NCBI RefSeq assembly: GCF_016586355.1
Contig: NZ_BLYI01000031.1
Location: forward strand, 1-64,000
Source of the DNA: Anaerostipes butyraticus
Lineage (GTDB): Bacteria > Bacillota > Clostridia > Lachnospirales > Lachnospiraceae
DNA: 64,000 nucleotides
Direction of reading: 5' to 3'
In this document: positions 1 through 64,000 of the stretch, piece by piece
Layout of the letters: the number at the start of each line of letters is the position of its first letter
Numbering within the stretch: the stretch's first letter is position 1
Position numbers and translations under genes: made by a program
Notes under the pieces: model-generated
Told to the model about the DNA's origin: nothing
The model's database searches: none
Seen by the model: the letters and a program-made list of their open reading frames with translations, nothing else

Positions 1-81
1 CCTGAAGCCGTGGGTACCATTGAGGTATTCCATAAGAATATGCTCTTTTTCTTCGTAGGAATACTTATGTTTATATGCCAT
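1..81 (-). CDS. Transposase N-terminus (partial)
   Basis: 27 codons from an ATG at 81 run off the left edge of the window. The start has a GGGAG ribosome binding site about 7 bases upstream. The peptide begins MAYKHKYSYEEKEHIL, which resembles the start of the helix-turn-helix OrfA protein of IS3-type elements (a basic or aromatic opening followed by an EEK-type helix). The fragment is too short for a firm family assignment. Confidence 0.5.
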   Translation of the reverse strand, partial: MAYKHKYSYEEKEHILMEYLNGTHGFR

Positions 82-143
82 AATAATACTCCCTTCTAAG
101 TGACAAGTTTTTATTATTTCACTTGTCTACCTAGAAGGGAGCA
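1..143 (-). mobile_element. Edge of an IS3-like insertion sequence
   Basis: The left border holds the 5' end of a transposase-like reading frame on the minus strand, preceded by a structured end. Positions 89-108 and 121-141 form an imperfect inverted repeat around AAGT/ACTT cores with CTCCC/GGGAG outer parts. Read on the minus strand the element would begin with TGCTCCCTTCTAGGTAGACA near position 143, which suits an IS3-family left end starting with TG. The rest lies outside the window, so the family call, the exact end and any target duplication cannot be verified. Confidence 0.5.
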
Positions 144-169
144 TATCATTCGCCTGCGGCAGCGTTTTC

Positions 170-298
170 CTATGCTGTGAACTGCTTTCCAAACAGTTCA
201 TAGAATTGAATGTAGAGGCTGCGGTAAAATTCATTTTCTTCTACACTGATCCATGCCTCCAGATTTGTTAAAATTCCCCGAATGATCCATTTTGGCAT
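170..298 (-). CDS. 42-residue small protein of unknown function
   Basis: A short complete reading frame starting MPKWIIRGIL and ending KQFTA. Its ATG follows a very good ribosome binding site, GGAGGGATTATT, which is the main reason to believe it. It is divergent from the AraC gene at 447 and ends 27 bases before the inferred IS end. The product is rich in aromatic residues (three Trp or Tyr clusters), has no obvious signal peptide and matches no family I know. It could be a genuine small protein, or the remnant of a longer gene disrupted near the IS. Confidence 0.4.
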   Translation of the reverse strand: MPKWIIRGILTNLEAWISVEENEFYRSLYIQFYELFGKQFTA

Positions 299-332
299 AA
301 TAATCCCTCCTTGCTGAAAACGGCGTGCGGGA

Positions 333-344
333 GGAAGCGCTTCC
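333..344. promoter_or_regulatory. Perfect 12-bp palindrome GGAAGCGCTTCC
   Basis: A perfect palindrome in the 148-base gap between the small ORF and the AraC gene, inside the predicted 5' leader of the small ORF. The AAGCGCTT core is reminiscent of LacI-family operators. The rest of the gap (345-446) is very AT-rich and probably holds the divergent promoters, but no clean -35/-10 pair can be assigned. Confidence 0.3.
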
Positions 345-446
345 TTGTTTCTGATTCATTCTTATGATAATATTATATTGCAGATATTTAATATTATCTA
401 TCTAAATATTCCATAAATCTATAACAATATTTCAAAGAAGGGAAAA

Positions 447-1349
447 ATGCAGGTAAAATTTACAAATAAAAATGACCGGTCAGAAGATGTTTTATATGAT
501 ACCCCGGATTTCCCGGTGTATATCCGCCGGGGATGTCTTTCCGATTATCCCGATTTCAGCGCTTTAAGCCACTGGCACGATGATGTTGAGTTTATTCTCG
601 TACAGTCCGGGCACATGGAATACAATATAAATGGGAAAATTGTTATGATAAATGAGGGAGAGGGAATCTTTGTCAACACCAGACAGCTTCATTACGGATT
701 TTCAGAGGACTGCAGTGAATGTTCTTTTATCTGTGTTCTGTTTCATCCGCTTTTGCTGAACGCTGTCCCTGTAATTGAGAAAGAATACATTATGCCGATT
801 TTGGAAAATAAAGCAGTGCCGTATCTTTTACTGCACCAAGATAAAAAATATGAAAAAGAAATTTTGCAGTCAGTTTTGGAGATGTATCAATGCCGGGGGC
901 AGAAAGCATATATGCTGAGAATCCAAACTCTGTTTTTCAAAATATGGGAGAATCTTCTGCATTTATCGAATCATTTGAAAAAGAAACCAAAATCCGGAAA
1001 TCAGCATCTTACGATCTTAAAGAAAATGCTCCGGTTTATTTATGAAAATTATGATAAAAAAATCTCTCTGAAGGAGATCAGCCAGGCAGGAAATGTCGGA
1101 AAGACAAGCTGCTGTTCCATCTTTCAAAGATATACTAATGAGACTCCGGTATCATATCTGATCAGTTACCGCCTGAGGAAAGGAATGGAACTGCTGGAGA
1201 CAACAGATAAGACCATTTCGGAAATCGCGTTTGAGGTGGGATTTTCAGGAGCCAGTTATTTTACGGAAATGTTCCATAAATCATATGGATGTACGCCGAC
1301 AGAGTATCGCGCTCAGGAAAAAAAGTTTTGTTATAAGAAAAAAGAATAA
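447..1349 (+). CDS. AraC-family transcriptional regulator
   Basis: A 300-residue protein with the usual two-part AraC layout. The N-terminal half is a cupin-like ligand-sensing domain, with HWHDDVEFILV near residues 43-53 and a later GEGIFVNTRQLHY stretch. The last ~100 residues carry two helix-turn-helix motifs, the first around ISLKEISQAGNVGKT and the second ending in the family signature IAFEVGFSGASYFTEMFHKS followed by GCTPTEYR. The ATG at 447 follows GAAGGG. It stands alone, divergent from the small ORF and 95 bases before metY. Sugar- or metabolite-responsive control is typical for this layout, but the ligand is not identifiable. Confidence 0.9.
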   Translation: MQVKFTNKNDRSEDVLYDTPDFPVYIRRGCLSDYPDFSALSHWHDDVEFILVQSGHMEYNINGKIVMINEGEGIFVNTRQLHYGFSEDCSECSFICVLFHPLLLNAVPVIEKEYIMPILENKAVPYLLLHQDKKYEKEILQSVLEMYQCRGQKAYMLRIQTLFFKIWENLLHLSNHLKKKPKSGNQHLTILKKMLRFIYENYDKKISLKEISQAGNVGKTSCCSIFQRYTNETPVSYLISYRLRKGMELLETTDKTISEIAFEVGFSGASYFTEMFHKSYGCTPTEYRAQEKKFCYKKKE

Positions 1350-1444
1350 CCAGTTCATTTTATTTTCTATTAGACAAAGATAACCTACCATGTTACTATG
1401 ATTTTAAATTCAAACAGAAAATCAGAAAAATGGAGGATAGATTC

Positions 1445-2749
1445 ATGACAGACATCAGAGATTCAAAAAACTGGGGATTTGAAACAAAACAGCTTCATAT
1501 TGGTCAGGAACATCCGGATCCGGCAACAGACGCCAGAGCAGTTCCGATTTATGCAACCACTTCTTATGTATTTGAAAACTTCCAGAATGCCGCTGACCGG
1601 TTCAGCTTACAGGCAGAAGGCAATATCTACGGCAGACTGACAAATCCGACAGAAGATGTTTTTGAACAGCGTATTGCCGCTTTGGAAGGAGGAACGGCGG
1701 CTCTTGCGGCTGCCTCAGGAGCTGCGGCAATCGACTATACATTTCAGGCGCTTGCCGGTGCGGGAGAACATATCGTTGCGTCTAAGACAATTTACGGCGG
1801 AACCTATAACCTTCTTGCCAATACACTGCCGCAGACAAGAAAGATCCAGACGACCTTTGTGGATCCGGATGAGGAAGGCGCTTTTGAAGCGGCAATCCGT
1901 GGAAACACAAAAGCGATTTTTGTGGAGACTCTTGGAAATCCGCATTCTAATCTGGTGGATCTGGAGAAACTGGCAGATGCTGCGCATCGGCATGGAATTC
2001 CTCTTGTAGTGGATTCAACCTTTGCAACTCCATATCTGATTCGTCCGATTGAGTATGGGGCAGATATTGTAGTTCACTCAGCGACTAAGTTTATCGGCGG
2101 ACATGGAACGGCTCTGGGCGGCGTGATCATTGACAGCGGGAAATTTGACTGGAAGAAATCTGGAAAATATCCATGGATTTCTGAGCCAAATCCGAGTTAT
2201 CATGGTGTATCGTTCGCAGACGCGGCACCGGAAGCTGCTTTCGTAACTTATATCCGGGCGGTTTTATTACGGGATACCGGGGCGTCTCTGTCTCCATTCC
2301 ATGCGTTTTTATTTCTCCAGGGGCTGGAAACGTTATCATTGCGTATGGAGCGGCATGTGAGCAATGTGCTTCAAATTGTAGAGTATTTAACCCAGCATCC
2401 TCAGGTGGAGGCCGTGCATCATCCGTCTCTGGAAAGCGAGCCTGGGCATTCTCTATATAAGAAGTATCTTCCGGGTGGAGGCGGCTCTATTTTCACTTTT
2501 GAGATAAAAGGCGATGAAAAAACAGCACAGAAATTTATCGATCATCTTCCGATTTTTTCTCTGCTGGCCAATGTGGCAGATGTGAAATCTCTGGTCATTC
2601 ATCCGGCAACGACAACACATAGTCAGTGCACGGCAGAAGAATTAAAACAGCAGGGAATCAAACCAAACACGATACGATTGTCCATTGGAATCGAAAAAGC
2701 AGAGGATCTGATCGCTGCTCTGGATGCGGCATTTGCAGCGATAAAATAA
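1445..2749 (+). CDS. metY: O-acetylhomoserine sulfhydrylase (PLP enzyme)
   Basis: A 434-residue Cys/Met-metabolism PLP enzyme that makes homocysteine (or methionine with methanethiol) from O-acetylhomoserine. The opening [12 protein letters not shown], then [17 protein letters not shown] and [18 protein letters not shown], are characteristic of MetY. The PLP lysine lies in [12 protein letters not shown]. The length fits MetY (about 430) better than the shorter cystathionine gamma-synthases (about 380). I place the start at 1445 because the upstream in-frame ATG at 1430 overlaps the GGAGG ribosome binding site at 1432-1436. No T-box or SAM riboswitch is visible in the 95-base leader, which is unusual for a sulfur gene in this phylum. 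Followed by a strong terminator. Confidence 0.92.
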
Positions 2750-2767
2750 ATAGGATGATAGAGTCAG

Positions 2768-2798
2768 CAGCTGTCAGTAAAATGACAGCTGTTTTTTT
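2768..2798 (+). terminator. Rho-independent terminator of metY
   Basis: A perfect 9-bp stem CAGCTGTCA/TGACAGCTG with a 6-base loop, followed by seven T residues. It lies 18 bases after the metY stop codon. Confidence 0.93.
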
Positions 2799-2838
2799 GA
2801 GGGATAAGCTCGAAAAAAGAATCACTCTCTAAGGGAAA

Positions 2839-2872
2839 GTGACAAGTTGATAATAGTACGATATAATACTAT
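2839..2872 (+). promoter_or_regulatory. Promoter and MarR operator
   Basis: GTGACA (2839-2844), a 17-base spacer and TATAAT (2862-2867) form a near-consensus promoter for the MarR-MATE operon. An inverted repeat ATAGTA-N8-TACTAT (2853-2872) covers the -10 element, where a MarR repressor would block RNA polymerase. Autorepression is inferred. Confidence 0.7.
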
Positions 2873-2905
2873 AATGGTTCTGTGAAATACGAAAGGAGGA
2901 AGATA

Positions 2906-3349
2906 ATGTCTAAATTGAAATGGAGTTTTGATTATTGTTCTGCCTGGAACAGAGGAACTGCTCTGTATGTCCAGTGGGCAAATCGCCATGGAATTTCTTA
3001 TCCCAGGCTGATGGTACTGTATGCGTTAATGACAGCAGGTGAGATGACGCAGAAAGAAATTTGTGAAGGATTTGGGCTGGTCAAACAGACAGTCAATACA
3101 GTTGTCCGGGATCTAAAGAAGAATAAATACATTATTTTGAAGGCGGGACAGGCAGACAGGCGTGAAAAAAAGATATCCCTGACGGAAGAGGGCAGAATTT
3201 ACGCAGAGAAATGGGTGAACCCCTTATTAAAGACGGAGAAGAGGATTTTCGAAATAATAGGCTGTGAGAGAATGAAGCAGATGCAGGATACCCTGGAACT
3301 TTTTAATATTCTGTTTGAGAACGAAATGAGAGGGGACAAGCAGGAATGA
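2906..3349 (+). CDS. MarR-family transcriptional regulator
   Basis: A 147-residue winged-helix regulator. Recognition features are ISYPRLMVLYALM, MTQKEICEGFGLVKQTVNTVV (the DNA-binding helix-turn-helix) and the wing with the family DRREKKISLTEEG motif. The start at 2906 has AGGAGGA ideally placed; an in-frame GTG at 2882 lies upstream of that site and is rejected. Its stop overlaps the ATG of the MATE transporter (ATGA), so the pair is translationally coupled. The usual logic is a repressor released by a drug or phenolic ligand, controlling its own operon through the palindrome at 2853-2872. Confidence 0.92.
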   Translation: MSKLKWSFDYCSAWNRGTALYVQWANRHGISYPRLMVLYALMTAGEMTQKEICEGFGLVKQTVNTVVRDLKKNKYIILKAGQADRREKKISLTEEGRIYAEKWVNPLLKTEKRIFEIIGCERMKQMQDTLELFNILFENEMRGDKQE

Positions 3350-4647
3350 TCAGAAATACAAAGATTTTCTTTCAATACGTGATTCCATCTATTTTGGCAT
3401 TTGCTTTGTCGGGAATTTATTCGATCGTAGATGGATTTTTTGTAGGAAACCAGGTTGGGGATGCCGGCCTGTCCGCGATTAATGTGGCATATCCAATCGT
3501 TGCGCTGATCCAGGCAGCCGGAACAGGAATTGGAATGGGCGGCGCGGTTTGTTATTCTATTCATAAAGCGGAAAACAGAGAAAAAAGAGCGCGGGAATAT
3601 ACGGCAGGTGCTATATGGATGCTGTTTCTGTTCAGTATCCTTCTGACAATCCTGACTTATCTTTTTTCCAATCCGCTGCTGCGTTTCCTGGGAGCTGACG
3701 GACAGCTGCTTTCCCTTGGCGGCCAGTATATTAAGATTATTGCCATTGGAGCCAGTCTTCAGATCATCGGCACCGGCCTGGTGCCTTTTATCAGGAATAA
3801 TGAAGGCGCTTTTTTTGCAATGACCGCCATGGCAGCCGGATTTGTGTCAAACATTATTCTGGATTATCTTTTTGTATGGGTAAAAGATGGAGGAATCAGA
3901 GGAGCCGCATGGGCAACTATTATAAGTCAGGGAATTACGATGCTTCTGGCATTGGTTTATCTGACTGTAAAAAGGCAGATTTTTTTCCGAATCCCGGTTT
4001 CCAGAGCAGTTCATACAGCTGGAGCAATCCTGAAGATTGGAATTGCGCCATTTGGTCTTGCCATGACACCGAATCTTTCACTGATGATAATCAATCGATT
4101 TTCCGCAGGGTATGGCGGAGAAGAAGCGATAGCCACATATGCCTGTATAGCTTATATTATCTGTATTATTTATCTTATCCTGCAGGGCGTTGGAGATGGA
4201 AGCCAGCCTCTTATGAGTCTGTATTATGGTCAGGGAAATTTGAAAAAATTAAAAGATACCCGCGCGCTGGCTTATGAATTTGCGCTGTTTTTATCTGTAT
4301 GCGGAGTGGCAGTCCTGTTTTTGTTAAGATGGAAAATAGGTATTTTATTTGGCGCATCTTTGGAGGTCAATTATGAAATTGGGAGAATTATGCCGGTCTT
4401 TCTCCTTTCGGTTCCATTTGTCGCAGTCAGCCGTATTACTACATCTGGATTTTACGCTACAGAAAAAAGCCTTTTTTCTTATTTCCTGACATTTATGGAA
4501 CCTGTTCTTATGTTTGTTCTGATGCTGATTCTTCCGCCTCTTCTGGGAGGACAGCAAATGATCTGGTGGAGTACGACAGCTGCCCGGATTTTGTCTGCCC
4601 TGGCTGCGCTTATTATGAAAAGAGAGATAGAAAAAAGAGAATCTTAA
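3346..4647 (+). CDS. MATE-family efflux transporter
   Basis: A 433-residue multidrug and toxin extrusion family protein with about 12 hydrophobic segments in two related halves. Typical features are the N-terminal VIPSILAFALSGIYSIVDG with GNQVGDAGLSAINVAYPI, and the second-half GVGDGSQPLMSLYYGQGN. It would exchange Na+ or H+ for cationic drugs or metabolites at the cytoplasmic membrane. It overlaps marR by four bases and is followed by a terminator, giving a two-gene regulated efflux operon. The substrate is unknown. Confidence 0.92.
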   Translation: MIRNTKIFFQYVIPSILAFALSGIYSIVDGFFVGNQVGDAGLSAINVAYPIVALIQAAGTGIGMGGAVCYSIHKAENREKRAREYTAGAIWMLFLFSILLTILTYLFSNPLLRFLGADGQLLSLGGQYIKIIAIGASLQIIGTGLVPFIRNNEGAFFAMTAMAAGFVSNIILDYLFVWVKDGGIRGAAWATIISQGITMLLALVYLTVKRQIFFRIPVSRAVHTAGAILKIGIAPFGLAMTPNLSLMIINRFSAGYGGEEAIATYACIAYIICIIYLILQGVGDGSQPLMSLYYGQGNLKKLKDTRALAYEFALFLSVCGVAVLFLLRWKIGILFGASLEVNYEIGRIMPVFLLSVPFVAVSRITTSGFYATEKSLFSYFLTFMEPVLMFVLMLILPPLLGGQQMIWWSTTAARILSALAALIMKREIEKRES

Positions 4648-4661
4648 AATAAACAAGGCAG

Positions 4662-4711
4662 AAATCCGTTGTAACATAGAGTTAGATCATCTGTGATACA
4701 GTGGATTTTTT
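4662..4711 (+). terminator. Terminator of the MarR-MATE operon
   Basis: A long imperfect hairpin. AAATCCGTTGTAACATAG pairs with CTGTGATACAGTGGATTT through Watson-Crick and G-U pairs with one mismatch, ending in a T6 run. Confidence 0.75.
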
Positions 4712-4793
4712 GGCGCGAAAAGTTCCTTTTTGCGGCTGAAAGGACGGACAAAATGAATGAGCCGGAAAAAAAACGAGATTGTATTCTCCATGC

Positions 4794-4822
4794 TTGTATT
4801 TTATATGCTGATAAGATATAGT
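4794..4822 (+). promoter_or_regulatory. Promoter of the 14-gene envelope/GTPase operon
   Basis: TTGTAT (4794-4799), 17 bases, TATAGT (4817-4822). It lies 60 bases upstream of the first start codon. Genes from 4882 to 22054 then run on one strand with gaps of at most ~27 bases or with overlaps, and no internal terminator is visible. Confidence 0.65.
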
Positions 4823-4881
4823 AGTATAAGAATAAAATGCCAGAGAAATCGACATTTTTAGAGGAGTGTGGAGGAAAGCAG

Positions 4882-6546
4882 ATGGATAACTATAAGAAGA
4901 GAATCAGTACATTGAAGATCATCATCCTGCTGATGTTTATAATTACGGTATTTGTAACGCTGCAGTTTGATTACGGAATGATGGAGCTGGTGATCAATAC
5001 AGTGTTTTTAGGCGCAATGGCCCTTATGACCCGGTATGCGCTGCAAAACGGACTGGATCATATGAATGCCTATATAAAAGATATGGAAACCATGATAAAA
5101 GAACTGGAAGAAAGCAGGGACGACTGCGAAGGCGACAAAGAAAAACTGGAAGCCAGGATTCTTGGTATCGATGCATTTATAGAAGATCAGGATATGAAGG
5201 AACAATATGAAGCTTACTGTGAAGCGTACCGCAGGAAAGGCGCGGCAGAATGCAGTATTACAGACTTTTTTAATTTTGATCAGCTGACGGAAAATCTGTC
5301 TTTAAGATTTTGTCAGATCCTTCCGGGGCTTATGACGGCTATGGGAATTCTGGGAACTTTTCTCGGACTTGCGATTGGGCTGACAAATTTTGATTTCAGT
5401 TCTTCCAAGTCGCTGGGGGAATCCATCCAGGTCTTTATTTCCGGAATCAACATTGCATTCTACACTTCTATTTACGGAATTGTCATTTCCATATATATGA
5501 ACAGTTTTTATAATTCGGTAGAAGAACGGTTTGAAGAAAAGCTAATGAAACTGGAAAAATGCTTTGACAAGCTTGGAATGAATCAGTCAGAACAGAGCAT
5601 GTGGGCGAGACTTTATGAAGAAGAACGGACTCAGACCCGGTCGCTGGATCAGCTGAACAAAGAATTTGCCGGAAATCTGGCGGATGTACTGGGGGAACGG
5701 CTGTCAAAATCATTTAATGCGACTAATTCAAATATTCAGAATCTGATGGGGCAGATTCATGAGAGAGAAAATACCGCTATGGAACAGATGGTAGGCAGTT
5801 TCCTGAAGAACCTCAACCGCAGCATAGAATCAGATTATGCAGCCATGGCTGAGACGGTAGGAAATCTGGAGAAGAATTTTCAGACACTGGGAGAATCTGT
5901 CGGATATCTGAGCCAGTGGCAGAAAGAAATGACCGATGAGATACGAAAATTCGTTGCTGAAGTAAGTGAATCCAATCGAAGAATGGAAGAACTTACAGTT
6001 CAGAATATGGAGCAGATGCGCCGGTTTCATGACACCCTTCAGGGATTTTCCAGGTCCATGGAACAGACCAGCGGCAATTTGGATGAAGTTTACGGCAGGG
6101 AAGAAAAACTTCATGACCAGCTTCAGGAGATGGTCGGCCAGCAGGAGCAGATGGTTCGAAAGCTGGAACAGGCGGCAGGAATCAGTGAGGAACTTGCCAG
6201 GTATCAGAAGGAATCACAGCGTCAGCTGCAGCAGATGGAATCGCTGGCAGACGAGCTTAAGCGGGAACAGGAAAGACAAAAAGAGGATTCTGGTGATCTA
6301 AAATGGATACAGCAGGAAATTAAGCTGGGACAGGAGAAAATCAATCATCTTCTGGATCAGATCAGACAATTAAAACAAAAAGAAGAAAACAGGGAAGAAG
6401 CTGAGAAAATCAAAGAAGTTTTGGAATCTCTCAGCACTGAAATAGAAGAGACAGAGAAGCATCTTCTGGATGCCATTGAGAACACGACACTGCGCGGCAA
6501 AATCCGCAGTTTCGGAAGTCTTTTTAATAAGCAGAAAGAGGCATAG
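4882..6546 (+). CDS. ZorA/MotA/ExbB-like proton-channel protein with coiled-coil tail
   Basis: A 554-residue stator-type subunit. Four membrane segments lie at about residues 12-28, 32-50, 147-167 and 184-207. TM3 carries the family signature LPGLMTAMGILGTFLGLAIG, shared by MotA, TolQ, ExbB and ZorA. About 330 residues of Gln/Glu-rich coiled coil follow (215-545), a layout seen in ZorA and unlike the short MotA or ExbB. The start at 4882 has GGAGG 8 bases upstream; the in-frame ATG at 4837 lacks a site. It is first in the operon and directly abuts its OmpA-domain partner (6547). It probably converts proton motive force into motion or force transmitted by the tail. No flagellar genes are nearby. 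Confidence 0.85.
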   Translation: MDNYKKRISTLKIIILLMFIITVFVTLQFDYGMMELVINTVFLGAMALMTRYALQNGLDHMNAYIKDMETMIKELEESRDDCEGDKEKLEARILGIDAFIEDQDMKEQYEAYCEAYRRKGAAECSITDFFNFDQLTENLSLRFCQILPGLMTAMGILGTFLGLAIGLTNFDFSSSKSLGESIQVFISGINIAFYTSIYGIVISIYMNSFYNSVEERFEEKLMKLEKCFDKLGMNQSEQSMWARLYEEERTQTRSLDQLNKEFAGNLADVLGERLSKSFNATNSNIQNLMGQIHERENTAMEQMVGSFLKNLNRSIESDYAAMAETVGNLEKNFQTLGESVGYLSQWQKEMTDEIRKFVAEVSESNRRMEELTVQNMEQMRRFHDTLQGFSRSMEQTSGNLDEVYGREEKLHDQLQEMVGQQEQMVRKLEQAAGISEELARYQKESQRQLQQMESLADELKREQERQKEDSGDLKWIQQEIKLGQEKINHLLDQIRQLKQKEENREEAEKIKEVLESLSTEIEETEKHLLDAIENTTLRGKIRSFGSLFNKQKEA

Positions 6547-7329
6547 ATGAGCAGGCAGAAAAAGAAAAGAAACAGGAAGTTCATGGATTACTGGCAGTCC
6601 TATTCCGATATGATGGCAGCTTTGCTGCTGGTTTTTATTTTGATTGTGTTTGCGGTAATCCAGAAACTGCAGACACAGCAGGATGAGATTGCGGCAAAAC
6701 AGGCAATCGTGGACAAGCAGAAAATTACGATCGAGAAACTGGGCGGAGACGCAGACGGAGGCACGACAAAATTTGAAGAGATGGAAAAAAAGGTTTCCAG
6801 GATCATCGGAGTAAAAGCAGAGATCATAGAAGATCTCCGAAAGGAACTGGACAATGTAAATCTGGAAATTGATGGTCAGACCGGAGCGATCCAGTTTGAT
6901 TCCGAGATTTTGTTTGATACAGATAAATCGAATCTGAAAGCCTCCGGAAAGAAAGAACTGGACCGGTTTATGAAAGGATATTTTAAAGTCCTGCTGAATG
7001 ATAAATTTAAAGATAACATTGCGGAAATCATTGTAGAAGGTCATACGGATACGGATGGAACTTACGATTATAATCTGGAATTGTCACAGAAACGTGCGTT
7101 AAGTGTGGCCAGATACTGTTTAAACAGTAAAAATCTGGATCTGGATTCAGATCAGAAACAGGATCTAAGAAGGATGATTACGGCCAATGGGCGTTCATTC
7201 AGCAATCCAATCCGCAAAAGTGACGGAAGTATTGACAAGAACAAGTCCCGCAGGGTTGTATTCCAGTTCCGTCTGAAAGATGATGAAATGATACAGCAGC
7301 TGCAGGATATATTAAACGGAAAAGAATAA
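6547..7329 (+). CDS. ZorB/MotB-like stator partner with OmpA peptidoglycan-binding domain
   Basis: 260 residues: a short basic cytoplasmic start, one membrane helix (about 17-38) and a C-terminal OmpA-like domain (about 112-255). Asp21 in WQSYSDMMAALLLVF sits where MotB and ZorB carry the proton-binding aspartate. The OmpA domain shows FDSEILFDTDKSNL, EGHTDTDG, YNLELSQKRALSVARY and NKSRRV, the residues that hold meso-diaminopimelate in peptidoglycan. It starts at the base after the upstream stop. With the ZorA-like protein it should form a stator anchored to the cell wall. Confidence 0.87.
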   Translation: MSRQKKKRNRKFMDYWQSYSDMMAALLLVFILIVFAVIQKLQTQQDEIAAKQAIVDKQKITIEKLGGDADGGTTKFEEMEKKVSRIIGVKAEIIEDLRKELDNVNLEIDGQTGAIQFDSEILFDTDKSNLKASGKKELDRFMKGYFKVLLNDKFKDNIAEIIVEGHTDTDGTYDYNLELSQKRALSVARYCLNSKNLDLDSDQKQDLRRMITANGRSFSNPIRKSDGSIDKNKSRRVVFQFRLKDDEMIQQLQDILNGKE

Positions 7330-7356
7330 GGCTGACTTTGAACTGTTGGAGAGGGA

Positions 7357-9360
7357 ATGCAAATGAAGAAATTGTCAAAAAGAGAATTAATAGAAAGTTT
7401 TCGAAAAATAAAAAAGGAAACGGTCTTATGGCTGGTCATTTTATATGAGGGCCTGCTTTTGGTGCCTGCCCTGGTAAAAGGAGTCAAGGGAAGCGGAAAT
7501 AGCGCCTCATATTTTGGCTATCACTACCTGGAATTTTTTCTGATTCTTGCGCTGGGGACCATTCTTTTTTATTTTGTGACTTTGTACATACTGGAGGGAA
7601 ATCAGAAAATTGTTCTGTATTCTTCCATTCTCCTGACCTGGGGCGTTTTTATGGAACTTCTCCTGTTGTTTCCGGGAGATGATGATCTGAATTCAGGGTT
7701 TATTATGAGAAATATTATACTTCTGCTGGCATCCTATGTTTCGGCGGTGCTGGCAGGAATTCTGTTTATTAAAATAAGAAGATTCCGGCAGGACAGCTTT
7801 AGTTTTCTTCTGGCGTGTCTGTCCGTTCTGCTTTACATTTTGCTGATTTTATTCGGCGTTGGTCCGGGCGGACAGGCAAATCCTGAAGCCAGAACCAATC
7901 TCCCGTTTCCGGCAGTTGGTTCCATTCCGGTAACTGAAATATTAAAAGTCTTTTTTCTGATGGTGCTGGTATGCCTTTTATGCAAACAGGCAAGGTCAAA
8001 GGAGGAAAAAAGAAAGCGTCTTATGCTGTCAGCCGTTTATACGGGAATAAATATCATCGGAATGCTGGCGATCAATGAGATGGGAAGTCTGCTGATCGTT
8101 TTGCTGGTGTATATTGCATTTATTGTAATCTACATGCAGGAAATCAAATATTCGATTGCTGTGATTGCCGCAGGAGTCATGATCGTGCTGTTTGGGGTCA
8201 TGGCAGGGGAAATGATGACGGATTCTATTAACCAAAAGATCAGTGAAAAGGAACTGATTTCATGTTTTTATAACCGGGAAGTGCCTTCCGCATCCGGATA
8301 TCACGGCGGCAGCGGAACGATTGAAGATTTCAGGCCGTATCTTGTGGAATATTTTAATGGAAAAAGCAAGGGAAAGGACCGGAAAGTAACAGAGCGAGAA
8401 TTGAAAAAAATCGTAGGAAATGCACAGAAAAACGCTCTCAGCGAAGCGGAAGAACAGGCAGTTGCGGCATTGTTTTCCGACAAGTCTGAGATTGGCTATA
8501 ATGATATGAAAACAGCTGTGGAAGACCGAAAAAATCAGTCTATGCTGATTGCCATGAGTTATCTGCTGTCAGATCAGGATGATAAAGAAGATTTCCTGGG
8601 AACGTATTATTTTACTAAAATATATAATTATTATGTTAATTATGGAGACGCTAATTTCCTTGAAAAATTCTATATACCGAAATATGGAAAAGTAAAAACC
8701 AGATTTTACTGCTGGACGCATCCGGAATGGGACAATGGAGACTCCGGATATCAGAATTACCGGGCGAGAGCCGGAGTCCGGGATGGCGGGCTTTTTGGCA
8801 AAGACTCTGCTGAAGTCAGTACGGTGCCGAATGCGGATTCTGATATGATTTTTGTTGCCATGTCAGAAATGTTTGGAAATATTTGTCCGGTGCTGCTGCT
8901 TCTGTTGTTTTTTATGCTGTTTTGGGAAGGTAAAAAGATTGTCCTGTCCACACGGCATGAATATAACAGCGGCATGGCGTTTGGTATTTCTTTTATGATC
9001 TGGATACAGGCTGTTTTTATGACAGCCAGCAATTACGGGCTTTTTCCGATTTTTGGAATGCCGATTCCATTTATTTCCAACGGAGGAGCTTCCAAATGTG
9101 TGACCATGGCAATGATTGGAATCATGGTGGTTATGTCTGCAGTTGAAATGGAAGAGGAAGCAGTGGAGGATGAAAGAACCAAGAATCGTATGGTAATCTT
9201 ATTCCGATATTATATTTCCCAGCCTTTGAGGCATCTCTGCGGATGTATCTGGGCCTTCATTTGCCAGGCAGTCAGAGAACAGAAAAAAGTGATCAAGGCG
9301 AAGATCAGGAAAAAGCTGAAGGAGAAAAAGGATGGAAATGCGCACAGGAGGAAGCGGTAA
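7357..9360 (+). CDS. SEDS-family (FtsW/RodA/SpoVE) glycosyltransferase with large insert
   Basis: 667 residues, against about 400 for FtsW or RodA. About ten membrane helices. The SEDS motifs are present: GSIPVTEILK (the QPSE-K motif), SGYQNYRARAGVRDGGLFGK, PNADSDMIFVAMSEMFG, and MPIPFISNGGAS near the end. In HPEWDNGDSGYQ, Asp459 aligns with the catalytic Asp of FtsW (D297) and RodA, so polymerase activity is likely. An insert at about residues 290-450 sits in the extracytoplasmic loop before this motif, and a basic 60-residue tail follows the last helix. An alternative ATG at 7363 is equally well placed. It should polymerise lipid II together with the PBP at 17332. Confidence 0.88.
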   Translation: MQMKKLSKRELIESFRKIKKETVLWLVILYEGLLLVPALVKGVKGSGNSASYFGYHYLEFFLILALGTILFYFVTLYILEGNQKIVLYSSILLTWGVFMELLLLFPGDDDLNSGFIMRNIILLLASYVSAVLAGILFIKIRRFRQDSFSFLLACLSVLLYILLILFGVGPGGQANPEARTNLPFPAVGSIPVTEILKVFFLMVLVCLLCKQARSKEEKRKRLMLSAVYTGINIIGMLAINEMGSLLIVLLVYIAFIVIYMQEIKYSIAVIAAGVMIVLFGVMAGEMMTDSINQKISEKELISCFYNREVPSASGYHGGSGTIEDFRPYLVEYFNGKSKGKDRKVTERELKKIVGNAQKNALSEAEEQAVAALFSDKSEIGYNDMKTAVEDRKNQSMLIAMSYLLSDQDDKEDFLGTYYFTKIYNYYVNYGDANFLEKFYIPKYGKVKTRFYCWTHPEWDNGDSGYQNYRARAGVRDGGLFGKDSAEVSTVPNADSDMIFVAMSEMFGNICPVLLLLLFFMLFWEGKKIVLSTRHEYNSGMAFGISFMIWIQAVFMTASNYGLFPIFGMPIPFISNGGASKCVTMAMIGIMVVMSAVEMEEEAVEDERTKNRMVILFRYYISQPLRHLCGCIWAFICQAVREQKKVIKAKIRKKLKEKKDGNAHRRKR

Positions 9361-10063
9361 CTGGAAACTGACCAAGTACAGGATCCGGCAGTATCTTATG
9401 GAAATGAACCGGGAAGACAGAGAAAAGATGACAAATCTCTGGAAAAAAACAGATCCGGTTGACCGTATATATTATGAATATTATCTGGATGGAGAGCCGG
9501 GTTACCGGCAGTATATGGACCGCTATGAAGCAAATCAGAAATTTCTTGACCGGATTCGGGAAATTTTCCGGGAAGATATTTTTGAACTGGACGCTGTGAC
9601 AACACTGGAATTGTGGGAGATGCTCACTAAGGATGCGGTAATTTCCAAACAGAATGCCTTAGCCAGAATGAGGCAGAATCTTACTGGAAAGCAGAAAGAC
9701 GGAGTGCGGAAGAAACTGCAGAAATATGCGAATCCTGGAATTGTGATCCGGGAAGAACGCATCCGGATCTATCTTGAACTGCTGACAGAGCAGCAAAAGC
9801 GGGAACGCCAGCTGCAGGAAGCAAAAAAGAGAATCCCGGACAGAATCCTTTCATACTTTGAGACAGAAGGGAACAGGATTTTAGCGATGCATAATGGATG
9901 CAGGATGATAGATTACTGCGTCAGTCAGATGAAATCCTTTCACTTTCCGCAGGAGGAATACCGGTTCTGGAAGGAGACACTGGTGGCGGCTGCCACGGCC
10001 GCATCGTCAGGAATATGGGAAGAAATACAAAATATAGTGACAGAAGAAGAGATGGGAGAATAA
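9332..10063 (+). CDS. Unknown charged helical protein
   Basis: 243 residues, overlapping the SEDS gene by 29 bases. AAGGAG lies 7 bases before the ATG. The sequence is strongly charged, predicted mainly helical, without membrane segments or a signal peptide. Helical segments include YRIRQYLMEMNREDREKMTN and TTLELWEMLTKDAV. I recognise no domain. The tight overlap on both sides (the next gene starts 3 bases after its stop) argues that it is a cytoplasmic component of the same machine, perhaps an adaptor for the SEDS protein or the stator tail. The function is unknown. Confidence 0.75.
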   Translation: MEMRTGGSGNWKLTKYRIRQYLMEMNREDREKMTNLWKKTDPVDRIYYEYYLDGEPGYRQYMDRYEANQKFLDRIREIFREDIFELDAVTTLELWEMLTKDAVISKQNALARMRQNLTGKQKDGVRKKLQKYANPGIVIREERIRIYLELLTEQQKRERQLQEAKKRIPDRILSYFETEGNRILAMHNGCRMIDYCVSQMKSFHFPQEEYRFWKETLVAAATAASSGIWEEIQNIVTEEEMGE

Positions 10064-10065
10064 TG

Positions 10066-11796
10066 ATGAAAGGAAGCATGAAGATAAGAAAAAGACGGTT
10101 CAGAGCGCTAATCATGCTGTTCTTGACATTGGCACTGGCTCTGTCGGCAGGCACGGCGGAACTCCGGGCGGACGAAAGCTATCCGTTTGAAAAATATTAC
10201 AATCCGGAAGAAGATGGATGGGCCAATGAGGAACGCGTCAATATGGATGGAGAGCTCAGTTTTACAGTTCCGGACATGAGCGTCCGGTCCATGGATTTGA
10301 TCGTGTATGGCACCGGAAGTCCGAAACTTCAGGAATTAAGGGATGAAAAAGGCCGTCAGATTGCCTTTAAGGAAAAACATACAGATGATGAGTCATATGC
10401 TTATTATACGGTATCAGATGTATCGGAAGGAGACTGGAATCTGACTGTCACATCAACAGATATGACCAGTACAAAAGTATATATTATTTATAACAGCGCA
10501 ATTACGGCACGGTATACGATCGAACAGGAAATCGGCAATCCGGACAGCGGATACTATCAGGCACTGATTCGTCTGTATAATACCAATGATAAGCCGTTAA
10601 AACTTACCAACCGGAAGGTAGAGTATCTGGTGGATGACCGGTCTTTGATGAGTGAGACAGAGAAAAACGATGATTTTAACTGCTATCTGGGCGCAGCCGG
10701 ACTGGATGAAGATGACATGGAAATGCTTGGTGATCATTATTCTTTTCATGTTACGGCAACAGCAGAAGATGGTTCCATTGTTCTGCTGAAAAGCAGGCAT
10801 GCTTCAGGCAGCGAATTTGATGATATTAAGGATGAATATAATCCGTCCTGGTGGCAGAGGTTCCGGGCAAAACCGGCAGGGGAACAGAGAAATATTATTA
10901 TGCTGATGGTGCTGCTCCTGATCATTGCAGCAGTCCTTGTTATGTCTTTCAGAAAAAGCCGTTTTTGGGAGAAGAAAAAAATCCAGGACGACACAGAGAA
11001 GAAAAAACGATATGAATCAGCCGTAAAAAATATGAAAGACGCAGAGGTTGATCTGAAACGTTTTAAAGAAACGGCTAAAGACATAGAAAATCTTCTGAAA
11101 AAGCTTGAGCCTTATTCATATCTGGCAGAGGGAAGCATACCGCAGAGACAGCGTATGAAGTACAGTAATATGCTGCAGCCGGAATTTCAGGACGAAATAG
11201 AAAAGACATACCGCAGAGCAGATGAAAAGATGAGCGAATGGACCAGGGCACAGGAGACAAAGCGGAAACTTCCGGCAGATGAAGAAGAAAAGGCTCTGCG
11301 TAATATTTCCAAACGCCGCAGGATCATTCAGGAAAATGCAGAAGATCTGGCAAAATACAAGTCTCTTCTCAAAGCTCTGAGTGATGAAATCGAGAGATAT
11401 CAGGGTTATAGGATATACCGGGATATTTATATTCTGGTTCAGAGTGAAGGATGCAGATATTATGGAAGCATTGTCGCTAAGGATCTGGGACTGCCAAGAA
11501 AATCAGGCATTCAGAACCTGAATTCCCAGAAAATGAAAGAAGAAAAAGGAGTCCGGAAAGTTCAGTTTTGCGAATTCGATTTTGAAGGGCTGGTTATGGG
11601 AATCGGCGTGACATCTGATGAGGAGCAGCAGGAAATCATATTATTCTCCAACCGGAGATTAAGGAGTACTATGGCAGATGATCTGGAAGATATGGAAGTG
11701 AAATCAGTCCTTGGTCCGTATCAGTACCGCGGCATAGAAGGGCTGGATCTGTATGCCGGCAGTCCTGAAACTGTGTTCCGGATTGTCAGACAGTAG
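10066..11796 (+). CDS. Unknown membrane-spanning protein: exported domain plus cytoplasmic coiled coil
   Basis: 576 residues. A signal peptide or anchor lies at about 1-35 (RKRRFRALIMLFLTLALALS, with a possible cleavage site after ELRA). An extracytoplasmic beta-rich region follows (about 36-275), then a membrane helix at 276-296 and a charged helical region to about 480. The C-terminal domain contains EFDFEGLVMGIG. The start is chosen at 10066, with GGAG 7 bases upstream; ATGs at 10063 and 10078 are also possible. The layout suits a transmembrane relay between a wall-side event and the cytoplasmic GTPase or kinase proteins encoded next. No known family is recognised. Confidence 0.75.
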   Translation: MKGSMKIRKRRFRALIMLFLTLALALSAGTAELRADESYPFEKYYNPEEDGWANEERVNMDGELSFTVPDMSVRSMDLIVYGTGSPKLQELRDEKGRQIAFKEKHTDDESYAYYTVSDVSEGDWNLTVTSTDMTSTKVYIIYNSAITARYTIEQEIGNPDSGYYQALIRLYNTNDKPLKLTNRKVEYLVDDRSLMSETEKNDDFNCYLGAAGLDEDDMEMLGDHYSFHVTATAEDGSIVLLKSRHASGSEFDDIKDEYNPSWWQRFRAKPAGEQRNIIMLMVLLLIIAAVLVMSFRKSRFWEKKKIQDDTEKKKRYESAVKNMKDAEVDLKRFKETAKDIENLLKKLEPYSYLAEGSIPQRQRMKYSNMLQPEFQDEIEKTYRRADEKMSEWTRAQETKRKLPADEEEKALRNISKRRRIIQENAEDLAKYKSLLKALSDEIERYQGYRIYRDIYILVQSEGCRYYGSIVAKDLGLPRKSGIQNLNSQKMKEEKGVRKVQFCEFDFEGLVMGIGVTSDEEQQEIILFSNRRLRSTMADDLEDMEVKSVLGPYQYRGIEGLDLYAGSPETVFRIVRQ

Positions 11797-11815
11797 GAAA
11801 AGAAAGGAGTTCCAA

Positions 11816-13297
11816 ATGCGTATTTGTCCATTTTGTCTGAATAAAATTGAGAGTACAGAAGTTGATTATTTATTTGAGGATGAATTCAGTGACTGGGATT
11901 TTCTTGGAGGCATGCGCAATCTGGAAGATTTCCCGCTGAATGCCAGAGAAGATAAAAAATATATTGCCTTTCGCAAGCAGAAAAAACTGGCTGTGACAGA
12001 CAGGGCGGATACTACCCGGGTTTTTGTCAGGAAAGAAGAATTATATTCGCTGATTACGCAGCTTCGAAAGTACTGCGGATCAGAAGATAACGGTGAAGTC
12101 TGGATTGATAATCAGATTGATGAACAATTTGAATTTGAAGATGGAGAGATTTTAAAGATCAGATACCGGAACCAGGAAAATGAAGATTCCATCCTGGATG
12201 TGTCCAGTGAAATTACGACCAGAAGAGCCAGCATGATCTGCCGGCACTGTCATAATATTCTGCCGTCAGGATTTTTTCAGTATCAGCAGGTCACCATTGG
12301 TCTGATAGGGAAAAAAGATGCAGGAAAGACCTGTATGCTTGTTTCTATGCTTGCCAGCCACAGAAAGGCATTGAATGGAAGCAGTGAGGTTCTTTCTTTC
12401 GAAGAAGCTCAGACAATACAGGATCCAAGCTACCGGGAACTGCGGGAGAAAGTAAGGCTTTTGGAGGAGAACGGCATTTGTCCGGATTCTACCCGAGGTG
12501 AATTTATACCTCCGGTGATTTTGAAGGCTGCGTGGCATGATGAGGGAATAGAGGATCCATTTATGGTATGTGTTTATGATGCTGCCGGTGAGCTGCTGGA
12601 AAATTCGGCACAAAACGGCAGTGTCCTGAATAATATTCTAAGCACCGACGGATGGATTTATCTGATTGATCCTCAGAATACAAAACTTGGAAGCATGATA
12701 GAGACGCTTTCGGACAGGGGAAGAAGCAGGATTTTGAATAAAGCCAGGATCCGGGATATCAACCGTCAGAGGAAAATGCAGCAGTCCAATTGCGGCGGAT
12801 GGAAAGTCCGTGAGATTATGCAGGATCTTCTGACTGATATTAACACAACAGCCCAGAATCGAAATTTCTGTGATGATCTTCTGCAGTTTTTGTGGACGAA
12901 ACAGGCCGGATTTACGAGCAGGAAGCCGGAGATGGCATTTGTCCTGAGTAAATCGGATGAGGTCATGCAGTTTTTAAATGGAAAATATGGAGAATGGGCT
13001 TTGTTTGACAGGGATATTCATTATTTATCGCCGGAAGGAAGTGAAGCGTACAGAGACAGAGAGGAGAAAATACGGGAGATTTTTCAGGATTATGTCATTG
13101 ACAGCGATGATATGAATACATATGGTAATATATATCTTGCTTCCGCGTTGGGATGTCCGACAAAACAAAAAAATATAAATGGTACGATGATCTATAAATT
13201 AGATGGAAAGTATGATCCGATTCGAATCGGAGAAGCTTTTGTGCGTACAACAATGGCATTAATAGAGAAGAAGGCAGGAAGGGAGGATGAGGAATGA
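11816..13297 (+). CDS. Zinc-ribbon TRAFAC-type GTPase (double-GTPase family)
   Basis: 493 residues. Two CxxC pairs, CPFC at 4-7 and CRHC at 142-145, make a split zinc ribbon. The GTPase domain has a P-loop GKKDAGKT (165-172), a switch-II DAAG (255-258) and a base-specificity motif SKSD (378-381) in the NKxD position. This matches the bacterial double-GTPase/TRAFAC families that are paired with GAP1-type proteins, and such a protein follows immediately (ATGA overlap at 13294). The start at 11816 has AAAGGAG upstream. It probably acts as a nucleotide-dependent switch or assembly factor of the operon's machine. No membrane segment is visible. Confidence 0.82.
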   Translation: MRICPFCLNKIESTEVDYLFEDEFSDWDFLGGMRNLEDFPLNAREDKKYIAFRKQKKLAVTDRADTTRVFVRKEELYSLITQLRKYCGSEDNGEVWIDNQIDEQFEFEDGEILKIRYRNQENEDSILDVSSEITTRRASMICRHCHNILPSGFFQYQQVTIGLIGKKDAGKTCMLVSMLASHRKALNGSSEVLSFEEAQTIQDPSYRELREKVRLLEENGICPDSTRGEFIPPVILKAAWHDEGIEDPFMVCVYDAAGELLENSAQNGSVLNNILSTDGWIYLIDPQNTKLGSMIETLSDRGRSRILNKARIRDINRQRKMQQSNCGGWKVREIMQDLLTDINTTAQNRNFCDDLLQFLWTKQAGFTSRKPEMAFVLSKSDEVMQFLNGKYGEWALFDRDIHYLSPEGSEAYRDREEKIREIFQDYVIDSDDMNTYGNIYLASALGCPTKQKNINGTMIYKLDGKYDPIRIGEAFVRTTMALIEKKAGREDEE

Positions 13298-15933
13298 AAT
13301 ATGAATTTAATCAATATTATTATACTGCCGCGCCGGATCTTTTCAATAAAAGCAGAAAGAACGGATGGGGAATCTTTGGATCCAGCACGCCGGATCATAA
13401 TATAGAAAATGAAAGAGCGGAACAGATTTCAAAAGACTGGGTTCCGATGAGGCTGGAGGAAGAAAAGGCTTTCCCAATTGAATATGTAATGTATTATGAG
13501 GACCGCTATATTGCAGGAGGCGCCACTTCCTGCAGCACGCTGATTGAGGGGGATAACCGTCCGAACACCTGGACTCATGTGATGGTTCCGGAGAAAAGAG
13601 GAGAAGAGAGCTTTCTCTCCTGTCTTTCAATATCATCTTTTGATAAAGTACAGCGAAAGGATCAGAAAATCCGGCTGGACAAGGTGATGGTTCCCTATGA
13701 CAGCGAACTAGAGTCCAGATCCGGATTAAAAAGCTGGCAGGAAGAATGCAGCGATGCTTATTTCCTGAAGATGCTTCTTTCTGGTTTTTCCGGATCAAAA
13801 AGAATTCTGATCACAGACCGGGATCTGTCAGAGGATGACTTTGAAGCATATCAGCTGCTTGCAAGAAAAATGATGTATCATATTTATTACATGATGCCAG
13901 GCTGCTGGAGAAAGGAGCTGAATTTTATTGCTCCAATGATGCCGAAATATTTCCGCCTTTCTTCAGAGAAACCTAAGGGGGCAAGATTTTATTTTGGTCC
14001 GGAAGATCCGCAGGAACAATATGATCTGGTGATTTCCATGCAGCAGGGAAGAGAACTGGAGATCCGGGATTTTTATGATTCCATGCTGACCCGCATGAGC
14101 GAATTGCTGCACGAACACAATGAATTATATGAAGAGATTGGAGAAAGGTTCCGGAAAAGCAATTATGCTGCCAATGAAAAAGATTATATCTGGCATTTCA
14201 TTTTTGAAATGGTGGAGAATGAGATTCCGATTGACTGGTCAAAGTTTGGACTGGATGAATATCAGGAAGCTTACAATCAGGCCTGGATGGACGAGGGACG
14301 AAGAAATGATTTCCTTAAAATCACAGCTGTTTTGCTGGAAACCCGGGAGGATATTGCGGCATCATCAGATTTCTTCAGCATTTATTGCCGTATGATGAGG
14401 GCTTTTTCCAGTGAGATGAATCCGGAAATATGGGAAAAAGTCATACGTCAGGCAGTTCAGTGGATAATGCGGACAGAAGGTATGAAAGAAAACCTGCTGG
14501 AACAGTACCTGCAGATTTTATCAGAAGCAGGTATCCGCAGTGATATTGAAACAGAGATTCAGGGAATCGTAATGCAGGAAAGTACTCAGATCCAGAAAAA
14601 GGCAGGGGAAATTCTGGAGCATCTTACAACGGCAGAAGAAATGGAACTTTGGTGGACCGCTTATTCCCCTTTAAAAGAAGTATTTTCAGAAAAGATAGAA
14701 CAAAAATTGTCTGATCTGCTGATTCATTCAAAGACGATCGAACAAAAAGAGCAGGTTCTGGATCTGGATGATCAGATTTTTGAGGGAAAAGTACGCAGCG
14801 CTCTTGCCAGTCGTCTTTTAAAGAAACTGAAAATCGTCACATTTCAGGATATGAAACAATGGCAGTTATGGGAAACAGGAAAAGAAGAATTAAAACTGCT
14901 GTCTCCGGGAGAATATCAGAAGAAAAATCAGGAGTGGCAGAAATTATTTCTGGATCAGGTCCGCGATCCGGCCTTCCGGGAAGAACATCAAAATGATATC
15001 AGAGAAATTGCCCTGGAACTGGGAACAGACTGGGACAAGATCCAGGAAGAACTGGAAGCGGAAGAAAAAAAACGGAAACAAAGAGAAACCAGAATGGCAT
15101 CAGATGAGGAATTGCTGGAACAGCTTCTGAGCATAAACTATTCTCAGAACCAGGAACAGTACCATTATGTGCTGGACAATATTTCATCCAGAATTTTAAA
15201 GTGTGAGAGCCTGAAAGATGAAGTACAGTTTAATCTATTCTGCTTCTACTATATATGTTATCCGGATGCTTCCAGGGAAAAGAAGGATAAGTTCTGGCAG
15301 CTTTGTACACTGGAATGGTTTCCGAAGCTGGAACAGCTCCTTCAGGATCCGGCGGCAGAGATTTTGAAAGATGTGCTGGATTACGAAGATATGCCTTTTG
15401 AAGGAAGGCTGTTTTTTCTGTATCATAGTTCTATGCAGGATCCGCTGGAAGATGCAAAGAGAGCAATCCGCAGACAGCTGAAAACCTTTTCTCCACCGGA
15501 AAGAGAGACGGCGAAATATTTCTTTTCACAGGGAGACGGGCAGGTACGAAGGATTTTGATTCAGGAACTGAATCAGTCGGATAAGAACCAGATCACTGCC
15601 AATATCCAGCTGATTATAAAAAGCGCATTCTGGATTGCGGCGGCTCTGCTGGTTTATGAAGGAATCGGCCAGCTGGACAAAATTCATCCGATTGCTGCGG
15701 TGGCGGCATGGGTTGTCGTACTGGCAGGATGTCTGTCAAAACTGCTGCTGTCAATAAAGAAGAAAAAAGAAGTGGTTCAGGATGATATGCTTCTTTTTGG
15801 CGGACTTTTGTGGATTTCCTGCGGCGCGGTGATCCGGGCGCTGTGTGGAGTAATCGGAACTGCAGTTTATCTTGCGGTGCTGCTTATTGTTTCCCTTGTT
15901 GTACTTCTGGCATCGAGCCGTCAGAACAGATAG
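13294..15933 (+). CDS. GAP1-like GTPase-associated protein with C-terminal membrane domain
   Basis: 879 residues, starting within the stop codon of the GTPase gene. The opening KYEFNQYYYTAAPDLFNKSR and the following GWGIFGSST are what I associate with the GTPase-associated protein 1 N-terminal domain. The N-terminal ~270 residues form that domain and a long helical middle region follows. The last ~115 residues hold four hydrophobic segments, including KSAFWIAAALLVYEGIG and YLAVLLIVSLVVLLAS, which would anchor it in the membrane. It probably recruits or regulates the GTPase at the membrane. The family call rests on the N-terminal motif and gene pairing and is unverified. Confidence 0.72.
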   Translation: MKYEFNQYYYTAAPDLFNKSRKNGWGIFGSSTPDHNIENERAEQISKDWVPMRLEEEKAFPIEYVMYYEDRYIAGGATSCSTLIEGDNRPNTWTHVMVPEKRGEESFLSCLSISSFDKVQRKDQKIRLDKVMVPYDSELESRSGLKSWQEECSDAYFLKMLLSGFSGSKRILITDRDLSEDDFEAYQLLARKMMYHIYYMMPGCWRKELNFIAPMMPKYFRLSSEKPKGARFYFGPEDPQEQYDLVISMQQGRELEIRDFYDSMLTRMSELLHEHNELYEEIGERFRKSNYAANEKDYIWHFIFEMVENEIPIDWSKFGLDEYQEAYNQAWMDEGRRNDFLKITAVLLETREDIAASSDFFSIYCRMMRAFSSEMNPEIWEKVIRQAVQWIMRTEGMKENLLEQYLQILSEAGIRSDIETEIQGIVMQESTQIQKKAGEILEHLTTAEEMELWWTAYSPLKEVFSEKIEQKLSDLLIHSKTIEQKEQVLDLDDQIFEGKVRSALASRLLKKLKIVTFQDMKQWQLWETGKEELKLLSPGEYQKKNQEWQKLFLDQVRDPAFREEHQNDIREIALELGTDWDKIQEELEAEEKKRKQRETRMASDEELLEQLLSINYSQNQEQYHYVLDNISSRILKCESLKDEVQFNLFCFYYICYPDASREKKDKFWQLCTLEWFPKLEQLLQDPAAEILKDVLDYEDMPFEGRLFFLYHSSMQDPLEDAKRAIRRQLKTFSPPERETAKYFFSQGDGQVRRILIQELNQSDKNQITANIQLIIKSAFWIAAALLVYEGIGQLDKIHPIAAVAAWVVVLAGCLSKLLLSIKKKKEVVQDDMLLFGGLLWISCGAVIRALCGVIGTAVYLAVLLIVSLVVLLASSRQNR

Positions 15934-15945
15934 GAGGGGAACAGG

Positions 15946-16461
15946 ATGTTAGTATTTTTACAAAGACTGTGGGTTATGATCGTTGTAGACGGTTTTCTTT
16001 TGTACATCATAATTCGGCTGCTTCGGGAAAAAACAGAAGTGAAGAAGAAAGAAAAGAAAGTCGGTCCTGCACCGAAACCTGAAAAATACATAGGAAGGCT
16101 GCTGGATTATGAGTTCAGGGATGAACATGGACGGACACAGTCAGGCAGTATAAAAGAGTATCCGTGTCTGCTGGGACGAGGAAGAAACTGTGACACGCAG
16201 ATTGTGGAAACAGAAAAAAACGGACATTATTTTCTGGCCAGAGAATTTATCCAGATTACAGAAACAGCAGATGGATTTCGTGTGACCAGGTGTAAAAAGA
16301 ATCAGAGAAAGCAGGAACTTATTTCCGGAACAGTGGATGGAAAACGATTTAAAGATGAAGTCAGTATGACGTTTAAGTGGAAAATTATCATAAAAATTAC
16401 GCCATTTATGACATTAGAACTTGAAAAGCACAGACGTCGTACTTCTACGATGACAAGGTAG
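15946..16461 (+). CDS. Membrane-anchored FHA-like protein (divergent)
   Basis: 171 residues: an N-terminal membrane helix (about 7-25), a basic Lys-rich linker and a C-terminal domain resembling FHA. YPCLLGRGRNCDTQIV (72-87) resembles the first FHA strand and turn (G-R...D). The expected S..H motif is not clear: the region after it reads HYFLAREFIQIT. Phosphothreonine binding may be weak or lost. It sits 12 bases after GAP1 and 11 before the second FHA gene. The order fha-fha-pbp-PP2C-kinase resembles the actinobacterial fhaAB locus. Confidence 0.65.
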   Translation: MLVFLQRLWVMIVVDGFLLYIIIRLLREKTEVKKKEKKVGPAPKPEKYIGRLLDYEFRDEHGRTQSGSIKEYPCLLGRGRNCDTQIVETEKNGHYFLAREFIQITETADGFRVTRCKKNQRKQELISGTVDGKRFKDEVSMTFKWKIIIKITPFMTLELEKHRRRTSTMTR

Positions 16462-16472
16462 AGGAGAAAGAA

Positions 16473-17312
16473 ATGTTAAAATATATTGTAATTGCCGTGA
16501 TCGTGCTGATATGCATCGGGTTTCTGACCGGTTATCTGTTCTTAAATCGAAAAGAGGATGATTCCGGCCGCTTTGAGAAAAAAGGCGGGTTTCAGGGAGA
16601 CTTATCGGATGACGACATCGAGGAACTGGAGAAAATGAAACGCGGCGGGGAGGAACCAAAAGAGTGTGAAGAAATAATTCCGGATTTTCCGGACGAAAGC
16701 GATGACAGACCAACCCTTTACAGTGAACCGGAAACATCAGAAAAAGATAATTTCAAAGATTTCACCTTTTTTGATGAGTCCGAAGAAGAACCAAAAGGGG
16801 AAAAAAGAACAAAACCGTTTGCCGGCTTTGAGGAAGAAAAAGCGATTCTGGATTACCGGGTTATTATCGGCGGAAAAAGCAGAGAAGACAGTCTTTTCGC
16901 AGGGAAAGAACTTTACCGCATTGGGAAAAACAAGCACTCGGATATTGTTCTGGAGACCAGCGATGACCATGTAAGCAGAGATTTCCTGACACTGGAACCA
17001 GTCAGCGGGAAAAATATTTTCTGCCTGAAGCGGGTAAGAGAAGATTTTGTTCTTCCTGTCTGGTCGGAAGAGGAAGGAAAATGGACGCCGCACCGCGGTG
17101 AGATTCTGTTTGGTGAGGAACAGCAGATGATCATTGCATTAACACAGTGGAAAAAAGTGACGGATAAAAATATTTCAAGGCTGGAACTGGCAGCGCCGGG
17201 ATGCCTCCAGGAGGAAGAACCGGAAGAAACGGCCTATGATTTTGAGGAGAAAGAGCCTGTTTCAGAAGATGATGACCTGGAAATATATTTTGGAGATCAT
17301 TTTGACATCTAA
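16473..17312 (+). CDS. Membrane-anchored FHA-domain protein
   Basis: 279 residues. One membrane helix lies at about 4-24, then an acidic, presumably disordered linker rich in Asp/Glu (28-125), then an FHA domain (about 127-205). The phosphothreonine-binding motif is complete: LYRIGKNKHSDIVL (147-160) and HVSRDFLTL (166-174), i.e. R-IG...S....HVSR. A short acidic tail follows. It should bind phosphothreonine made by the kinase at 19556, bringing the SEDS/PBP or GTPase modules under phospho-control at the membrane. Confidence 0.83.
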   Translation: MLKYIVIAVIVLICIGFLTGYLFLNRKEDDSGRFEKKGGFQGDLSDDDIEELEKMKRGGEEPKECEEIIPDFPDESDDRPTLYSEPETSEKDNFKDFTFFDESEEEPKGEKRTKPFAGFEEEKAILDYRVIIGGKSREDSLFAGKELYRIGKNKHSDIVLETSDDHVSRDFLTLEPVSGKNIFCLKRVREDFVLPVWSEEEGKWTPHRGEILFGEEQQMIIALTQWKKVTDKNISRLELAAPGCLQEEEPEETAYDFEEKEPVSEDDDLEIYFGDHFDI

Positions 17313-17331
17313 GTAAAGGAGAATCAGCAAT

Positions 17332-18750
17332 TTGAAAGATTACAGACGAAAAAGAATTCAAATTATTTCTGCTGTCACCCTTGTGCTGGCAGGTCTCATG
17401 ATTCTGTCTATCTTATGGACAACTATCCGCAATACGACCCATGACAAAACATATGCGAAGCAGCAAAAGGAAGAACTGGTATCCAGAGACAGTAAGAAGG
17501 TACTGTGCGGAGATATTATTGACACAAATGGTACAGTGATCGCGTCTGCCAAAAAAGACGGGAACGGGCAGAAAATCCAGTATGAAGACCCGTATGCCTA
17601 TACTTTGTTTGTAGGACTGACAGAAGGCATGGACAGCCCGGAGACTTATGGACTGTATGAATTGTACCAGGATGAACTCTATTCTACTGTAAAAGATGAA
17701 GAAAAAGGGGCAACCATCCAGATGTCAATCGACAGCAGTCTGCAGAAATATGCCTATAATCTCTTAAAAAAGCAGAATAAGAGAGGATCAGCGATTATTA
17801 TGGATGCGAAGACCGGCGCAGTCAAAGCCTGCGCATTTACGCCTTCAGTAAATGGAAATAATCTTTCGTCTACCTGGAAAGAAGATCTGCAAAACAGCGG
17901 CGGTTTTATCAAGCCGCTGCGGAATCCGGCAGTTCCTGGAAGTATCTATAAGATTACGACCAGTGTCGGAATCCTGGAAGAAGGACTGGAAAATGAAGCA
18001 GTCAAAGATGAGGGAAGTGTTAAGATTGGAAATACGACACTGAGCAACAGTGGAGGAGCGGCTCATGGAAAAATCTCACTTCCGCAGGGATTCCTAAGCA
18101 GTTCCAATGTGTATTTTGGAACCATGGGAGAAAAATATCTGAAACAGGAGAAACTGGAAAATCTTGCGGACCGCTTTCTGATCGGCAAGAATCTGAGACT
18201 GGATTTTGGAACAGTGTCTTCTACATTCTATACAAACAATAAAAAGACGAAATTTACAGATATTCAGAATGCCTGGACCGCTATCGGGCAGAATCAGGTG
18301 CAGCTGACCATTGTCAATGCAGCCATGATTGCTCAGACCATTGCAAATGACGGAATCATGATGAAGCCTTATGCAGTCCGGTCCATTTATCACGGCTCAG
18401 GACAGGATAAGACATATGAGATGAAAACAAAACCTCAGGAATATAAAAAAGTAACAGAAAAAGCAGTCACAGATAAGCTGCGCCAGATTATGAAGAGCAC
18501 CGGTGAGCACTATACGAAACAGCTGACTGGGAAAAATACGATCAAAGCAGGGGGAAAAGAAATTTCCATTGGCTTAAAAACCGGAACCGGTGAGATTGGA
18601 AATAATAAGCGAAACAGCATCTGGATTACATCTATGGCGCCGGCGGATGATCCGGAGTATGTGATTGCAATGAATATCTATGATTCTGATGAGGCAGGAA
18701 AAAGTCTTCTGGGAGATATTATTTCTCTGTACCAGCAGGCAATGAAATAG
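17332..18750 (+). CDS. Short class-B penicillin-binding protein (transpeptidase)
   Basis: 472 residues, with a TTG start supported by AGGAG 10 bases upstream and by a basic KDYRRKR stretch placed just before the membrane helix (10-31). CGDIIDTNGTVIA is the class-B opening motif. The transpeptidase triad is complete: S204-I-Y-K207, S257-S-N259 and K416-T-G. Little separates membrane helix and catalytic domain, and there is no PASTA domain, so it resembles mycobacterial PbpA. It should crosslink strands made by the SEDS protein encoded at 7357. Beta-lactam sensitivity is expected. Confidence 0.9.
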   Translation: MKDYRRKRIQIISAVTLVLAGLMILSILWTTIRNTTHDKTYAKQQKEELVSRDSKKVLCGDIIDTNGTVIASAKKDGNGQKIQYEDPYAYTLFVGLTEGMDSPETYGLYELYQDELYSTVKDEEKGATIQMSIDSSLQKYAYNLLKKQNKRGSAIIMDAKTGAVKACAFTPSVNGNNLSSTWKEDLQNSGGFIKPLRNPAVPGSIYKITTSVGILEEGLENEAVKDEGSVKIGNTTLSNSGGAAHGKISLPQGFLSSSNVYFGTMGEKYLKQEKLENLADRFLIGKNLRLDFGTVSSTFYTNNKKTKFTDIQNAWTAIGQNQVQLTIVNAAMIAQTIANDGIMMKPYAVRSIYHGSGQDKTYEMKTKPQEYKKVTEKAVTDKLRQIMKSTGEHYTKQLTGKNTIKAGGKEISIGLKTGTGEIGNNKRNSIWITSMAPADDPEYVIAMNIYDSDEAGKSLLGDIISLYQQAMK

Positions 18751-18759
18751 AGGTAGAGG

Positions 18760-19539
18760 ATGACAGGGCGGATTTACAGTTTGATACGAAAAAATGGAAG
18801 GGCAGAAAATCAGGATTATCTGTTCTATGAAAAGAAAAAATTCAATGACAACGAAGAAATGACAGTGTTCGGCATTTGTGACGGCATGGGAGGAATGGAA
18901 CAGGGCGGTCAGCTGTCAAGGCTGACCGCATGGACCTTTGGAGCATATTTTTCACAGAAAATCGTGCCGTTTCTTGCAAAAGAAAATGCTGTGATTCCAA
19001 AACGGAAGGAAATCCGGGAAATTCTGGAGAATACGATGGAGTCTGTACAGCGGACGATCGCAGCTTACATAAAGAAACACCGGATTTCCGGCGGCAGTAC
19101 GCTGACAGCCGGTGTGATCTGCAAAAACAGTCTTCATGTGGTCAATGCAGGTGACAGTCCGTGTTATCTGATTGATATGAAAAATGACGCGGTGATTCTG
19201 GTTTCCAATGTGGAAAACTATGCCTATGAAGGACTGGCGAAAGGCATTTTTACGAACAAAAAGTCTCCGGAATTTGAAAGAGCGTCCAGTTATCTGACCA
19301 ATTATATCGGAGCAAAGGATTTTAGAAAGCCGGAAGCACACAGCTATCAGATTTTTCCTGGAAACCGGGTTCTGGCAGGCAGTGACGGGCTGTTTGGAAA
19401 TCTGGATGAGGAGGAAATTCTGACGGCGGCAAAAGATCTGCCGGAAGAAAAAAGTCTGGAACGAATTGCCAGGAGATCAGTTTCCATGGGAGAAACAGAC
19501 AATCAAAGCGGTGTCCTGTGGGTTTGGAAAAACAGATAA
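18760..19539 (+). CDS. PP2C-family Ser/Thr phosphatase
   Basis: 259 residues with the metal-binding motifs of bacterial PP2C: AENQD (15-19), GICDGMGGMEQGG (38-50), GGSTLTAGVI, NAGDSPCYLI, AGSDGLFGNL and GETDNQSG. It has no membrane segment, so it is cytosolic, unlike actinobacterial PstP. It probably reverses phosphorylation by the kinase encoded 16 bases downstream. The ATG at 18760 follows a purine-rich GAGGTAGAGG site. The chemistry is near certain; the substrates are inferred from the operon. Confidence 0.93.
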   Translation: MTGRIYSLIRKNGRAENQDYLFYEKKKFNDNEEMTVFGICDGMGGMEQGGQLSRLTAWTFGAYFSQKIVPFLAKENAVIPKRKEIREILENTMESVQRTIAAYIKKHRISGGSTLTAGVICKNSLHVVNAGDSPCYLIDMKNDAVILVSNVENYAYEGLAKGIFTNKKSPEFERASSYLTNYIGAKDFRKPEAHSYQIFPGNRVLAGSDGLFGNLDEEEILTAAKDLPEEKSLERIARRSVSMGETDNQSGVLWVWKNR

Positions 19540-19555
19540 GATGGGAGGAAGGAGC

Positions 19556-21010
19556 ATGCTGGAACGAGGAAAGATTTTCAAAGCTGGAAATGGAAAAGCA
19601 GAAAAGTTTTTCTGTTATCTGAAAGATGTTGATGATGAGCTGGATTACAGAAAAACGGGAATTGCTTATGAGGCATGCAGTGAACTTGTTGAGGGCAGAC
19701 GAAAGTGTGCAGCCTGCCTGGAAAATTGTCAGGAGACAAAGAAGTATTATATAAAAGCAATTGATAAACAAAAACTTACCGAGAAACGCAGGCAGCTGGG
19801 AAAACAGAAGTTTGAACACAGTGAATACTACGTTTATTTGTGCTGCCATTTGAAGGAAAGAGATCTGGTGGCACTTTTGAGAGATGAACTGATTCCGGCA
19901 TATCTTGTGCCGCCCCAGTATATTTTTAATCTGCCGGAAGGAGAAAGCAGGAATGCTAAGATAACAGGAACGGCCTATCCTTACAGGGGAAGAAGCTGGC
20001 AGGAAGTCCTGAGAGAATGCAGAGGGATCATGAAACCGGAAGAATTTCTTCTGCTGAAAGAAAAAATCATCTTTCAGCTGCTGTACGCAGTGAAGGCTCT
20101 GCATCAGCTTCCGGGAGATCTGGTGCACCGTGATCTGAAACCTTCCAATATCACAATAGAGAAAACCGACGGCAGCTATGATGATCTGCTGGTTTCCATT
20201 ATCGACTGGGACTGGGTCTGCATCAAAGAATCCGCAGATGACCCGTTTGCGGACATTGCAGGAGGAACCAGCGGATTTGCTCATCCCAACAGTCTGATCA
20301 GAAATCAGAAAGGAATTTTAAGTGCCATTCCTTCTAGAAGATGGGATTATTATTCTGCAGCCCTGACCATTTTTTATATTCTGGAAGAACGATATCATTT
20401 CAAAGAAAATGAAGCGTACTGGGAGGATCAGAGAGCCTTTTCCCTCAGGGAAATGCCGAAGACAAAAAAATACCTGGATGAATGCTGCAAAGATGAGGCC
20501 CAAAGCCTGGAATGCGCACAGATGCTTCGCCGGATTCTGCAGAAAATGATGGGAGAAGATCTGGAATACAGAAATCAGTATCAGGATATTCAGGAGGCAG
20601 TTGACGATTTTGAACAATACTTATATGTAAGACACGAAAGAGAGTTTTCCCAATATTTTTGCTCCCGGTATCTGCTGCACAATTCAGATCAGCGTTACTG
20701 CCGGGATCATTTGATGCAGATATGCTGCCGGTATAAAAACGGAGTCAAATCAGAGAATTTCTATTATGTATTAGCTGAGAGGGACGCGGTGACAGTGGAA
20801 CTGGAAGGAAAGAAGACCGTAATCTTATGCCGCTGCGGAACCGAAAATCTTTATGGATTTTTATTATCAGATGACTGGAACTGGAGTGACAGCGGGAAAC
20901 TTACAAAGGATATGAAAGAGAGGGAACGGCTGTCCTGCAGAAATGGAAAGGAAGAGCTGGAAATCTTGTATTTAGCGGAAGGAGCAGACGATGAAACGGA
21001 TTTATTTTGA
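19556..21010 (+). CDS. Divergent Ser/Thr protein kinase
   Basis: 484 residues. The catalytic loop is HRDLKPSN (191-198) and the likely ATP lysine is K67 in YYIKAID. The magnesium loop reads IIDWDW, so DFG is replaced by D217-W-D219. An activation-segment-like GGTSGFAHPN follows. There is no glycine-rich loop of the usual form, no membrane helix and no PASTA region. A C-terminal ~130-residue region follows the kinase fold. KCAACLENC (50-58) is an unusual cysteine cluster. The start at 19556 has GGGAGG 7 bases upstream; an in-frame ATG at 19541 overlaps that site. Together with the PP2C and FHA proteins it forms a phospho-signalling set. Confidence 0.85.
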   Translation: MLERGKIFKAGNGKAEKFFCYLKDVDDELDYRKTGIAYEACSELVEGRRKCAACLENCQETKKYYIKAIDKQKLTEKRRQLGKQKFEHSEYYVYLCCHLKERDLVALLRDELIPAYLVPPQYIFNLPEGESRNAKITGTAYPYRGRSWQEVLRECRGIMKPEEFLLLKEKIIFQLLYAVKALHQLPGDLVHRDLKPSNITIEKTDGSYDDLLVSIIDWDWVCIKESADDPFADIAGGTSGFAHPNSLIRNQKGILSAIPSRRWDYYSAALTIFYILEERYHFKENEAYWEDQRAFSLREMPKTKKYLDECCKDEAQSLECAQMLRRILQKMMGEDLEYRNQYQDIQEAVDDFEQYLYVRHEREFSQYFCSRYLLHNSDQRYCRDHLMQICCRYKNGVKSENFYYVLAERDAVTVELEGKKTVILCRCGTENLYGFLLSDDWNWSDSGKLTKDMKERERLSCRNGKEELEILYLAEGADDETDLF

Positions 21011-21599
21011 TTTTGTAATTGACGCCACAGAATCTGCTGCGGTGAATCTGCCGGCAGTTCATCTTTTTTGTGATGATTTGATCCGGAAAGGATTTCAGGA
21101 CATCCTGCAGAAATTTTATTATGGCATTACCGTATTTTACGGGAAGGAGAAACCGGCCGGAATCTGCCGCTTTGAAGGAAAAATGTTTACGGATCATCTT
21201 TATGAGTTTCATCGTGTTTTTGAAGAAATCGAGTCCGGGTATGGCTCCATGGATGGAATAGACGATATCATTGGAGGCATTCAATGTTCCGCCGGAAAGC
21301 TTCGGGAGAAAGACGGGCTGAAGGTCATGCTTGTTTTTTCGGATTCCTATGTGAAAAAGGGAGGATTAAAGGATATAGGAATCGTACCTGCGCAGAAAGT
21401 CCATCTGTACCTGGCCTCAAAGGAAGAACTGGGAGATGTGGAAATGACGCCGTTTTGGGGAATGCCGATGCTGAATGGACGAAACAGAGTTGATCACAGG
21501 CTGAGACCTAAACTTCACAAACTGTCTGATATTTTTGATGTGCAGAAACGGGAAAAGCAGATGAATGAAATTATTGCAGATATATCTGAAGCAGTGTAA
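20991..21599 (+). CDS. vWA-like protein (degenerate MIDAS)
   Basis: 202 residues, overlapping the kinase gene by 20 bases. The order of strands and helices suggests a von Willebrand A fold: YFDFVIDATESAA (5-17) corresponds to strand 1 with a DxTxS variant of the DxSxS metal site, DGIDDIIGGIQ to the second loop, and VMLVFSDSY to the strand carrying the third metal ligand. vWA proteins often accompany kinases, PP2C and FHA proteins as scaffolds. The fold call is from motif order only and is moderately uncertain. Confidence 0.6.
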   Translation: MKRIYFDFVIDATESAAVNLPAVHLFCDDLIRKGFQDILQKFYYGITVFYGKEKPAGICRFEGKMFTDHLYEFHRVFEEIESGYGSMDGIDDIIGGIQCSAGKLREKDGLKVMLVFSDSYVKKGGLKDIGIVPAQKVHLYLASKEELGDVEMTPFWGMPMLNGRNRVDHRLRPKLHKLSDIFDVQKREKQMNEIIADISEAV

Positions 21600-21616
21600 A
21601 GGAAGGGAGAATATGT

Positions 21617-22054
21617 ATGGGTTTTTTACAGCATTATGAAGAAGAAGGGCGGAAAAGTCTTTCTGTGTGTTTCTGCCTTCTGGATCAGATGTCCTCAGAG
21701 GATGAAGACAGTCTGCGTGCCATGCAGCGGGAAATGACAGAAAGCTGCATGAAAATCCGGCAAAGCTATGTATTTGGAGATCAGACAGTTAATGCGTCAG
21801 AATTTACTGAGTTTCGTCCTGGTTTTTATACAAAGGTGGAAAAAGGGATACAGTCTTACTCGGACAGCGAAGCCCTTTTTCTTGCGGAGGAAATGATAAA
21901 AAAAGAAGTACGGAAATATATCCAGTCGTCAGACCATGCAAACCTGATCGTGATCCTGGGAGAAAGAGCGGAAGAAATGCAGACTGAGGATTACCGGAAG
22001 ATCAGAAACTGGCTGGAACAGGAAGCGGAAACCATTGGCTTTGATATTTTATAA
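21617..22054 (+). CDS. Unknown 145-residue protein, last gene of the operon
   Basis: A soluble, acidic, alpha/beta-looking protein starting MGFLQHYEEEGRKSLSV. Hydrophobic strands such as SLSVCFCLLDQM and HANLIVILG alternate with charged helices. No known domain is recognised. It follows the vWA-like gene by 17 bases and ends 9 bases before a strong terminator, so it belongs to the operon. The HANLIVILGERAEEM strand-loop could indicate another Rossmann-like or vWA-like fold, but this is a guess. Confidence 0.7.
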   Translation: MGFLQHYEEEGRKSLSVCFCLLDQMSSEDEDSLRAMQREMTESCMKIRQSYVFGDQTVNASEFTEFRPGFYTKVEKGIQSYSDSEALFLAEEMIKKEVRKYIQSSDHANLIVILGERAEEMQTEDYRKIRNWLEQEAETIGFDIL

Positions 22055-22062
22055 AAGGCGGA

Positions 22063-22085
22063 AAAGCGGATGCGTCCGCTTTTTT
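22063..22085 (+). terminator. Terminator of the 14-gene operon
   Basis: A perfect 8-bp stem AAAGCGGA/TCCGCTTT with tetraloop TGCG, running into T6. It closes the operon. The 106 bases from 22086 to 22191, between convergent genes, hold nothing else recognisable. Confidence 0.92.
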
Positions 22086-22191
22086 GTGTCTAAAAATAAT
22101 TTATTGTTATCCCGATTCGGGTGGAAATGGCAGGTTTCCCGGCAAGAGTCTTCGCGGTGATTGATAATGATCCATGTCCGGAAGCTGACAG

Positions 22192-22869
22192 TCACAATTC
22201 ATAAGTGCAATAGGAACGGAGTTTATCCTGATCGAGGATCTGGATTCTTCCCCGGGAGGTCTGGATGATATGTTCGCCGCGGAGTGTCTGATAGACACGG
22301 GCTACCTGGATTTTGGAAATACCGCTTAATTCCATGACATCATCCTGACTGATATGAAGCACATGACTGCGGCAGAGGGATGTGTTTTGGAGGGCATATA
22401 GGACATTGCACACTTTTGCCACGGAATTATCGCCGGACAGAGAGGCAATTTCAAAAAACAGATAGCTGGTGAAATCGCAGTAATGTTCCATCATCCGGAG
22501 AGCCAGATCCTGATGTTCCAGGAACATGGTCCGAACGATGCGGTAGTCGAATTCATAAGCCTCCACTTCTGTGTAAGCCTGTTCCACCATAGCATATTCC
22601 ATATCATAATAATGATGATCGATTCCAAGAGGAAAAAAGGAACCCGGGCCAAAAAGGGCAGCGATCTTTTCTTTACCGCATTCATGGCCGATGGAGAGCT
22701 TCATAATGCCTTGTTTGATATAATATCCGTATTTTAAAGTTTCACTCTGGGCGCTGATGATATCTCCTTTTTCATAATATTTATGATGAGCGGGATAGGA
22801 TGTAATGAATTCTTCGAATTCTGTGAAATCATGTTCGAAATAGTATTTGGACATTGTAAGATGATGCAT
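22192..22869 (-). CDS. Crp/Fnr-family transcriptional regulator
   Basis: 225 residues: an N-terminal cyclic-nucleotide-binding-like beta domain (YEKGDIISAQSE, GYYIKQGIMKLSI, ALFGPGSFFPLG) followed by a long helix and a Crp-type helix-turn-helix (ISQDDVMELSGISKIQVARV, then a wing around TSRGRIQILD). There is no Fnr-type N-terminal cysteine cluster, so it is probably not an iron-sulfur oxygen sensor. The start at 22869 is set by GGAGGT 7 bases upstream; the ATG at 22899 lies upstream of that site. It is divergent from the arginase-fold gene, which it may control. Confidence 0.88.
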   Translation of the reverse strand: MHHLTMSKYYFEHDFTEFEEFITSYPAHHKYYEKGDIISAQSETLKYGYYIKQGIMKLSIGHECGKEKIAALFGPGSFFPLGIDHHYYDMEYAMVEQAYTEVEAYEFDYRIVRTMFLEHQDLALRMMEHYCDFTSYLFFEIASLSGDNSVAKVCNVLYALQNTSLCRSHVLHISQDDVMELSGISKIQVARVYQTLRGEHIIQTSRGRIQILDQDKLRSYCTYEL

Positions 22870-23024
22870 AAGAGACCTCCTTTTTAATTCCGCATTCATT
22901 GTAAAGGATTTTTATGCAGCGGGCAAGAAAGATTTTTTAAAAAAATTCCTGCTGCATACCATATGACATATAAAAAAAGATCTTTTTCCCATATAATACC
23001 CAAAGAAGGAAAGGAGGAAAAAAC

Positions 23025-23891
23025 ATGACAAAAAAGACATTACGTTTGACATTCCCTGAGTGGCAGGGAGGTATAAATCCGCCGTATTATGCGGGAAGCC
23101 ATATACTGGATCTGATTGCTCCGAAAGGAAACAATCTGGAATGCGCGGAAGTACCGGTAAAAACAAACTTTGAGGAGGAAACACCGGTCACCGACGGAAT
23201 CGCATGGAAAAATGAATTGATCGAACAGCAGAAAATGGCATATGAAATCTGTGAAATGAAAGACCCGGATAAAATCATCATCCTTGGGGGAGACTGCTCC
23301 GTGGAACAGGCGCCGTTTGATTATCTTCATGGAAAGTATCCGGAAAATACGGCAGTGATTTGGATCGATGCCCATCCTGATTTTTCAAGGCCTGCAGACT
23401 GTCCCAATGAGCATGCGATGGTTCTTGGCAATTTAATGGGAGACGGGGCGCCGGAATTTGCAGATATGGTAAAGCATCCGTTCAGAAAAGAAGATGTTAT
23501 CTACGTGGGACTGGCAGCAGATCATATGGAAACATGGGAAGAGGAATACCAGAAGGAATATCAGATAAAATACCTTACGCCGCAGCAGCTGGATAAAAAC
23601 AGTGATGCCCTGCTTTCCTGGATTCAGGAAAATGGATATCAGCAGGTATTGATTCACTGGGATCTGGATGTTCTATCTCCGGATGATTTCCGTTCCCTGC
23701 TCTGTGCCAAACCGCATATTCCTCCGGTCAGCTATGCGGTCGGGCAGATGACTCTGGATCAGGTTATAAGAATCCTCAAGGATGTATCTGGAATCGTAAA
23801 TGTTGCCGCTCTTGGAATTACAGAATTTCTTCCATGGGATATTATGAGATTCCAGAAAAAACTGGGAGAACTGGACATTTTTAAAAAATAG
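23025..23891 (+). CDS. Arginase/agmatinase-family (ureohydrolase) protein
   Basis: 288 residues of the binuclear-manganese ureohydrolase fold. Metal-binding motifs are GGDCS (the usual GGDHS with Cys for His), DAHPDF and HWDLDVL, with GITEF near the end. The Cys substitution in the first motif means one metal ligand differs from true arginases. It could be a guanidino or amidino hydrolase with altered metal site, or a formimidoyl-type enzyme. AAAGGAGG precedes the ATG and TATAAT lies at 22992-22997. It is divergent from the Crp-family gene. Confidence 0.82.
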   Translation: MTKKTLRLTFPEWQGGINPPYYAGSHILDLIAPKGNNLECAEVPVKTNFEEETPVTDGIAWKNELIEQQKMAYEICEMKDPDKIIILGGDCSVEQAPFDYLHGKYPENTAVIWIDAHPDFSRPADCPNEHAMVLGNLMGDGAPEFADMVKHPFRKEDVIYVGLAADHMETWEEEYQKEYQIKYLTPQQLDKNSDALLSWIQENGYQQVLIHWDLDVLSPDDFRSLLCAKPHIPPVSYAVGQMTLDQVIRILKDVSGIVNVAALGITEFLPWDIMRFQKKLGELDIFKK

Positions 23892-24037
23892 AACATAAAA
23901 AGATTATACAGTCCGGGCATGAATCCTTATTCAAACAAAGCATTAGACTTTTCCTTTTTCAAGGATTACCATATGATTAAAGATAAAATTAGACTATGTG
24001 GTCAAAGGATGCCATAGAAGAAATGGAGGAAGATCGA

Positions 24038-24460
24038 ATGAATGAAGAACAGATGAAGAAGGATTTAGGCGGCGGAGCCGTATTCGAGACTGGTGATCCC
24101 AATACAGCATTTGCGCAGTATTTTATCGGACAGAGTTATTTAAAGATGCTGACAACAGAAGGCGTCGGTATCGGAAATGTTACATTTGAGCCGGGATGCC
24201 GCAACAACTGGCATATTCATCATAAAGGAGGCCAGATTCTTTTATGTACCGGAGGAAGAGGATATTACCAGGAATGGGGGAAAGAGCCTCAGGAACTTCA
24301 TGCTGGTGATGTAGTTAATATCCCGCCGGAAGTAAAACACTGGCACGGAGCAGCAAAAGACAGCTGGTTCCAGCATCTTGCCGTTGAAGTGCCTGCAGAG
24401 GGCGGTTCCAACGAGTGGCTGGAAGAAGTTTCAGATGAAGAATACAATAAACTGAAATAG
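24038..24460 (+). CDS. Cupin-domain protein
   Basis: 140 residues, a single beta-barrel cupin. The two metal-binding motifs are clear: NNWHIHHKGGQILLCTGGRG (His/His and Gln in the Glu position) and HAGDVVNIPPEVKHWHG (the final His). The ATG at 24038 is chosen because AGGAAGA/GGAGGA lies just upstream; the in-frame ATG at 23996 has no site. It sits 18 bases before a carboxymuconolactone-decarboxylase-family gene, a common pairing in gut Firmicutes thought to handle reactive quinones or peroxides. The substrate is unknown. Confidence 0.9.
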   Translation: MNEEQMKKDLGGGAVFETGDPNTAFAQYFIGQSYLKMLTTEGVGIGNVTFEPGCRNNWHIHHKGGQILLCTGGRGYYQEWGKEPQELHAGDVVNIPPEVKHWHGAAKDSWFQHLAVEVPAEGGSNEWLEEVSDEEYNKLK

Positions 24461-24478
24461 AATGGGAGGAAATCTGGT

Positions 24479-25186
24479 ATGTTACATGAAGACAGCTTAA
24501 AGAAAACAGATCCTGAATTTATGGAACGCTGGAAAGCGTTTGCCTGCGATGAAGTTGTAAATGAACCGAATCAGCAGCTGGATGACCCGACCAGATATCT
24601 GGCAATTATGGCGGCTTTAACAGGAAGTCAGAGCATTGATGCATTTAAGGCTATGCTTCCGGAAGCCATGGAAGGCGGTCTGACACCGGTTATGCTGAAA
24701 GAAATGGTCTATCAGGCAGTAGATTATCTTGGGTTCGGAAGAGTCTATCCGTTTTTGAACGCAGTCAATGATTATCTCAAAGAGCAGGGTGTGGAGCTTC
24801 CTCTGGAAGGCCAGGCAACGACAACCATGGAAGATCGTCTGGAAAAAGGCGCCCAGGCCCAGGTAGATATTTTTGGAGACGTTATGAAAGATTCCTGGAA
24901 GAAAGGCCATATCAACCGCTGGCTTTCTGCCAACTGTTTCGGAGATTATTACACAAGAACCGGTCTGGATTATAAACAGAGAGAAATGATCACATTCTGT
25001 TTCCTGGCAGCGCAGGGGGGATGCGAACCTCAGCTGACATCTCACGCAGGCGGAAACATGATGATTGGAAATGACAAAGCATTTCTGATCAAAGTAGTAT
25101 CTCAGTGCCTGCCGTATATTGGATATCCGAGAAGCTTAAATGCCATGAACTGCATCGAAAATGCGGCAAAAGCAATGGAAGAATAA
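24479..25186 (+). CDS. Carboxymuconolactone decarboxylase-family protein
   Basis: 235 residues with two copies of the CMD/AhpD-like helical domain. The first has PTRYLAIMAALTGSQSIDAF and MLKEMVYQAVDYLGFGRVYP. The second has LDYKQREMITFCFLAAQGGC and SHAGGNMMIGN. The second repeat carries only Cys in GGCEPQ, not the CxxC of AhpD, so a thiol-disulfide role is doubtful. It forms an operon with the upstream cupin and ends at the terminator at 25209. A lactone- or quinone-acting enzyme is the family expectation. Confidence 0.88.
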   Translation: MLHEDSLKKTDPEFMERWKAFACDEVVNEPNQQLDDPTRYLAIMAALTGSQSIDAFKAMLPEAMEGGLTPVMLKEMVYQAVDYLGFGRVYPFLNAVNDYLKEQGVELPLEGQATTTMEDRLEKGAQAQVDIFGDVMKDSWKKGHINRWLSANCFGDYYTRTGLDYKQREMITFCFLAAQGGCEPQLTSHAGGNMMIGNDKAFLIKVVSQCLPYIGYPRSLNAMNCIENAAKAMEE

Positions 25187-25208
25187 AATCCAATAACTAA
25201 AAAAACAG

Positions 25209-25235
25209 AGCCCCGGCAGAAACGCCGGGGCTTTT
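25209..25235. terminator. GC-rich terminator between convergent genes
   Basis: A 9-bp stem AGCCCCGGC/GCCGGGGCT with a 6-base loop and a TTTT tail on the plus strand. It can also act on transcripts of the convergent minus-strand pair ending at 25254. Confidence 0.9.
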
Positions 25236-25253
25236 GCTGTTAGTCTTCATGAT

Positions 25254-25625
25254 TTAACTGTTTTCTACTACAAAGCGAACGCTTCCTTTTGCTTTTTTAC
25301 CTGTAACGGTGACTGTGTAGGTACCACTTTCTTCAATATCAAGGTCAAAATCATTTGAGAAGAAAACATTTTCTGATTCATAAACAGGTTCTTCCTGTCC
25401 TTTTTGGATTTTTATCGATAAATGTCCGCCATCTATCACAATTTTGGCATTTATCTTATCACCGGCTTCTACAAGCAGATCCTGTGAATCCGTCGTATTA
25501 AATGCAGTGTATTTCATAATAAACTGACTGTCATTTCCAGTTCTGCTCCCATTGAAATCAGGAGAACATCCTGCTAAGGAAATAATCAATAAGATGCTTA
25601 TAAAAATACAAGATACTTTTTTCAT
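25254..25625 (-). CDS. Small secreted lipoprotein
   Basis: 123 residues. A lipoprotein signal peptide (KKVSCIFISILLIISLAGCS) has a lipobox LAGC at residues 18-21, so the mature protein would be lipid-anchored outside the membrane. The mature part looks like a small beta-sandwich: IKIQKGQEEPVYES, DLDIEESGTYTVTVTGKKAK. It is encoded 15 bases after the DUF4236 gene on the same strand, giving a two-gene operon. The function is unknown; the pattern resembles small lipoproteins with a C-terminal carbohydrate- or ligand-binding-like fold. Confidence 0.85.
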   Translation of the reverse strand: MKKVSCIFISILLIISLAGCSPDFNGSRTGNDSQFIMKYTAFNTTDSQDLLVEAGDKINAKIVIDGGHLSIKIQKGQEEPVYESENVFFSNDFDLDIEESGTYTVTVTGKKAKGSVRFVVENS

Positions 25626-25640
25626 TATGCTTATCCCCCC

Positions 25641-26078
25641 CTATTTCTGTAAAGGTGGTTTTGATGGTTGCTGGTTTATGATTTTTTTAGCTGTTTTTAA
25701 ATAAAATCGCCCAATGCAAAAAGATATAATTGCAAATATCACAAAGATAAGGCCACCAAACGCAAATGTTGGCAGGCCGATCATAAGACATAATAAGGAT
25801 AATAATATCATTATGATACCGCAAATTTTATAGGTTTTTGGTGAGTAAGTTTTCGGTTGCTTTTGCTGTACAAACTCATTTGATTTTCTTTTCTCATTGC
25901 TGGTCTCTGTGTAATATAAACCGGTTCCCGGAATCCCTACAGTCTTAGTCTTTTTACCGGTAGAGCTTATTGTGTATTTCGCACCGCGGCCGCCGATGGT
26001 TACACTAGTACTTTTTTTATTAAAATTAATCTTTACACCGGGAAGTATTTTTACACTTTTTCTAAATCTTAATCCCAT
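25641..26078 (-). CDS. DUF4236-domain membrane protein
   Basis: 145 residues. The first ~55 match DUF4236: GLRFRKSVKILPGVKINFNK, then SVTIGGRGAKYTIS and GIPGTGLYYTETS. Two hydrophobic helices (about 80-130) follow with a short basic tail. AGGAGGT lies before the ATG and a TATACT -10-like element lies at 26101-26106 on the minus strand. DUF4236 domains are short beta repeats of unknown function, often fused to membrane or signalling regions. It is co-transcribed with the lipoprotein gene downstream. Confidence 0.85.
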   Translation of the reverse strand: MGLRFRKSVKILPGVKINFNKKSTSVTIGGRGAKYTISSTGKKTKTVGIPGTGLYYTETSNEKRKSNEFVQQKQPKTYSPKTYKICGIIMILLSLLCLMIGLPTFAFGGLIFVIFAIISFCIGRFYLKTAKKIINQQPSKPPLQK

Positions 26079-26253
26079 TGTATTTACCTCCTGATTTTAC
26101 AGTATAGCATAATAAAGTTATAAAATATCATATTATCGGTATTTTTACAGAAAAGTAAAGGAATTCTGATGGAAAAAATCGTCTTCTGGAGCTTTCAGAG
26201 GGATATGAAAACGAAATAATCACTGAGAAAATTTCACATTACGGTCTGTGTTA

Positions 26254-26283
26254 TTGAACCGGGAAATTGTTGTGTGCTATGAT
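26254..26283 (+). promoter_or_regulatory. Promoter of the first TetR gene
   Basis: TTGAAC (26254-26259), 18 bases, TATGAT (26278-26283). Its -10 element abuts the palindromic operator at 26284. Confidence 0.6.
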
Positions 26284-26311
26284 GATAACAGTGTTAGCAC
26301 ACAGTGTTATC
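26284..26311. promoter_or_regulatory. Palindromic TetR operator
   Basis: A 28-bp imperfect palindrome with outer arms GATAACA/TGTTATC and inner TGT/ACA steps, placed directly after the -10. It is equivalent in position and half-site (ATAACA..TGTTAT) to the palindrome before the second TetR gene at 43456-43489, which supports autoregulation of both paralogues. Confidence 0.7.
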
Positions 26312-26345
26312 ATTCGCGCGAAACATGATCATGGAGGTAAAAGAA

Positions 26346-26969
26346 GTGGCACAGGAAGGAAAGACTCATGAGAAAATACGGAAAGCCGCCAGAGAGGAGT
26401 TTCTAGAGAAAGGGTTCCAGAATGCATCTCTGCGCCGTATTGTGAAAACGGCAGGAGTGACGACAGGGGCATTTTACCGGTATTATCCGACAAAAGAGGC
26501 GCTGTTTGAGGCTCTTGTAAAACCTCATGCAGATAAGGTCATCGGATTTCTGAAAGAGGGGATTGCTGAAATTGAACGCCTGCCGGGTGAGCAGCAGACG
26601 GTCCTGATGGATGAAACGGCGACTGATTATCTGGATCAGATGCTGGATTATATTTATGATCACTATGAAGAATTTAAACTGCTGATCTGCGCTTCCGGAG
26701 GAACGGCCTATGAAGATTTTATTCATGAACTGGTGACAAGGGAAGTGGAAGCGACGCAGCATTATATAAAAGTCCTGCGGTCGATGGGACATTCTGTCCC
26801 GGAGATTGATGAGGGATTATGTCATATGATTTCCAGCGGTTTGTTTTCCGGTATTTTCGAAATGGTCATTCATGATATGAAAAAGGAGGATGCAAAGAAA
26901 AGAATTGCATTGTTCCGAGAGTTTCATACCGGAGGATGGGAAAAAATCATGAGGGTTCAATTCGGATAG
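26346..26969 (+). CDS. TetR/AcrR-family regulator (paralogue 1)
   Basis: 207 residues. The N-terminal helix-turn-helix reads AAREEFLEKGFQNASLRRIV, then AGVTTGAFYRYYPTKEALF. The rest is an all-helical ligand and dimerisation domain. I choose a GTG start at 26346: GGAGG lies 8 bases upstream, and translation from there (MAQEGKTHEKIRKAA) aligns with the start of its paralogue at 43509; an in-frame ATG at 26331 overlaps that site. It precedes an ABC half-transporter pair by 91 bases, as does the paralogue, so it likely represses its own gene and perhaps the transporter. Confidence 0.88.
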   Translation: MAQEGKTHEKIRKAAREEFLEKGFQNASLRRIVKTAGVTTGAFYRYYPTKEALFEALVKPHADKVIGFLKEGIAEIERLPGEQQTVLMDETATDYLDQMLDYIYDHYEEFKLLICASGGTAYEDFIHELVTREVEATQHYIKVLRSMGHSVPEIDEGLCHMISSGLFSGIFEMVIHDMKKEDAKKRIALFREFHTGGWEKIMRVQFG

Positions 26970-26992
26970 AAAAAATGCAGAGAAAAGAACAG

Positions 26993-27019
26993 AGCGGATT
27001 TTCCGCTTCTTTCTTTGGT
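26993..27019 (+). terminator. Short hairpin after tetR paralogue 1
   Basis: A 6-bp stem AGCGGA/TCCGCT with a 3-base loop, followed by TCTTTCTTT. It is a weak terminator or attenuator between tetR and the ABC genes. A comparable hairpin lies at the same place in the second TetR locus (44147). Confidence 0.55.
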
Positions 27020-27025
27020 TTGATA

Positions 27026-27041
27026 GTTAGTCTCGGCTAAC
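27026..27041. promoter_or_regulatory. GTTAG-N6-CTAAC box A
   Basis: GTTAG tctcgg CTAAC, 19 bases before the ATG of the first ABC half-transporter. It is one of five sites with the same half-sites and spacing (44189, 47758, 49269, 53955). The half-sites equal those of the DtxR/IdeR iron box, suggesting binding by the DtxR-family protein encoded at 47834. Confidence 0.7.
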
Positions 27042-27060
27042 AATGATATGGGAGGTTGTT

Positions 27061-28848
27061 ATGAAAGATCAGAATGTAAAACAAAAGTCTCCGGTCAGCT
27101 GGATTATGACATTTGCCGGCCGTTATAAGAAATTATATACGACAAGTGTCGCGGCTGCGGCAGCCGGAGTTGTATGCGGAGTAATTCCGTATTTTATTAT
27201 GGGAGATGTGATCCACCGGCTGGTGGAGGGAAATCGGAACTGGCAGGATTATCTGACAAGCGGAATCTGGATGGCAGTGTTCTGGACATTAAGAATTATC
27301 TGCCACAGTGTTTCCACCACCTGCTCTCATAAGGCAACATTTCACGTGCTGGGAGAACTCCGGAGGCAGTTATGTGACAAACTGTCAAAAGTTCCGCTGG
27401 GATATGTGAAAGATATGCCGTCCGGTTCGCTGAAAAATATTATGATGGAGAGAACAGACAGCATTGAAACGACACTGGCTCATATTCTGCCGGAATTTAC
27501 GGCAAATATCCTTGCGCCGGTGCTCGTTTTTCTCTATATGCTGACCATTGACTGGAAAATGGCGCTGATTTCTCTGATTACTTTGCCGCTGGGAATGCTG
27601 TGTTATTGTCTTATGATGATCGGGTATGAGGAAAATTACCGGAATGTCGTCACCAAAACAAAGACGCTAAATGATACGGCAGTAGAATATATCAATGGAA
27701 TCGAAGTGATCAAGGCTTTTGGAAAGGCAAAATCATCATATGAACGATTTGTCAAAGCGGCAAAGGAAGGAGCGTCCTGCTATGTTGAATGGATGAGAAA
27801 ATGCGACATTCCATTTTCTCTCGCCATGACACTGACGCCCTGCACCGCTCTGACAGTGCTTCCTTTTGGCGGCTATTTTGTTATGCGCGGCAGTCTGGCG
27901 CCGGAAGATTTTGTCATGATCGTTCTTTTGTCGGTCGGACTGGTCCAGCCGCTGATCACCTGCATGTCTTATTCTGACGATATCGGAAAACTGAAAACCA
28001 TCATAGGGGAAGTGACAGGGGTTCTCACTCAGGAAGAACTGATCCGTCCGGAGACAGACAGGAAGGAGCCGGAGGATTATTCTGTTGTATTGGAAAATGT
28101 CAGATTCGGATACCATGAAAAAGAGGTGCTCCATGGAATCAGCATGAAAATAGAATCCGGGACCATGGCCGCGCTGGTAGGTCCGTCCGGAAGCGGAAAA
28201 TCCACCATTGCAAAACTGATCGCTTCATTGTGGGATGTAAAGGACGGAAGCATCCGGATCGGCGGCGTGAATATCAAAGATCTGTCCCTGGAGGAATATA
28301 ATCGAAAAGTCGCCTATGTCTCTCAGGATAATTATCTTTTCGATGATACCATTCGGGAAAATATCCGGATGGGCCGAGAGGGAGCCAGTGATGCAGAGGT
28401 AGAAGAAGTGGCCAGAAGGAGCGGATGCCATGATTTCATCATGCAGCTGGAAAATGGATATGATACGGTCGTCGGAAGCAGCGGAGGTCATTTATCAGGA
28501 GGAGAACGGCAGAGAATTGCCATCGCCCGCGCGATGTTAAAAGATGCTCCGATCATTATCCTTGATGAGGCTACAGCCTATACAGATCCGGAAAATGAGG
28601 CGCTGATTCAGGCGTCGGTTGCCAGACTGGTCAGAGGAAAGACGCTGATCGTGATTGCCCACCGGCTGTCTACAGTCAGTGACGCGGACAGGATTTTTGT
28701 CATAGAAGACGGCAGGGTAAATGCCAGCGGAACCCATAAAGAACTGCTGAAAGAAAATGATTTATATCGCAGGATGTGGGAAGCTCACATATCAGTCAAA
28801 GATACGGCCGGCAGCAGCCGGATGGAAGGAGGCAGCCGAAATGCTTAA
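27061..28848 (+). CDS. ABC half-transporter, pair 1 first subunit
   Basis: 595 residues: six membrane helices in an exporter-type (type IV) fold (about 1-310), then an ATPase domain (about 345-575). Walker A is GPSGSGKST, the signature is LSGGERQR, Walker B is IIILDEAT, and the D-loop reads TAYTDPENE. The start at 27061 is set by GGGAGG; the ATG at 27043 lies upstream of it. It overlaps the second subunit's start, so a heterodimer is expected. The fold and the pairing with metal-type regulators resemble YbtP/YbtQ and IrtA/IrtB, exporter-fold siderophore importers. Direction and substrate are inferred. Confidence 0.9.
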   Translation: MKDQNVKQKSPVSWIMTFAGRYKKLYTTSVAAAAAGVVCGVIPYFIMGDVIHRLVEGNRNWQDYLTSGIWMAVFWTLRIICHSVSTTCSHKATFHVLGELRRQLCDKLSKVPLGYVKDMPSGSLKNIMMERTDSIETTLAHILPEFTANILAPVLVFLYMLTIDWKMALISLITLPLGMLCYCLMMIGYEENYRNVVTKTKTLNDTAVEYINGIEVIKAFGKAKSSYERFVKAAKEGASCYVEWMRKCDIPFSLAMTLTPCTALTVLPFGGYFVMRGSLAPEDFVMIVLLSVGLVQPLITCMSYSDDIGKLKTIIGEVTGVLTQEELIRPETDRKEPEDYSVVLENVRFGYHEKEVLHGISMKIESGTMAALVGPSGSGKSTIAKLIASLWDVKDGSIRIGGVNIKDLSLEEYNRKVAYVSQDNYLFDDTIRENIRMGREGASDAEVEEVARRSGCHDFIMQLENGYDTVVGSSGGHLSGGERQRIAIARAMLKDAPIIILDEATAYTDPENEALIQASVARLVRGKTLIVIAHRLSTVSDADRIFVIEDGRVNASGTHKELLKENDLYRRMWEAHISVKDTAGSSRMEGGSRNA

Positions 28849-30574
28849 AATATTAAGGAAATTTTTTAATTTCTGCAGCAGGGAAAATAGAAAAAAGTTT
28901 TATATATCCATTATATTTGGGATTTTTATGGCCGTGTTTGAAGCAATGAAAATCCCGGCCATCGTTTTAATGTTAAATGCAGTGATTCATCGCTCTGTTA
29001 CAATGACAGTCATCTGGCAGTCCTTTGCCATCTGCCTGGTCAGTGTGATCGGGGGAGCGGCTGTGAAGTATTACAACACCATTATCCAGTGTGAGGCCGG
29101 ATACGATACGACAGCCTCCAAAAGAATTGAAATCGCAGAGCATCTCCGGTATCTTCCGATGGGATATTTTAATAAAAACAGCATGGGATATATCACATCT
29201 GTGACGACAAATACCATGGAGAATCTGGGAGATGTGGCCACCAGGGTTGTCATGCTTGTAACCCAGGGCGTGCTGACTGCTTTTCTGATTGCGGTCATGC
29301 TGCTGATCTATGATGCACGGATTGGAGCGGTGGTCCTGGCCGGTCTGGCGCTGTTTTTCCTGGTTAACAGCAGAATGCAGAAAAAATCAGAAAAGGTTTC
29401 ACCGGAAAAGGTGAAAGCAGATTCCCTCCTTGTGGAAAAACTTCTGGAATATATTCAGGGGATCATGGAAGTGCGCGCGTATCATTTGTCCGGCGTCCAC
29501 AGCAGAAAATTAAATGATGCCATCAGTAAAAATGTAGAGTGGAATTATACTCTGGAGAAAACGTTTATTCCGTATATGGGACTGCAGAGTTTTGTGACGA
29601 AAATGACAGGGGTGGTCATGTCCCTGCTGTCCATATGGTTCTGGCTTCACGGCAGCATGGAACTGATCACCTGCATTGCAATGCTGATATGTTCCTATAT
29701 CGTTTATTCCAGTCTCGATTCTGCCGGCAATTATTCCGCGCTGCTGCGGACGGTAGACGTCAGTGTCGATAAAGCGCAGGATATCTTGGATCTGGAGCCT
29801 ATGGATATCGACGGAAAAGAAATCGAGCCGGAGAATCATACGATTGAATTAAAGGATGTGGAATTTTCTTATGATAAGCGCAGTATCATTAACGGAATCA
29901 GCGCAGTAATACCGGAGCAGACTACAACGGCAGTGGTCGGCCCCAGCGGCGGCGGAAAGACGACATTATGCCATCTGATCGCCAGATTCTGGGACGTGGG
30001 TCGGGGAGAAGTAACACTGGGAGGCAGAAATGTAAAGGAATACAGCATGGACAGTCTAATGAAGAATTTCAGTTTTGTGTTCCAGAATGTCTATTTGTTC
30101 CAGGATACTGTGGCCAATAATATCCGCTTCGGTCAGGAAGATGCCCTGATGGAACAGGTGATCGCGGCGGCCAAAAAAGCCTGCTGCCATGATTTTATCA
30201 TGAAACTGCCAAATGGATATGAAACCGTGATCGGAGAGGGAGGAACGTCACTGTCCGGCGGTGAAAAACAGAGGATTTCCATTGCGCGAGCTATCATGAA
30301 GGATTCACCGGTCATTATTCTGGATGAGGCCACGGCAAATGTAGATTCCGAAAATGAAAAAGATCTGGTGGAGGCTATTGATGCCCTGACCAGAGAAAAG
30401 ACGATTATTATGATTGCCCACCGTCTGAAAACAGTCCGAAAGGCAGATCAGATTCTGGTTGTAGATCATGGAAAGATCGTCCAGAAAGGAAATCATGAGG
30501 AACTCATGAAACAGGAAGGAATCTACAGAAGATTTGTCGATGCAAGAGAGACAGCGGCAAGCTGGAAACTGTAA
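28841..30574 (+). CDS. ABC half-transporter, pair 1 second subunit
   Basis: 577 residues: a type IV membrane domain followed by the ATPase domain with Walker A GPSGGGKTT, signature SLSGGEKQR, Walker B VIILDEAT and D-loop TANVDSENE. The start at 28841 overlaps the upstream gene by eight bases and has AGGAGG upstream. It shares the motif set (SLSGGEKQR, TANVD) with the second subunits at 45962 and 51107, showing that the three pairs are paralogous with conserved order. A weak hairpin (GGAGAAA/TTTCTCC, 30579-30608) follows. Confidence 0.9.
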   Translation: MLKILRKFFNFCSRENRKKFYISIIFGIFMAVFEAMKIPAIVLMLNAVIHRSVTMTVIWQSFAICLVSVIGGAAVKYYNTIIQCEAGYDTTASKRIEIAEHLRYLPMGYFNKNSMGYITSVTTNTMENLGDVATRVVMLVTQGVLTAFLIAVMLLIYDARIGAVVLAGLALFFLVNSRMQKKSEKVSPEKVKADSLLVEKLLEYIQGIMEVRAYHLSGVHSRKLNDAISKNVEWNYTLEKTFIPYMGLQSFVTKMTGVVMSLLSIWFWLHGSMELITCIAMLICSYIVYSSLDSAGNYSALLRTVDVSVDKAQDILDLEPMDIDGKEIEPENHTIELKDVEFSYDKRSIINGISAVIPEQTTTAVVGPSGGGKTTLCHLIARFWDVGRGEVTLGGRNVKEYSMDSLMKNFSFVFQNVYLFQDTVANNIRFGQEDALMEQVIAAAKKACCHDFIMKLPNGYETVIGEGGTSLSGGEKQRISIARAIMKDSPVIILDEATANVDSENEKDLVEAIDALTREKTIIMIAHRLKTVRKADQILVVDHGKIVQKGNHEELMKQEGIYRRFVDARETAASWKL

Positions 30575-30670
30575 AAATGGGAGAAACTGCGGAAATTTGA
30601 TTTTCTCCTGTGTTTTTGATAGACTTTTTAAAAAAGTATGATAGGAGTATCAGGAACCAGGAGGGAAATT

Positions 30671-31360
30671 ATGGAGATAGAAATTTTACAAATGATAAAA
30701 GGCGCCAGGAAAGCAAAGGGATGTGCTGTCATCATCGATGTTTTCCGGGCATTTTCACTGGAATGTTATATGATGGCAGGCGGCGCCGAAAGGGTGCTTC
30801 CGGTGGGAGCCAAAGAAACAGCCTGCCGGCTAAAAGAAGAGCATCCGGATTATCTGCTGGCAGGAGAGCGCCATGGAGCAATCCTGCCGGGATTTGACAT
30901 GGGCAATTCCCCGGCCCAGGCAGAGAAGATGGATCTGGAAGGAAAGACAATCATTCATACGACCAGTGCGGGAACACAGGGAGTTGCCAATGCCCGTAAG
31001 GCTGACATCATCCTGACAGGAAGTCTGGTAAATGCCAAAGCGACTGCCCGTTATATCAGGAAAGAAAATTTTCCCCATGTATCCCTGGTATGTATGGGAC
31101 TGGAAGGGAAAAAACCGGCACCGGAAGATCTGCTCTGTGCAGAGTATATGAAAAGTATTCTGGAGGAGAGGCCTTTTGATATGGAATCCGAATTAAAAAT
31201 GCTTAGAAAGGATCCTTCCGTGCAGAAATTTTTCCGTAAAGAAACAGCAGAAATATTTCCGCAGGAGGATTACTGGCTGTGTACCATGACAGACCGGTTT
31301 GACTTTGTCCTTCAGGTGAAAGCACTGGAGGAAGATGTGTTCGAGACCCGGAAAATTTAA
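30671..31360 (+). CDS. 2-phosphosulfolactate phosphatase-like (ComB family)
   Basis: 229 residues. ComB-family signatures are CAVIIDVFRAFSLECYMM, LLAGERHG with PGFDMGNSP, and IIHTTSAGTQGVANA. ComB is a magnesium-dependent acid phosphatase in coenzyme M synthesis, but members occur widely in bacteria without that pathway, and no other such genes are here. AGGAGGG precedes the ATG at 30671. The gene is convergent with the sirtuin gene and their stop codons overlap (31357-31360). The real substrate is unknown. Confidence 0.87.
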   Translation: MEIEILQMIKGARKAKGCAVIIDVFRAFSLECYMMAGGAERVLPVGAKETACRLKEEHPDYLLAGERHGAILPGFDMGNSPAQAEKMDLEGKTIIHTTSAGTQGVANARKADIILTGSLVNAKATARYIRKENFPHVSLVCMGLEGKKPAPEDLLCAEYMKSILEERPFDMESELKMLRKDPSVQKFFRKETAEIFPQEDYWLCTMTDRFDFVLQVKALEEDVFETRKI

Positions 31361-32241
31361 ATATCAGATGGGAGGGTCCTGAGTGAGGAAAGGACTTCTC
31401 CAATATCCTGGCGGATGCAGAGTGCCTGATGTTCGATTTCTTTCGGGCAGAAGATATCTGTATTGTTGATGCAGACATAACGGGCTTTGGGATTTTCTGC
31501 TGTCATCTGCCAGAATGGATATTTGATAATTCCCGGAGTGTTATATCCGACTCCGAGTTCCAGAAATAAGAGTTTCATTCCGGTATGACAGCGGATAAAT
31601 GCAGAATAGCGGCTGCAGGCCTTCTGCCACCCGTCATCTTCTGCAAAAGTATCATCAGAACGAAGATTCATTATCATGGGTCTGCCGCAGCGGGGACATA
31701 CGGGAATGAGATCTGATGGGATTTTCATTCCCTGCTGCCGTGCAGTCATTTTTTCTATGATTTCTTTATTATCGAAAGTTTCCTGGCAGCATGGTCTTCT
31801 GCATTGAAAAAGACCATAGTCTCCCTGAGTATAAAACAGTCGTTTCTTACTAAATCCGGCTTTTTGAAAACAGTGATCTACATTGGTAGTCAGTATAAAA
31901 TAATCTTTTTTTCTTATCAGCTGATAGAGATCATTATAAACAGGTTTGGGAGCATCCATATAACGATTGATATAAATATATCTGCTCCAGTATGCCCAGT
32001 GTTCTTCCAGTGTGGCATAAGGATAAAATCCACCGGAATACATATCATGAAATCCATATTTCGCTTCAAAATCAGAAAAATAAGTTTGAAATCGTTTTCC
32101 GTCATATACAAAGCCTGCGGATGCAGAGAGTCCTGCGCCGGCGCCGATGATGACAGCATCTGCTGTCTGAAGGGCCTGTTTCAGCCGCAGGATCTTTTGG
32201 CTGGATGGAGAAGATTTCTTTGTTTTCCATAACATATTCAT
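31357..32241 (-). CDS. Sirtuin of the class-M (SirTM-like) type
   Basis: 294 residues with a Sir2 Rossmann fold: IIGAGAGLSASAGF (31-44) binds NAD and TTNVD (118-122) is the conserved catalytic region. The usual catalytic His is replaced by Gln139 in FYTQGD, 19 residues after Asn120. This is the spacing I recall for N118/Q137 in the ADP-ribosylating SirTM of streptococci. Zinc cysteines are CRRPCC and CPRCG. It is therefore more likely a protein ADP-ribosyltransferase than a deacetylase. The usual macrodomain and lipoate partners are absent here. GGAGGT precedes the ATG. Confidence 0.83.
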   Translation of the reverse strand: MNMLWKTKKSSPSSQKILRLKQALQTADAVIIGAGAGLSASAGFVYDGKRFQTYFSDFEAKYGFHDMYSGGFYPYATLEEHWAYWSRYIYINRYMDAPKPVYNDLYQLIRKKDYFILTTNVDHCFQKAGFSKKRLFYTQGDYGLFQCRRPCCQETFDNKEIIEKMTARQQGMKIPSDLIPVCPRCGRPMIMNLRSDDTFAEDDGWQKACSRYSAFIRCHTGMKLLFLELGVGYNTPGIIKYPFWQMTAENPKARYVCINNTDIFCPKEIEHQALCIRQDIGEVLSSLRTLPSDI

Positions 32242-32262
32242 GTATCATACCTCCATATTTTC

Positions 32263-32290
32263 ATTATACAAAATGTTCCATATCTGACAA
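32263..32290 (-). promoter_or_regulatory. Promoter of the sirtuin gene
   Basis: On the minus strand: TTGTCA (32290-32285), 16 bases, TATAAT (32268-32263). Its -35 lies 10 bp from the long palindrome at 32300. Confidence 0.75.
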
Positions 32291-32299
32291 GCAGGCACC

Positions 32300-32343
32300 T
32301 TTTTATCCCTCAGGTTACCTTCTGGTAACCTGAGGGATAAAAA
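32300..32343. promoter_or_regulatory. 44-bp palindrome with perfect 20-bp arms between divergent promoters
   Basis: Two perfect 20-base arms (TTTTTATCCCTCAGGTTACC and its complement) around a TTCT loop. The T tracts are on the 5' side on both strands, so it cannot act as a normal terminator in either direction. The inner part TTACC-TTCT-GGTAA resembles the GTTAC/GTAAC half-sites of HxlR-family operators. It lies about 10 bp from the -35 of both the sirtuin and hxlR promoters, fitting control of both. Confidence 0.8.
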
Positions 32344-32351
32344 GAATGAGA

Positions 32352-32380
32352 TTGCAAAAAAGAAACAGATGGCATATAAT
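32352..32380 (+). promoter_or_regulatory. Promoter of the HxlR gene
   Basis: TTGCAA (32352-32357), 17 bases, TATAAT (32375-32380). Confidence 0.8.
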
Positions 32381-32425
32381 AGATGTAACGAAGAATATTA
32401 CAATATAAAGCGGAGGGCAATGTAT

Positions 32426-32755
32426 ATGGTGAAGAAAGAAGATCTGCCGCCTTGTCCGGTAGCTACGACTGTCCAGCTGATTGGAAGTAAATGGAAGCTT
32501 CTCATTATGCGGGATCTGCTGAAACGGCCATGGCGTTTTAATGAGCTGAAAAAGGATCTGGAAGGAATCAGCCAGAAAGTTCTGACTTCCAGTCTGCGTT
32601 CTATGGAAGAAGATGGGATTGTTGTAAGAACGGTTTATCCGGAAGTGCCGCCCCGGGTGGAATATTCTTTAAGTGAACTGGGGGAATCCATGCGTCCGAT
32701 CATGGATGCCATGGAACAGTGGGGAATGGAATATAAGAAAAATATGCAGGTATAA
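32426..32755 (+). CDS. HxlR-family transcriptional regulator
   Basis: 109 residues, a winged helix of the HxlR (DUF24) family. The N-terminal Cys in PPCPVATTVQLIGSKWKLLI is the redox-sensing cysteine used by YodB, HypR and CatR. Then RFNELKKDLEGISQKVLTSS (recognition helix), VVRTVYPEVPPRVEYSLSE (wing) and a C-terminal dimer helix. The start at 32426 has GGAGGG 8 bases upstream; the ATG at 32420 is too close. It probably senses electrophiles or disulfide stress and binds the palindrome at 32300. Confidence 0.92.
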   Translation: MVKKEDLPPCPVATTVQLIGSKWKLLIMRDLLKRPWRFNELKKDLEGISQKVLTSSLRSMEEDGIVVRTVYPEVPPRVEYSLSELGESMRPIMDAMEQWGMEYKKNMQV

Positions 32756-32756
32756 A

Positions 32757-32805
32757 AAATCAGTTCCGCAGCTGCTGCTCAGTCAGCAAACGGAACTGAT
32801 TTTTT
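32757..32805. terminator. Terminator between hxlR and the AGCS symporter
   Basis: A 12-bp stem AAATCAGTTCCG/CGGAACTGATTT with T6 following on the plus strand and an A-rich 5' flank, so it can serve both convergent genes. Confidence 0.9.
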
Positions 32806-32824
32806 ATGTTGTATTGAATTCTGA

Positions 32825-34222
32825 TCAATCGTCTACAATTGGTACCGGGGTATCATCCCACGCATCCAGATCGTTAATATAAATCTTGGTTTCTTTTGAA
32901 ATAACGTTGGACAGCAGAAGTACTGCTATCAGGTTCGGGATTGCCATAAGGGCATTTAAGATATCAGCAAGAGCCCACACTACGTCCAGAGTAACAACCG
33001 GAGCGATTGCTGCGACTACAACATACAGGACACGGTAAGGAATCAATCCTTTTTTGCCGGAGAAGTATTCTACTGCACGTTCTCCGTAGTATGCCCATCC
33101 AAGAACGGTAGAGTAAGCAAAACAGATAATTCCCAGTGTCAGGATGATCGGTCCGAGATAAGGAATCTGGCCGAAAGCCAGGGTTGTCAGGACGCCGCCG
33201 TCTGTGATTTCATTAACGTTGATGGCTGGATTTTTCATAATGGTTGAAACCAGTGTAAGACCTGTCATAAGGCAGACAACAACGGTATCCCAGAAAGTTC
33301 CGGTAGAAGAAACCAGAGCCTGACGGACAGGGTTTCTTGTCTGGGCAGCGGCAGCGGCGATCGGAGCAGAACCCATACCAGATTCATTTGAGAATAATCC
33401 ACGGGCAATTCCATAGCGCATTGCCATCATGATACCGGTTCCCACGAGTCCTCCGGCAGCGGCTCCAGGCTGAAAAGCGAGGCGGCAGATCGTTGTGATC
33501 GCCGGAATGATATAGTCATAATTAATGCAGAGAATAATCACACATCCTAAAACATAAAAAATTGCCATAAATGGAACAAGTTTTTCACATACACTGGAAA
33601 TGGATTTGATTCCTCCGAAGATAACGAAAGCTGTCAGGATCGCAACAACAACTCCAACGATCCATACCGGAACACCGGTGTTTGCTTTTACGACATTGGC
33701 GATTGCGTTGACCTGTGTGGCGCATCCGATTCCAAAAGAAGCAAATCCGGCGAATACGGCAAATATCATGCCAAGGACTTTCCCGAGTTTTTTCCATTTG
33801 AGTCCGCGGGAGAGGGCATACATGGCTCCGCCCTGCATTCTTCCGTCTTTTTTCTTTACCCGGTATTTGACTGCGATCAGGGATTCTGAATACTTTGTAG
33901 CGATTCCAAAAACACCGGACAGCCAGCACCAAAGCACAGCCCCCGGTCCCCCTAAGGCGATGGCGGTACCGACACCTACGATATTACCGGTTCCGATGGT
34001 TGCGGCAAGAGCCGTTGTAAGAGCTCCAAAGTTTGATACTTCCCCTTCCGCATCCGGATCTTTTGTAACGGAAAGTTTTATTCCCTTTGTAATGGATTTC
34101 CATTGAATGAACCGGGTTTTAAATGTCATAAAAATATGGGTTCCAAACAGCAGGATGATCAGCCACCAGCCCCATATGACATCATCCACTTTGTAGATTG
34201 CATCACTTATTGCTTCCAACAT
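32825..34222 (-). CDS. AGCS-family sodium:alanine (amino acid) symporter
   Basis: 465 residues with about 11 membrane helices. Family signatures are GALTTALAATIGTGNIVGVG, GGPGAVLWCWLSGVFG, FSNESGMGSAPIAAAAAQT and GWAYYGERAVEYF. It imports alanine or glycine with Na+. AAGGAGG is 12 bases before the ATG, slightly far. No glycine riboswitch is visible in the short leader. It ends at the terminator shared with hxlR. Confidence 0.94.
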   Translation of the reverse strand: MLEAISDAIYKVDDVIWGWWLIILLFGTHIFMTFKTRFIQWKSITKGIKLSVTKDPDAEGEVSNFGALTTALAATIGTGNIVGVGTAIALGGPGAVLWCWLSGVFGIATKYSESLIAVKYRVKKKDGRMQGGAMYALSRGLKWKKLGKVLGMIFAVFAGFASFGIGCATQVNAIANVVKANTGVPVWIVGVVVAILTAFVIFGGIKSISSVCEKLVPFMAIFYVLGCVIILCINYDYIIPAITTICRLAFQPGAAAGGLVGTGIMMAMRYGIARGLFSNESGMGSAPIAAAAAQTRNPVRQALVSSTGTFWDTVVVCLMTGLTLVSTIMKNPAINVNEITDGGVLTTLAFGQIPYLGPIILTLGIICFAYSTVLGWAYYGERAVEYFSGKKGLIPYRVLYVVVAAIAPVVTLDVVWALADILNALMAIPNLIAVLLLSNVISKETKIYINDLDAWDDTPVPIVDD

Positions 34223-34279
34223 AAACTTTTTTATCCTCCTTGTATTGTTGATTTACAGGCAGACTGCCCGAAAAAGCGC

Positions 34280-34311
34280 AAAAAGGTACCGCTAAGATGC
34301 GATACCTTTTT
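34280..34311 (-). terminator. Terminator of the second MATE gene
   Basis: AAAAAGGTA / TACCTTTTT arms around a 14-base loop. It lies 70 bases after the minus-strand MATE gene and 57 bases before the AGCS start. Confidence 0.75.
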
Positions 34312-34382
34312 GTACTCACCTTTTTCATAGTTTACCGTACTACAGTGAAAATTTCAAGATGTAATGGCAGAAATAGGAAAGT

Positions 34383-35714
34383 TCAGGAAAATATCGATGC
34401 TTTCTTTTTCTTCCAGAAGTACACAATTCCGACAAGATCAGCCAGAAACCATCCAATGGGAACAGACCACCAGATTCCGGTCACTCCAAAAAAGGCAGTG
34501 GCAGAAAGGCGGTATGCCAGCAGCACTCTTGTGCCAAGAGAAATAATCGTAAGAACCAGGGACATTCCAGGATGCTCCAGAGCGCGGTAGAGACCGTAAA
34601 GCAAAAAGAGACAGCCGATGCCGCAGTAAAAGCTGCCCTCAATGTGCAGATACCGGATACCTTCTGACAGGATCGCAGTTTCCTGCGGATCGATAAAAAG
34701 AAGCATTAAAGGTTTTGCAAAAATCCAGATCAGGATAGAAATCAGGATACAGAAAGCCATGGCGGATGAAAGAGCGCCTAAAATTCCCTGACGGATTCTG
34801 TCTTTTCTGTCTGCTCCATAGTTTTGAGCGATAAAGGTGGAAAAGGCATTTCCAAAATCCTGCACCGGCATATACGCAAAAGAGTCAATCTTGACCGCGG
34901 CAGCAAAAGCGGCCATGATCGTTGTACCGAAACTGTTCACAAGCCCCTGTACCATAAGAATTCCAAGATTCATAACAGACTGCTGAATGCAGGTCAGTAC
35001 AGAAAAATTTGCGATTTCCTTAAGACTGGAGAGCCGGAAACAAAAAAGGGAGGAGTGGATATCAGGAAATTTTATCCATGTATACAAGAGAATCCCGATT
35101 CCGGAAATATACTGGGAGATTACAGTTGCCTCTGCAGCTCCGGCCGTTCCCCGGGACAGCCCTACGACAAAGAAAAGATCCAGGCCGATATTTAAAAGGG
35201 CGGAACATGCCAGGAAAACCAGAGGAACGACTGAATTTCCAATGGCGCGGAGAAAAGAAGAAAAATAATTGTATAAAAATGTAGCGGCAATTCCAAAGAA
35301 AATAACGATCAGATAATCTTTCATCAAAGGCTGAATTTCTTCTGGCACCTGCAGAAAAAGAATAATTTCATCTAAAAGCAGGAAGGATGCAGCAGTAAGA
35401 AGGACGGTAAGCGCGGCAATCAGAAGAAAAGAAGTTCCAACGGAATCTTTAAAACGCTGAAAATTTTTCTGTCCGTAGTAAATAGATAATACCGTGCTGC
35501 TGCCCATGCAGAGTCCCAGCAGGATAGAAGTAAGAAATGTCATAAGAGTAAAAGCAGATCCTACCGCGGCCAGTGCGCCGGCTCCCAGAAAACGACCGAC
35601 GATCAGGGTGTCAGCGATGTTATAACACTGCTGGAGCAGATTTCCGAGGATCATGGGAACTGCGAATTTCATCATGGTTTTTATAACAGGTCCTTCTGTG
35701 AGATTTTGCTGCAT
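34383..35714 (-). CDS. MATE-family efflux transporter (second)
   Basis: 443 residues, about 12 membrane helices in two halves. It opens TEGPVIKTMMKFAVPMILGN then LQQCYNIADTLIVGRFLGAG, the standard start of DinF/NorM-type clostridial MATE proteins; AVKIDSFAYMPVQDFGNAFS marks the second half. The start at 35714 is set by AAAGGAG; the upstream TTG at 35732 precedes that site. It is divergent from the Lrp gene and is not closely similar to the MATE at 3346. Substrate unknown. Confidence 0.92.
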   Translation of the reverse strand: MQQNLTEGPVIKTMMKFAVPMILGNLLQQCYNIADTLIVGRFLGAGALAAVGSAFTLMTFLTSILLGLCMGSSTVLSIYYGQKNFQRFKDSVGTSFLLIAALTVLLTAASFLLLDEIILFLQVPEEIQPLMKDYLIVIFFGIAATFLYNYFSSFLRAIGNSVVPLVFLACSALLNIGLDLFFVVGLSRGTAGAAEATVISQYISGIGILLYTWIKFPDIHSSLFCFRLSSLKEIANFSVLTCIQQSVMNLGILMVQGLVNSFGTTIMAAFAAAVKIDSFAYMPVQDFGNAFSTFIAQNYGADRKDRIRQGILGALSSAMAFCILISILIWIFAKPLMLLFIDPQETAILSEGIRYLHIEGSFYCGIGCLFLLYGLYRALEHPGMSLVLTIISLGTRVLLAYRLSATAFFGVTGIWWSVPIGWFLADLVGIVYFWKKKKASIFS

Positions 35715-35746
35715 TGTTCCGACTCCTTTCAAAATGTAATTTAAAG

Positions 35747-35761
35747 ATTACGTTTCGTAAT
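35747..35761. promoter_or_regulatory. Palindrome ATTACG-TTT-CGTAAT
   Basis: A perfect 6-bp inverted repeat with a 3-base centre, in the gap between the divergent MATE and Lrp genes. It is a candidate operator for the Lrp-type protein. No clean promoter pair is assigned here. Confidence 0.45.
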
Positions 35762-35855
35762 TAATTGTATCAGCATTCAAGGAGAAATGCAATTCTTAAG
35801 TTGCGTTTTATGGCAAAATGCATTAAGATGAGGAAAGAAGGAAAGGTGGAAAACA

Positions 35856-36314
35856 ATGTTTCTCGATGGATTGGACGAGTTAGATCAGAAGATCATTCGG
35901 CTGTTGATGAAAAACGCCAGGATGTCATATTCGGAAATAGGGGAAAAAGTGGGGATCTCCAGAGTGGCGGTAAAGATGCGCATTCAGGCCATGGAAAAAA
36001 AGGGAATTATTGAAGAATATACAACGATCATCAATCCGCAGAAGATCAGCGGGGTTGTTTCCTGTTTTTTTGAGCTTGAAATTTCCCATGAAGCGCTGGA
36101 AGAGGTGATTGAACGTCTGAAAGCAAATGAAAAAATCACGCAGATTTATCGTGTGACTGGTGAGAACAAACTGCATATCCATGCGGTAACTGCATCCAAT
36201 GAAGAACTGGACCGGCTGATTCAGGAAGAGATGGATCCACTTCCGGGAATCCTTCACATGAGCTGCAGTATCATATTGTCAAGAATCAAGGATATCAAAG
36301 GACTGCGTCTGTAA
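35856..36314 (+). CDS. Lrp/AsnC-family transcriptional regulator
   Basis: 152 residues. The N-terminal helix-turn-helix is LDELDQKIIRLLMKNARMSY and GEKVGISRVAVKMRIQAME. The C-terminal RAM-type ligand-binding ferredoxin-like domain includes GVVSCFFELEIS and YRVTGENKLHIHAV. AGGTGG precedes the ATG. It is divergent from the MATE exporter and 45 bases upstream of the AlkD-like gene. Amino-acid-responsive control of the exporter is plausible. Confidence 0.92.
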   Translation: MFLDGLDELDQKIIRLLMKNARMSYSEIGEKVGISRVAVKMRIQAMEKKGIIEEYTTIINPQKISGVVSCFFELEISHEALEEVIERLKANEKITQIYRVTGENKLHIHAVTASNEELDRLIQEEMDPLPGILHMSCSIILSRIKDIKGLRL

Positions 36315-36359
36315 TTGATTTTTGACGCCGGCATCAGCAAGGAAGAAGGGAAGACATCA

Positions 36360-37019
36360 GTGAATAAAATTGACAGAATCAGGACAGAATTTGAAAAACG
36401 AAAAGATCCTGCCCGGGCTGTTTCTATGGCAAAATATATGAGAGATCAGTTTCCTTTTTATGGGATCCCGGCGCCGGAGAGACGAAAGGCCTATCGTGAG
36501 ATCCTGAAAGAGGAAAAGAAGAAAAAAATGATCGACTGGGATCTTCTGGATGCCTGCTATAGAGAGGATCACCGGGAATTTCAATATTTTGTATACGATT
36601 ATCTTCTGGCAATGAAACGGTATCTGGTTTATGAGGATATCCCCAGGATCCAAACATACATTCAGAAAAAATCCTGGTGGGATACCATTGATTTTCTGGA
36701 TCAGGTAATCGGCGAAATTGGTCTCAAAGATGACCGGGTGGATGCTCTGATGGAGCAGTGGTCAGTGGATGATGATTTCTGGCTGCGCAGAATTGCCATT
36801 GATCATCAGCTGGGACGAAAGGATCAGATGAAACCGGAACTTCTGGCAAAGATTATTAAAAATAATCTGGATTCCGATGAGTTTTTTATACAGAAGGCGA
36901 TTGGATGGAGTTTAAGGGATTATTCAAAAACCAATCCCCGGTGGGTTCGCGGATTTATAGAAGAACACCGAGGTCAGATGACGCCCCTCAGCTTAAGAGA
37001 GGCATGCAGGTATTTATAA
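36360..37019 (+). CDS. AlkD-like DNA alkylation repair protein
   Basis: 219 residues of HEAT-like helical repeats. Family motifs are YGIPAPERRKAYREIL near the start, KKSWWDTIDFLDQVIG in the middle, and the signature FIQKAIGWSLRDYSKTNP followed by LSLREACRYL. AlkD removes N3- and N7-alkylated purines without base flipping. The GTG start at 36360 is preferred (GAAGGGAAG upstream); a TTG at 36315 directly after the lrp stop lacks a site. Forms a likely operon with lrp upstream and the glutaredoxin-like gene 14 bases downstream. Confidence 0.85.
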   Translation: MNKIDRIRTEFEKRKDPARAVSMAKYMRDQFPFYGIPAPERRKAYREILKEEKKKKMIDWDLLDACYREDHREFQYFVYDYLLAMKRYLVYEDIPRIQTYIQKKSWWDTIDFLDQVIGEIGLKDDRVDALMEQWSVDDDFWLRRIAIDHQLGRKDQMKPELLAKIIKNNLDSDEFFIQKAIGWSLRDYSKTNPRWVRGFIEEHRGQMTPLSLREACRYL

Positions 37020-37033
37020 AGGAGGAGAACATG

Positions 37034-37309
37034 ATGGAAATTATTTTATTTGAATATCCGGGATGTCCGTACTGCCGTCAGGCAGAGAGAATCATAAAAC
37101 AGCTGAAAGAAGAGCACCCGGAATACCAGAACATAGAGATAACGGTCATAGATGAGGTGGAACACCCGGAGATTGCAGATCAGTATCAGTATTATTATAC
37201 TCCATGTTTCTTTAAGGACCGGACAAAACTCTATGAGGCTGATCCATCCTGGAGTGAAGGAGAGGTAAAAGAAAAACTAAACCGTATGTTCCAGGAATTG
37301 GCAAAATGA
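37034..37309 (+). CDS. Glutaredoxin-like thioredoxin-fold protein
   Basis: 91 residues with a CPYC active site at 11-14 in EYPGCPYCRQAERII and a cis-proline-type TPCFF at about 56-60. The CPYC dipeptide is the classical glutaredoxin motif. GGAGGA lies 8 bases before the ATG at 37034; the ATG at 37031 is closer and less likely. Reduction of disulfides or mixed disulfides in the cytosol is expected. It is the last gene before the riboswitch promoter. Confidence 0.88.
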   Translation: MEIILFEYPGCPYCRQAERIIKQLKEEHPEYQNIEITVIDEVEHPEIADQYQYYYTPCFFKDRTKLYEADPSWSEGEVKEKLNRMFQELAK

Positions 37310-37346
37310 TTTTCCTGACATTTTTCTGACAAATTGAGGAAATCTA

Positions 37347-37376
37347 TTGACAGAAAGGGGAAACGGGTGATATAGT
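37347..37376 (+). promoter_or_regulatory. Promoter of the manganese riboswitch operon
   Basis: TTGACA (37347-37352), 18 bases, TATAGT (37371-37376). A consensus -35; transcription should start near 37383, just before the riboswitch. Confidence 0.85.
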
Positions 37377-37383
37377 CATCTCA

Positions 37384-37527
37384 GAAAAGCAAATGAAAGG
37401 GAGTAGCTGAACACTCGGGAACGAGTGGGTTTGAGATCGTCACCCGCTGTGCACAGCACAGCCGTATCAAATGAGATAGCAAGACTTTTATTGTGGCTTA
37501 GGTCATGATAAAGGTCTTTTTATTTTT
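37384..37527 (+). ncRNA. yybP-ykoY (Mn2+) riboswitch with terminator
   Basis: The two conserved loops of the class are present: GGGAGTAGC at 37399-37407 (L1) and GAGATCGTCA at 37433-37442 (L3). The 3' strand is AGCAAGACTTTT (37478-37489). The expression platform is a terminator with arms AAGACTTTTAT (37481-37491) and ATAAAGGTCTT (37508-37518) followed by a T-rich tail. The 5' terminator arm overlaps the 3' side of the aptamer, so Mn2+ binding would prevent termination and switch on the two downstream genes. Motifs are seen directly; Mn2+ specificity is from knowledge of the class. Confidence 0.88.
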
Positions 37528-37583
37528 CTATAGAAAAACTGCAGCAAAACAACAATAGAATGGAGGAAATGAGGTCAATAAAT

Positions 37584-38012
37584 ATGAACGGCGAGATAGA
37601 AAAATTAGAAATTGCGGAGGCAGTCCAGGCCGGAGAAAGAGCGCTGGAAAGTCTTCAAAAAGCAGGAGAACGTCTGGGCAAGGCAAAGAACTGGAGTCTG
37701 ATCGATCTGTTTGGCGGAGGACTTTTTACAGATGTGATGAAACATTCCAGGTTAAAAGAAACAAAAACATATCTGGAAGAGGCGAAAAAAGATTTAAAGG
37801 AATTTCGCAGGGAATTAAAAGATGTTCAGATGTTTTTAAATCTGGATTTGGAAATCAGTGATTTTTTAAAGATTACGGACATATTTTTCGATAACCCTGT
37901 GTCGGATTATATGGTGCAGTCTAAGATTCGTCAGGCAAAGGAGCAGCTGGATGAAGCAGTCTGCCAGGTGGAAAATATGATATCAGATCTAAAACAATTA
38001 AGAGACAGTTAA
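37584..38012 (+). CDS. Unknown helical protein under Mn riboswitch control
   Basis: 142 residues from the ATG at 37584 (GAGG nine bases upstream). Upstream in-frame ATGs at 37560 and 37569 are poorly placed relative to ribosome binding sites. It is mostly amphipathic helix, e.g. AVQAGERALESLQKAGERLG and RQAKEQLDEAVCQVENM, with a hydrophobic centre LIDLFGGGLFTDVMKHSRL. No membrane helix or metal-site cluster is obvious. It is the first gene after the riboswitch and is followed 14 bases later by a YccF gene. Function unknown; the location implies a role in manganese homeostasis. Confidence 0.8.
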   Translation: MNGEIEKLEIAEAVQAGERALESLQKAGERLGKAKNWSLIDLFGGGLFTDVMKHSRLKETKTYLEEAKKDLKEFRRELKDVQMFLNLDLEISDFLKITDIFFDNPVSDYMVQSKIRQAKEQLDEAVCQVENMISDLKQLRDS

Positions 38013-38026
38013 AGGAGGAAAAGAAT

Positions 38027-38386
38027 ATGGGATGTTTAGGAAATCTTATCTGGTTTATATGTGGAGGAATTTTAGGCGGTTTATCATGGTGCGTGGCAGG
38101 ATGCCTCTGGTGTATTACGATCATCGGAATTCCGGTGGGGCTTCAGTGTTTTAAGCTTGCGTCACTGAGCTTTTTCCCATTTGGGAAAGAAGTTCGGTAT
38201 GGAGGCGGCGCCGGATCTTTTATCATGAACATTGTCTGGCTGATCGTGTCCGGGTTCTGGCTGGCAGTGGAGCATCTGATTTTTGGCGCAGTATTATGTA
38301 TTACGATCATTGGAATCCCGTTTGGGCTTCAGCATTTTAAACTGGCAAAACTGGCGCTGATGCCATTCGGCGCAGAAGTATATTAA
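38027..38386 (+). CDS. YccF-domain membrane protein
   Basis: 119 residues with two copies of the YccF motif: CITIIGIPVGLQCFKLASLS in the first half and CITIIGIPFGLQHFKLAKLA in the second, each followed by PFG-EV. Four hydrophobic segments are visible. The repeat implies an internal duplication. AAAGGAGG lies before the ATG. YccF proteins have no established biochemical role. Its placement behind a manganese riboswitch suggests a metal-related role, possibly export or membrane protection. Confidence 0.9.
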   Translation: MGCLGNLIWFICGGILGGLSWCVAGCLWCITIIGIPVGLQCFKLASLSFFPFGKEVRYGGGAGSFIMNIVWLIVSGFWLAVEHLIFGAVLCITIIGIPFGLQHFKLAKLALMPFGAEVY

Positions 38387-38408
38387 TTTTAAATCAAAGA
38401 CTGCAGAG

Positions 38409-38451
38409 GAGCTTCTGTCTCAGTTCATGAAAGACTGAGCAGAAGCTCTTT
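38409..38451 (+). terminator. Terminator of the riboswitch operon
   Basis: A long stem GAGCTTCTG-T-CTCAGT / ACTGAG-CAGAAGCTC with one bulged T, followed by TTT. It lies 22 bases after the YccF gene. Confidence 0.85.
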
Positions 38452-38510
38452 CCATTTCGCAGAAGAACCATGTTTTTAATTTAAAAACGCTCCTCGGGAA
38501 TCCTGCTGCT

Positions 38511-39359
38511 TCATGAGATTTCCTGCTGTGTGTGCTGTCTGCGGTATTGTTTTGGGGTCAGCCCGGTCAGTTCCTTAAAAGTACGGATATAGTATGAAAG
38601 ATTATCGAAACCGCACTGCATGGCAATGTTTATGATAGAAAGATCTGACTGAAGCAGAAGATCAATGGATTTGTTGATACGGTATTGTTTCATATACTGG
38701 AATACGGTCATGCCCATTTTCTTTTTAAAATATCTGCACAGATAATTGGGAGTGATCATAATCTGCTGCGCAATCTGATTCAGAGTCAGGGGTTTATTAA
38801 AATTTTCCTGGATATAAGAAAGGACCTTTTTCAAATCGTCCTGAGCGTTGGAAGGCTCTTTCATGATTATTTGATTTTTTTGATAAAACTGATCGATCAA
38901 TGCATAAAGAAGGATCTTGATGGAAAGATACTTTTTTGGCGAAGTTCCCACAAGCTGTCTGAGAAGATGAAGGCAGTCCTGATCCTGGCAAACACCGGCG
39001 GCAAACTGTGCAGATCCGCTGGTAATGGGATGAATATAAACTTCTTCCGCTCTGTCAAAAAGGCTGAAGTCCAGAAAATGAGGATGAAAAATGACGGCAT
39101 GATGAAGAGACGGGGATCTTCCTGAAATCTGATGCAATTCGTTGGAATTGATTATATAGAAATCTCCAGATGTCAGATGATATTCCTTTTTGCTGCAGCG
39201 GATATCAATCTCGCCATATTCAAGATAAATAATTTCAATTTCATCATGCCAGTGATAGGATACATTGTAAGTTCCGAGGCTGTCTGTGTGGGAAATAATA
39301 TGAAAAGGAAAATCATATTTTCCGTGTTTTCTTTGTTCTTTCAGGGATTGTCTGTCCAT
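38511..39359 (-). CDS. AraC-family transcriptional regulator
   Basis: 282 residues: an N-terminal cupin domain (SYHWHDEIEIIYLEYGEIDI, SGDFYIINSNELHQI) and a C-terminal AraC domain (ITPNYLCRYFKKKMGMTVFQ, then IAMQCGFDNLSYYIRTFKEL and GLTPKQYRRQ). A GAGGAG site precedes the ATG. It is divergent from the alpha-glucosidase gene at 39474, which it most likely controls in response to a sugar. The ligand is unknown. Confidence 0.92.
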   Translation of the reverse strand: MDRQSLKEQRKHGKYDFPFHIISHTDSLGTYNVSYHWHDEIEIIYLEYGEIDIRCSKKEYHLTSGDFYIINSNELHQISGRSPSLHHAVIFHPHFLDFSLFDRAEEVYIHPITSGSAQFAAGVCQDQDCLHLLRQLVGTSPKKYLSIKILLYALIDQFYQKNQIIMKEPSNAQDDLKKVLSYIQENFNKPLTLNQIAQQIMITPNYLCRYFKKKMGMTVFQYMKQYRINKSIDLLLQSDLSIINIAMQCGFDNLSYYIRTFKELTGLTPKQYRRQHTQQEIS

Positions 39360-39473
39360 CTGCTTCTCCTCCTCTGGATAATATAGTGTTGTTTTTTTCG
39401 AGGATTGTACAAGAATTTTTATATGGAGAATATTATAATGCAGTTACAGTTAAGAAACAAGGGAGGAACGGAA

Positions 39474-41087
39474 ATGGAAGAAAAATGGTGGCAGTCCAGC
39501 GTCGTATATCAGATTTATCCTAGAAGTTTTTACGACAGCAATCAGGATGGGATCGGTGATATTCCAGGCATTATAGAGAAACTGGATTATCTGGCGGAAC
39601 TGGGAATTGATGTAATCTGGCTGAATCCGGTCTTTCAGTCGCCAAACGTTGATAACGGATATGATATCAGTGATTATGAAGCAGTTAATCCGGAATATGG
39701 GACAATGGAAGATTTACGTCTGCTGATAAAGAAATGCAGGGCAAGGGGAATCAAAGTTATTCTTGATCTGGTGGTCAATCATACCAGCGATCAGCATGTC
39801 TGGTTTCAGGAGGCAAAAAAGTCCGCAGACAATCCATATCATGATTATTACATCTGGCGCAAAGAGCCTAATGATCTTATGTCAAATTTTGGCGGATCTG
39901 CATGGGAGTATGTGCCGGAAGTGGATCAATATTATCTGCATTTCTATTCCAGACAGCAGCCGGATCTGAATTGGGAAAATCCCAGGATGCGTCAGGATAT
40001 TTACAAAATGATGAATTTCTGGATCCATGAAGGAATCGGAGGATTTCGAATGGATGTCATTGATTTGATCGGAAAGGTTCCGGATCAGAACATTAAGGAA
40101 AATGGTCCTCATCTGCATGAATATCTGCAGGAAATGGCCAGGGAGACATACGGGGAGAAAGATCTTTTAACGGTTGGTGAAACATGGGGAGCTGCAGCGG
40201 AAAATGCAAAATTATTTTGTGATCCGCGAAGAAAAGAATTGAGCATGATCTTCCAGTTTGAACAGATCAATCTGGATAAAGTCAAAGGAAAACACCGCTG
40301 GGATTTAAAAGAGCTGGATATGATCGAACTGAAAGATGTGCTGTCCAAATGGCAGTCTGTCATGGAAAATAACGGCTGGAACAGTTTATTCTGGAATAAT
40401 CATGATCTGCCGAGAATCGTTTCAAGATGGGGAAATGATCATGGAAAATATCGTGTACTGAGCGCAAAAATGCTGGCAATTCTTCTGCATGGAATGAAAG
40501 GAACCCCTTATATTTATCAGGGAGAAGAAATCGGTATGACAAATTTTTATTCCGATGACATATCAGATTATCCGGATATTGAGACACAGCAGGTTTATAA
40601 AGAACGACTGGATCAGGGATTTTCAAAAGAGGATATTTTAAGGTCTATCCATAAAAAAGCACGGGACAATGGACGGACGCCAATGCAGTGGTCACAGGCA
40701 GAAAATGCAGGTTTTACAAAAGGAGTTCCGTGGATGAAGGTGAATCCAAATTATCAGCAGGTGAATGCTGCAGATTGCCTGGAGCATAAAGATTCCATCT
40801 TTTACACATATCAGACGCTGATTCGTCTGAGAAAAGAGTCCAGAGTACTGCGGCAGGGAACCTACCGGCTCATAGACCGGGAAAATCCAAATATATTTTC
40901 CTATGAAAGAATTCTTGAAAATCAAAAGATCATGGTCATCTGTAATTTTTATCAGGAAGAAACCAAGTATGAAGTTTCACTGGAAGGAGCCAGGGTTCTG
41001 ACCGCCAATTATCCTGATATGGAATACCGTTCCGGAATTCTTTGTCTAAGGGCATATGAAGCAGTCATGCTGATATGGGAAAAATAA
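39474..41087 (+). CDS. GH13 alpha-glucosidase, probably oligo-1,6-glucosidase
   Basis: 537 residues, a (beta/alpha)8 GH13 enzyme of subfamily-31 type. The catalytic residues are Asp194 in GFRMDVIDLIG (nucleophile), Glu236 in TVGETWG (acid/base) and Asp311 in NNHDLPR. DLVVNHTSDQHVWF and QPDLNWENP are family landmarks. Val195 after the nucleophile favours alpha-1,6 over alpha-1,4 linkages, according to the Val/Thr rule known for this subfamily. No signal peptide, so intracellular. The start at 39474 has GGGAGG; an upstream in-frame ATG is rejected. Divergent from the AraC gene. Confidence 0.92.
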   Translation: MEEKWWQSSVVYQIYPRSFYDSNQDGIGDIPGIIEKLDYLAELGIDVIWLNPVFQSPNVDNGYDISDYEAVNPEYGTMEDLRLLIKKCRARGIKVILDLVVNHTSDQHVWFQEAKKSADNPYHDYYIWRKEPNDLMSNFGGSAWEYVPEVDQYYLHFYSRQQPDLNWENPRMRQDIYKMMNFWIHEGIGGFRMDVIDLIGKVPDQNIKENGPHLHEYLQEMARETYGEKDLLTVGETWGAAAENAKLFCDPRRKELSMIFQFEQINLDKVKGKHRWDLKELDMIELKDVLSKWQSVMENNGWNSLFWNNHDLPRIVSRWGNDHGKYRVLSAKMLAILLHGMKGTPYIYQGEEIGMTNFYSDDISDYPDIETQQVYKERLDQGFSKEDILRSIHKKARDNGRTPMQWSQAENAGFTKGVPWMKVNPNYQQVNAADCLEHKDSIFYTYQTLIRLRKESRVLRQGTYRLIDRENPNIFSYERILENQKIMVICNFYQEETKYEVSLEGARVLTANYPDMEYRSGILCLRAYEAVMLIWEK

Positions 41088-41147
41088 ATGAGAAAGAGAC
41101 TGCAGAAGCAGCATATTTTCTGTCAAAACACATGAAAAGCAAACGGT

Positions 41148-41197
41148 AAAAAAAGCGGAGGCCGGCAGGTTTTAACTGCCAAAGCCGCCGCTTTTTT
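41148..41197. terminator. Bidirectional terminator, overlapping the blaR1 3' end
   Basis: AAAAAAAGCGG / CCGCTTTTTT outer arms with additional inner pairing (GGCAG/CTGCC). It ends the alpha-glucosidase transcript. The last codons and stop of blaR1 (41172) lie in the loop region, so the two convergent genes share it. Confidence 0.85.
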
Positions 41198-42956
41198 GTA
41201 TGCCGGATAAAATATCCATCGTAAGGTTTCTGGCATCCTGACCGGAAGCGGTGTCCGTTCCTTTTACGTTTGCAGCAAAGTAATAGGTATTTCCGGCATA
41301 TTTCATATACCCGATAAACCAGCCGCTGGCACTGCCCTGATCTGTCCGGACGGTTCCGGTTTTACCATAAAGAGAGCCGCTGGAATCTGACGATAAAAGA
41401 AGACTCTTTTTAACAGCACGGACATTGTCTTCATCGAATCCAAACTGATTTTGCTCCAGGCGAATTAATAACTCTACCTGTTCAACAGCGGAAATCTTTA
41501 ATGACTCGTCCAGCCAGTAGGTTTCAAGATCATCTCCGATCCTCTGATTTCCATAATCGATCCTGTTTAGGAATGCCTGGATATCTGAGCGGTTTAAGGA
41601 AGCGTCCAGTTCCTGAAAATACCAGTTAACTGAATTCTGAATGGCAGAGTCCAGGGTTTGATCCTGTTCCCATTCCTGAAACGGATAAGATTTTCCGTTC
41701 CATGGCAGCTGGTTTTTCTGCGGAGTGATGGTTCCGGATTCCAGAGCCAGGAGCGCATCATATATTTTATAGGTAGAAGCAGGAGAAATCCTCTGGCGGG
41801 CTTCTTCTTCCTGATATACATTCCATTGGTCATTCTTCTGATCATACAGGACGAAACAGCCGTCCATCTCGCCAAATTCCCTGGAAAGGTCCAGAGAAGA
41901 TACCTTTTTATCCGAAAAAGCGGAGGTGTCAGAATCACCATAAGCAGTTCGTGCCGGCAGAATCGAGGTAAAGACGACTGCCGCCAGCAGTACCAGAAGG
42001 CAGACCAGATATCCGGCTGTGCGCTGAAGGCGGGTAGCGGGATGGTATCCGGCGATATTGGAAATCCTGCGTTTCATTTGTCTCATGGTGCTTCCAAGTC
42101 CTGCTGCAAAAGAAAATAGAGAATTTTTTTCAGCAAAACAAATCAGGGTATTTCCGTATGCCAGACGTTCTGAATCTGAAAGGATTTCCAGAACTGCGCA
42201 GTCACAGGCAACTTCCCGGTCACAGCGGATTTCTTTCCAGATGATCCACACAAGGGGATGAAACCAGTACAGAGCGGAAATCATCTGAAGAAAGAGATTG
42301 ATCAGATTGTCTTTCTGACGGTAATGGCGAAGTTCGTGCAGCAGCATAAAACGGAGGTCTCTTTCAGAAAAGTCTTCCATCAGCCGGTCCGGCAGATAGA
42401 TTCCCGGAAAGACAATGCCGGCACAGACCGGAGATTTCAGGGCAGATGTACAATACAGAGGAATGGACTGCCGTATATTTAGCTCTTTCTGGCATTGAGA
42501 AAAGATCCTGAGAATATCGGAATCCCGCAGGATAAACGCAGAACGTCTCATTTTCCTAAGCGCAGCAAAAGAATGAAGGGACAGCAGAGACACGATCAGA
42601 AATCCGGTGATCCAGAGAAAGAAAAAGATCCAGATCCATCTGGTTTCCTGAAATGTCTCTGCAGTAACAAAAAAATCCCCTGTCTGTCCTTTGGAAATGG
42701 AAGCTGCTGAAGAGAGAACAGGCCGAAGCGGGCTGCTTTTGCTGATGGTTTCCAGGTGGGAAAATACGGATACGGAATGGATCAGCTGGAATGGCAGGAA
42801 AGGGGCAAGCAGAAACCCGGGAAAGATCAGCCATAACATATATTGGATTTTTGCAGTCAGGTGTTTCCGAAATACATATTTTACAAGCAGGAAAAATCCT
42901 GCAAAAGGAAACAGCAGAAGACTGCATGCAAAAAGGCGCAGTCCGACAAAAGCCAA
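41172..42956 (-). CDS. blaR1: BlaR1/MecR1-family beta-lactam sensor
   Basis: 594 residues. The N-terminal half is an M56 metalloprotease with several membrane helices; the zinc site HELRH is at 207-211. The C-terminal half (about 350-594) is a class-D-like penicillin sensor with S394-T-Y-K397, S442-V-N444 and K532-T-G. Acylation of Ser394 by a beta-lactam would activate the protease, relieving BlaI repression. A TTG start at 42956 is chosen because AAAGGAGG lies 8 bases upstream, overlapping the end of blaI. No beta-lactamase gene is adjacent, so the target is elsewhere. Confidence 0.93.
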   Translation of the reverse strand: MAFVGLRLFACSLLLFPFAGFFLLVKYVFRKHLTAKIQYMLWLIFPGFLLAPFLPFQLIHSVSVFSHLETISKSSPLRPVLSSAASISKGQTGDFFVTAETFQETRWIWIFFFLWITGFLIVSLLSLHSFAALRKMRRSAFILRDSDILRIFSQCQKELNIRQSIPLYCTSALKSPVCAGIVFPGIYLPDRLMEDFSERDLRFMLLHELRHYRQKDNLINLFLQMISALYWFHPLVWIIWKEIRCDREVACDCAVLEILSDSERLAYGNTLICFAEKNSLFSFAAGLGSTMRQMKRRISNIAGYHPATRLQRTAGYLVCLLVLLAAVVFTSILPARTAYGDSDTSAFSDKKVSSLDLSREFGEMDGCFVLYDQKNDQWNVYQEEEARQRISPASTYKIYDALLALESGTITPQKNQLPWNGKSYPFQEWEQDQTLDSAIQNSVNWYFQELDASLNRSDIQAFLNRIDYGNQRIGDDLETYWLDESLKISAVEQVELLIRLEQNQFGFDEDNVRAVKKSLLLSSDSSGSLYGKTGTVRTDQGSASGWFIGYMKYAGNTYYFAANVKGTDTASGQDARNLTMDILSGIQKSGGFGS

Positions 42957-42957
42957 T

Positions 42958-43332
42958 TTATTTTCCTCCTTTAGAAAGCATGTTTCGAAGGGTTTCAATA
43001 TCTGATGGACTTAGCTGGTCATTTTCAAGGTAGGAAGAAACAAGAGCCGTAAGGTCTCCGTGAAAATAACGATGAAGGAAAGAATGACTTTTTTGGTCCA
43101 GATATTCTTTTTCATCGATCAAAGGTGAGTAAATAAAAACACGGCCTTCTTTGTGATAGGTCAGCGCGCCTTTTGTCACCAGACGTTTTAACATTGTCTG
43201 AATCGTTTTGGGACTCCAGGAAGTCACACGTGTCAGCTCATCTGTGACTTCTGTAGTACTGACAGGGGCTTTCCGCCAGATCACTTTCATTACTTCAAAT
43301 TCACCTTCTGAAATCTGAGGCAGTTTTTTCAT
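42958..43332 (-). CDS. blaI: BlaI/MecI-family repressor
   Basis: 124 residues, a winged helix with ISEGEFEVMKVIWRKAPVST, then SWSPKTIQTMLKRLVTKGAL (recognition helix) and a wing GRVFIYSPLIDEKEYL. A C-terminal dimerisation helix follows. GGAGG precedes the ATG at 43332. It is co-transcribed with blaR1, whose TTG start lies just past the blaI stop. It should bind the box at 43348 and be cleaved upon BlaR1 activation. Confidence 0.94.
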   Translation of the reverse strand: MKKLPQISEGEFEVMKVIWRKAPVSTTEVTDELTRVTSWSPKTIQTMLKRLVTKGALTYHKEGRVFIYSPLIDEKEYLDQKSHSFLHRYFHGDLTALVSSYLENDQLSPSDIETLRNMLSKGGK

Positions 43333-43347
43333 AGGTTTTCCTCCAAA

Positions 43348-43363
43348 TCTTACAAATGTAGTA
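43348..43363. promoter_or_regulatory. BlaI operator (bla/mec box)
   Basis: A 16-bp site whose core TACAAATGTAGTA matches the known BlaI/MecI box TACTACATATGTAGTA in its centre and right half. It lies 5 bases downstream of the blaI -10 element, covering the transcription start. Confidence 0.8.
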
Positions 43364-43368
43364 AATAT

Positions 43369-43397
43369 ATTATAACAAGCATGGGCACTGGAGTCAA
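43369..43397 (-). promoter_or_regulatory. Promoter of blaI-blaR1
   Basis: On the minus strand: TTGACT (43397-43392), 17 bases, TATAAT (43374-43369). Near-consensus. Confidence 0.88.
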
Positions 43398-43429
43398 ACA
43401 AAAGCAGTCTCATGAAAAGAGAGAGGACA

Positions 43430-43458
43430 TTGACAGAAAACAAAGAATATGATATATT
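43430..43458 (+). promoter_or_regulatory. Promoter of the second TetR gene
   Basis: TTGACA (43430-43435), 17 bases, TATATT (43453-43458). The -10 overlaps the palindrome at 43456. Confidence 0.85.
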
Positions 43459-43489
43459 CATAACAGTGTTTCGAAACATTGTTATGAAT
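43456..43489. promoter_or_regulatory. 34-bp TetR operator palindrome
   Basis: Near-perfect palindrome with arms ATTCATAACAGTGTTTC and its complement, with one mismatched pair. It overlaps the -10 and start region. The ATAACA-GTGTT half resembles the palindrome at 26284 before the paralogous gene, so both proteins may recognise related operators. Confidence 0.85.
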
Positions 43490-43508
43490 TCAAAGAATGG
43501 GAGAAAAT

Positions 43509-44138
43509 ATGGCAAAACAAAAAGAAGGCGTTTATGAGCGTGTCCTGGAGTGTGCAAAAGAGGAATTCCTGAAGAAAGGATTTAAGGACGCTTCTCTGAG
43601 GGAAATCGCCAAGGCAGCAGGAACAAGCACTGGTTCCATTTATACCCGGTTTGGGGATAAGGAAGGGATGTTTCAGGAACTGGTAGAGCCGGCGGTCAAT
43701 GAACTGAAGGAACTTTTTATGGAAATTCAGGAAACTTTTGATCAGGTGAAAGAGCAGAAGAAAGAATCTTCCATGCGATCTTATTCGGAAAATGGTATGG
43801 CGGTGGTTCTTGATTATATCTATGAGCATATGGATGCCTTCTGTCTGCTTCTGGATGCGTCTTACGGAACGCGGTTTCAGAATTTTCTGGATGAACTGAT
43901 TGAAATCGAAGTGCATTATACTCTGCGCTATATGGAAGCCATTGGATGCCGGACGCTGGAAGAAGGAAAGACTTCCAGGGAATTCATCCATATTGCGGCA
44001 ACCGGATACTTCAGTGCAATGTTTGAGGTGGTGCGCCATAAAATGGACCGTGGTCAGGCAGAGCATTATATTGACATGCTCCAGAGATACCATCAGGCTG
44101 GATTTGATACGATTTTCTATCCAGAAAAATATGAATAA
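43509..44138 (+). CDS. TetR/AcrR-family regulator (paralogue 2)
   Basis: 209 residues. DNA-binding part: CAKEEFLKKGFKDASLREIA, then AGTSTGSIYTRFGDKEGMF. It is clearly related to the TetR protein at 26346 along its whole length. The ATG at 43509 has GGGAG 5 bases upstream; the ATG at 43497 lies before it. It is followed by a hairpin, box B and an ABC pair, the same arrangement as at locus 1. Confidence 0.9.
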   Translation: MAKQKEGVYERVLECAKEEFLKKGFKDASLREIAKAAGTSTGSIYTRFGDKEGMFQELVEPAVNELKELFMEIQETFDQVKEQKKESSMRSYSENGMAVVLDYIYEHMDAFCLLLDASYGTRFQNFLDELIEIEVHYTLRYMEAIGCRTLEEGKTSREFIHIAATGYFSAMFEVVRHKMDRGQAEHYIDMLQRYHQAGFDTIFYPEKYE

Positions 44139-44146
44139 AAAAACAT

Positions 44147-44177
44147 AAAGCTGTCCGATCATGGGGCGGCTTTACTT
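44147..44177 (+). terminator. Hairpin after tetR paralogue 2
   Basis: A 10-bp stem AAAGCTGTCC/GGGCGGCTTT with G-U pairs, then TACTTT. A weak terminator or attenuator ahead of box B and the ABC genes. Confidence 0.6.
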
Positions 44178-44188
44178 TCAGACAATTA

Positions 44189-44204
44189 GTTAGCTGAAGC
44201 TAAC
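44189..44204. promoter_or_regulatory. GTTAG-N6-CTAAC box B
   Basis: GTTAG ctgaag CTAAC, extended outward as AGTTAGC..GCTAACC. It lies 18 bases before the ATG of the second ABC pair, immediately upstream of its GGAGG. Same spacing as boxes A, C, D and E. Confidence 0.75.
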
Positions 44205-44222
44205 CCAAAAGGAGGAATGATA

Positions 44223-45965
44223 ATGGAAACAAAACGTTCGATGGCAAGACTGTGGGAGCTGGCCGAAAGCGAACATGGACGGCTGATTCGGTCGGTTTTA
44301 TCTGCTGTTTTCGGTGTGATTTGCGGTATGCTGCCTTATTTTGCGGCGGCAAGGATGATTTCTGGCCTTTTTTCCGGAAATCGTCAAATTCAGTTTTATG
44401 CAGCATGGTGTCTTTTGGCTTTTGCAGGTTATACGGCACGGGCAGTATTTTATGCTCTGGCTTTGTCCATGTCTCATAATGGGACGTTCTCTGTTTTAAA
44501 GCATATCCGGGAACAGATTCTGAAAAAACTTCCCAATATGCCGCTGGGAACTGTCATGGATATATCCAGCGGAAAAATGAAGCAGATCATCGTTGATCAG
44601 GTAGAAAGTATGGAACGGCCGCTTGCCCATCTTCTGCCGGAAATGACCTCAAATCTTATGGGGCCGGTTTTCATTCTGATCTATCTTTTGATTCTGGACT
44701 GGAGAATGGCGCTGCTGTCTCTTGTGTCCATTCCTGCAGGAATGATTTTTATGGGAACGGTTATGAAGGATTATGGAGAAAAATATGAGGGAGCCGTGAA
44801 AACTTCCCAGAGAATGAACGCAGCCATTGTGGAATATATCGGTGGAATTGAAGTAATCAAAGCGTTTAATCAGGGCAGGAATTCTTACGGCAGATATGCT
44901 GACAGTATTCTTGCCAATGCGTCTTATTATTACAACTGGATGAAAAGCTGCCAGCTGCCGATGTCCATTGCCAAGGCGGTTCTTCCGACAACATTAATTA
45001 CAATTCTTCCGGCGGGATGGGCATGGTATGTAACCGGAAGCCTGTCTGCTGAAACATTTCTTACCGTAATTATATTGTCTCTGGGTGTGGCAGGACCGCT
45101 GATTGCGGCTATGAATTTTATTGATGATCTTGCAAAGGCCGGAACGATCGTGGATTCTGTAGATTCGATCTTAAAGGGAGAAGAACAGATCCATAAGGAT
45201 CAGCCGGTTCCCTGGCCGGATTCTGACATCTGTGCGGATCATGTTTCTTTTGGGTATCACGAGGGAGAAGAAGTTCTGCATGATGTAAGCCTCAGGATCG
45301 CAGCGGGACAGCTGACAGCGTTTGTTGGGCCGAGTGGAAGCGGAAAATCCACGATTGCAAAACTGATTGGTGGATTCTGGGATGTAAAAAAAGGAAAAAT
45401 CTCCATCGGAGGCGTCAGTCTGCAGGACATTCCGCTGTCTGAAATTTATGATCATATAGCATTTGTATCTCAGGATAATTATCTGTTTGATGAAACAATC
45501 CGGGATAATATACGGATGGGAAAAATGTCAGCATCCGATCAGGAAGTTGAGGAGGCAGCAAAGGCTGCCGGATGTGATGAGTTTATTCGTTCTTTGGAAC
45601 AAGGATATGATACAAAAGTCGGCGAGGGAGGGGCTCATCTGTCAGGAGGGGAACGACAGAGAATATCCATTGCCCGGGCCATGTTAAAAGACGCTCCTGT
45701 CGTGATTTTAGATGAGGCTACCGCGTATATCGATCCTGAGAATGAAGCTGTCATCCAAAACGCAGTGGCGCGGCTTGTGGAGGGCAAAACCGTAATTGTG
45801 ATTGCCCACAGACTGTCCACGATTACAGACGCAGACAGAATCTATGTCATCCGTCATGGCAGAGTTGATGCCTGCGGAACCCACGAGCAGCTGCTAAAAG
45901 AAAGCTCTCTGTATGAATCTATGTGGAAGGCTCATATTGGAGTAAAGGAAGGAGAAAAATTATGA
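44223..45965 (+). CDS. ABC half-transporter, pair 2 first subunit
   Basis: 580 residues, type IV membrane domain plus ATPase. Walker A GPSGSGKST, signature LSGGERQR, Walker B VVILDEAT, D-loop TAYIDPENE. It is the closest match in the window to the first subunit at 27061 in motifs and gene order (AFVSQDNYLFDETIRDNIRM against AYVSQDNYLFDDTIRENIRM). The start at 44223 has GGAGG 7 bases upstream; the ATG at 44217 is too close. It overlaps its partner by four bases. Confidence 0.9.
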   Translation: METKRSMARLWELAESEHGRLIRSVLSAVFGVICGMLPYFAAARMISGLFSGNRQIQFYAAWCLLAFAGYTARAVFYALALSMSHNGTFSVLKHIREQILKKLPNMPLGTVMDISSGKMKQIIVDQVESMERPLAHLLPEMTSNLMGPVFILIYLLILDWRMALLSLVSIPAGMIFMGTVMKDYGEKYEGAVKTSQRMNAAIVEYIGGIEVIKAFNQGRNSYGRYADSILANASYYYNWMKSCQLPMSIAKAVLPTTLITILPAGWAWYVTGSLSAETFLTVIILSLGVAGPLIAAMNFIDDLAKAGTIVDSVDSILKGEEQIHKDQPVPWPDSDICADHVSFGYHEGEEVLHDVSLRIAAGQLTAFVGPSGSGKSTIAKLIGGFWDVKKGKISIGGVSLQDIPLSEIYDHIAFVSQDNYLFDETIRDNIRMGKMSASDQEVEEAAKAAGCDEFIRSLEQGYDTKVGEGGAHLSGGERQRISIARAMLKDAPVVILDEATAYIDPENEAVIQNAVARLVEGKTVIVIAHRLSTITDADRIYVIRHGRVDACGTHEQLLKESSLYESMWKAHIGVKEGEKL

Positions 45966-47704
45966 TTGGCGCATTAAAAATAATCTGGAAATTTGCCGGA
46001 CCGGAAAAGAAGAATATCAATCAGTCCATTGCCCTTGGATTCCTGTTTGCGGTTTTTCATATGTTTCAGGCAGCTGCCATTTATTATGTGATTCTGGATC
46101 TGACTGGCGGAAAACATGATATAGATACCGCCTGGAAAGTTCTGCTGATCTTGCTTGCCAGCATTGCGGGACGAGGAATCATGAATTATTTTACCCAGTT
46201 AAAACAGACACATGCGGGATATTTTATGGCGGCAAATAAGCGGATTTTTATTGGAAATAAGTTAAAAAGTGTTCCCATGGGCTATTTTAATGAGGCTAAT
46301 CTGGGAGAGATTACCGGTGTGGCGACTACAGTGCTGGAGGACGTAGAAACGACAGCGCCTATGGTTTTAGTGAATATTCTCGGAGGTTTGATCAATTCTG
46401 CCGTGTTTGTTCTTATGGTTCTTGTGTTTGACTGGAGAATTGGAAGCATGGTACTGCTTGGAATTCTCCTGTATCTGATGGCAACATCCAGGATGGAAAA
46501 GAAGTCCCGAAGCATTGTACCGAAACGGCAGGAGGCCGCGGCGCGTCTGGTTGGAGCCGTGCTGGAACAGATTCAGGGGATGAGCATTATCAAAGCATTC
46601 AATTTGACTGGAAAAGGCGATCAGAAGCTGAGGGATGCTCTGGAAGACAGCCGCAGAAGCAATCTGGAAATTGAAACTTTATTTACGCCATATAATATTG
46701 TCCAGGAGATGATTCTGCATATCTTCAGCGTGATGATCATGATGTCTGCGGTTTTGTTTTATCTTCATGGGAGCATGGGGCCTGCGGACGCCCTGATGAG
46801 TATTGTTTTGTCATTTATGGTATTTGGACAGATTGAATCTGCAGGAAGCGGAATGGCAATCCTGAGAGTAGCAGGCAGTTCTATTGAACATGCAAATCAG
46901 ATCGATGCGATCCCGCAAATGGATCTTGAAGGCCGGAATATAAAACCGCAGGATCATTCGATCGATTTTTCTCATGTATCGTTTTCTTATGATAAAAAAG
47001 AAATCCTGCATGACATTTCTGTGGGTATTCCAGACAGGACGACAACTGCAGTCATCGGCCCCAGCGGATCCGGAAAAACAACCATGTGCAGTCTGATCGC
47101 AAGATTCTGGGACACAGACCGCGGTGTGATCAAGATCGGAGGAATCGACATCCGGGATTATACGCTGGAATCTCTGATGGATCAGATTAGTATGGTATTT
47201 CAAAATGTGTATCTGTTTGCAGACACTATAGAAAACAATATTAAATTTGGAAAGCCTGAGGCATCACATGAGGAAGTTGTGAAAGCGGCAAAAAAAGCAT
47301 GCTGTCATGATTTCATCATAAAGCTTCCGCAAGGGTATGACACAGTAATCGGAGAAGGCGGAAATTCTTTATCCGGAGGAGAAAAACAGAGGATTTCCAT
47401 AGCCCGGGCCATGTTAAAAGACGCGCCGATCATTATTTTTGATGAGGCCACTGCGAATGTCGATCCTGAAAATGAAGACAGACTGCAGAAGGCGATGGAG
47501 GAACTGACCAGAAACAAGACGATCCTTATGATTGCCCATCGGCTGAAAACCGTAAGAAATGCTGATCAGATTCTGGTTCTGAACCAGGGATCCATTGTAC
47601 AGAGGGGAAACCATGAAGATCTGATACAGCGGAAAGGATATTATGCTGATTTTATCCAGGGAAGACAAAAGGCTGCTGGATGGAAATTAAAGGCAGAGGA
47701 TTAA
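45962..47704 (+). CDS. ABC half-transporter, pair 2 second subunit
   Basis: 580 residues. Membrane domain, then Walker A GPSGSGKTT, signature SLSGGEKQR, Walker B IIIFDEAT and D-loop TANVDPENE. The ATG at 45962 overlaps the stop of the first subunit (ATGA), and AAGGAAGGAG lies upstream. With the first subunit it should make a heterodimeric transporter. Both ATP sites look canonical, unlike many heterodimeric exporters with one degenerate site. Confidence 0.9.
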   Translation: MIGALKIIWKFAGPEKKNINQSIALGFLFAVFHMFQAAAIYYVILDLTGGKHDIDTAWKVLLILLASIAGRGIMNYFTQLKQTHAGYFMAANKRIFIGNKLKSVPMGYFNEANLGEITGVATTVLEDVETTAPMVLVNILGGLINSAVFVLMVLVFDWRIGSMVLLGILLYLMATSRMEKKSRSIVPKRQEAAARLVGAVLEQIQGMSIIKAFNLTGKGDQKLRDALEDSRRSNLEIETLFTPYNIVQEMILHIFSVMIMMSAVLFYLHGSMGPADALMSIVLSFMVFGQIESAGSGMAILRVAGSSIEHANQIDAIPQMDLEGRNIKPQDHSIDFSHVSFSYDKKEILHDISVGIPDRTTTAVIGPSGSGKTTMCSLIARFWDTDRGVIKIGGIDIRDYTLESLMDQISMVFQNVYLFADTIENNIKFGKPEASHEEVVKAAKKACCHDFIIKLPQGYDTVIGEGGNSLSGGEKQRISIARAMLKDAPIIIFDEATANVDPENEDRLQKAMEELTRNKTILMIAHRLKTVRNADQILVLNQGSIVQRGNHEDLIQRKGYYADFIQGRQKAAGWKLKAED

Positions 47705-47743
47705 TTGATAAAAAATCTCCGTGCAATTCCTGTGGATCTCCTG

Positions 47744-47773
47744 TATAATGTGATTAGGTTAGATTTGACTAAC
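47744..47773. promoter_or_regulatory. DtxR-gene -10 and GTTAG-N6-CTAAC box C
   Basis: A consensus TATAAT at 47744-47749 (with a weak -35, GTGCAA, 17 bases upstream at 47721) is followed after 8 bases by GTTAG atttga CTAAC at 47758-47773. The box covers the predicted transcription start of the DtxR-family gene, so autorepression is likely. Confidence 0.75.
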
Positions 47774-47833
47774 TTTCGAAGCGGCATCAGGAATCTGAAA
47801 AAGAATCCGATAGAGTGGAAAGGAGGCGTGGAA

Positions 47834-48223
47834 ATGAAACTGCTGGAATCAGGGGAAGATTACCTGGAAGCGATTTTGGTTCTGCAGAAACAAGAAGAAA
47901 AGGTCCGGTCGATTGATATCGCAAACGCTTTGAAAGTCAGTAAGGCAAGTGTGTGTGTTGCGATGAAGAATCTGAAAAAGGGAGGCTTTATCCATATGGG
48001 GGAAGATCATGTGATTACACTTACAGAAGAAGGGAAGCGCCTTGCGGAATCTGTCTATGAGAGACATGTTTTGTTTTCAGAAGTTTTGGCCAATCTCGGG
48101 GTGGATCAGGAGACAGCCAGAAAAGACGCATGCCGGATGGAGCATGTATTAAGTGAAGACAGCTTTCAGGTACTGAAACATTATTTTGATCAGAATGGGA
48201 TTTCTTCCGAACACAGAGAATAG
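47834..48223 (+). CDS. DtxR/MntR-family metal-dependent repressor
   Basis: 129 residues: a winged helix (ESGEDYLEAILVLQKQEEKV, IANALKVSKASVCVAMKNL) and a dimerisation domain with the metal-site stretch DACRMEHVLSE. It has no SH3-like third domain, so it is of the short MntR/clostridial IdeR type. AGGAGG is 7 bases before the ATG. It lies between ABC pairs 2 and 3 and next to a PchR-like AraC gene. It is the obvious candidate for binding the GTTAG-N6-CTAAC boxes. Whether iron or manganese is sensed cannot be told. Confidence 0.9.
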   Translation: MKLLESGEDYLEAILVLQKQEEKVRSIDIANALKVSKASVCVAMKNLKKGGFIHMGEDHVITLTEEGKRLAESVYERHVLFSEVLANLGVDQETARKDACRMEHVLSEDSFQVLKHYFDQNGISSEHRE

Positions 48224-48232
48224 GGGATAAGT

Positions 48233-49210
48233 ATGTCGTATCAGGATTTACCGGAAATTTATATAAATCATTTGCTGGAACAGGCAGAAGAACAGCCGCT
48301 TCCTTATATTCTGAAGCAGATTCCTTTGGAAGTTGGAAGTGTAAAAGCAGAAGAAAAAAAGACCCGGCAGGGAATTTGCTGGTTCGACTGGGAAATGCGG
48401 TGGGAGAGAGATATGCATGTAGAAAAGAAGGGAAATGCAGATACGGATACGATTCAGCTCATTTTCTTTCTGAATCATGGAATGAACTGGGAAATGGAAC
48501 ACCTGAGGCAGCCGGTTTCCATGGAGGCTGGAGAATGCTGTATTTATCGTGATGCTCAGACGTCCAGCATCGGAGATTATCCGGGAGGACATAAAATGCT
48601 CTTTAAAAGCCTCCAGATTCCTGTGAATGTTTTTGACGGCCTTGTAGGAGATATTCTGGAAAGAGACGCCGGAGACCGGATGAAGAGAATCCTTGCCGGA
48701 TTTCATAAAATGACAATGACACCGGATATGTACCGGATGATTCGTGAAGTTAACAATGCGGGCAGGTATCAAAATGGGCTTGCTTCTCTTTTCCTGGAAG
48801 GCAAGATCCTGGAACTTCTGACAGTTTTTCTTGACACACTCATGCAGCCGTGTCACGGAATAAAAGCAGAGAATGGATTATCCAGAACGGATCTTTTGAT
48901 GCTTCTGGAAATCAAAGACCGGATTGACAAAGACAGTGCATCTGTCCCGGGGATCAGTCAGCTGGCAAAGGAAGTTCATATCAGTCCTTCCAAACTTACA
49001 AAAGGATTCAAGAAGCTGACGGGCACTTCTCTTCATGCATATGTGATTGATCAAAGACTTCATCATGCGGCAAGTCTGCTGGAGGAAGGACAGATGAATG
49101 TCAGTGAAGCGGCAATGTGTTCCGGATATTCCAATATGAGTCATTTTTCTGCGGCATTCCGGAAAAAATACGGAGTTCTTCCCAAAAATTATCCTGTCGG
49201 AAAGTGTTAA
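48233..49210 (+). CDS. AraC-family regulator of the PchR/YbtA type
   Basis: 325 residues. The N-terminal ~190 residues are a long sensor region (e.g. ADTDTIQLIFFLNHGMNWEM and EAGECCIYRDAQTSSIGDYP) like PchR/YbtA regulators, which bind ferric siderophores. The C-terminal part is an AraC domain with SQLAKEVHISPSKLTKGFKK and AAMCSGYSNMSHFSAAFRKK, ending YGVLPKNY. It starts 9 bases after the DtxR-family gene and is followed by an ABC pair. I infer a siderophore-responsive activator of the pair at 49362; the ligand is not known. Confidence 0.85.
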   Translation: MSYQDLPEIYINHLLEQAEEQPLPYILKQIPLEVGSVKAEEKKTRQGICWFDWEMRWERDMHVEKKGNADTDTIQLIFFLNHGMNWEMEHLRQPVSMEAGECCIYRDAQTSSIGDYPGGHKMLFKSLQIPVNVFDGLVGDILERDAGDRMKRILAGFHKMTMTPDMYRMIREVNNAGRYQNGLASLFLEGKILELLTVFLDTLMQPCHGIKAENGLSRTDLLMLLEIKDRIDKDSASVPGISQLAKEVHISPSKLTKGFKKLTGTSLHAYVIDQRLHHAASLLEEGQMNVSEAAMCSGYSNMSHFSAAFRKKYGVLPKNYPVGKC

Positions 49211-49259
49211 AATTAAACCGGATTTTAGTAGAAACAAATCAGAAGAAAAGGTAAGATAA

Positions 49260-49298
49260 GCACATCGAGTTAGAAAGCGCTAACTTGATGTGCTTTTT
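49260..49298 (+). terminator. Terminator of the dtxR-araC unit, containing box D
   Basis: A 14-bp stem GCACATCGAGTTAG/CTAACTTGATGTGC (one G-U pair), loop AAAGCG, then TTTTT. The inner five base pairs and the loop are exactly a GTTAG-N6-CTAAC box (49269-49284), so one sequence can be both an RNA terminator and a DNA operator. Confidence 0.88.
49269..49284. promoter_or_regulatory. GTTAG-N6-CTAAC box D
   Basis: GTTAG aaagcg CTAAC, 77 bases before the third ABC pair and inside the terminator stem. Same architecture as boxes A, B, C and E. Confidence 0.65.
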
Positions 49299-49361
49299 CT
49301 GTCCTGTAAAAGTCCGCATCAGGAAGGAAAAGGAGTTAGAAAAAGAAAGGAGTAAAGGACA

Positions 49362-51104
49362 ATGTTTCGTAAGGTATTTGAGTATGCAGGACCTTATAAG
49401 AAAAAGACCATAGCCTCTGGGATCGTCATTTTAACTGCAGTTATTTTCAGCATCCTGCCGTTTGTTTTTGTTTACCAGGTGATCACGCCGCTGGTTATGG
49501 GAGAGACAATCAGCAGAGAAATGATCGCAGGAAGGGTGATTGGAGTCGGAATCTGCCTGCTGTGTCATGCCTGCCTCTATATAAAAGGCTTATCCATGTC
49601 TCATGACGCGGCGTATCATATTTTGATGAGGCTGCGTATTTCTCTGCAGCAGAAAATGGAAAAACTTCCTCTTGGGGTCATTCAGGAAAAAGGAACCGGA
49701 AGCCTGAAGAGAATGTTTGTCGATGATATTGACAGCATGGAAATGCTTCTTGCACATGCGCTGCCGGAAGGGGCCGGCAATGTAGCGGCTCCGGTGATTA
49801 TTTATATCAGTCTGTTTTTTATCGACTGGAAACTTGCGCTGATGACACTGGCCTCTCTTCCGGTGGGACTGACTGCCATGATGGTCATGTATGCCATTGG
49901 GATGAAAGATATGGATAGTTACTATCAGGCAGGAAAGATCATGAACAATACGATTATTGAATATATCAACGGCATGGAGGTTGTGAAAGTTTTTCATAAA
50001 GACGCGGAATCTTACCGCAGATTTGAAAAAGATATTAAAACCTATCGCGATTTCACACTGGACTGGTACAAAGCCTGCTGGCCGTGGATGGCACTCTACA
50101 ACAGCATTCTGCCATGCACTCTTCTGGTAACGCTGCCCCTGGGGTCCTGGTTTGTTCTGAAGGGATACAGCACTCTTCCGGATCTGATTCTTGTGATGTG
50201 TCTGTCTCTCAGTATGGGAATTCCGCTGCTGAAAGCACTTGGTTTTCTGCCGTCCCTGCCTCAGATCAATTATAAGATTGAAACCCTGGAAAAGATGATG
50301 GATGCAGATCCTTTGTGTCAGACTCAGAATGCGTTTTGCGGAAAAGATCATACGGTTGAATTTCGGGACGTAGTGTTTGCCTATGATAAGGAAACGGCTG
50401 CGGATCATGTAAGCCTGACCATAAAAGAGGGAGAAAAGACAGCTCTGGCGGGAGAATCCGGCTCAGGAAAAAGTACCCTGGCAAAACTTCTGGTACATTA
50501 TTACGATCCTCAGTCCGGCAGTATAACAGTGGGCGGACAGGATATCCGTGATATGAGCCTCGAAGCCCTGAATTCTCTGATCTCTTATGTGGCACAGGAA
50601 CAATACCTGTTTCCCGGGTCTTTAAAGGATAATATCCGGCTTGGAAAGCTTTCTGCCACAGATGAAGAAATTATGGAAGCGGCAGAAAAAGCGCAGTGTA
50701 TGGAATTTATTGAAAAACTGCCGGATGGAATTAACACGATGGCAGGAGACGCCGGAAAACAGCTGTCAGGCGGACAGCGGCAGAGAATCGCCCTGGCAAG
50801 AGCAATCCTGAAAGATGCTCCGATCATTGTGCTGGATGAGGCCATGGCATTTACAGATCCGGATAACGAAGAAAAAATGGAGGCGGCGATGGAAGAAGTC
50901 TCCCGAGGCAAGACTCTTCTTGTGATTGCTCATCGTCTTCCGTCAGTTCAGGACGCAGATAAGATCTGTGTTATGGAACATGGAAGGCTTACGGCTGCAG
51001 GAACTCATGAGCAGCTGCTGAAAGACTGCCTGGAATATCAGAAGCTGTGGAAGGCATCTGTTGCAAGCATGAACTGGAAAGTAGAAAGTGGAAAGGGGGA
51101 ATAG
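49362..51104 (+). CDS. ABC half-transporter, pair 3 first subunit
   Basis: 580 residues. Type IV membrane domain, then ATPase with Walker A GESGSGKST, signature QLSGGQRQR and Walker B IIVLDEAM, D-loop MAFTDPDNE. The Walker B region differs from the other first subunits (DEAM for DEAT), so this pair is more diverged. AAAGGAG precedes the ATG. It is preceded by the PchR-like regulator and box D and followed two bases later by its partner. Confidence 0.9.
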   Translation: MFRKVFEYAGPYKKKTIASGIVILTAVIFSILPFVFVYQVITPLVMGETISREMIAGRVIGVGICLLCHACLYIKGLSMSHDAAYHILMRLRISLQQKMEKLPLGVIQEKGTGSLKRMFVDDIDSMEMLLAHALPEGAGNVAAPVIIYISLFFIDWKLALMTLASLPVGLTAMMVMYAIGMKDMDSYYQAGKIMNNTIIEYINGMEVVKVFHKDAESYRRFEKDIKTYRDFTLDWYKACWPWMALYNSILPCTLLVTLPLGSWFVLKGYSTLPDLILVMCLSLSMGIPLLKALGFLPSLPQINYKIETLEKMMDADPLCQTQNAFCGKDHTVEFRDVVFAYDKETAADHVSLTIKEGEKTALAGESGSGKSTLAKLLVHYYDPQSGSITVGGQDIRDMSLEALNSLISYVAQEQYLFPGSLKDNIRLGKLSATDEEIMEAAEKAQCMEFIEKLPDGINTMAGDAGKQLSGGQRQRIALARAILKDAPIIVLDEAMAFTDPDNEEKMEAAMEEVSRGKTLLVIAHRLPSVQDADKICVMEHGRLTAAGTHEQLLKDCLEYQKLWKASVASMNWKVESGKGE

Positions 51105-51106
51105 TT

Positions 51107-52837
51107 ATGATTTATTTGTTTCAAAGAATCTTGAAGCTGTCCGGATCTTATAAGAGAAGGATACAGGCGGCGTTTGTCTTTTCATTTTTAAAGGCAGTCC
51201 TTGCCAAAATGCCGATTTGTCTGGCATTTTTTATACTTTCAAAATTTTGTGATAAGACACTGACACCGGCAGACTGCGGCTGTACAGCGGCAGCCATGGC
51301 AGCAGTTGTTTTAGGAGAGACCCTGTGTCAGTTTTTCAGCGACAGGCTGCAAAGTGCTGCAGGATATATGATGTTTGCAAAAAAGCGGCTGGAACTTGGA
51401 AGACATCTGAGAAGGCTTCCAATGGGATATTTTACATCAGGCAATATTGGGAAAATAAGTTCTGTTCTGAGTACGGATATGATTTTTATTGAAGAAACAG
51501 TTATGAGCACACTGGCCAATATGATGAGTTATCTGTTTTCAGCAGTGATACTGGCAGTATTTATGCTGTTTTTCGATATCAGGCTTGGAGTGATCACGAT
51601 CCTGGTAAGTCTGACAGCAGCAGCTGCGGCTTCCCGGATGAACAAGGTTTCCTTAAAAGAAGCCAGAAAAAGACAGGAACAAAGTGAAAGCCTGACAGAT
51701 GCCGTGTTATCTTTTGTGGAAGGAATCGGAATCATAAAAAGCTATAATCTTCTGGGAGATAAATCCAGAGAGTTAACAGAAAATTTTAGAAAATCAAAAG
51801 ATCAGAATCTGCAGTTCGAAAAAGCCATGGCGCCGTGGCAGAGAGGGCTGAATATCATTTATGCAATTGGAATGACCGGTCTTTTTGGCTGCTCAGTCAT
51901 GCTGCAGCAGACGGGAGAGATTTCTCTGCCGTATCTGTGCGGACTTCTGCTGTTCCTGTTTGATTTGTTTGGCCCGCTGAAGGCATTGTATGGGGAAGGA
52001 AGCCGGCTGACGGTCATGAACAGCTGTCTGGACCGCATTGAGGCGGTTTTGGATGAAAAGGAACTTCCGGATACAGGGCATGAACCCATTCCGGCTCCGA
52101 AAGAAAATCAGCCGGAAGTAGAATTTCAGAAAGTTTCTTTTTCTTATGAGACGAAAGAAGTGCTGCGTCAGCTGGATTTTTCCATGTATCCTCACACAAT
52201 GACTGCGCTTGTCGGTCCATCCGGCGGAGGAAAATCTACCATTGCCAGTTTGATTGCCCGGTTCTGGGATACGGATCAGGGAAAGATTCTGATCCGGGGA
52301 AAAAATATAAAAGACCTTTCCCTGGCTTCCCTGATGGATCAGATCAGCATGGTATTTCAAAGGGTCTATCTGTTTCAGGATACGGTCTATGAAAATATCA
52401 GCATGGGAAAACCGGACGCATCCAGGGAGGAAGTCTATGAAGCGGCAAAAAAGGCCCGGTGTTATGATTTTATCATGGATCTTCCAAATGGGTTTGACAC
52501 AGTGATTGGGGAAGGCGGAGCAACTTTATCGGGAGGTGAAAAACAGAGAATTTCCATTGCCCGGTGTATCTTAAAAGATGCACCATTGATTATCCTGGAT
52601 GAAGCCACAGCCAGTGTGGATGTGGATAATGAGCGGTATATTCAGGAAGCAATTTCTGAGCTGGTGAAAGGGAAAACTCTTCTGGTCATTGCCCACAGGC
52701 TCAATACCATCAGGGCGGCAGATCAGATTCTGGTTATTTCCCAGGGACAGATTGTTCAGCGGGGAACTCATGAACAGCTGATAATGGAAGACGGAATTTA
52801 CCGGCAGTATGTCCGGAAAAGAAGCCGGCTGGCATAA
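51107..52837 (+). CDS. ABC half-transporter, pair 3 second subunit
   Basis: 576 residues. Walker A GPSGGGKST, signature TLSGGEKQR, Walker B LIILDEAT, D-loop TASVDVDNE. The ATG at 51107 has AAGGGGG upstream; an in-frame upstream ATG lies inside the previous gene. The product should pair with the protein at 49362. No terminator follows before the HAD gene at 52908, but a TATAAT-like element at 52865-52870 suggests a separate promoter there. Confidence 0.9.
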   Translation: MIYLFQRILKLSGSYKRRIQAAFVFSFLKAVLAKMPICLAFFILSKFCDKTLTPADCGCTAAAMAAVVLGETLCQFFSDRLQSAAGYMMFAKKRLELGRHLRRLPMGYFTSGNIGKISSVLSTDMIFIEETVMSTLANMMSYLFSAVILAVFMLFFDIRLGVITILVSLTAAAAASRMNKVSLKEARKRQEQSESLTDAVLSFVEGIGIIKSYNLLGDKSRELTENFRKSKDQNLQFEKAMAPWQRGLNIIYAIGMTGLFGCSVMLQQTGEISLPYLCGLLLFLFDLFGPLKALYGEGSRLTVMNSCLDRIEAVLDEKELPDTGHEPIPAPKENQPEVEFQKVSFSYETKEVLRQLDFSMYPHTMTALVGPSGGGKSTIASLIARFWDTDQGKILIRGKNIKDLSLASLMDQISMVFQRVYLFQDTVYENISMGKPDASREEVYEAAKKARCYDFIMDLPNGFDTVIGEGGATLSGGEKQRISIARCILKDAPLIILDEATASVDVDNERYIQEAISELVKGKTLLVIAHRLNTIRAADQILVISQGQIVQRGTHEQLIMEDGIYRQYVRKRSRLA

Positions 52838-52907
52838 AACAGTATGTTTTTAAGAGGGAAGATGATATAATGGGAACCATCAAAGAGAAATCCAAAAGGA
52901 GAAAGCC

Positions 52908-53678
52908 ATGATTCGAGCAGTTTTTTTCGATATTGATGGGACCCTGCTTCCCGAAACAAAGCCTGAGGTGCCGGAAAGCACGATGAAAGCCATACGACGT
53001 CTGAAAGAGAACGGAATTTTGATTTTCGCCGCCACCGGAAGACATATGCTTGAAATAGAGGATCTGCCGCTGGAGGAGATTCCTTTCGATGGATATGTGT
53101 TGTTAAACGGACAGCTCTGCACAGATAAAGACGGCCGCATTATTTCAGATTATGAGATCAGCGGCCCGGACGCAGAGACAATGCTTCGGATCTTTCAGGA
53201 AAAAGAACTCCCGGTGATGATCATAGAAAAGGACCGGATGTATATCAATATGGTAAATGATCTTGTAGAGAAGGCACAGAAGGAGATTCATACGCCGGTG
53301 CCGGAGACAGGCAGATATGAAGGAGGGAAAATTTATCAGTTTGTCGTATATGCCAGGGAAGAGGAAGTTTCCAGATTGAGAAAAGAAGTTGATGAATGCC
53401 GGATTACTTCCTGGAATCCCAATGCTGTGGATGTCATTGCAAAAGGCGGCAGCAAGGTACGAGGCATCCGGCAGATGCTCAGTCATTATCATATTACGGA
53501 AAATGAGATTATGGCATTTGGAGACGGAGAAAATGATATGGAAATGCTTTCCTGTGCCGGAACGGGAGTCGCCATGGGAGATGCAGGAGAGGCGCTGAAG
53601 AAAAATGCGGATTATGTGACCGGTCCGGCAGATCAGGATGGCGTGTGGAATGCCTGCTGTCATTTTGGCCTCATATAA
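52908..53678 (+). CDS. HAD-superfamily Cof-type phosphatase
   Basis: 256 residues. HAD motifs are FFDIDGTLL (motif I nucleophile Asp), AATGRH (motif II Thr), a Lys in VIAKGGSK (motif III) and GDGENDMEML (motif IV). A Cof-type cap domain lies between motifs II and III. These enzymes hydrolyse sugar phosphates or phosphorylated cofactors. AAAGGAG precedes the ATG. It is convergent with the small gene at 53690. Confidence 0.92.
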   Translation: MIRAVFFDIDGTLLPETKPEVPESTMKAIRRLKENGILIFAATGRHMLEIEDLPLEEIPFDGYVLLNGQLCTDKDGRIISDYEISGPDAETMLRIFQEKELPVMIIEKDRMYINMVNDLVEKAQKEIHTPVPETGRYEGGKIYQFVVYAREEEVSRLRKEVDECRITSWNPNAVDVIAKGGSKVRGIRQMLSHYHITENEIMAFGDGENDMEMLSCAGTGVAMGDAGEALKKNADYVTGPADQDGVWNACCHFGLI

Positions 53679-53689
53679 AAGCCGGAAAC

Positions 53690-53932
53690 CTATTCCTTGG
53701 TCAATTCTTCCAGACACTGGAGCAGATCCAGGTCATTTTCGTTTAATTTCATCTTACAGATATATTCTTTGCCGTCCGGAGAAGTGACATTGATTTTTAC
53801 AACACTGCCATCCTGGAGGGCTTTTTCTTTGAGAATGGTTTGCAGAAAAAGATGAAATTTTGGATGGGTGACATGAAATGTTTTCAGAGAAGATCTCAAT
53901 TTCTGAAGTATTTTGATCTGGCTTAAATGCAT
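53690..53932 (-). CDS. 80-residue protein controlled by box E
   Basis: A small protein with a basic helical N-terminus (LSQIKILQKLRSSLKTF) and a C-terminal part that looks like a beta-hairpin plus helix (SVVKINVTSPDGKEYICKMK, then LNENDLDLLQCLEEL). It has no membrane helix or signal peptide and one Cys in each of two short motifs. AAAGGAG lies 7 bases before the ATG. A consensus promoter and a GTTAG-N6-CTAAC box lie directly upstream, so it appears to belong to the metal-type regulon. No family recognised. Confidence 0.75.
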   Translation of the reverse strand: MHLSQIKILQKLRSSLKTFHVTHPKFHLFLQTILKEKALQDGSVVKINVTSPDGKEYICKMKLNENDLDLLQCLEELTKE

Positions 53933-53954
53933 GGGCGGCTCCTTTCTTCTTCTG

Positions 53955-53970
53955 GTTAGTATTTTCTAAC
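53955..53970. promoter_or_regulatory. GTTAG-N6-CTAAC box E
   Basis: GTTAG tatttt CTAAC, two bases downstream of the -10 of the small gene's promoter and so covering its transcription start, the classic position for a repressor. Confidence 0.8.
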
Positions 53971-53972
53971 TT

Positions 53973-54001
53973 ATAATATCAGATTCAGCGGAATGCGTCA
54001 A
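53973..54001 (-). promoter_or_regulatory. Promoter of the 80-residue gene
   Basis: On the minus strand: TTGACG (54001-53996), 17 bases, TATTAT (53978-53973). Confidence 0.8.
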
Positions 54002-54022
54002 ACAAAAGGAAATCGTGTGATT

Positions 54023-54051
54023 TTGCGGTATCCGCTCCTATTTGATATAAT
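54023..54051 (+). promoter_or_regulatory. Promoter of the MBL-fold gene
   Basis: TTGCGG (54023-54028), 17 bases, TATAAT (54046-54051), 24 bases before the ATG. Confidence 0.75.
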
Positions 54052-54075
54052 GAAAGAAAAACAGGAGAAACAGCT

Positions 54076-54912
54076 ATGATCAGAATCGTAAATTTAATGG
54101 AAGATACCTGCGGAACCGATGGCTGTCTTTATGAGCACGGCCTTTCTTTTTATGTGGAAACGTCCGGGCATAAGCTTCTGGCGGATACGGGAGCATCGGA
54201 AAAGACGCTGGAAAACGCCGGGAAATTGGGAATTGATCTGAAACAGGTGGATACCGTTGTAATCAGCCACGGCCACTACGACCACGGAGGCGGGATACCG
54301 GCTTTTGCCCGTATGAATCCGGATGCACGTATCTATATCCGGGAAAATGCGTTCGGGAAATTTTATCATGAGAAGCCCAACGGGGCTCACTATATCGGAC
54401 TGGATCCGGACATTGAGAACCTGCCGCAGCTGATCCGGGTGTCCGGGGACTGCAGGATAGATGAGGAATTGTCATTGTTTACGAATGTAACCGGCCGGCG
54501 TCTCTGGCCTCAGGGAAATAAAGAGTTGACCTGCAAAGAAGAGGAAAGCATGAGACAGGATGATTTCTCCCATGAGCAGTATCTGGTCATTCATGACAGC
54601 GGAAAGAACGTTCTGATATCCGGCTGTGCCCATAATGGTATTCTGAACATTCTGGACGCCTATAAAGAACGGTTTGGCGGGTGTCCGGATGCCGTAGTCA
54701 GCGGATTTCATATGATGAAAAAGCAGGGATACAATGATGAAGATCTGGAAACGATCGACCAGATCGCAAAAGAACTGAAGAAACTTCCATGCCAGTTCTT
54801 TACAGGCCACTGTACCGGAGAGATTCCCTTTGAGCGGATGAGAAAGGTTATGGGAAATCAGATTGAATATATCCGGTGCGGGCAGGAAATCCAATGGCAG
54901 AATTGCAAATAA
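54076..54912 (+). CDS. Metallo-beta-lactamase-fold hydrolase
   Basis: 278 residues. Metal motif HGHYDHGGG at about 57-65 (HxHxDH), preceded by LLADTGAS and followed by ISGCAHNGILN and GHCTGE, which provide further His ligands. The ISGCAHNG/GFHM pattern matches the archaeal and clostridial group related to the dihydropteroate-like MJ0937 proteins, not true beta-lactamases. Cytosolic. Box E lies on the other side of the divergent gap, about 105 bases from the ATG; whether it affects this gene is unclear. Substrate unknown. Confidence 0.87.
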   Translation: MIRIVNLMEDTCGTDGCLYEHGLSFYVETSGHKLLADTGASEKTLENAGKLGIDLKQVDTVVISHGHYDHGGGIPAFARMNPDARIYIRENAFGKFYHEKPNGAHYIGLDPDIENLPQLIRVSGDCRIDEELSLFTNVTGRRLWPQGNKELTCKEEESMRQDDFSHEQYLVIHDSGKNVLISGCAHNGILNILDAYKERFGGCPDAVVSGFHMMKKQGYNDEDLETIDQIAKELKKLPCQFFTGHCTGEIPFERMRKVMGNQIEYIRCGQEIQWQNCK

Positions 54913-54914
54913 AA

Positions 54915-54983
54915 ACGTTCATCGAGGGGCAGTGCCGCGAGATGAACGAGGTATTAAGGTGGACAGGGAAACTTTCCCTGTCC
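54915..54983. other. Two consecutive hairpins between convergent genes
   Basis: CGTTCATC/GATGAACG arms (54915-54948) and then GGACAGGGAAA/TTTCCCTGTCC (54961-54982). Neither has a T tract directly after it on either strand, so they are not standard terminators, although they occupy the position expected for one. Confidence 0.55.
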
Positions 54984-54992
54984 AATCTGTTG

Positions 54993-55766
54993 TCAGCATA
55001 AATTTTTTCTCTGGAATATAAAAACTGCCAAAGCCAGATGAACCGCGGCAATGATTCCCGTGACGAGAGCGGATGCAGCGTAGTCGGATATTTCGGCGTT
55101 TCCAGATAGAAGCAGGGAGGCGTTCAGCAGATGAGTGGGAACATACCTGCCGGCGGCGTCTGTCATCCCAATACAATAAGAGAGAGCAAACTCCAGGATA
55201 GAACATAAAATGACTCCTGTCGAAGAAGAAAAATAAGCGGATGCGGAGATTAGGGCGATGGTCATCCAGAGACCGGCAAGATACAGACATCCGCAGTATA
55301 AAAAGAGATGATCTGCAGTCTGGTTGCCCCAAAAGTATTCGTTATATCCGTAAGTAATCAGAACGCACAGCCAGTAGCCGGCGGTCCAGACAGCGGCTGC
55401 CATGGCAGACTTTACCGTCAGAACCTTCCATCGGCTCATTCCTCTCGTGATAATCGGAATCAGCGTACCTTTTTGGTATTCTTCTGTCAGGAGATTGCTT
55501 AGAAGCAGCAAAATCAGAATCAGAAGAAGTGAATAATTTTTGTCAAACTGAGCCCAGGATGTCAGAGCATCGATCTGTACCTGCCCTGCAACGATTCCCA
55601 TTTCAGAAAAACTGTCTGAGAAATATTCCAGCATCCACGGAGTCAGTTTAGCGATGGCCGGATTCATAATGCCAAAGAAAATGCAGACAGCCAGAACGAT
55701 CCATACCCTCTTGCTCCGTGTAAATTCTATCCATTCTTTTTTCAAAAATGCAGTCCATTGTATCAT
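54993..55766 (-). CDS. ABC-2-type transporter permease
   Basis: 257 residues with about six membrane helices, starting with an amphipathic stretch MIQWTAFLKKEWIEFTRSKR typical of ABC-2 permeases. EEYQKGTLIPIITRGMSRWK is the coupling-helix region. The start overlaps the ATPase stop. It is the last of a four-gene minus-strand operon (XRE regulator, small membrane protein, ATPase, permease), the layout of self-regulated export systems for peptides or drugs. Substrate unknown. Confidence 0.88.
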   Translation of the reverse strand: MIQWTAFLKKEWIEFTRSKRVWIVLAVCIFFGIMNPAIAKLTPWMLEYFSDSFSEMGIVAGQVQIDALTSWAQFDKNYSLLLILILLLLSNLLTEEYQKGTLIPIITRGMSRWKVLTVKSAMAAAVWTAGYWLCVLITYGYNEYFWGNQTADHLFLYCGCLYLAGLWMTIALISASAYFSSSTGVILCSILEFALSYCIGMTDAAGRYVPTHLLNASLLLSGNAEISDYAASALVTGIIAAVHLALAVFIFQRKNLC

Positions 55767-56680
55767 GAAACATCACCTTCATTTCCTGTTGTTTTAAGAA
55801 ATAAGTCTTCCAGAGAAGGCCTGATTCGTTCTATTTTTTCCACGCTGATCTGATGCCGGACCAGCTGTTCCATGAGAAAAAGCATGTCATGTTCCCGGTG
55901 GCGGGAAATTTTCAGGCTGAGAGAGCCGCTGATTCTGCCTTCCGGAACAATCCTGTGAAATTCTGCAAGATCTTCCGGTGTGTGAAAACAGATTTCCACA
56001 TCTGCCTCATGCCGCAGAGACCGGAGCTCTTCCCGGGTTTTTAAAAAGGCGATGCCGCCCTGATGCAGGAGCGCGGTCTGGTCACAGATCCGCTCCACGT
56101 CAGATAATATATGGGTGGAAAATAAAATCGTCGTTTCCTTTCTGGCGGAAGATAAAATATCCAGAATCTCTTTTCGCCCGGACGGATCGAGGGCCGAAGT
56201 CGGTTCGTCGCAGATCAGAAGCTTTGGCCGGTGAAGAAGCGCCTGAGCGATTCCAAGGCGCTGTTTCATGCCCCGGGAGAATCCTTTGATCCGGTGAGGA
56301 CCGGGCGTAAGGTGCACTGTCTGCAGCAGCTGTGTGACCCGGGAGTCCAGGACGGATTTTGGGATACGGCTGATTTTTCCGCACAGAGTAAGATACTCAT
56401 AAGGCGTCATATCGTCATAAAACTGAGGAACATCCGGAAGGTATCCAATGCAGCAGGATGCTTTTACAGGTTCCTTCTTGACTGAGCTGCCGTAAACAGT
56501 AATGTCACCTGCATCAGCTTTGAGCAGTCCGCAGATCAGCCGCATGGCAGTTGTTTTTCCGGCGCCGTTTTTTCCGATAAATCCAAACACCGAGTGTTCC
56601 GGAACGGAAAAAGAAAGATCCTGGAGCACTTTCTTTCTGCCGAAGGATTTTGATACATGGGACAGACACAATGCTTCCAT
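55763..56680 (-). CDS. ABC transporter ATP-binding protein
   Basis: 305 residues. Walker A GKNGAGKTT, Q-loop region YLPDVPQFYDDMTPYEYL, signature FSRGMKQRL, Walker B LLICDEPTSALDPSG, H-loop FSTHIL, then a C-terminal extension of about 85 residues. This matches ATPases that energise ABC-2 permeases. AAAGGAGG precedes the ATG at 56680. Its stop overlaps the permease start. Confidence 0.93.
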   Translation of the reverse strand: MEALCLSHVSKSFGRKKVLQDLSFSVPEHSVFGFIGKNGAGKTTAMRLICGLLKADAGDITVYGSSVKKEPVKASCCIGYLPDVPQFYDDMTPYEYLTLCGKISRIPKSVLDSRVTQLLQTVHLTPGPHRIKGFSRGMKQRLGIAQALLHRPKLLICDEPTSALDPSGRKEILDILSSARKETTILFSTHILSDVERICDQTALLHQGGIAFLKTREELRSLRHEADVEICFHTPEDLAEFHRIVPEGRISGSLSLKISRHREHDMLFLMEQLVRHQISVEKIERIRPSLEDLFLKTTGNEGDVS

Positions 56681-56883
56681 CAGGATTCCTCCTTTCCAAA
56701 CAGAAAGTAGAGGATGGGACCGATGAATTCCATGCCAGCTATGATAACAATGAGCCACAGACCCCGGGTGCCCCGGCGGTAGGAGTCATGGGTCAGAATA
56801 TGATACAGCGCAGATAGAAACAAAGACAGCTGCAGCAGGATCAATGGGATAAGGAAAGGAAAAAACTCCTGAATTTCACTCAT
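56680..56883 (-). CDS. Small PLD-N-domain membrane protein
   Basis: 67 residues from the ATG at 56883 (GGAGGT upstream); the ATG at 56895 lies before that site. Two membrane helices (about 8-28 and 42-62) with a cytoplasmic loop HILTHDSYRRGTRGLWLIV match the phospholipase D N-terminal (cardiolipin synthase N-terminal) domain, which commonly occurs alone in ABC-2 operons of Firmicutes. It overlaps its neighbours on both sides. It probably acts as an accessory membrane subunit. Confidence 0.85.
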   Translation of the reverse strand: MSEIQEFFPFLIPLILLQLSLFLSALYHILTHDSYRRGTRGLWLIVIIAGMEFIGPILYFLFGKEES

Positions 56884-58006
56884 AAGAACCTCCAATCATG
56901 GTAATTAGTTTCCTGGCTTTCTGATATTCCGGTTCATCCTGCAGATTCTGAAAAGCCGGATGATCCAGAATACAAACCGCGCTTTCCATGATGACTTTTT
57001 TATCTCTTGGAGCGGAACTCCCCAGATCAAGCTGCTCAAACCATGGTTCCAGTCTGGTAAAATAGGAATCTCCGTGAAGTTTCAGATATTCATCCTCCAT
57101 AAGATATTTCAGATGATCGGTATACCGCAGAAGCATCTCCAGGGCGTCTTTTGTGCTGCCATTCTGGGCGTATGTCATGGCAGCCTGAAGCTCAAAGGCA
57201 ATCACAGAGCCGGGATGCAGGGCGTCCAGCCGGTAAATGTCGATCAGTTTCTTTGTTCGGCTTATGGTTTCTCTGCAAAATGCCGGATCATCCCCGCGGA
57301 TGGCAAGATGAGAAGCCGCATGATCCACAAGGGAAAGCAGATGAAGAAATGTGCTGATCTGTACAAAAGAATCCGCCTCGTCTTTTCTGCCGGCAGCCCA
57401 GTAAGCCTTGATCAGGATACTGTCAGCCTGTGACAGCATGCTGCATGGATCGGCAAGATCTTTCATAATTTCAATTGTCTGCGCCGGCGCGTTTTGTAAA
57501 AGGCAGATGGAGGCCTTCAGACAGAGAGCATCATTGCACAGGCCTGTTTCGCCGCAGTCAGAAATAATACGATGACAGAGGTCTGAGGCATCGGTAAGAA
57601 TCTTCTGCTGCTTGATTTTATCCTGAGCCAGCATAAAGTGATTGATCCAAAGAATGGCAATCTGTAAGAGAAAGCGATAACAGGAATAATATTTTTTGAC
57701 CAGTTTCCGGCTTTCCTCCATGACGTCATCAAAAGGTCTTTCAGAGAAATCACCCGCCAGAGTGTGGTAAATTCTGCGGATTTCTTCCCTGGACAGCTGC
57801 GGCTGATATCCCAGAAGAGCATCAATTGAAATATCGAAGAAGGATGACAATTTGGGGAGGATCAACAGATCCGGAAGGCTTTGTTTTGTTTCCCATTTGG
57901 AAATGGCGGCCTTAGTAACTCCGATAAAGTCTGCCAGCTGTTCCTGGGTCAGTTTCTTTTCACGCCGCAGACGGACAAGATTTTCTGAAAAATGTAAAAA
58001 GTCCAT
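56876..58006 (-). CDS. XRE-family regulator with TPR-like sensor domain
   Basis: 376 residues. The N-terminal Cro/C1 helix-turn-helix is NLVRLRREKKLTQEQLADFI then TKAAISKWETKQSLPDLLIL. The rest is an all-helical domain of likely TPR-type repeats, the layout of Rgg/PlcR-like peptide-responsive regulators. The start at 58006 has GGAGGT upstream. It is first in the ABC-2 operon and overlaps the PLD-N gene by eight bases. Peptide sensing is an inference from the architecture. Confidence 0.87.
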   Translation of the reverse strand: MDFLHFSENLVRLRREKKLTQEQLADFIGVTKAAISKWETKQSLPDLLILPKLSSFFDISIDALLGYQPQLSREEIRRIYHTLAGDFSERPFDDVMEESRKLVKKYYSCYRFLLQIAILWINHFMLAQDKIKQQKILTDASDLCHRIISDCGETGLCNDALCLKASICLLQNAPAQTIEIMKDLADPCSMLSQADSILIKAYWAAGRKDEADSFVQISTFLHLLSLVDHAASHLAIRGDDPAFCRETISRTKKLIDIYRLDALHPGSVIAFELQAAMTYAQNGSTKDALEMLLRYTDHLKYLMEDEYLKLHGDSYFTRLEPWFEQLDLGSSAPRDKKVIMESAVCILDHPAFQNLQDEPEYQKARKLITMIGGSYE

Positions 58007-58191
58007 AAGCAGTACCTCCTTTTTTCTTATCTCTATCATATCTTTAGAAAGAGCAGGAAACAATCGAGGGAAACGATATTTTTCCCGGAAAAATCAACGG
58101 ACAGGAAACAAAAGATCTAAAGCAGGAATCTTATGGAAAAATTCACAGGTTGTGCTACAATGGAAATGTCAGAAAGGAGAGTAGAAGAAAA

Positions 58192-58713
58192 ATGAATTAT
58201 AATGTACGTAAATTGACGGTGGCGGCTATGCTGGTAGCTGTATCAGTTGTCTTATCCGCGTTTTCTATTCCGATTGGGGCCTCCAGATGTTTTCCAATTC
58301 AGCATCTGGTTAATGTGATTTCCGCCGTTTTTCTCGGACCTTTGTATGGTGTGATCATGGCGTTTTGTACATCCCTGATCCGGAATCTGCTGGGAACCGG
58401 AAGCCTTCTGGCCTTCCCTGGAAGCATGGCGGGAGCATTTCTGTGCGGAATGGTATTTTCCTATACAAAACGGCTGATACCGACCTATTTTGGAGAAGTC
58501 ATTGGGACCGGTATCATCGGCGGCATGCTCTGTTATCCGGTAGCGACACTGCTGATGGGACAGGAGGCGGCCTTATTTACCTTCGTCGTTCCATTCTTAA
58601 TGAGCACAGTCTGCGGAACGGTTATGGCGGCAGTGATTTTAGGAGTTTTGTACCGGTCAAAAGCTGTAAATGTGATTCGAAGTGCTTTGGGAGAGAACGA
58701 AAAAAATAAATAA
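58192..58713 (+). CDS. thiW: ThiW, ECF transporter S-component
   Basis: 173 residues, five to six membrane helices. ThiW hallmarks are LSAFSIPIGASRCFPIQHLV and RNLLGTGSLLAFPGSMAGAF. It would bind a thiazole precursor of thiamine and pair with a shared ECF energising module encoded elsewhere. The ATG at 58192 follows GGAGAG. No TPP riboswitch motif (CTGAGA and ACCTGAT) is visible in the leader, which is atypical for this gene. No thiamine synthesis gene is adjacent. Confidence 0.9.
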   Translation: MNYNVRKLTVAAMLVAVSVVLSAFSIPIGASRCFPIQHLVNVISAVFLGPLYGVIMAFCTSLIRNLLGTGSLLAFPGSMAGAFLCGMVFSYTKRLIPTYFGEVIGTGIIGGMLCYPVATLLMGQEAALFTFVVPFLMSTVCGTVMAAVILGVLYRSKAVNVIRSALGENEKNK

Positions 58714-58724
58714 AGGATTTTTGG

Positions 58725-58768
58725 AATGCCTGTACTTTATGGAGTGCAGGCATTTGGCTTCTTTTTTT
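58725..58768 (+). terminator. Terminator of thiW
   Basis: AATGCCTG/CAGGCATT arms extended by G-U pairs; a T7 run follows seven bases later. The gap 58769-58901 is AT-rich with no other feature. Confidence 0.65.
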
Positions 58769-58901
58769 CGATACTTGATATTGACAGACATTCTATTGAC
58801 TCTATGAAATAGTTTATACATACAAAAAATTAAGGAAAAGTGCCGGAATTTCTTTGTTAAATTAACTAAAAAATCTGTTTTTTTAGAAAAACATTAGAAA
58901 A

Positions 58902-58931
58902 TTGTGAAAATTTCTGGTAAACTTATATTAT
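58902..58931 (+). promoter_or_regulatory. Promoter of the CarD-like gene
   Basis: TTGTGA (58902-58907), 18 bases, TATTAT (58926-58931), 37 bases before the ATG. Confidence 0.6.
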
Positions 58932-58967
58932 AAGGAAAAAACTGTGACAAAGAAAGGAAGGAAAAGA

Positions 58968-59486
58968 ATGTTTAAAAAAGGTGACTACATTGTTTATGGA
59001 AGCACTGGGGTTTGTGAAGTTTTAGACGTGACGACGATGCATATGGATGGAATTCCCGATGATAAACTATATTATATCCTCCAGCCGTATCAGAAAAATG
59101 GAAGTGAGGTCTTCACACCGGTAGATAATAAACGTACAGTCATGAGGAACATCATTCCTCCTTTAAAGGCAAAAGAGCTTTTGGAGAGTATGGAAGATCT
59201 GGAAGACTTTAAAGTTCCGGTCCAGAAGTTTCGTGAGGACAGCTATAAAAAATGTATCAGAGGCTGTGACTGCAGAGAGATGATGGGTCTGATCAAAATG
59301 CTGCATCATAAAAAAATGGATCGTCTGGCTCACGGGAAAAACTTTCCGACAACCGATGAACGATATCTGCGGATCGCAGAAGATAACCTGATCCAGGAAC
59401 TGGCGTTTTCTCTTGGAACATCCAAAGAAAAAATCAGCCGTTACATCTATGACAGGATTTCTTCACCGGCTCACCAGCTTTCTTGA
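58968..59486 (+). CDS. CarD/TRCF-family transcription regulator
   Basis: 172 residues. The first ~60 form the RNA-polymerase-interaction domain: FKKGDYIVYGSTGVCEVLDV, LYYILQPYQKNGSEVFTPVD. The helical C-terminal region includes HHKKMDRLAHGKNFPTTDER and LGTSKEKISRYI. CarD-type proteins bind the RNA polymerase beta subunit and stabilise open complexes. The ATG at 58968 has GGAAGG upstream. It stands alone before the small membrane protein gene. Confidence 0.9.
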   Translation: MFKKGDYIVYGSTGVCEVLDVTTMHMDGIPDDKLYYILQPYQKNGSEVFTPVDNKRTVMRNIIPPLKAKELLESMEDLEDFKVPVQKFREDSYKKCIRGCDCREMMGLIKMLHHKKMDRLAHGKNFPTTDERYLRIAEDNLIQELAFSLGTSKEKISRYIYDRISSPAHQLS

Positions 59487-59550
59487 CGGACAGGGGCTTT
59501 TGTGCTAAACTGTGCCCTGTCAGAATATAGATGGAGGAAAGCGGTCTTAT

Positions 59551-59928
59551 ATGGAAAGAAAAAATACTTTTTTAAAGGTTATGGCAGTTATCATACTGAT
59601 TCAGGGGATTCTGCAGATTCTGAATGTTGTGCTGGTAGTGAGCGCAGGAATGCAGACGAATGTGTCATCTGCAATGTATTATATCGCGATCATACTGTCA
59701 GGTCTGTATGGTCTTACGGCAGTGGCTGGAGGTCTGAACGGCATTCGATTTGGAAATCGTCTTGACGGATGTCAGAGAAGCTTCTATTACGGAGCTGCGC
59801 TTCTCGTACTGGATCTGATCATGATCCTTTTTAATGCTGCCGGCGGATCTTTTGAGCTGGATCAAATCGGATCTTTCTTTCTTCCGGCAATGTTTACCAT
59901 AGCAGCGGTCATGGGCGGCCGCCAGTAG
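59551..59928 (+). CDS. Unknown four-helix membrane protein
   Basis: 125 residues with four hydrophobic segments (TFLKVMAVIILIQGILQILN; MYYIAIILSGLYGLTAVAGG; YYGAALLVLDLIMILFNAAG; FLPAMFTIAAVMG). The ATG at 59551 is preceded by GGAGG at 13 bases, slightly far. It has a short Arg/Lys start and no charged domain. Function unknown. It ends before a strong terminator. Confidence 0.8.
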   Translation: MERKNTFLKVMAVIILIQGILQILNVVLVVSAGMQTNVSSAMYYIAIILSGLYGLTAVAGGLNGIRFGNRLDGCQRSFYYGAALLVLDLIMILFNAAGGSFELDQIGSFFLPAMFTIAAVMGGRQ

Positions 59929-59937
59929 TGCGGATTT

Positions 59938-59967
59938 AATCGGCGTTCTTTTGAGGGCGCCGATTTC
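59938..59967 (+). terminator. Terminator after the membrane protein gene
   Basis: An 8-bp stem AATCGGCG/CGCCGATT with a 12-base loop, then TTCTTAT. Confidence 0.75.
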
Positions 59968-59981
59968 TTATATAATATGTA

Positions 59982-60010
59982 TTGTTCTTTTTTAGTCATT
60001 ATGATATAAT
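59982..60010 (+). promoter_or_regulatory. Promoter of pyrH-frr-uppS-cdsA-dxr
   Basis: TTGTTC (59982-59987), 17 bases, TATAAT (60005-60010). It lies 43 bases before the pyrH start. Confidence 0.8.
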
Positions 60011-60053
60011 TTCACAGAGTGATTTTGTAAAAAAAAGCAAAAGAGGTAATTGA

Positions 60054-60767
60054 ATGAACGATTTGAAGGATATGAAGCGTGTCCTCCTGAAACTTAGCGG
60101 AGAGGCACTTGCAGGAGACAAGAAAACAGGGTTTGATGAAGCAACCTGCCGCGATGTGGCACGTCAGGTCAGGGTCCTGACGGAAGAAGGATTGCAGGTA
60201 GCCATTGTGATCGGCGGGGGAAACTTCTGGAGAGGTCGAACCAGTGAAAGTATGGAGAGAACAAAGGCAGACCAGATTGGAATGCTTGCCACAGTGATGA
60301 ACTGTATTTATGTTGCAGATGCTTTCCGCGCTGCCGGAATGGAGACAGAAGTCTATACACCTTTTGTCTGCGGCTCATTTACTGAACTGTTTTCAAAAGA
60401 CAAGGCAGTCCGGGATTTGGAAGCAGGGAAAGTAGTATTTTTTGCAGGAGGAACCGGTCATCCATATTTTTCAACTGATACATCTACAGCGCTTCGTGCA
60501 ATTGAGATTGAAGCAGATGCAATCCTTTTGGCAAAATCCATTGACGGTGTATATGACAGTGATCCTGAGATCAATCCGGCTGCTGTAAAATATGATACGA
60601 TTACGATGGATGAGGTCCTGGAACAGAAACTGGGCGTGATCGATCTGACAGCCACTATCATGTGTCTGGAGAATAAGATGCCGCTGGCGGTGTTCGGGCT
60701 GAATGAAGAAAACAGCATTGAGAATCTGATGAAAGGTGAATTTAACGGAACATATGTGACCGTATAA
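60054..60767 (+). CDS. pyrH: UMP kinase
   Basis: 237 residues of the amino-acid-kinase fold. RVLLKLSGEALAG, VIGGGNFWRG, TKADQIGMLATVMN and VVFFAGGTGHPYFSTDTSTA are diagnostic of bacterial UMP kinase, which converts UMP to UDP with ATP. AGAGG precedes the ATG. First gene of a conserved five-gene order with frr, uppS, cdsA and dxr, linking nucleotide, ribosome-recycling, envelope-lipid and isoprenoid functions. Confidence 0.97.
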   Translation: MNDLKDMKRVLLKLSGEALAGDKKTGFDEATCRDVARQVRVLTEEGLQVAIVIGGGNFWRGRTSESMERTKADQIGMLATVMNCIYVADAFRAAGMETEVYTPFVCGSFTELFSKDKAVRDLEAGKVVFFAGGTGHPYFSTDTSTALRAIEIEADAILLAKSIDGVYDSDPEINPAAVKYDTITMDEVLEQKLGVIDLTATIMCLENKMPLAVFGLNEENSIENLMKGEFNGTYVTV

Positions 60768-60790
60768 GAAACAGGAGGAAACAAAATAAA

Positions 60791-61336
60791 ATGTTAGAAC
60801 AATTTGAAGAAAAGATGCAGAAATCATACGACAGTATGATCAGTGATTTTATGACAATTCGTGCAGGACGTGCTAATCCGCATGTTCTGGATAAGGTAAG
60901 AGTTGATTATTATGGAGTATCCACTCCTCTGGCTCAGGTAGGAAATATTTCTGTACCGGAAGCCAGAACCATTCTGATCCAGCCATGGGAGCCTCATATG
61001 CTGGGAACGATCGAGAAAGCCATTCTGATGTCCGATGTTGGAATCACTCCGACAAACGATGGTAAATCAATCCGTCTGAATTTCCCTGAGCTTACTGAAG
61101 ACAGGAGAAAAGAACTGGCGAAAGATGTAAAGAAAAGAGGCGAAGAAGCAAAAGTTGCTGTCCGCAATATTCGAAGAGACGCCAATGATTTTGTGAAAAA
61201 GCAGAACAAAGCAGGCGAACTCAATGATGATCAGGCAAAAGATTATGAAGATGAAGTTCAGAAATTAACAGATAAATATGTAAAGAAAATCGATGATGGA
61301 GTAGAGTCAAAGTCAAAAGAAATCATGACAGTTTAA
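60791..61336 (+). CDS. frr: Ribosome recycling factor
   Basis: 181 residues, close to the usual 185. DSMISDFMTIRAGRANPHVLD, VDYYGVSTPLAQVGNISVPE and RTILIQPWEP form the start; the long helical part ends with DKYVKKIDDGVESKSKEIMT. It splits post-termination ribosomes with EF-G. GGAGG lies upstream; 23 bases after pyrH. Confidence 0.97.
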   Translation: MLEQFEEKMQKSYDSMISDFMTIRAGRANPHVLDKVRVDYYGVSTPLAQVGNISVPEARTILIQPWEPHMLGTIEKAILMSDVGITPTNDGKSIRLNFPELTEDRRKELAKDVKKRGEEAKVAVRNIRRDANDFVKKQNKAGELNDDQAKDYEDEVQKLTDKYVKKIDDGVESKSKEIMTV

Positions 61337-61396
61337 TATGGAACAGGACTGGAAGAGATGTACAGTCCTGTTTTATTATCATGTAAGGAGGTCCTT

Positions 61397-62104
61397 ATGG
61401 AACATTTGAATGTCCCTCAGCACGTGGCGATCATTTTAGATGGAAATGGAAGATGGGCAAAGAAGAAGCATCTGCCAAGAAATATGGGACATGTGCAGGG
61501 GAGTAAAACCGTAGAGAGGATAATTGAAGATGCCTATGACCTTGGAATCAAGTATCTGACTGTCTATGCCTTTTCCACAGAAAACTGGAAACGGCCGAAG
61601 GACGAAGTGGATGCTTTGATGAAATTATTGCGTGATTATCTGAAAAACTGCATCAAACGCGCAAACAAAAATAATATGAAAGTAAGGGTAATCGGAGATG
61701 TGAGCGGACTGTCACAGGATCTACAGGATAAGATCAGGCAGCTGGAAGAAGCGTCCAAAGACAACACCGGCATTAATTTTACGATTGCCTTAAACTATGG
61801 AAGCCGTGATGAGATGGTTCGTGCCATGAAACATATGGCGGAGGATATCCAGTCCGGCCGAATTCAGAAAGAGGACATCACGGAAGCATCATTCCAGAAT
61901 TATCTGGATACCAGAGATCTTCCGGATCCGGATCTGATGATCCGGACCAGCGGAGAAGAGCGTCTGTCCAATTTCATGCTCTGGCAGCTGGCTTACACAG
62001 AATTCTATTTTACAGATGTGCTGTGGCCGGACTTTAACAAAAAGGAATTGAAAAAAGCGATCGAGTACTATAATGGACGCGATCGAAGATTTGGAGGAAT
62101 TTAA
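61397..62104 (+). CDS. uppS: Undecaprenyl diphosphate synthase
   Basis: 235 residues. HVAIILDGNGRWAKKKHLPR carries the catalytic Asp and the FPP-binding residues; YAFSTENWKRP and PDLMIRTSGEERLSNFMLWQ complete the cis-prenyltransferase signature. It makes the C55 lipid carrier used by peptidoglycan synthesis, including by the SEDS/PBP enzymes in this window. AAGGAGG precedes the ATG at 61397; an upstream in-frame ATG at 61358 is rejected. Confidence 0.96.
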   Translation: MEHLNVPQHVAIILDGNGRWAKKKHLPRNMGHVQGSKTVERIIEDAYDLGIKYLTVYAFSTENWKRPKDEVDALMKLLRDYLKNCIKRANKNNMKVRVIGDVSGLSQDLQDKIRQLEEASKDNTGINFTIALNYGSRDEMVRAMKHMAEDIQSGRIQKEDITEASFQNYLDTRDLPDPDLMIRTSGEERLSNFMLWQLAYTEFYFTDVLWPDFNKKELKKAIEYYNGRDRRFGGI

Positions 62105-62107
62105 TTT

Positions 62108-62920
62108 ATGTTTAAGCAACGATTGTTAAGCGGTATTGTATTAGTACTTATTGCTGTATTCGCATTGTATATGGGAGGAATGGTCACTTTGGCAGCGACT
62201 CTGATCATATCTCTGATCGGATACAGCGAACTGCTCAGAATTTTTCATATTGAGAAATCTTCTCTGGCAGTGATTGGATATACCGGATGTATCCTGTTCT
62301 ATGTAGCAATGTTTTTTGACCTGGCACAATGGACTGTTCCGATCATTATCCTGTTTTTGATCGTACTGCTGGGATGTTATGTGATTCGTTTTCCGAAATA
62401 TAAATTAAACCAGATGATGGGCTGTTTCTTCGGGTTTATTTATGTGGGCATTATGCTTTCTTATATTTATCAGCTGAGAATTATCCAGAATGGCGGCGAA
62501 TTTGTGGTTCTGCTGTTTTTGGCTGCCTGGGGAAATGATACCCTGGCGTACTGTGTTGGCATGCTGATCGGAAAACACAAACTGACACCGGAACTGAGTC
62601 CGAAAAAGAGCATCGAAGGATTTGTCGGCGGTATTTTAGGAGCTGTGATCCTTGGACTGATCTATGGATTTTATATTAAGACCAGGCTGCGTCTTTCTTT
62701 TGATCCAGTGGTTATGTTCCCGATTATCTGCGGTGTTGGCGCTGTGATCTCTGTCATTGGGGATCTGGCCGCTTCTGCGATCAAGAGAGATGCCGGAATC
62801 AAAGACTATGGTTCTCTGATCCCGGGCCATGGCGGAATCTTAGACCGATTTGACAGCATTCTTCTGATTGCGCCTGTTGTTTATTATCTTATGGTCATGA
62901 TTTCAGGAGGAACTATTTAA
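62108..62920 (+). CDS. cdsA: Phosphatidate cytidylyltransferase
   Basis: 270 residues, about seven membrane helices. The CdsA signature GIKDYGSLIPGHGGILDRFD lies near the C-terminus, with KSIEGFVGG before it. It makes CDP-diacylglycerol for phospholipid synthesis. The start follows the uppS stop by three bases and dxr begins at the base after its stop. Confidence 0.95.
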   Translation: MFKQRLLSGIVLVLIAVFALYMGGMVTLAATLIISLIGYSELLRIFHIEKSSLAVIGYTGCILFYVAMFFDLAQWTVPIIILFLIVLLGCYVIRFPKYKLNQMMGCFFGFIYVGIMLSYIYQLRIIQNGGEFVVLLFLAAWGNDTLAYCVGMLIGKHKLTPELSPKKSIEGFVGGILGAVILGLIYGFYIKTRLRLSFDPVVMFPIICGVGAVISVIGDLAASAIKRDAGIKDYGSLIPGHGGILDRFDSILLIAPVVYYLMVMISGGTI

Positions 62921-64000
62921 ATGAAATATCTTTCTATCATTGGATCCACAGGATCCATCGGCACTCAGACACTTGAGATCGTTCGTTCCAACAGCGATCT
63001 TGGCGTTACAGCGCTGGCTGCCGGGAAGAATATAGATTTACTGGAACAGCAGATCCGGGAGTTTTCACCCAAAATTGCGGCTGTATATGACGAACAGAAG
63101 GCAAAAGAACTAAAAGTCCGTGTACAGGATCTTGATGTCAGAATCGTATCCGGTATGGACGGTCTGCTGGAAACAGCAGGTGAGCCTTCCTGTTCGATTG
63201 TTGTAACAGCGATTGTCGGCATGATTGGAATTCGTCCAACGATCGCTGCCATGAAGGCAGGCAAGGATATTGCATTGGCAAATAAGGAAACTCTTGTAAC
63301 GGCAGGTCATATCATCATGCCGATGGCAGAGAAACTGGGAGTTCGGATTTATCCGGTAGACAGTGAGCATTCCGCGATCTTTCAGTGCCTGCAAAGCGGT
63401 GACAGAAAAGATCTGGACTCATTGATCATAACAGCATCCGGAGGGCCGTTCCGGAATAAGACGAAAGAAGAGCTTGCATATGTAACGGTGGAAGATGCTT
63501 TAAAACATCCAAACTGGTCTATGGGACGAAAGATTACAATAGATTCCGCAACCCTGGTGAACAAAGGTCTGGAAGTGATAGAAGCAAAGTGGCTGTTTGA
63601 CGTCGATTTTGATCATATTCATGTAGTTGTCCAGCCGCAGAGCGTGATTCATTCGATGATACAATACAAAGACGGCAGCGTTATGGCACAGCTTGGTACA
63701 CCGGATATGAAACTGCCGATCCAGTATGCGCTGTTTTATCCGGAACACCGTCCTCTGGCAGGTGAACGTCTGGACTTTGCGGCAATGAAGGAGATTTCAT
63801 TTTTTAAACCTCCGGAAGACGTACTGCGAGGGCTCCCTCTGGCACGCAGGGCGGGAAGAATGGGCGGCAGCATGCCGACCGTGTTTAACGCGGCCAATGA
63901 AAAGGCAGTTGCTCTGTTTTTAGACCGGAAGATCCGCTTTTTGGATATATATGACATCATTGAAGACGCGATGGATGCCCATACGAACATAGAAAATCCG
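62921..64000 (+). CDS. dxr: 1-deoxy-D-xylulose 5-phosphate reductoisomerase (3' end outside window)
   Basis: 360 codons without a stop to the window edge; the enzyme is usually about 380, so about 20 residues are missing. NADPH motif GSTGSIGTQTLEIV (8-21), then LANKETLVTAG, PVDSEHSAIFQCLQ (metal site), ITASGGPFR, WSMGRKITIDSATL and VVQPQSVIHSMIQY. It converts DXP to MEP in isoprenoid synthesis, feeding uppS. GGAGG lies 9 bases before the ATG. Confidence 0.95.
   Translation, partial: MKYLSIIGSTGSIGTQTLEIVRSNSDLGVTALAAGKNIDLLEQQIREFSPKIAAVYDEQKAKELKVRVQDLDVRIVSGMDGLLETAGEPSCSIVVTAIVGMIGIRPTIAAMKAGKDIALANKETLVTAGHIIMPMAEKLGVRIYPVDSEHSAIFQCLQSGDRKDLDSLIITASGGPFRNKTKEELAYVTVEDALKHPNWSMGRKITIDSATLVNKGLEVIEAKWLFDVDFDHIHVVVQPQSVIHSMIQYKDGSVMAQLGTPDMKLPIQYALFYPEHRPLAGERLDFAAMKEISFFKPPEDVLRGLPLARRAGRMGGSMPTVFNAANEKAVALFLDRKIRFLDIYDIIEDAMDAHTNIENP

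Follow-up and report, generated by a model that had tools for sequence, protein, structure and literature searches.

Whether a motor of the ion-driven stator type, a SEDS/PBP peptidoglycan synthase, a GTPase module and phospho-signalling proteins can belong to one machine, and what such a machine might do, is the question raised by a locus of Anaerostipes butyraticus (Lachnospiraceae). The window analyzed here is a stretch of 64,000 nucleotides (contig NZ_BLYI01000031.1, assembly GCF_016586355.1). By inspection of open frames, positions 4882 to 22054 hold 14 co-directional genes on the plus strand, here called A to N. With the start codons picked in our analysis, neighboring genes of the window are separated by -29 to +27 bases; in the relatives described below the range is -29 to +37, two gaps of the fourth relative not being covered by its contig. 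Thus, the tightly spaced or overlapping same-strand arrangement proposed by the first-pass annotation was borne out. Its single promoter was not, as a promoter scan of the window returned 36 promoter-like sites against 34.1 expected, which is the level of chance. Its single terminator held in part: folding placed a terminator-like hairpin and its T run at 22062 to 22085 on the plus strand, but this is not general, since the next gene lies 12 bases beyond the operon in one relative (G899). That the terminator scan did not list the hairpin is probably due to the rule of the scan, under which the Ts can be counted as part of the stem.

Judged by comparison of sequences, the gene order is a non-random, conserved unit. 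A 164-residue stretch of the SEDS protein served as query against 84,980 species genomes; only loci identical to at least one of six patterns of eight residues each could be found, a rule that more distant relatives would escape. This SEDS-only scan gave five distinct loci. The fifth (L073), from an alphaproteobacterium, was set aside as an ordinary SEDS/PBP pair. The first four belong to further Lachnospiraceae species and have a close SEDS protein (82 to 97% identity in the queried stretch). They share the gene order, with 14/14 genes in three and 12 on-contig genes in the fourth; within the reach of its contig, none of them lacks an operon gene. Hence, the search for this gene order suggested beforehand found it fixed in five species, the window included. 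Protein identity between the window and its relatives is 34 to 92%, and dN/dS for one pair (the window versus A. avistercoris) is 0.049 to 0.226 over all 14 genes, being lowest for the PBP, ZorB and the GTPase. The transmembrane aspartate of the motor, D496 of the SEDS protein and the SxxK/SxN/KTG motifs of the PBP are invariant in the aligned relatives, as are the GTPase, kinase and PP2C motifs, and the OmpA domain of the motor is kept. The recurring order across related species suggests a single wall-acting machine.

Carriage is patchy in the genus (3/11 genomes, the GTPase being absent from the other eight) and rare in the family (1/250 genomes). The left-flank gene (1430 to 2746) has a match in all 11 genomes of the genus. 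No empty site was readable around it in the eight non-carriers, where the flanking proteins of the carriers had no more than three matches, scattered and weak or distant (two in L116, one in L111). A plasmid search with GAP1 found no match among 72,556 records, and of 42 stretches of viral contigs that matched ZorB patterns, none was confirmed. Close ZorB loci were rejected as relatives because, at a tblastn threshold of E <= 0.01, none of the remaining 12 operon genes was matched in 20 of their neighborhoods (at most 20 kb each, some ending at contig ends; 17 of top-ranked loci and three of loci ranked lower). The GTPase had five matches in other Clostridia besides the window; in these neighborhoods, of which L067 spans 3.2 kb and L068 resembles a chance match, the motor, SEDS and PBP had no tblastn match at E <= 1. 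Two of these loci, L064 and L065, carry DO-GTPase2 and GAP1 domains, and L064 also carries a tubulin.

Gene A (4882 to 6546) encodes a ZorA-like motor subunit (PADLOC ZorA1, 8.3e-27) with four TM helices and, at the C terminus, a tail some 340 residues long; the frame can also be extended to a start at 4837. Gene B (6547 to 7329) encodes a ZorB-like subunit (PADLOC ZorB1, 3.4e-74; OmpA, 4.6e-16), which has an OmpA domain for peptidoglycan binding and a single TM helix, in which D21 is invariant. The alignments of A and B comprise four sequences each. The best solved-structure matches are the ZorA chains 8qyd and 8qyh for A and 8vvi, named MotB-like, for B. Both labels are solid by Pfam and PADLOC matches. 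Like types I and II of Zorya, the operon has a ZorA-type motor with a long tail and a ZorB with an OmpA domain; unlike them, it has other partner genes. Membership in Zorya was rejected since ZorC, ZorD and ZorE are absent. The effector domains EH_Signature, SNF2 and HNH had no Pfam match in any of the 14 proteins (10 of which were covered by PADLOC), and a control Zorya-like locus (L038) yielded EH_Signature and SNF2.

The SEDS glycosyltransferase C (7357 to 9360; PF01098, 1.5e-35) and the class-B PBP J (17332 to 18750; PF00905, 7.2e-36; TIGR03423, 1.4e-47), of PBP2 type with a short N-terminal part, are likewise securely labeled. In an alignment to MrdB (8tj3), D496 of C matches D262 of E. 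coli RodA, the catalytic residue of that enzyme. J has invariant SxxK (S204/K207), SSN (257 to 259) and KTG (416 to 418) motifs. Hence, the features expected of a SEDS-bPBP pair are present by alignment, as in RodA/PBP2 and FtsW/FtsI. In contrast to those pairs, C and J lie in a regulatory operon, an insertion of about 160 residues separates the two SEDS blocks of C (7627 to 8202 and 8695 to 9141), and C has about 12 TM helices versus the 10 usual in SEDS proteins of the RodA/FtsW type.

The zinc-ribbon GTPase of the first-pass annotation could be placed in the DO-GTPase family. F (11816 to 13297) matches PF19993 at 9.5e-6 with 25.9 bits, below the 27-bit cut-off of Pfam, but hhalign to two DO-GTPase2 proteins (from L064 and L065) gave 6e-18, which makes the label solid. 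F and these GTPases share the same CPxC...CHNxLP layout, and F has split zinc knuckles (C4/C7 and C142/C145). G (13294 to 15933), with four C-terminal TM helices, is probably a divergent GAP1, judging from its position after the DO-GTPase and a weak hit in profile comparison (probability 18%, E 0.0013); the Pfam GAP1 models, however, matched none of five G members. DO-GTPase/GAP1 systems with a kinase, a PP2C and a vWA protein were described in 2020 as a predicted theme, the account of these systems consisting of computational predictions (Kaur et al., PMC7159879). As in DO-GTPase/GAP1-N2 systems, a zinc-knuckle DO-GTPase here precedes a probable GAP1 that has TM helices, and, as in their third theme, a kinase, a PP2C and possibly a vWA gene are present. 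The operon differs in adding the ZorAB motor, SEDS, PBP and FHA-like adaptors, in a G that Pfam GAP1 models do not recognize and in having no tubulin or HSP70 match. Furthermore, according to PMC7159879 the third theme occurs in Actinobacteria alone, whereas the operon was found in Lachnospiraceae.

For phospho-signaling, the PP2C and kinase labels are solid by Pfam. K (18760 to 19539) is a soluble PP2C phosphatase (PF00481, 1.6e-7), and L (19541 to 21010) is a soluble Ser/Thr kinase (PF00069, 5.4e-12) with HRDLKPSN and DWD motifs, a four-Cys cluster (46/56/59/63), no PASTA match in Pfam and no TM helix. The two FHA labels stand less firmly. H (15946 to 16461) is TM-anchored with an FHA-like domain by a low-confidence structure model, and fold comparison with VIA-align gave SMAD and IRF folds as alternatives to FHA. 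I (16473 to 17312), also TM-anchored, has a weak match to Yop-YscD_cpl, presumably an FHA-like domain, in 4/5 members (best 0.0017). The phospho-site, whose motif is SRxH plus the GR arginine, looks partly degenerate: SRxH reads A/S-R-E in H, where a GRG motif is invariant, and K replaces the GR arginine in I. M (20991 to 21599) is soluble with a DxTxS-like motif at residues 11 to 15 by alignment; its proposed vWA-like identity found no support in Pfam or in hhalign to one vWA protein (E 0.19).

D (9332 to 10063) is soluble, without TM helices, and fast-evolving, although kept in 4/4 relatives at 34 to 75% identity. E (10066 to 11796) has a TM helix at residues 277 to 295 and, by hydropathy, an exported ectodomain. 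A coiled coil and a beta-rich C-terminal part are predicted (model pLDDT 56); FNIII repeats had no Pfam match in the operon proteins. The fold matches of E were discarded as evidence since its model is too poor, and searching solved structures with the sequence profiles of H, I and E gave no useful match. N (21617 to 22054) is soluble with a conserved GDQTVN motif by alignment. For D, E, M and N, we know of no counterpart in the actinobacterial pstP locus.

That locus (fhaA, fhaB, pstP, rodA, pbpA, pknA, pknB) corrects the premise that SEDS/PBP and FHA/PP2C/kinase modules normally sit in separate systems. According to PMC6554272, the linkage of pstP, rodA and pbpA with a PASTA kinase is kept throughout Actinobacteria, fhaA and fhaB sit in the mycobacterial locus, and knockdown of the operon alters the wall and cell length. 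Our operon resembles it in SEDS, class-B PBP, PP2C, Ser/Thr kinase and two FHA-like genes; it differs in a soluble kinase lacking PASTA and in the added motor and GTPase.

Our best explanation, a tentative one with somewhat less than an even chance, is that the operon encodes an accessory machine, controlled by the GTPase and by phosphorylation, for sensing and repairing the cell wall. Its ZorAB-type motor (A, B) would sit in the membrane, the OmpA domains of the motor gripping displaced or damaged peptidoglycan; by analogy with Zorya, this grip would start proton flow and turn or shift the bundled ZorA tail. On the cytoplasmic side, the DO-GTPase/GAP1-like switch (F, G) might then sense motor movement together with the exported E, with L (the kinase), K (the phosphatase) and M setting the response by phosphorylation, and the TM-anchored FHA-like adaptors (H, I) would license the dedicated SEDS/PBP pair (C, J) to lay new wall locally. 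What the analysis shows is the gene content, its fixed order, the conserved catalytic motifs and, by hydropathy, the membrane segments; the physical coupling, trigger, signal direction and output are inferred. The Zorya work, in which peptidoglycan binding, the tail and ion flow are all important (PMC11890865), supports this reading, as do the phosphatase and FHA genes sharing the actinobacterial rodA/pbpA locus and the effect of its knockdown on the wall and cell length (PMC6554272). It is further supported by the order fixed in five species, the invariant motifs, the dN/dS values of all 14 genes and predicted membrane segments in 8/14 proteins (hydropathy). Moreover, the C/J pair is extra, given three further SEDS genes in the host, where no second MotA/ExbB-family match was found at E <= 0.001. 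Against it stand the partly degenerate FHA-like domains and the energy source of SEDS proteins, which is lipid II, so that the motor need not drive the synthase. An envelope machine combining a proton motor with a peptidoglycan synthase pair, as first envisaged, is the natural reading of a conserved unit with its recognizable catalytic motifs kept; FHA and GAP1 are weak and vWA is unconfirmed. A stronger version, in which the peptidoglycan-anchored, proton-driven rotary motor directly gates or moves a SEDS/PBP synthase dedicated to it, with the GTPase and phosphorylation as controls, we regard as rather unlikely.

The main rival, doubtful in our view but compatible with wall repair, is phage or competitor defense of the DO-GTPase/GAP1 conflict class, with ZorAB as sensor and either SEDS/PBP sealing the envelope or altering the wall during attack or a GTPase/kinase arm leading to dormancy. 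GAP1-N2 relatives have been proposed as conflict systems, not wall builders (PMC7159879), and the patchy, rare carriage fits defense equally. ZorA and ZorB best match Zorya models, and A best matches solved ZorA chains. The kinase matches the PADLOC defense-kinase models MkoA (9.2e-14) and PD-T4-6 (7.3e-8), which a kinase domain in common explains. However, no convincing nuclease, pore or toxin domain was found by Pfam in the 14 proteins, although the unassigned proteins D, E, M and N could hide an effector, and the strong conservation among five species does not resemble effector turnover. A defense island was dismissed, as the 10 flanking genes of the window had no credible PADLOC match at E <= 1e-10, the only matches being those of an ABC transporter to MAD models.

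Less probable still is a specialized elongasome for growth or differentiation (shape, poles or life stage) whose motor would move the synthase in place of MreB treadmilling. The influence of the actinobacterial pstP/rodA/pbpA locus on cell length and wall (PMC6554272) and the complete SEDS and PBP motifs favor it, but the GTPase, missing from 8/11 genomes, is unneeded for growth of the genus, and the host has its other SEDS genes. That functionally separate neighbor modules merely travel together is very improbable: each is known alone or partly elsewhere, but here they are interleaved (SEDS is the third gene and PBP the tenth, and the FHA-like genes separate GAP1 from PBP), and no rearrangement occurred in five species.

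As far as gene content tells, the new element is a ZorAB-type motor and SEDS/PBP pair joined to a DO-GTPase system. Among the open-access papers that our searches covered, none appeared to combine a stator motor with a SEDS synthase in one system, an absence that is not proof. Stator motors and SEDS synthases are two among the best-studied envelope machines. Direct gating or movement of SEDS/PBP by the motor, if true, would be the first motor-coupled peptidoglycan synthase and a new class of envelope machine. The operon also provides a wet-lab entry to DO-GTPase/GAP1 systems, and its conserved 14-gene unit offers a concrete test of whether proton flow and mechanical wall sensing can control wall synthesis.

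Genes A to N, 14 in the open-frame reading of the window, span 4882-22054 on the plus strand with intergenic gaps of -29 to +27 bases, and a computed hairpin with a T run lies 3′ of N (22062-22085). The gene set, its order and the conserved catalytic motifs are directly visible, as are the membrane segments by hydropathy. We infer a membrane complex linking motor, GTPase switch, kinase/phosphatase and SEDS/PBP. The ZorAB motor would be held to peptidoglycan through B, and the ZorA tail would relay a mechanical or proton-flow signal to the DO-GTPase/GAP1-like switch, with the threshold set by kinase and phosphatase. E and the FHA-like transmembrane adaptors may then connect the switch to the dedicated SEDS/PBP pair. 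Candidate triggers are phage, a competitor, a drug or growth. In Zorya, ion flow, tail and peptidoglycan binding are all important (PMC11890865).

The first-pass annotation held that stator, SEDS/PBP and FHA/PP2C/kinase modules normally sit in separate systems. This is only partly right, given the DO-GTPase systems (PMC7159879) and the conserved linkage of pstP, rodA, pbpA and a PASTA kinase in Actinobacteria; the mycobacterial locus includes fhaA and fhaB, and knockdown of the pstP operon alters wall and cell length (PMC6554272). No stator joined with SEDS/PBP and GTPase was found among titles and abstract openings of the open-access papers that combined-term searches listed. The words MotA, FtsW and penicillin are absent from the main text of the 2020 DO-GTPase paper (PMC7159879), where ZorA occurs once, as an author name among the references, and FtsW is absent from the accessible main text of the 2025 MotAB evolution paper (PMC12505986). 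Since every recognised module has known relatives, we rate the operon as an extension of DO-GTPase/GAP1 systems with a new motor and a new output, not as categorically new.

Defence ranks as the main rival role, because DO-GTPase/GAP1 relatives have been proposed as conflict systems (PMC7159879), carriage is patchy, and defence models score against both the motor and the kinase, in the latter case probably via its common domain. By the GTPase profile, 3 of 11 genus genomes, own included, are carriers. In taxon samples that vary between searches and share genomes, GAP1 (E <= 1e-5) and SEDS (E <= 1e-60) matched the own genome only, among 250 family and 295 order genomes, respectively. The GTPase (E <= 0.001) matched 6/391 class genomes (own included; best other match 6.2e-8), and its profile 2/398 phylum genomes (own included; other match 3.1e-4). 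The ZorB family model matched 109 of 391 class genomes (E <= 1e-20), and none of the other 12 operon genes was detected in 20 fetched ZorB neighbourhoods.

Type-I-like Zorya loci were seen in Clostridia: L038 (105-6026), with an EH_Signature protein and SNF2 helicase 3′ of ZorB, and L039 (93-7511), similar by eye. In three genomes (L040, L041, L042; L041, 2744-10317), a ZorB-like gene lies 5′ of genes for the ATPase and membrane parts of type II/IV secretion (in L041, by Pfam, T2SSE twice and T2SSF), separated from them by a 391-402 residue protein. A protein of ~500 residues occupies the ZorA position, with no MotA domain by Pfam in L041. L064 (507-12231) is a tubulin-type DO-GTPase/GAP1-N2 system (Tubulin_2, vWA, DO-GTPase2, GAP1-N2) ~2 kb upstream of genes that by eye encode ribosomal proteins.

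Relatives were sought by contig scan with a 164-residue stretch of C only, using exact 8-residue patterns. Six of 32 pattern-matching stretches encoded a relative, giving five distinct loci, of which L073, a distant, ordinary alphaproteobacterial SEDS/PBP pair, was rejected as an operon relative. In the other four, the SEDS is close (82-97%, queried stretch). The gene order that the first-pass annotation proposed seeking elsewhere was indeed found there: all other operon genes within reach of each contig are present in unchanged order, 14/14 in three and C to N in the fourth, whose contig starts inside C. Gaps in relatives are -29 to +37 bases. The encoded proteins are 75-92% identical to those of the window in Candidatus Anaerostipes avistercoris, which shares the genus sample with the window's genome and Ca. 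A. excrementavium, and 34-83% identical in the other three; dN/dS (window versus A. avistercoris) is 0.049-0.226 across all 14 genes. These comparisons argue strongly against an accidental cluster.

The left-flank gene (1430-2746) adjoins the operon in all three carrier Anaerostipes genomes, and the right-flank gene (23025-23888) only in the window and A. avistercoris; the window has extra genes between operon and flank gene on both sides. Flanks of the two non-Anaerostipes species are unlike these and mutually similar by eye. In A. excrementavium, two small minus-strand genes, HEPN/nucleotidyltransferase-like by eye, lie immediately 5′ of the operon (joined L080/L081, 7820-8567). Also by eye, the window encodes a BlaI-like regulator and an M56 peptidase that resembles BlaR1 and ends like a penicillin sensor (41172-43557, ~20 kb 3′ of the operon). 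Two similar cassettes (26304-30574 and 43497-45965), likewise labelled by eye, each have a gene for a TetR-like regulator with ABC exporter genes after it.

Protein C carries a conserved insertion (~residues 288-445; 8220-8700) with invariant alignment columns and a fold without assignment. From known SEDS topology, it is presumably extracellular and close to the active site. Another host SEDS gene (L087, 7334-10142) has a gene for a short class-B PBP as its immediate 3′ neighbour, the other operon genes being absent there by eye. Besides C, three SEDS proteins are encoded in the host genome, and a search there gave no MotA/ExbB-family match other than A (E <= 0.001); therefore, the motor is the sole one of that kind found there, and the operon is an added function in its host.
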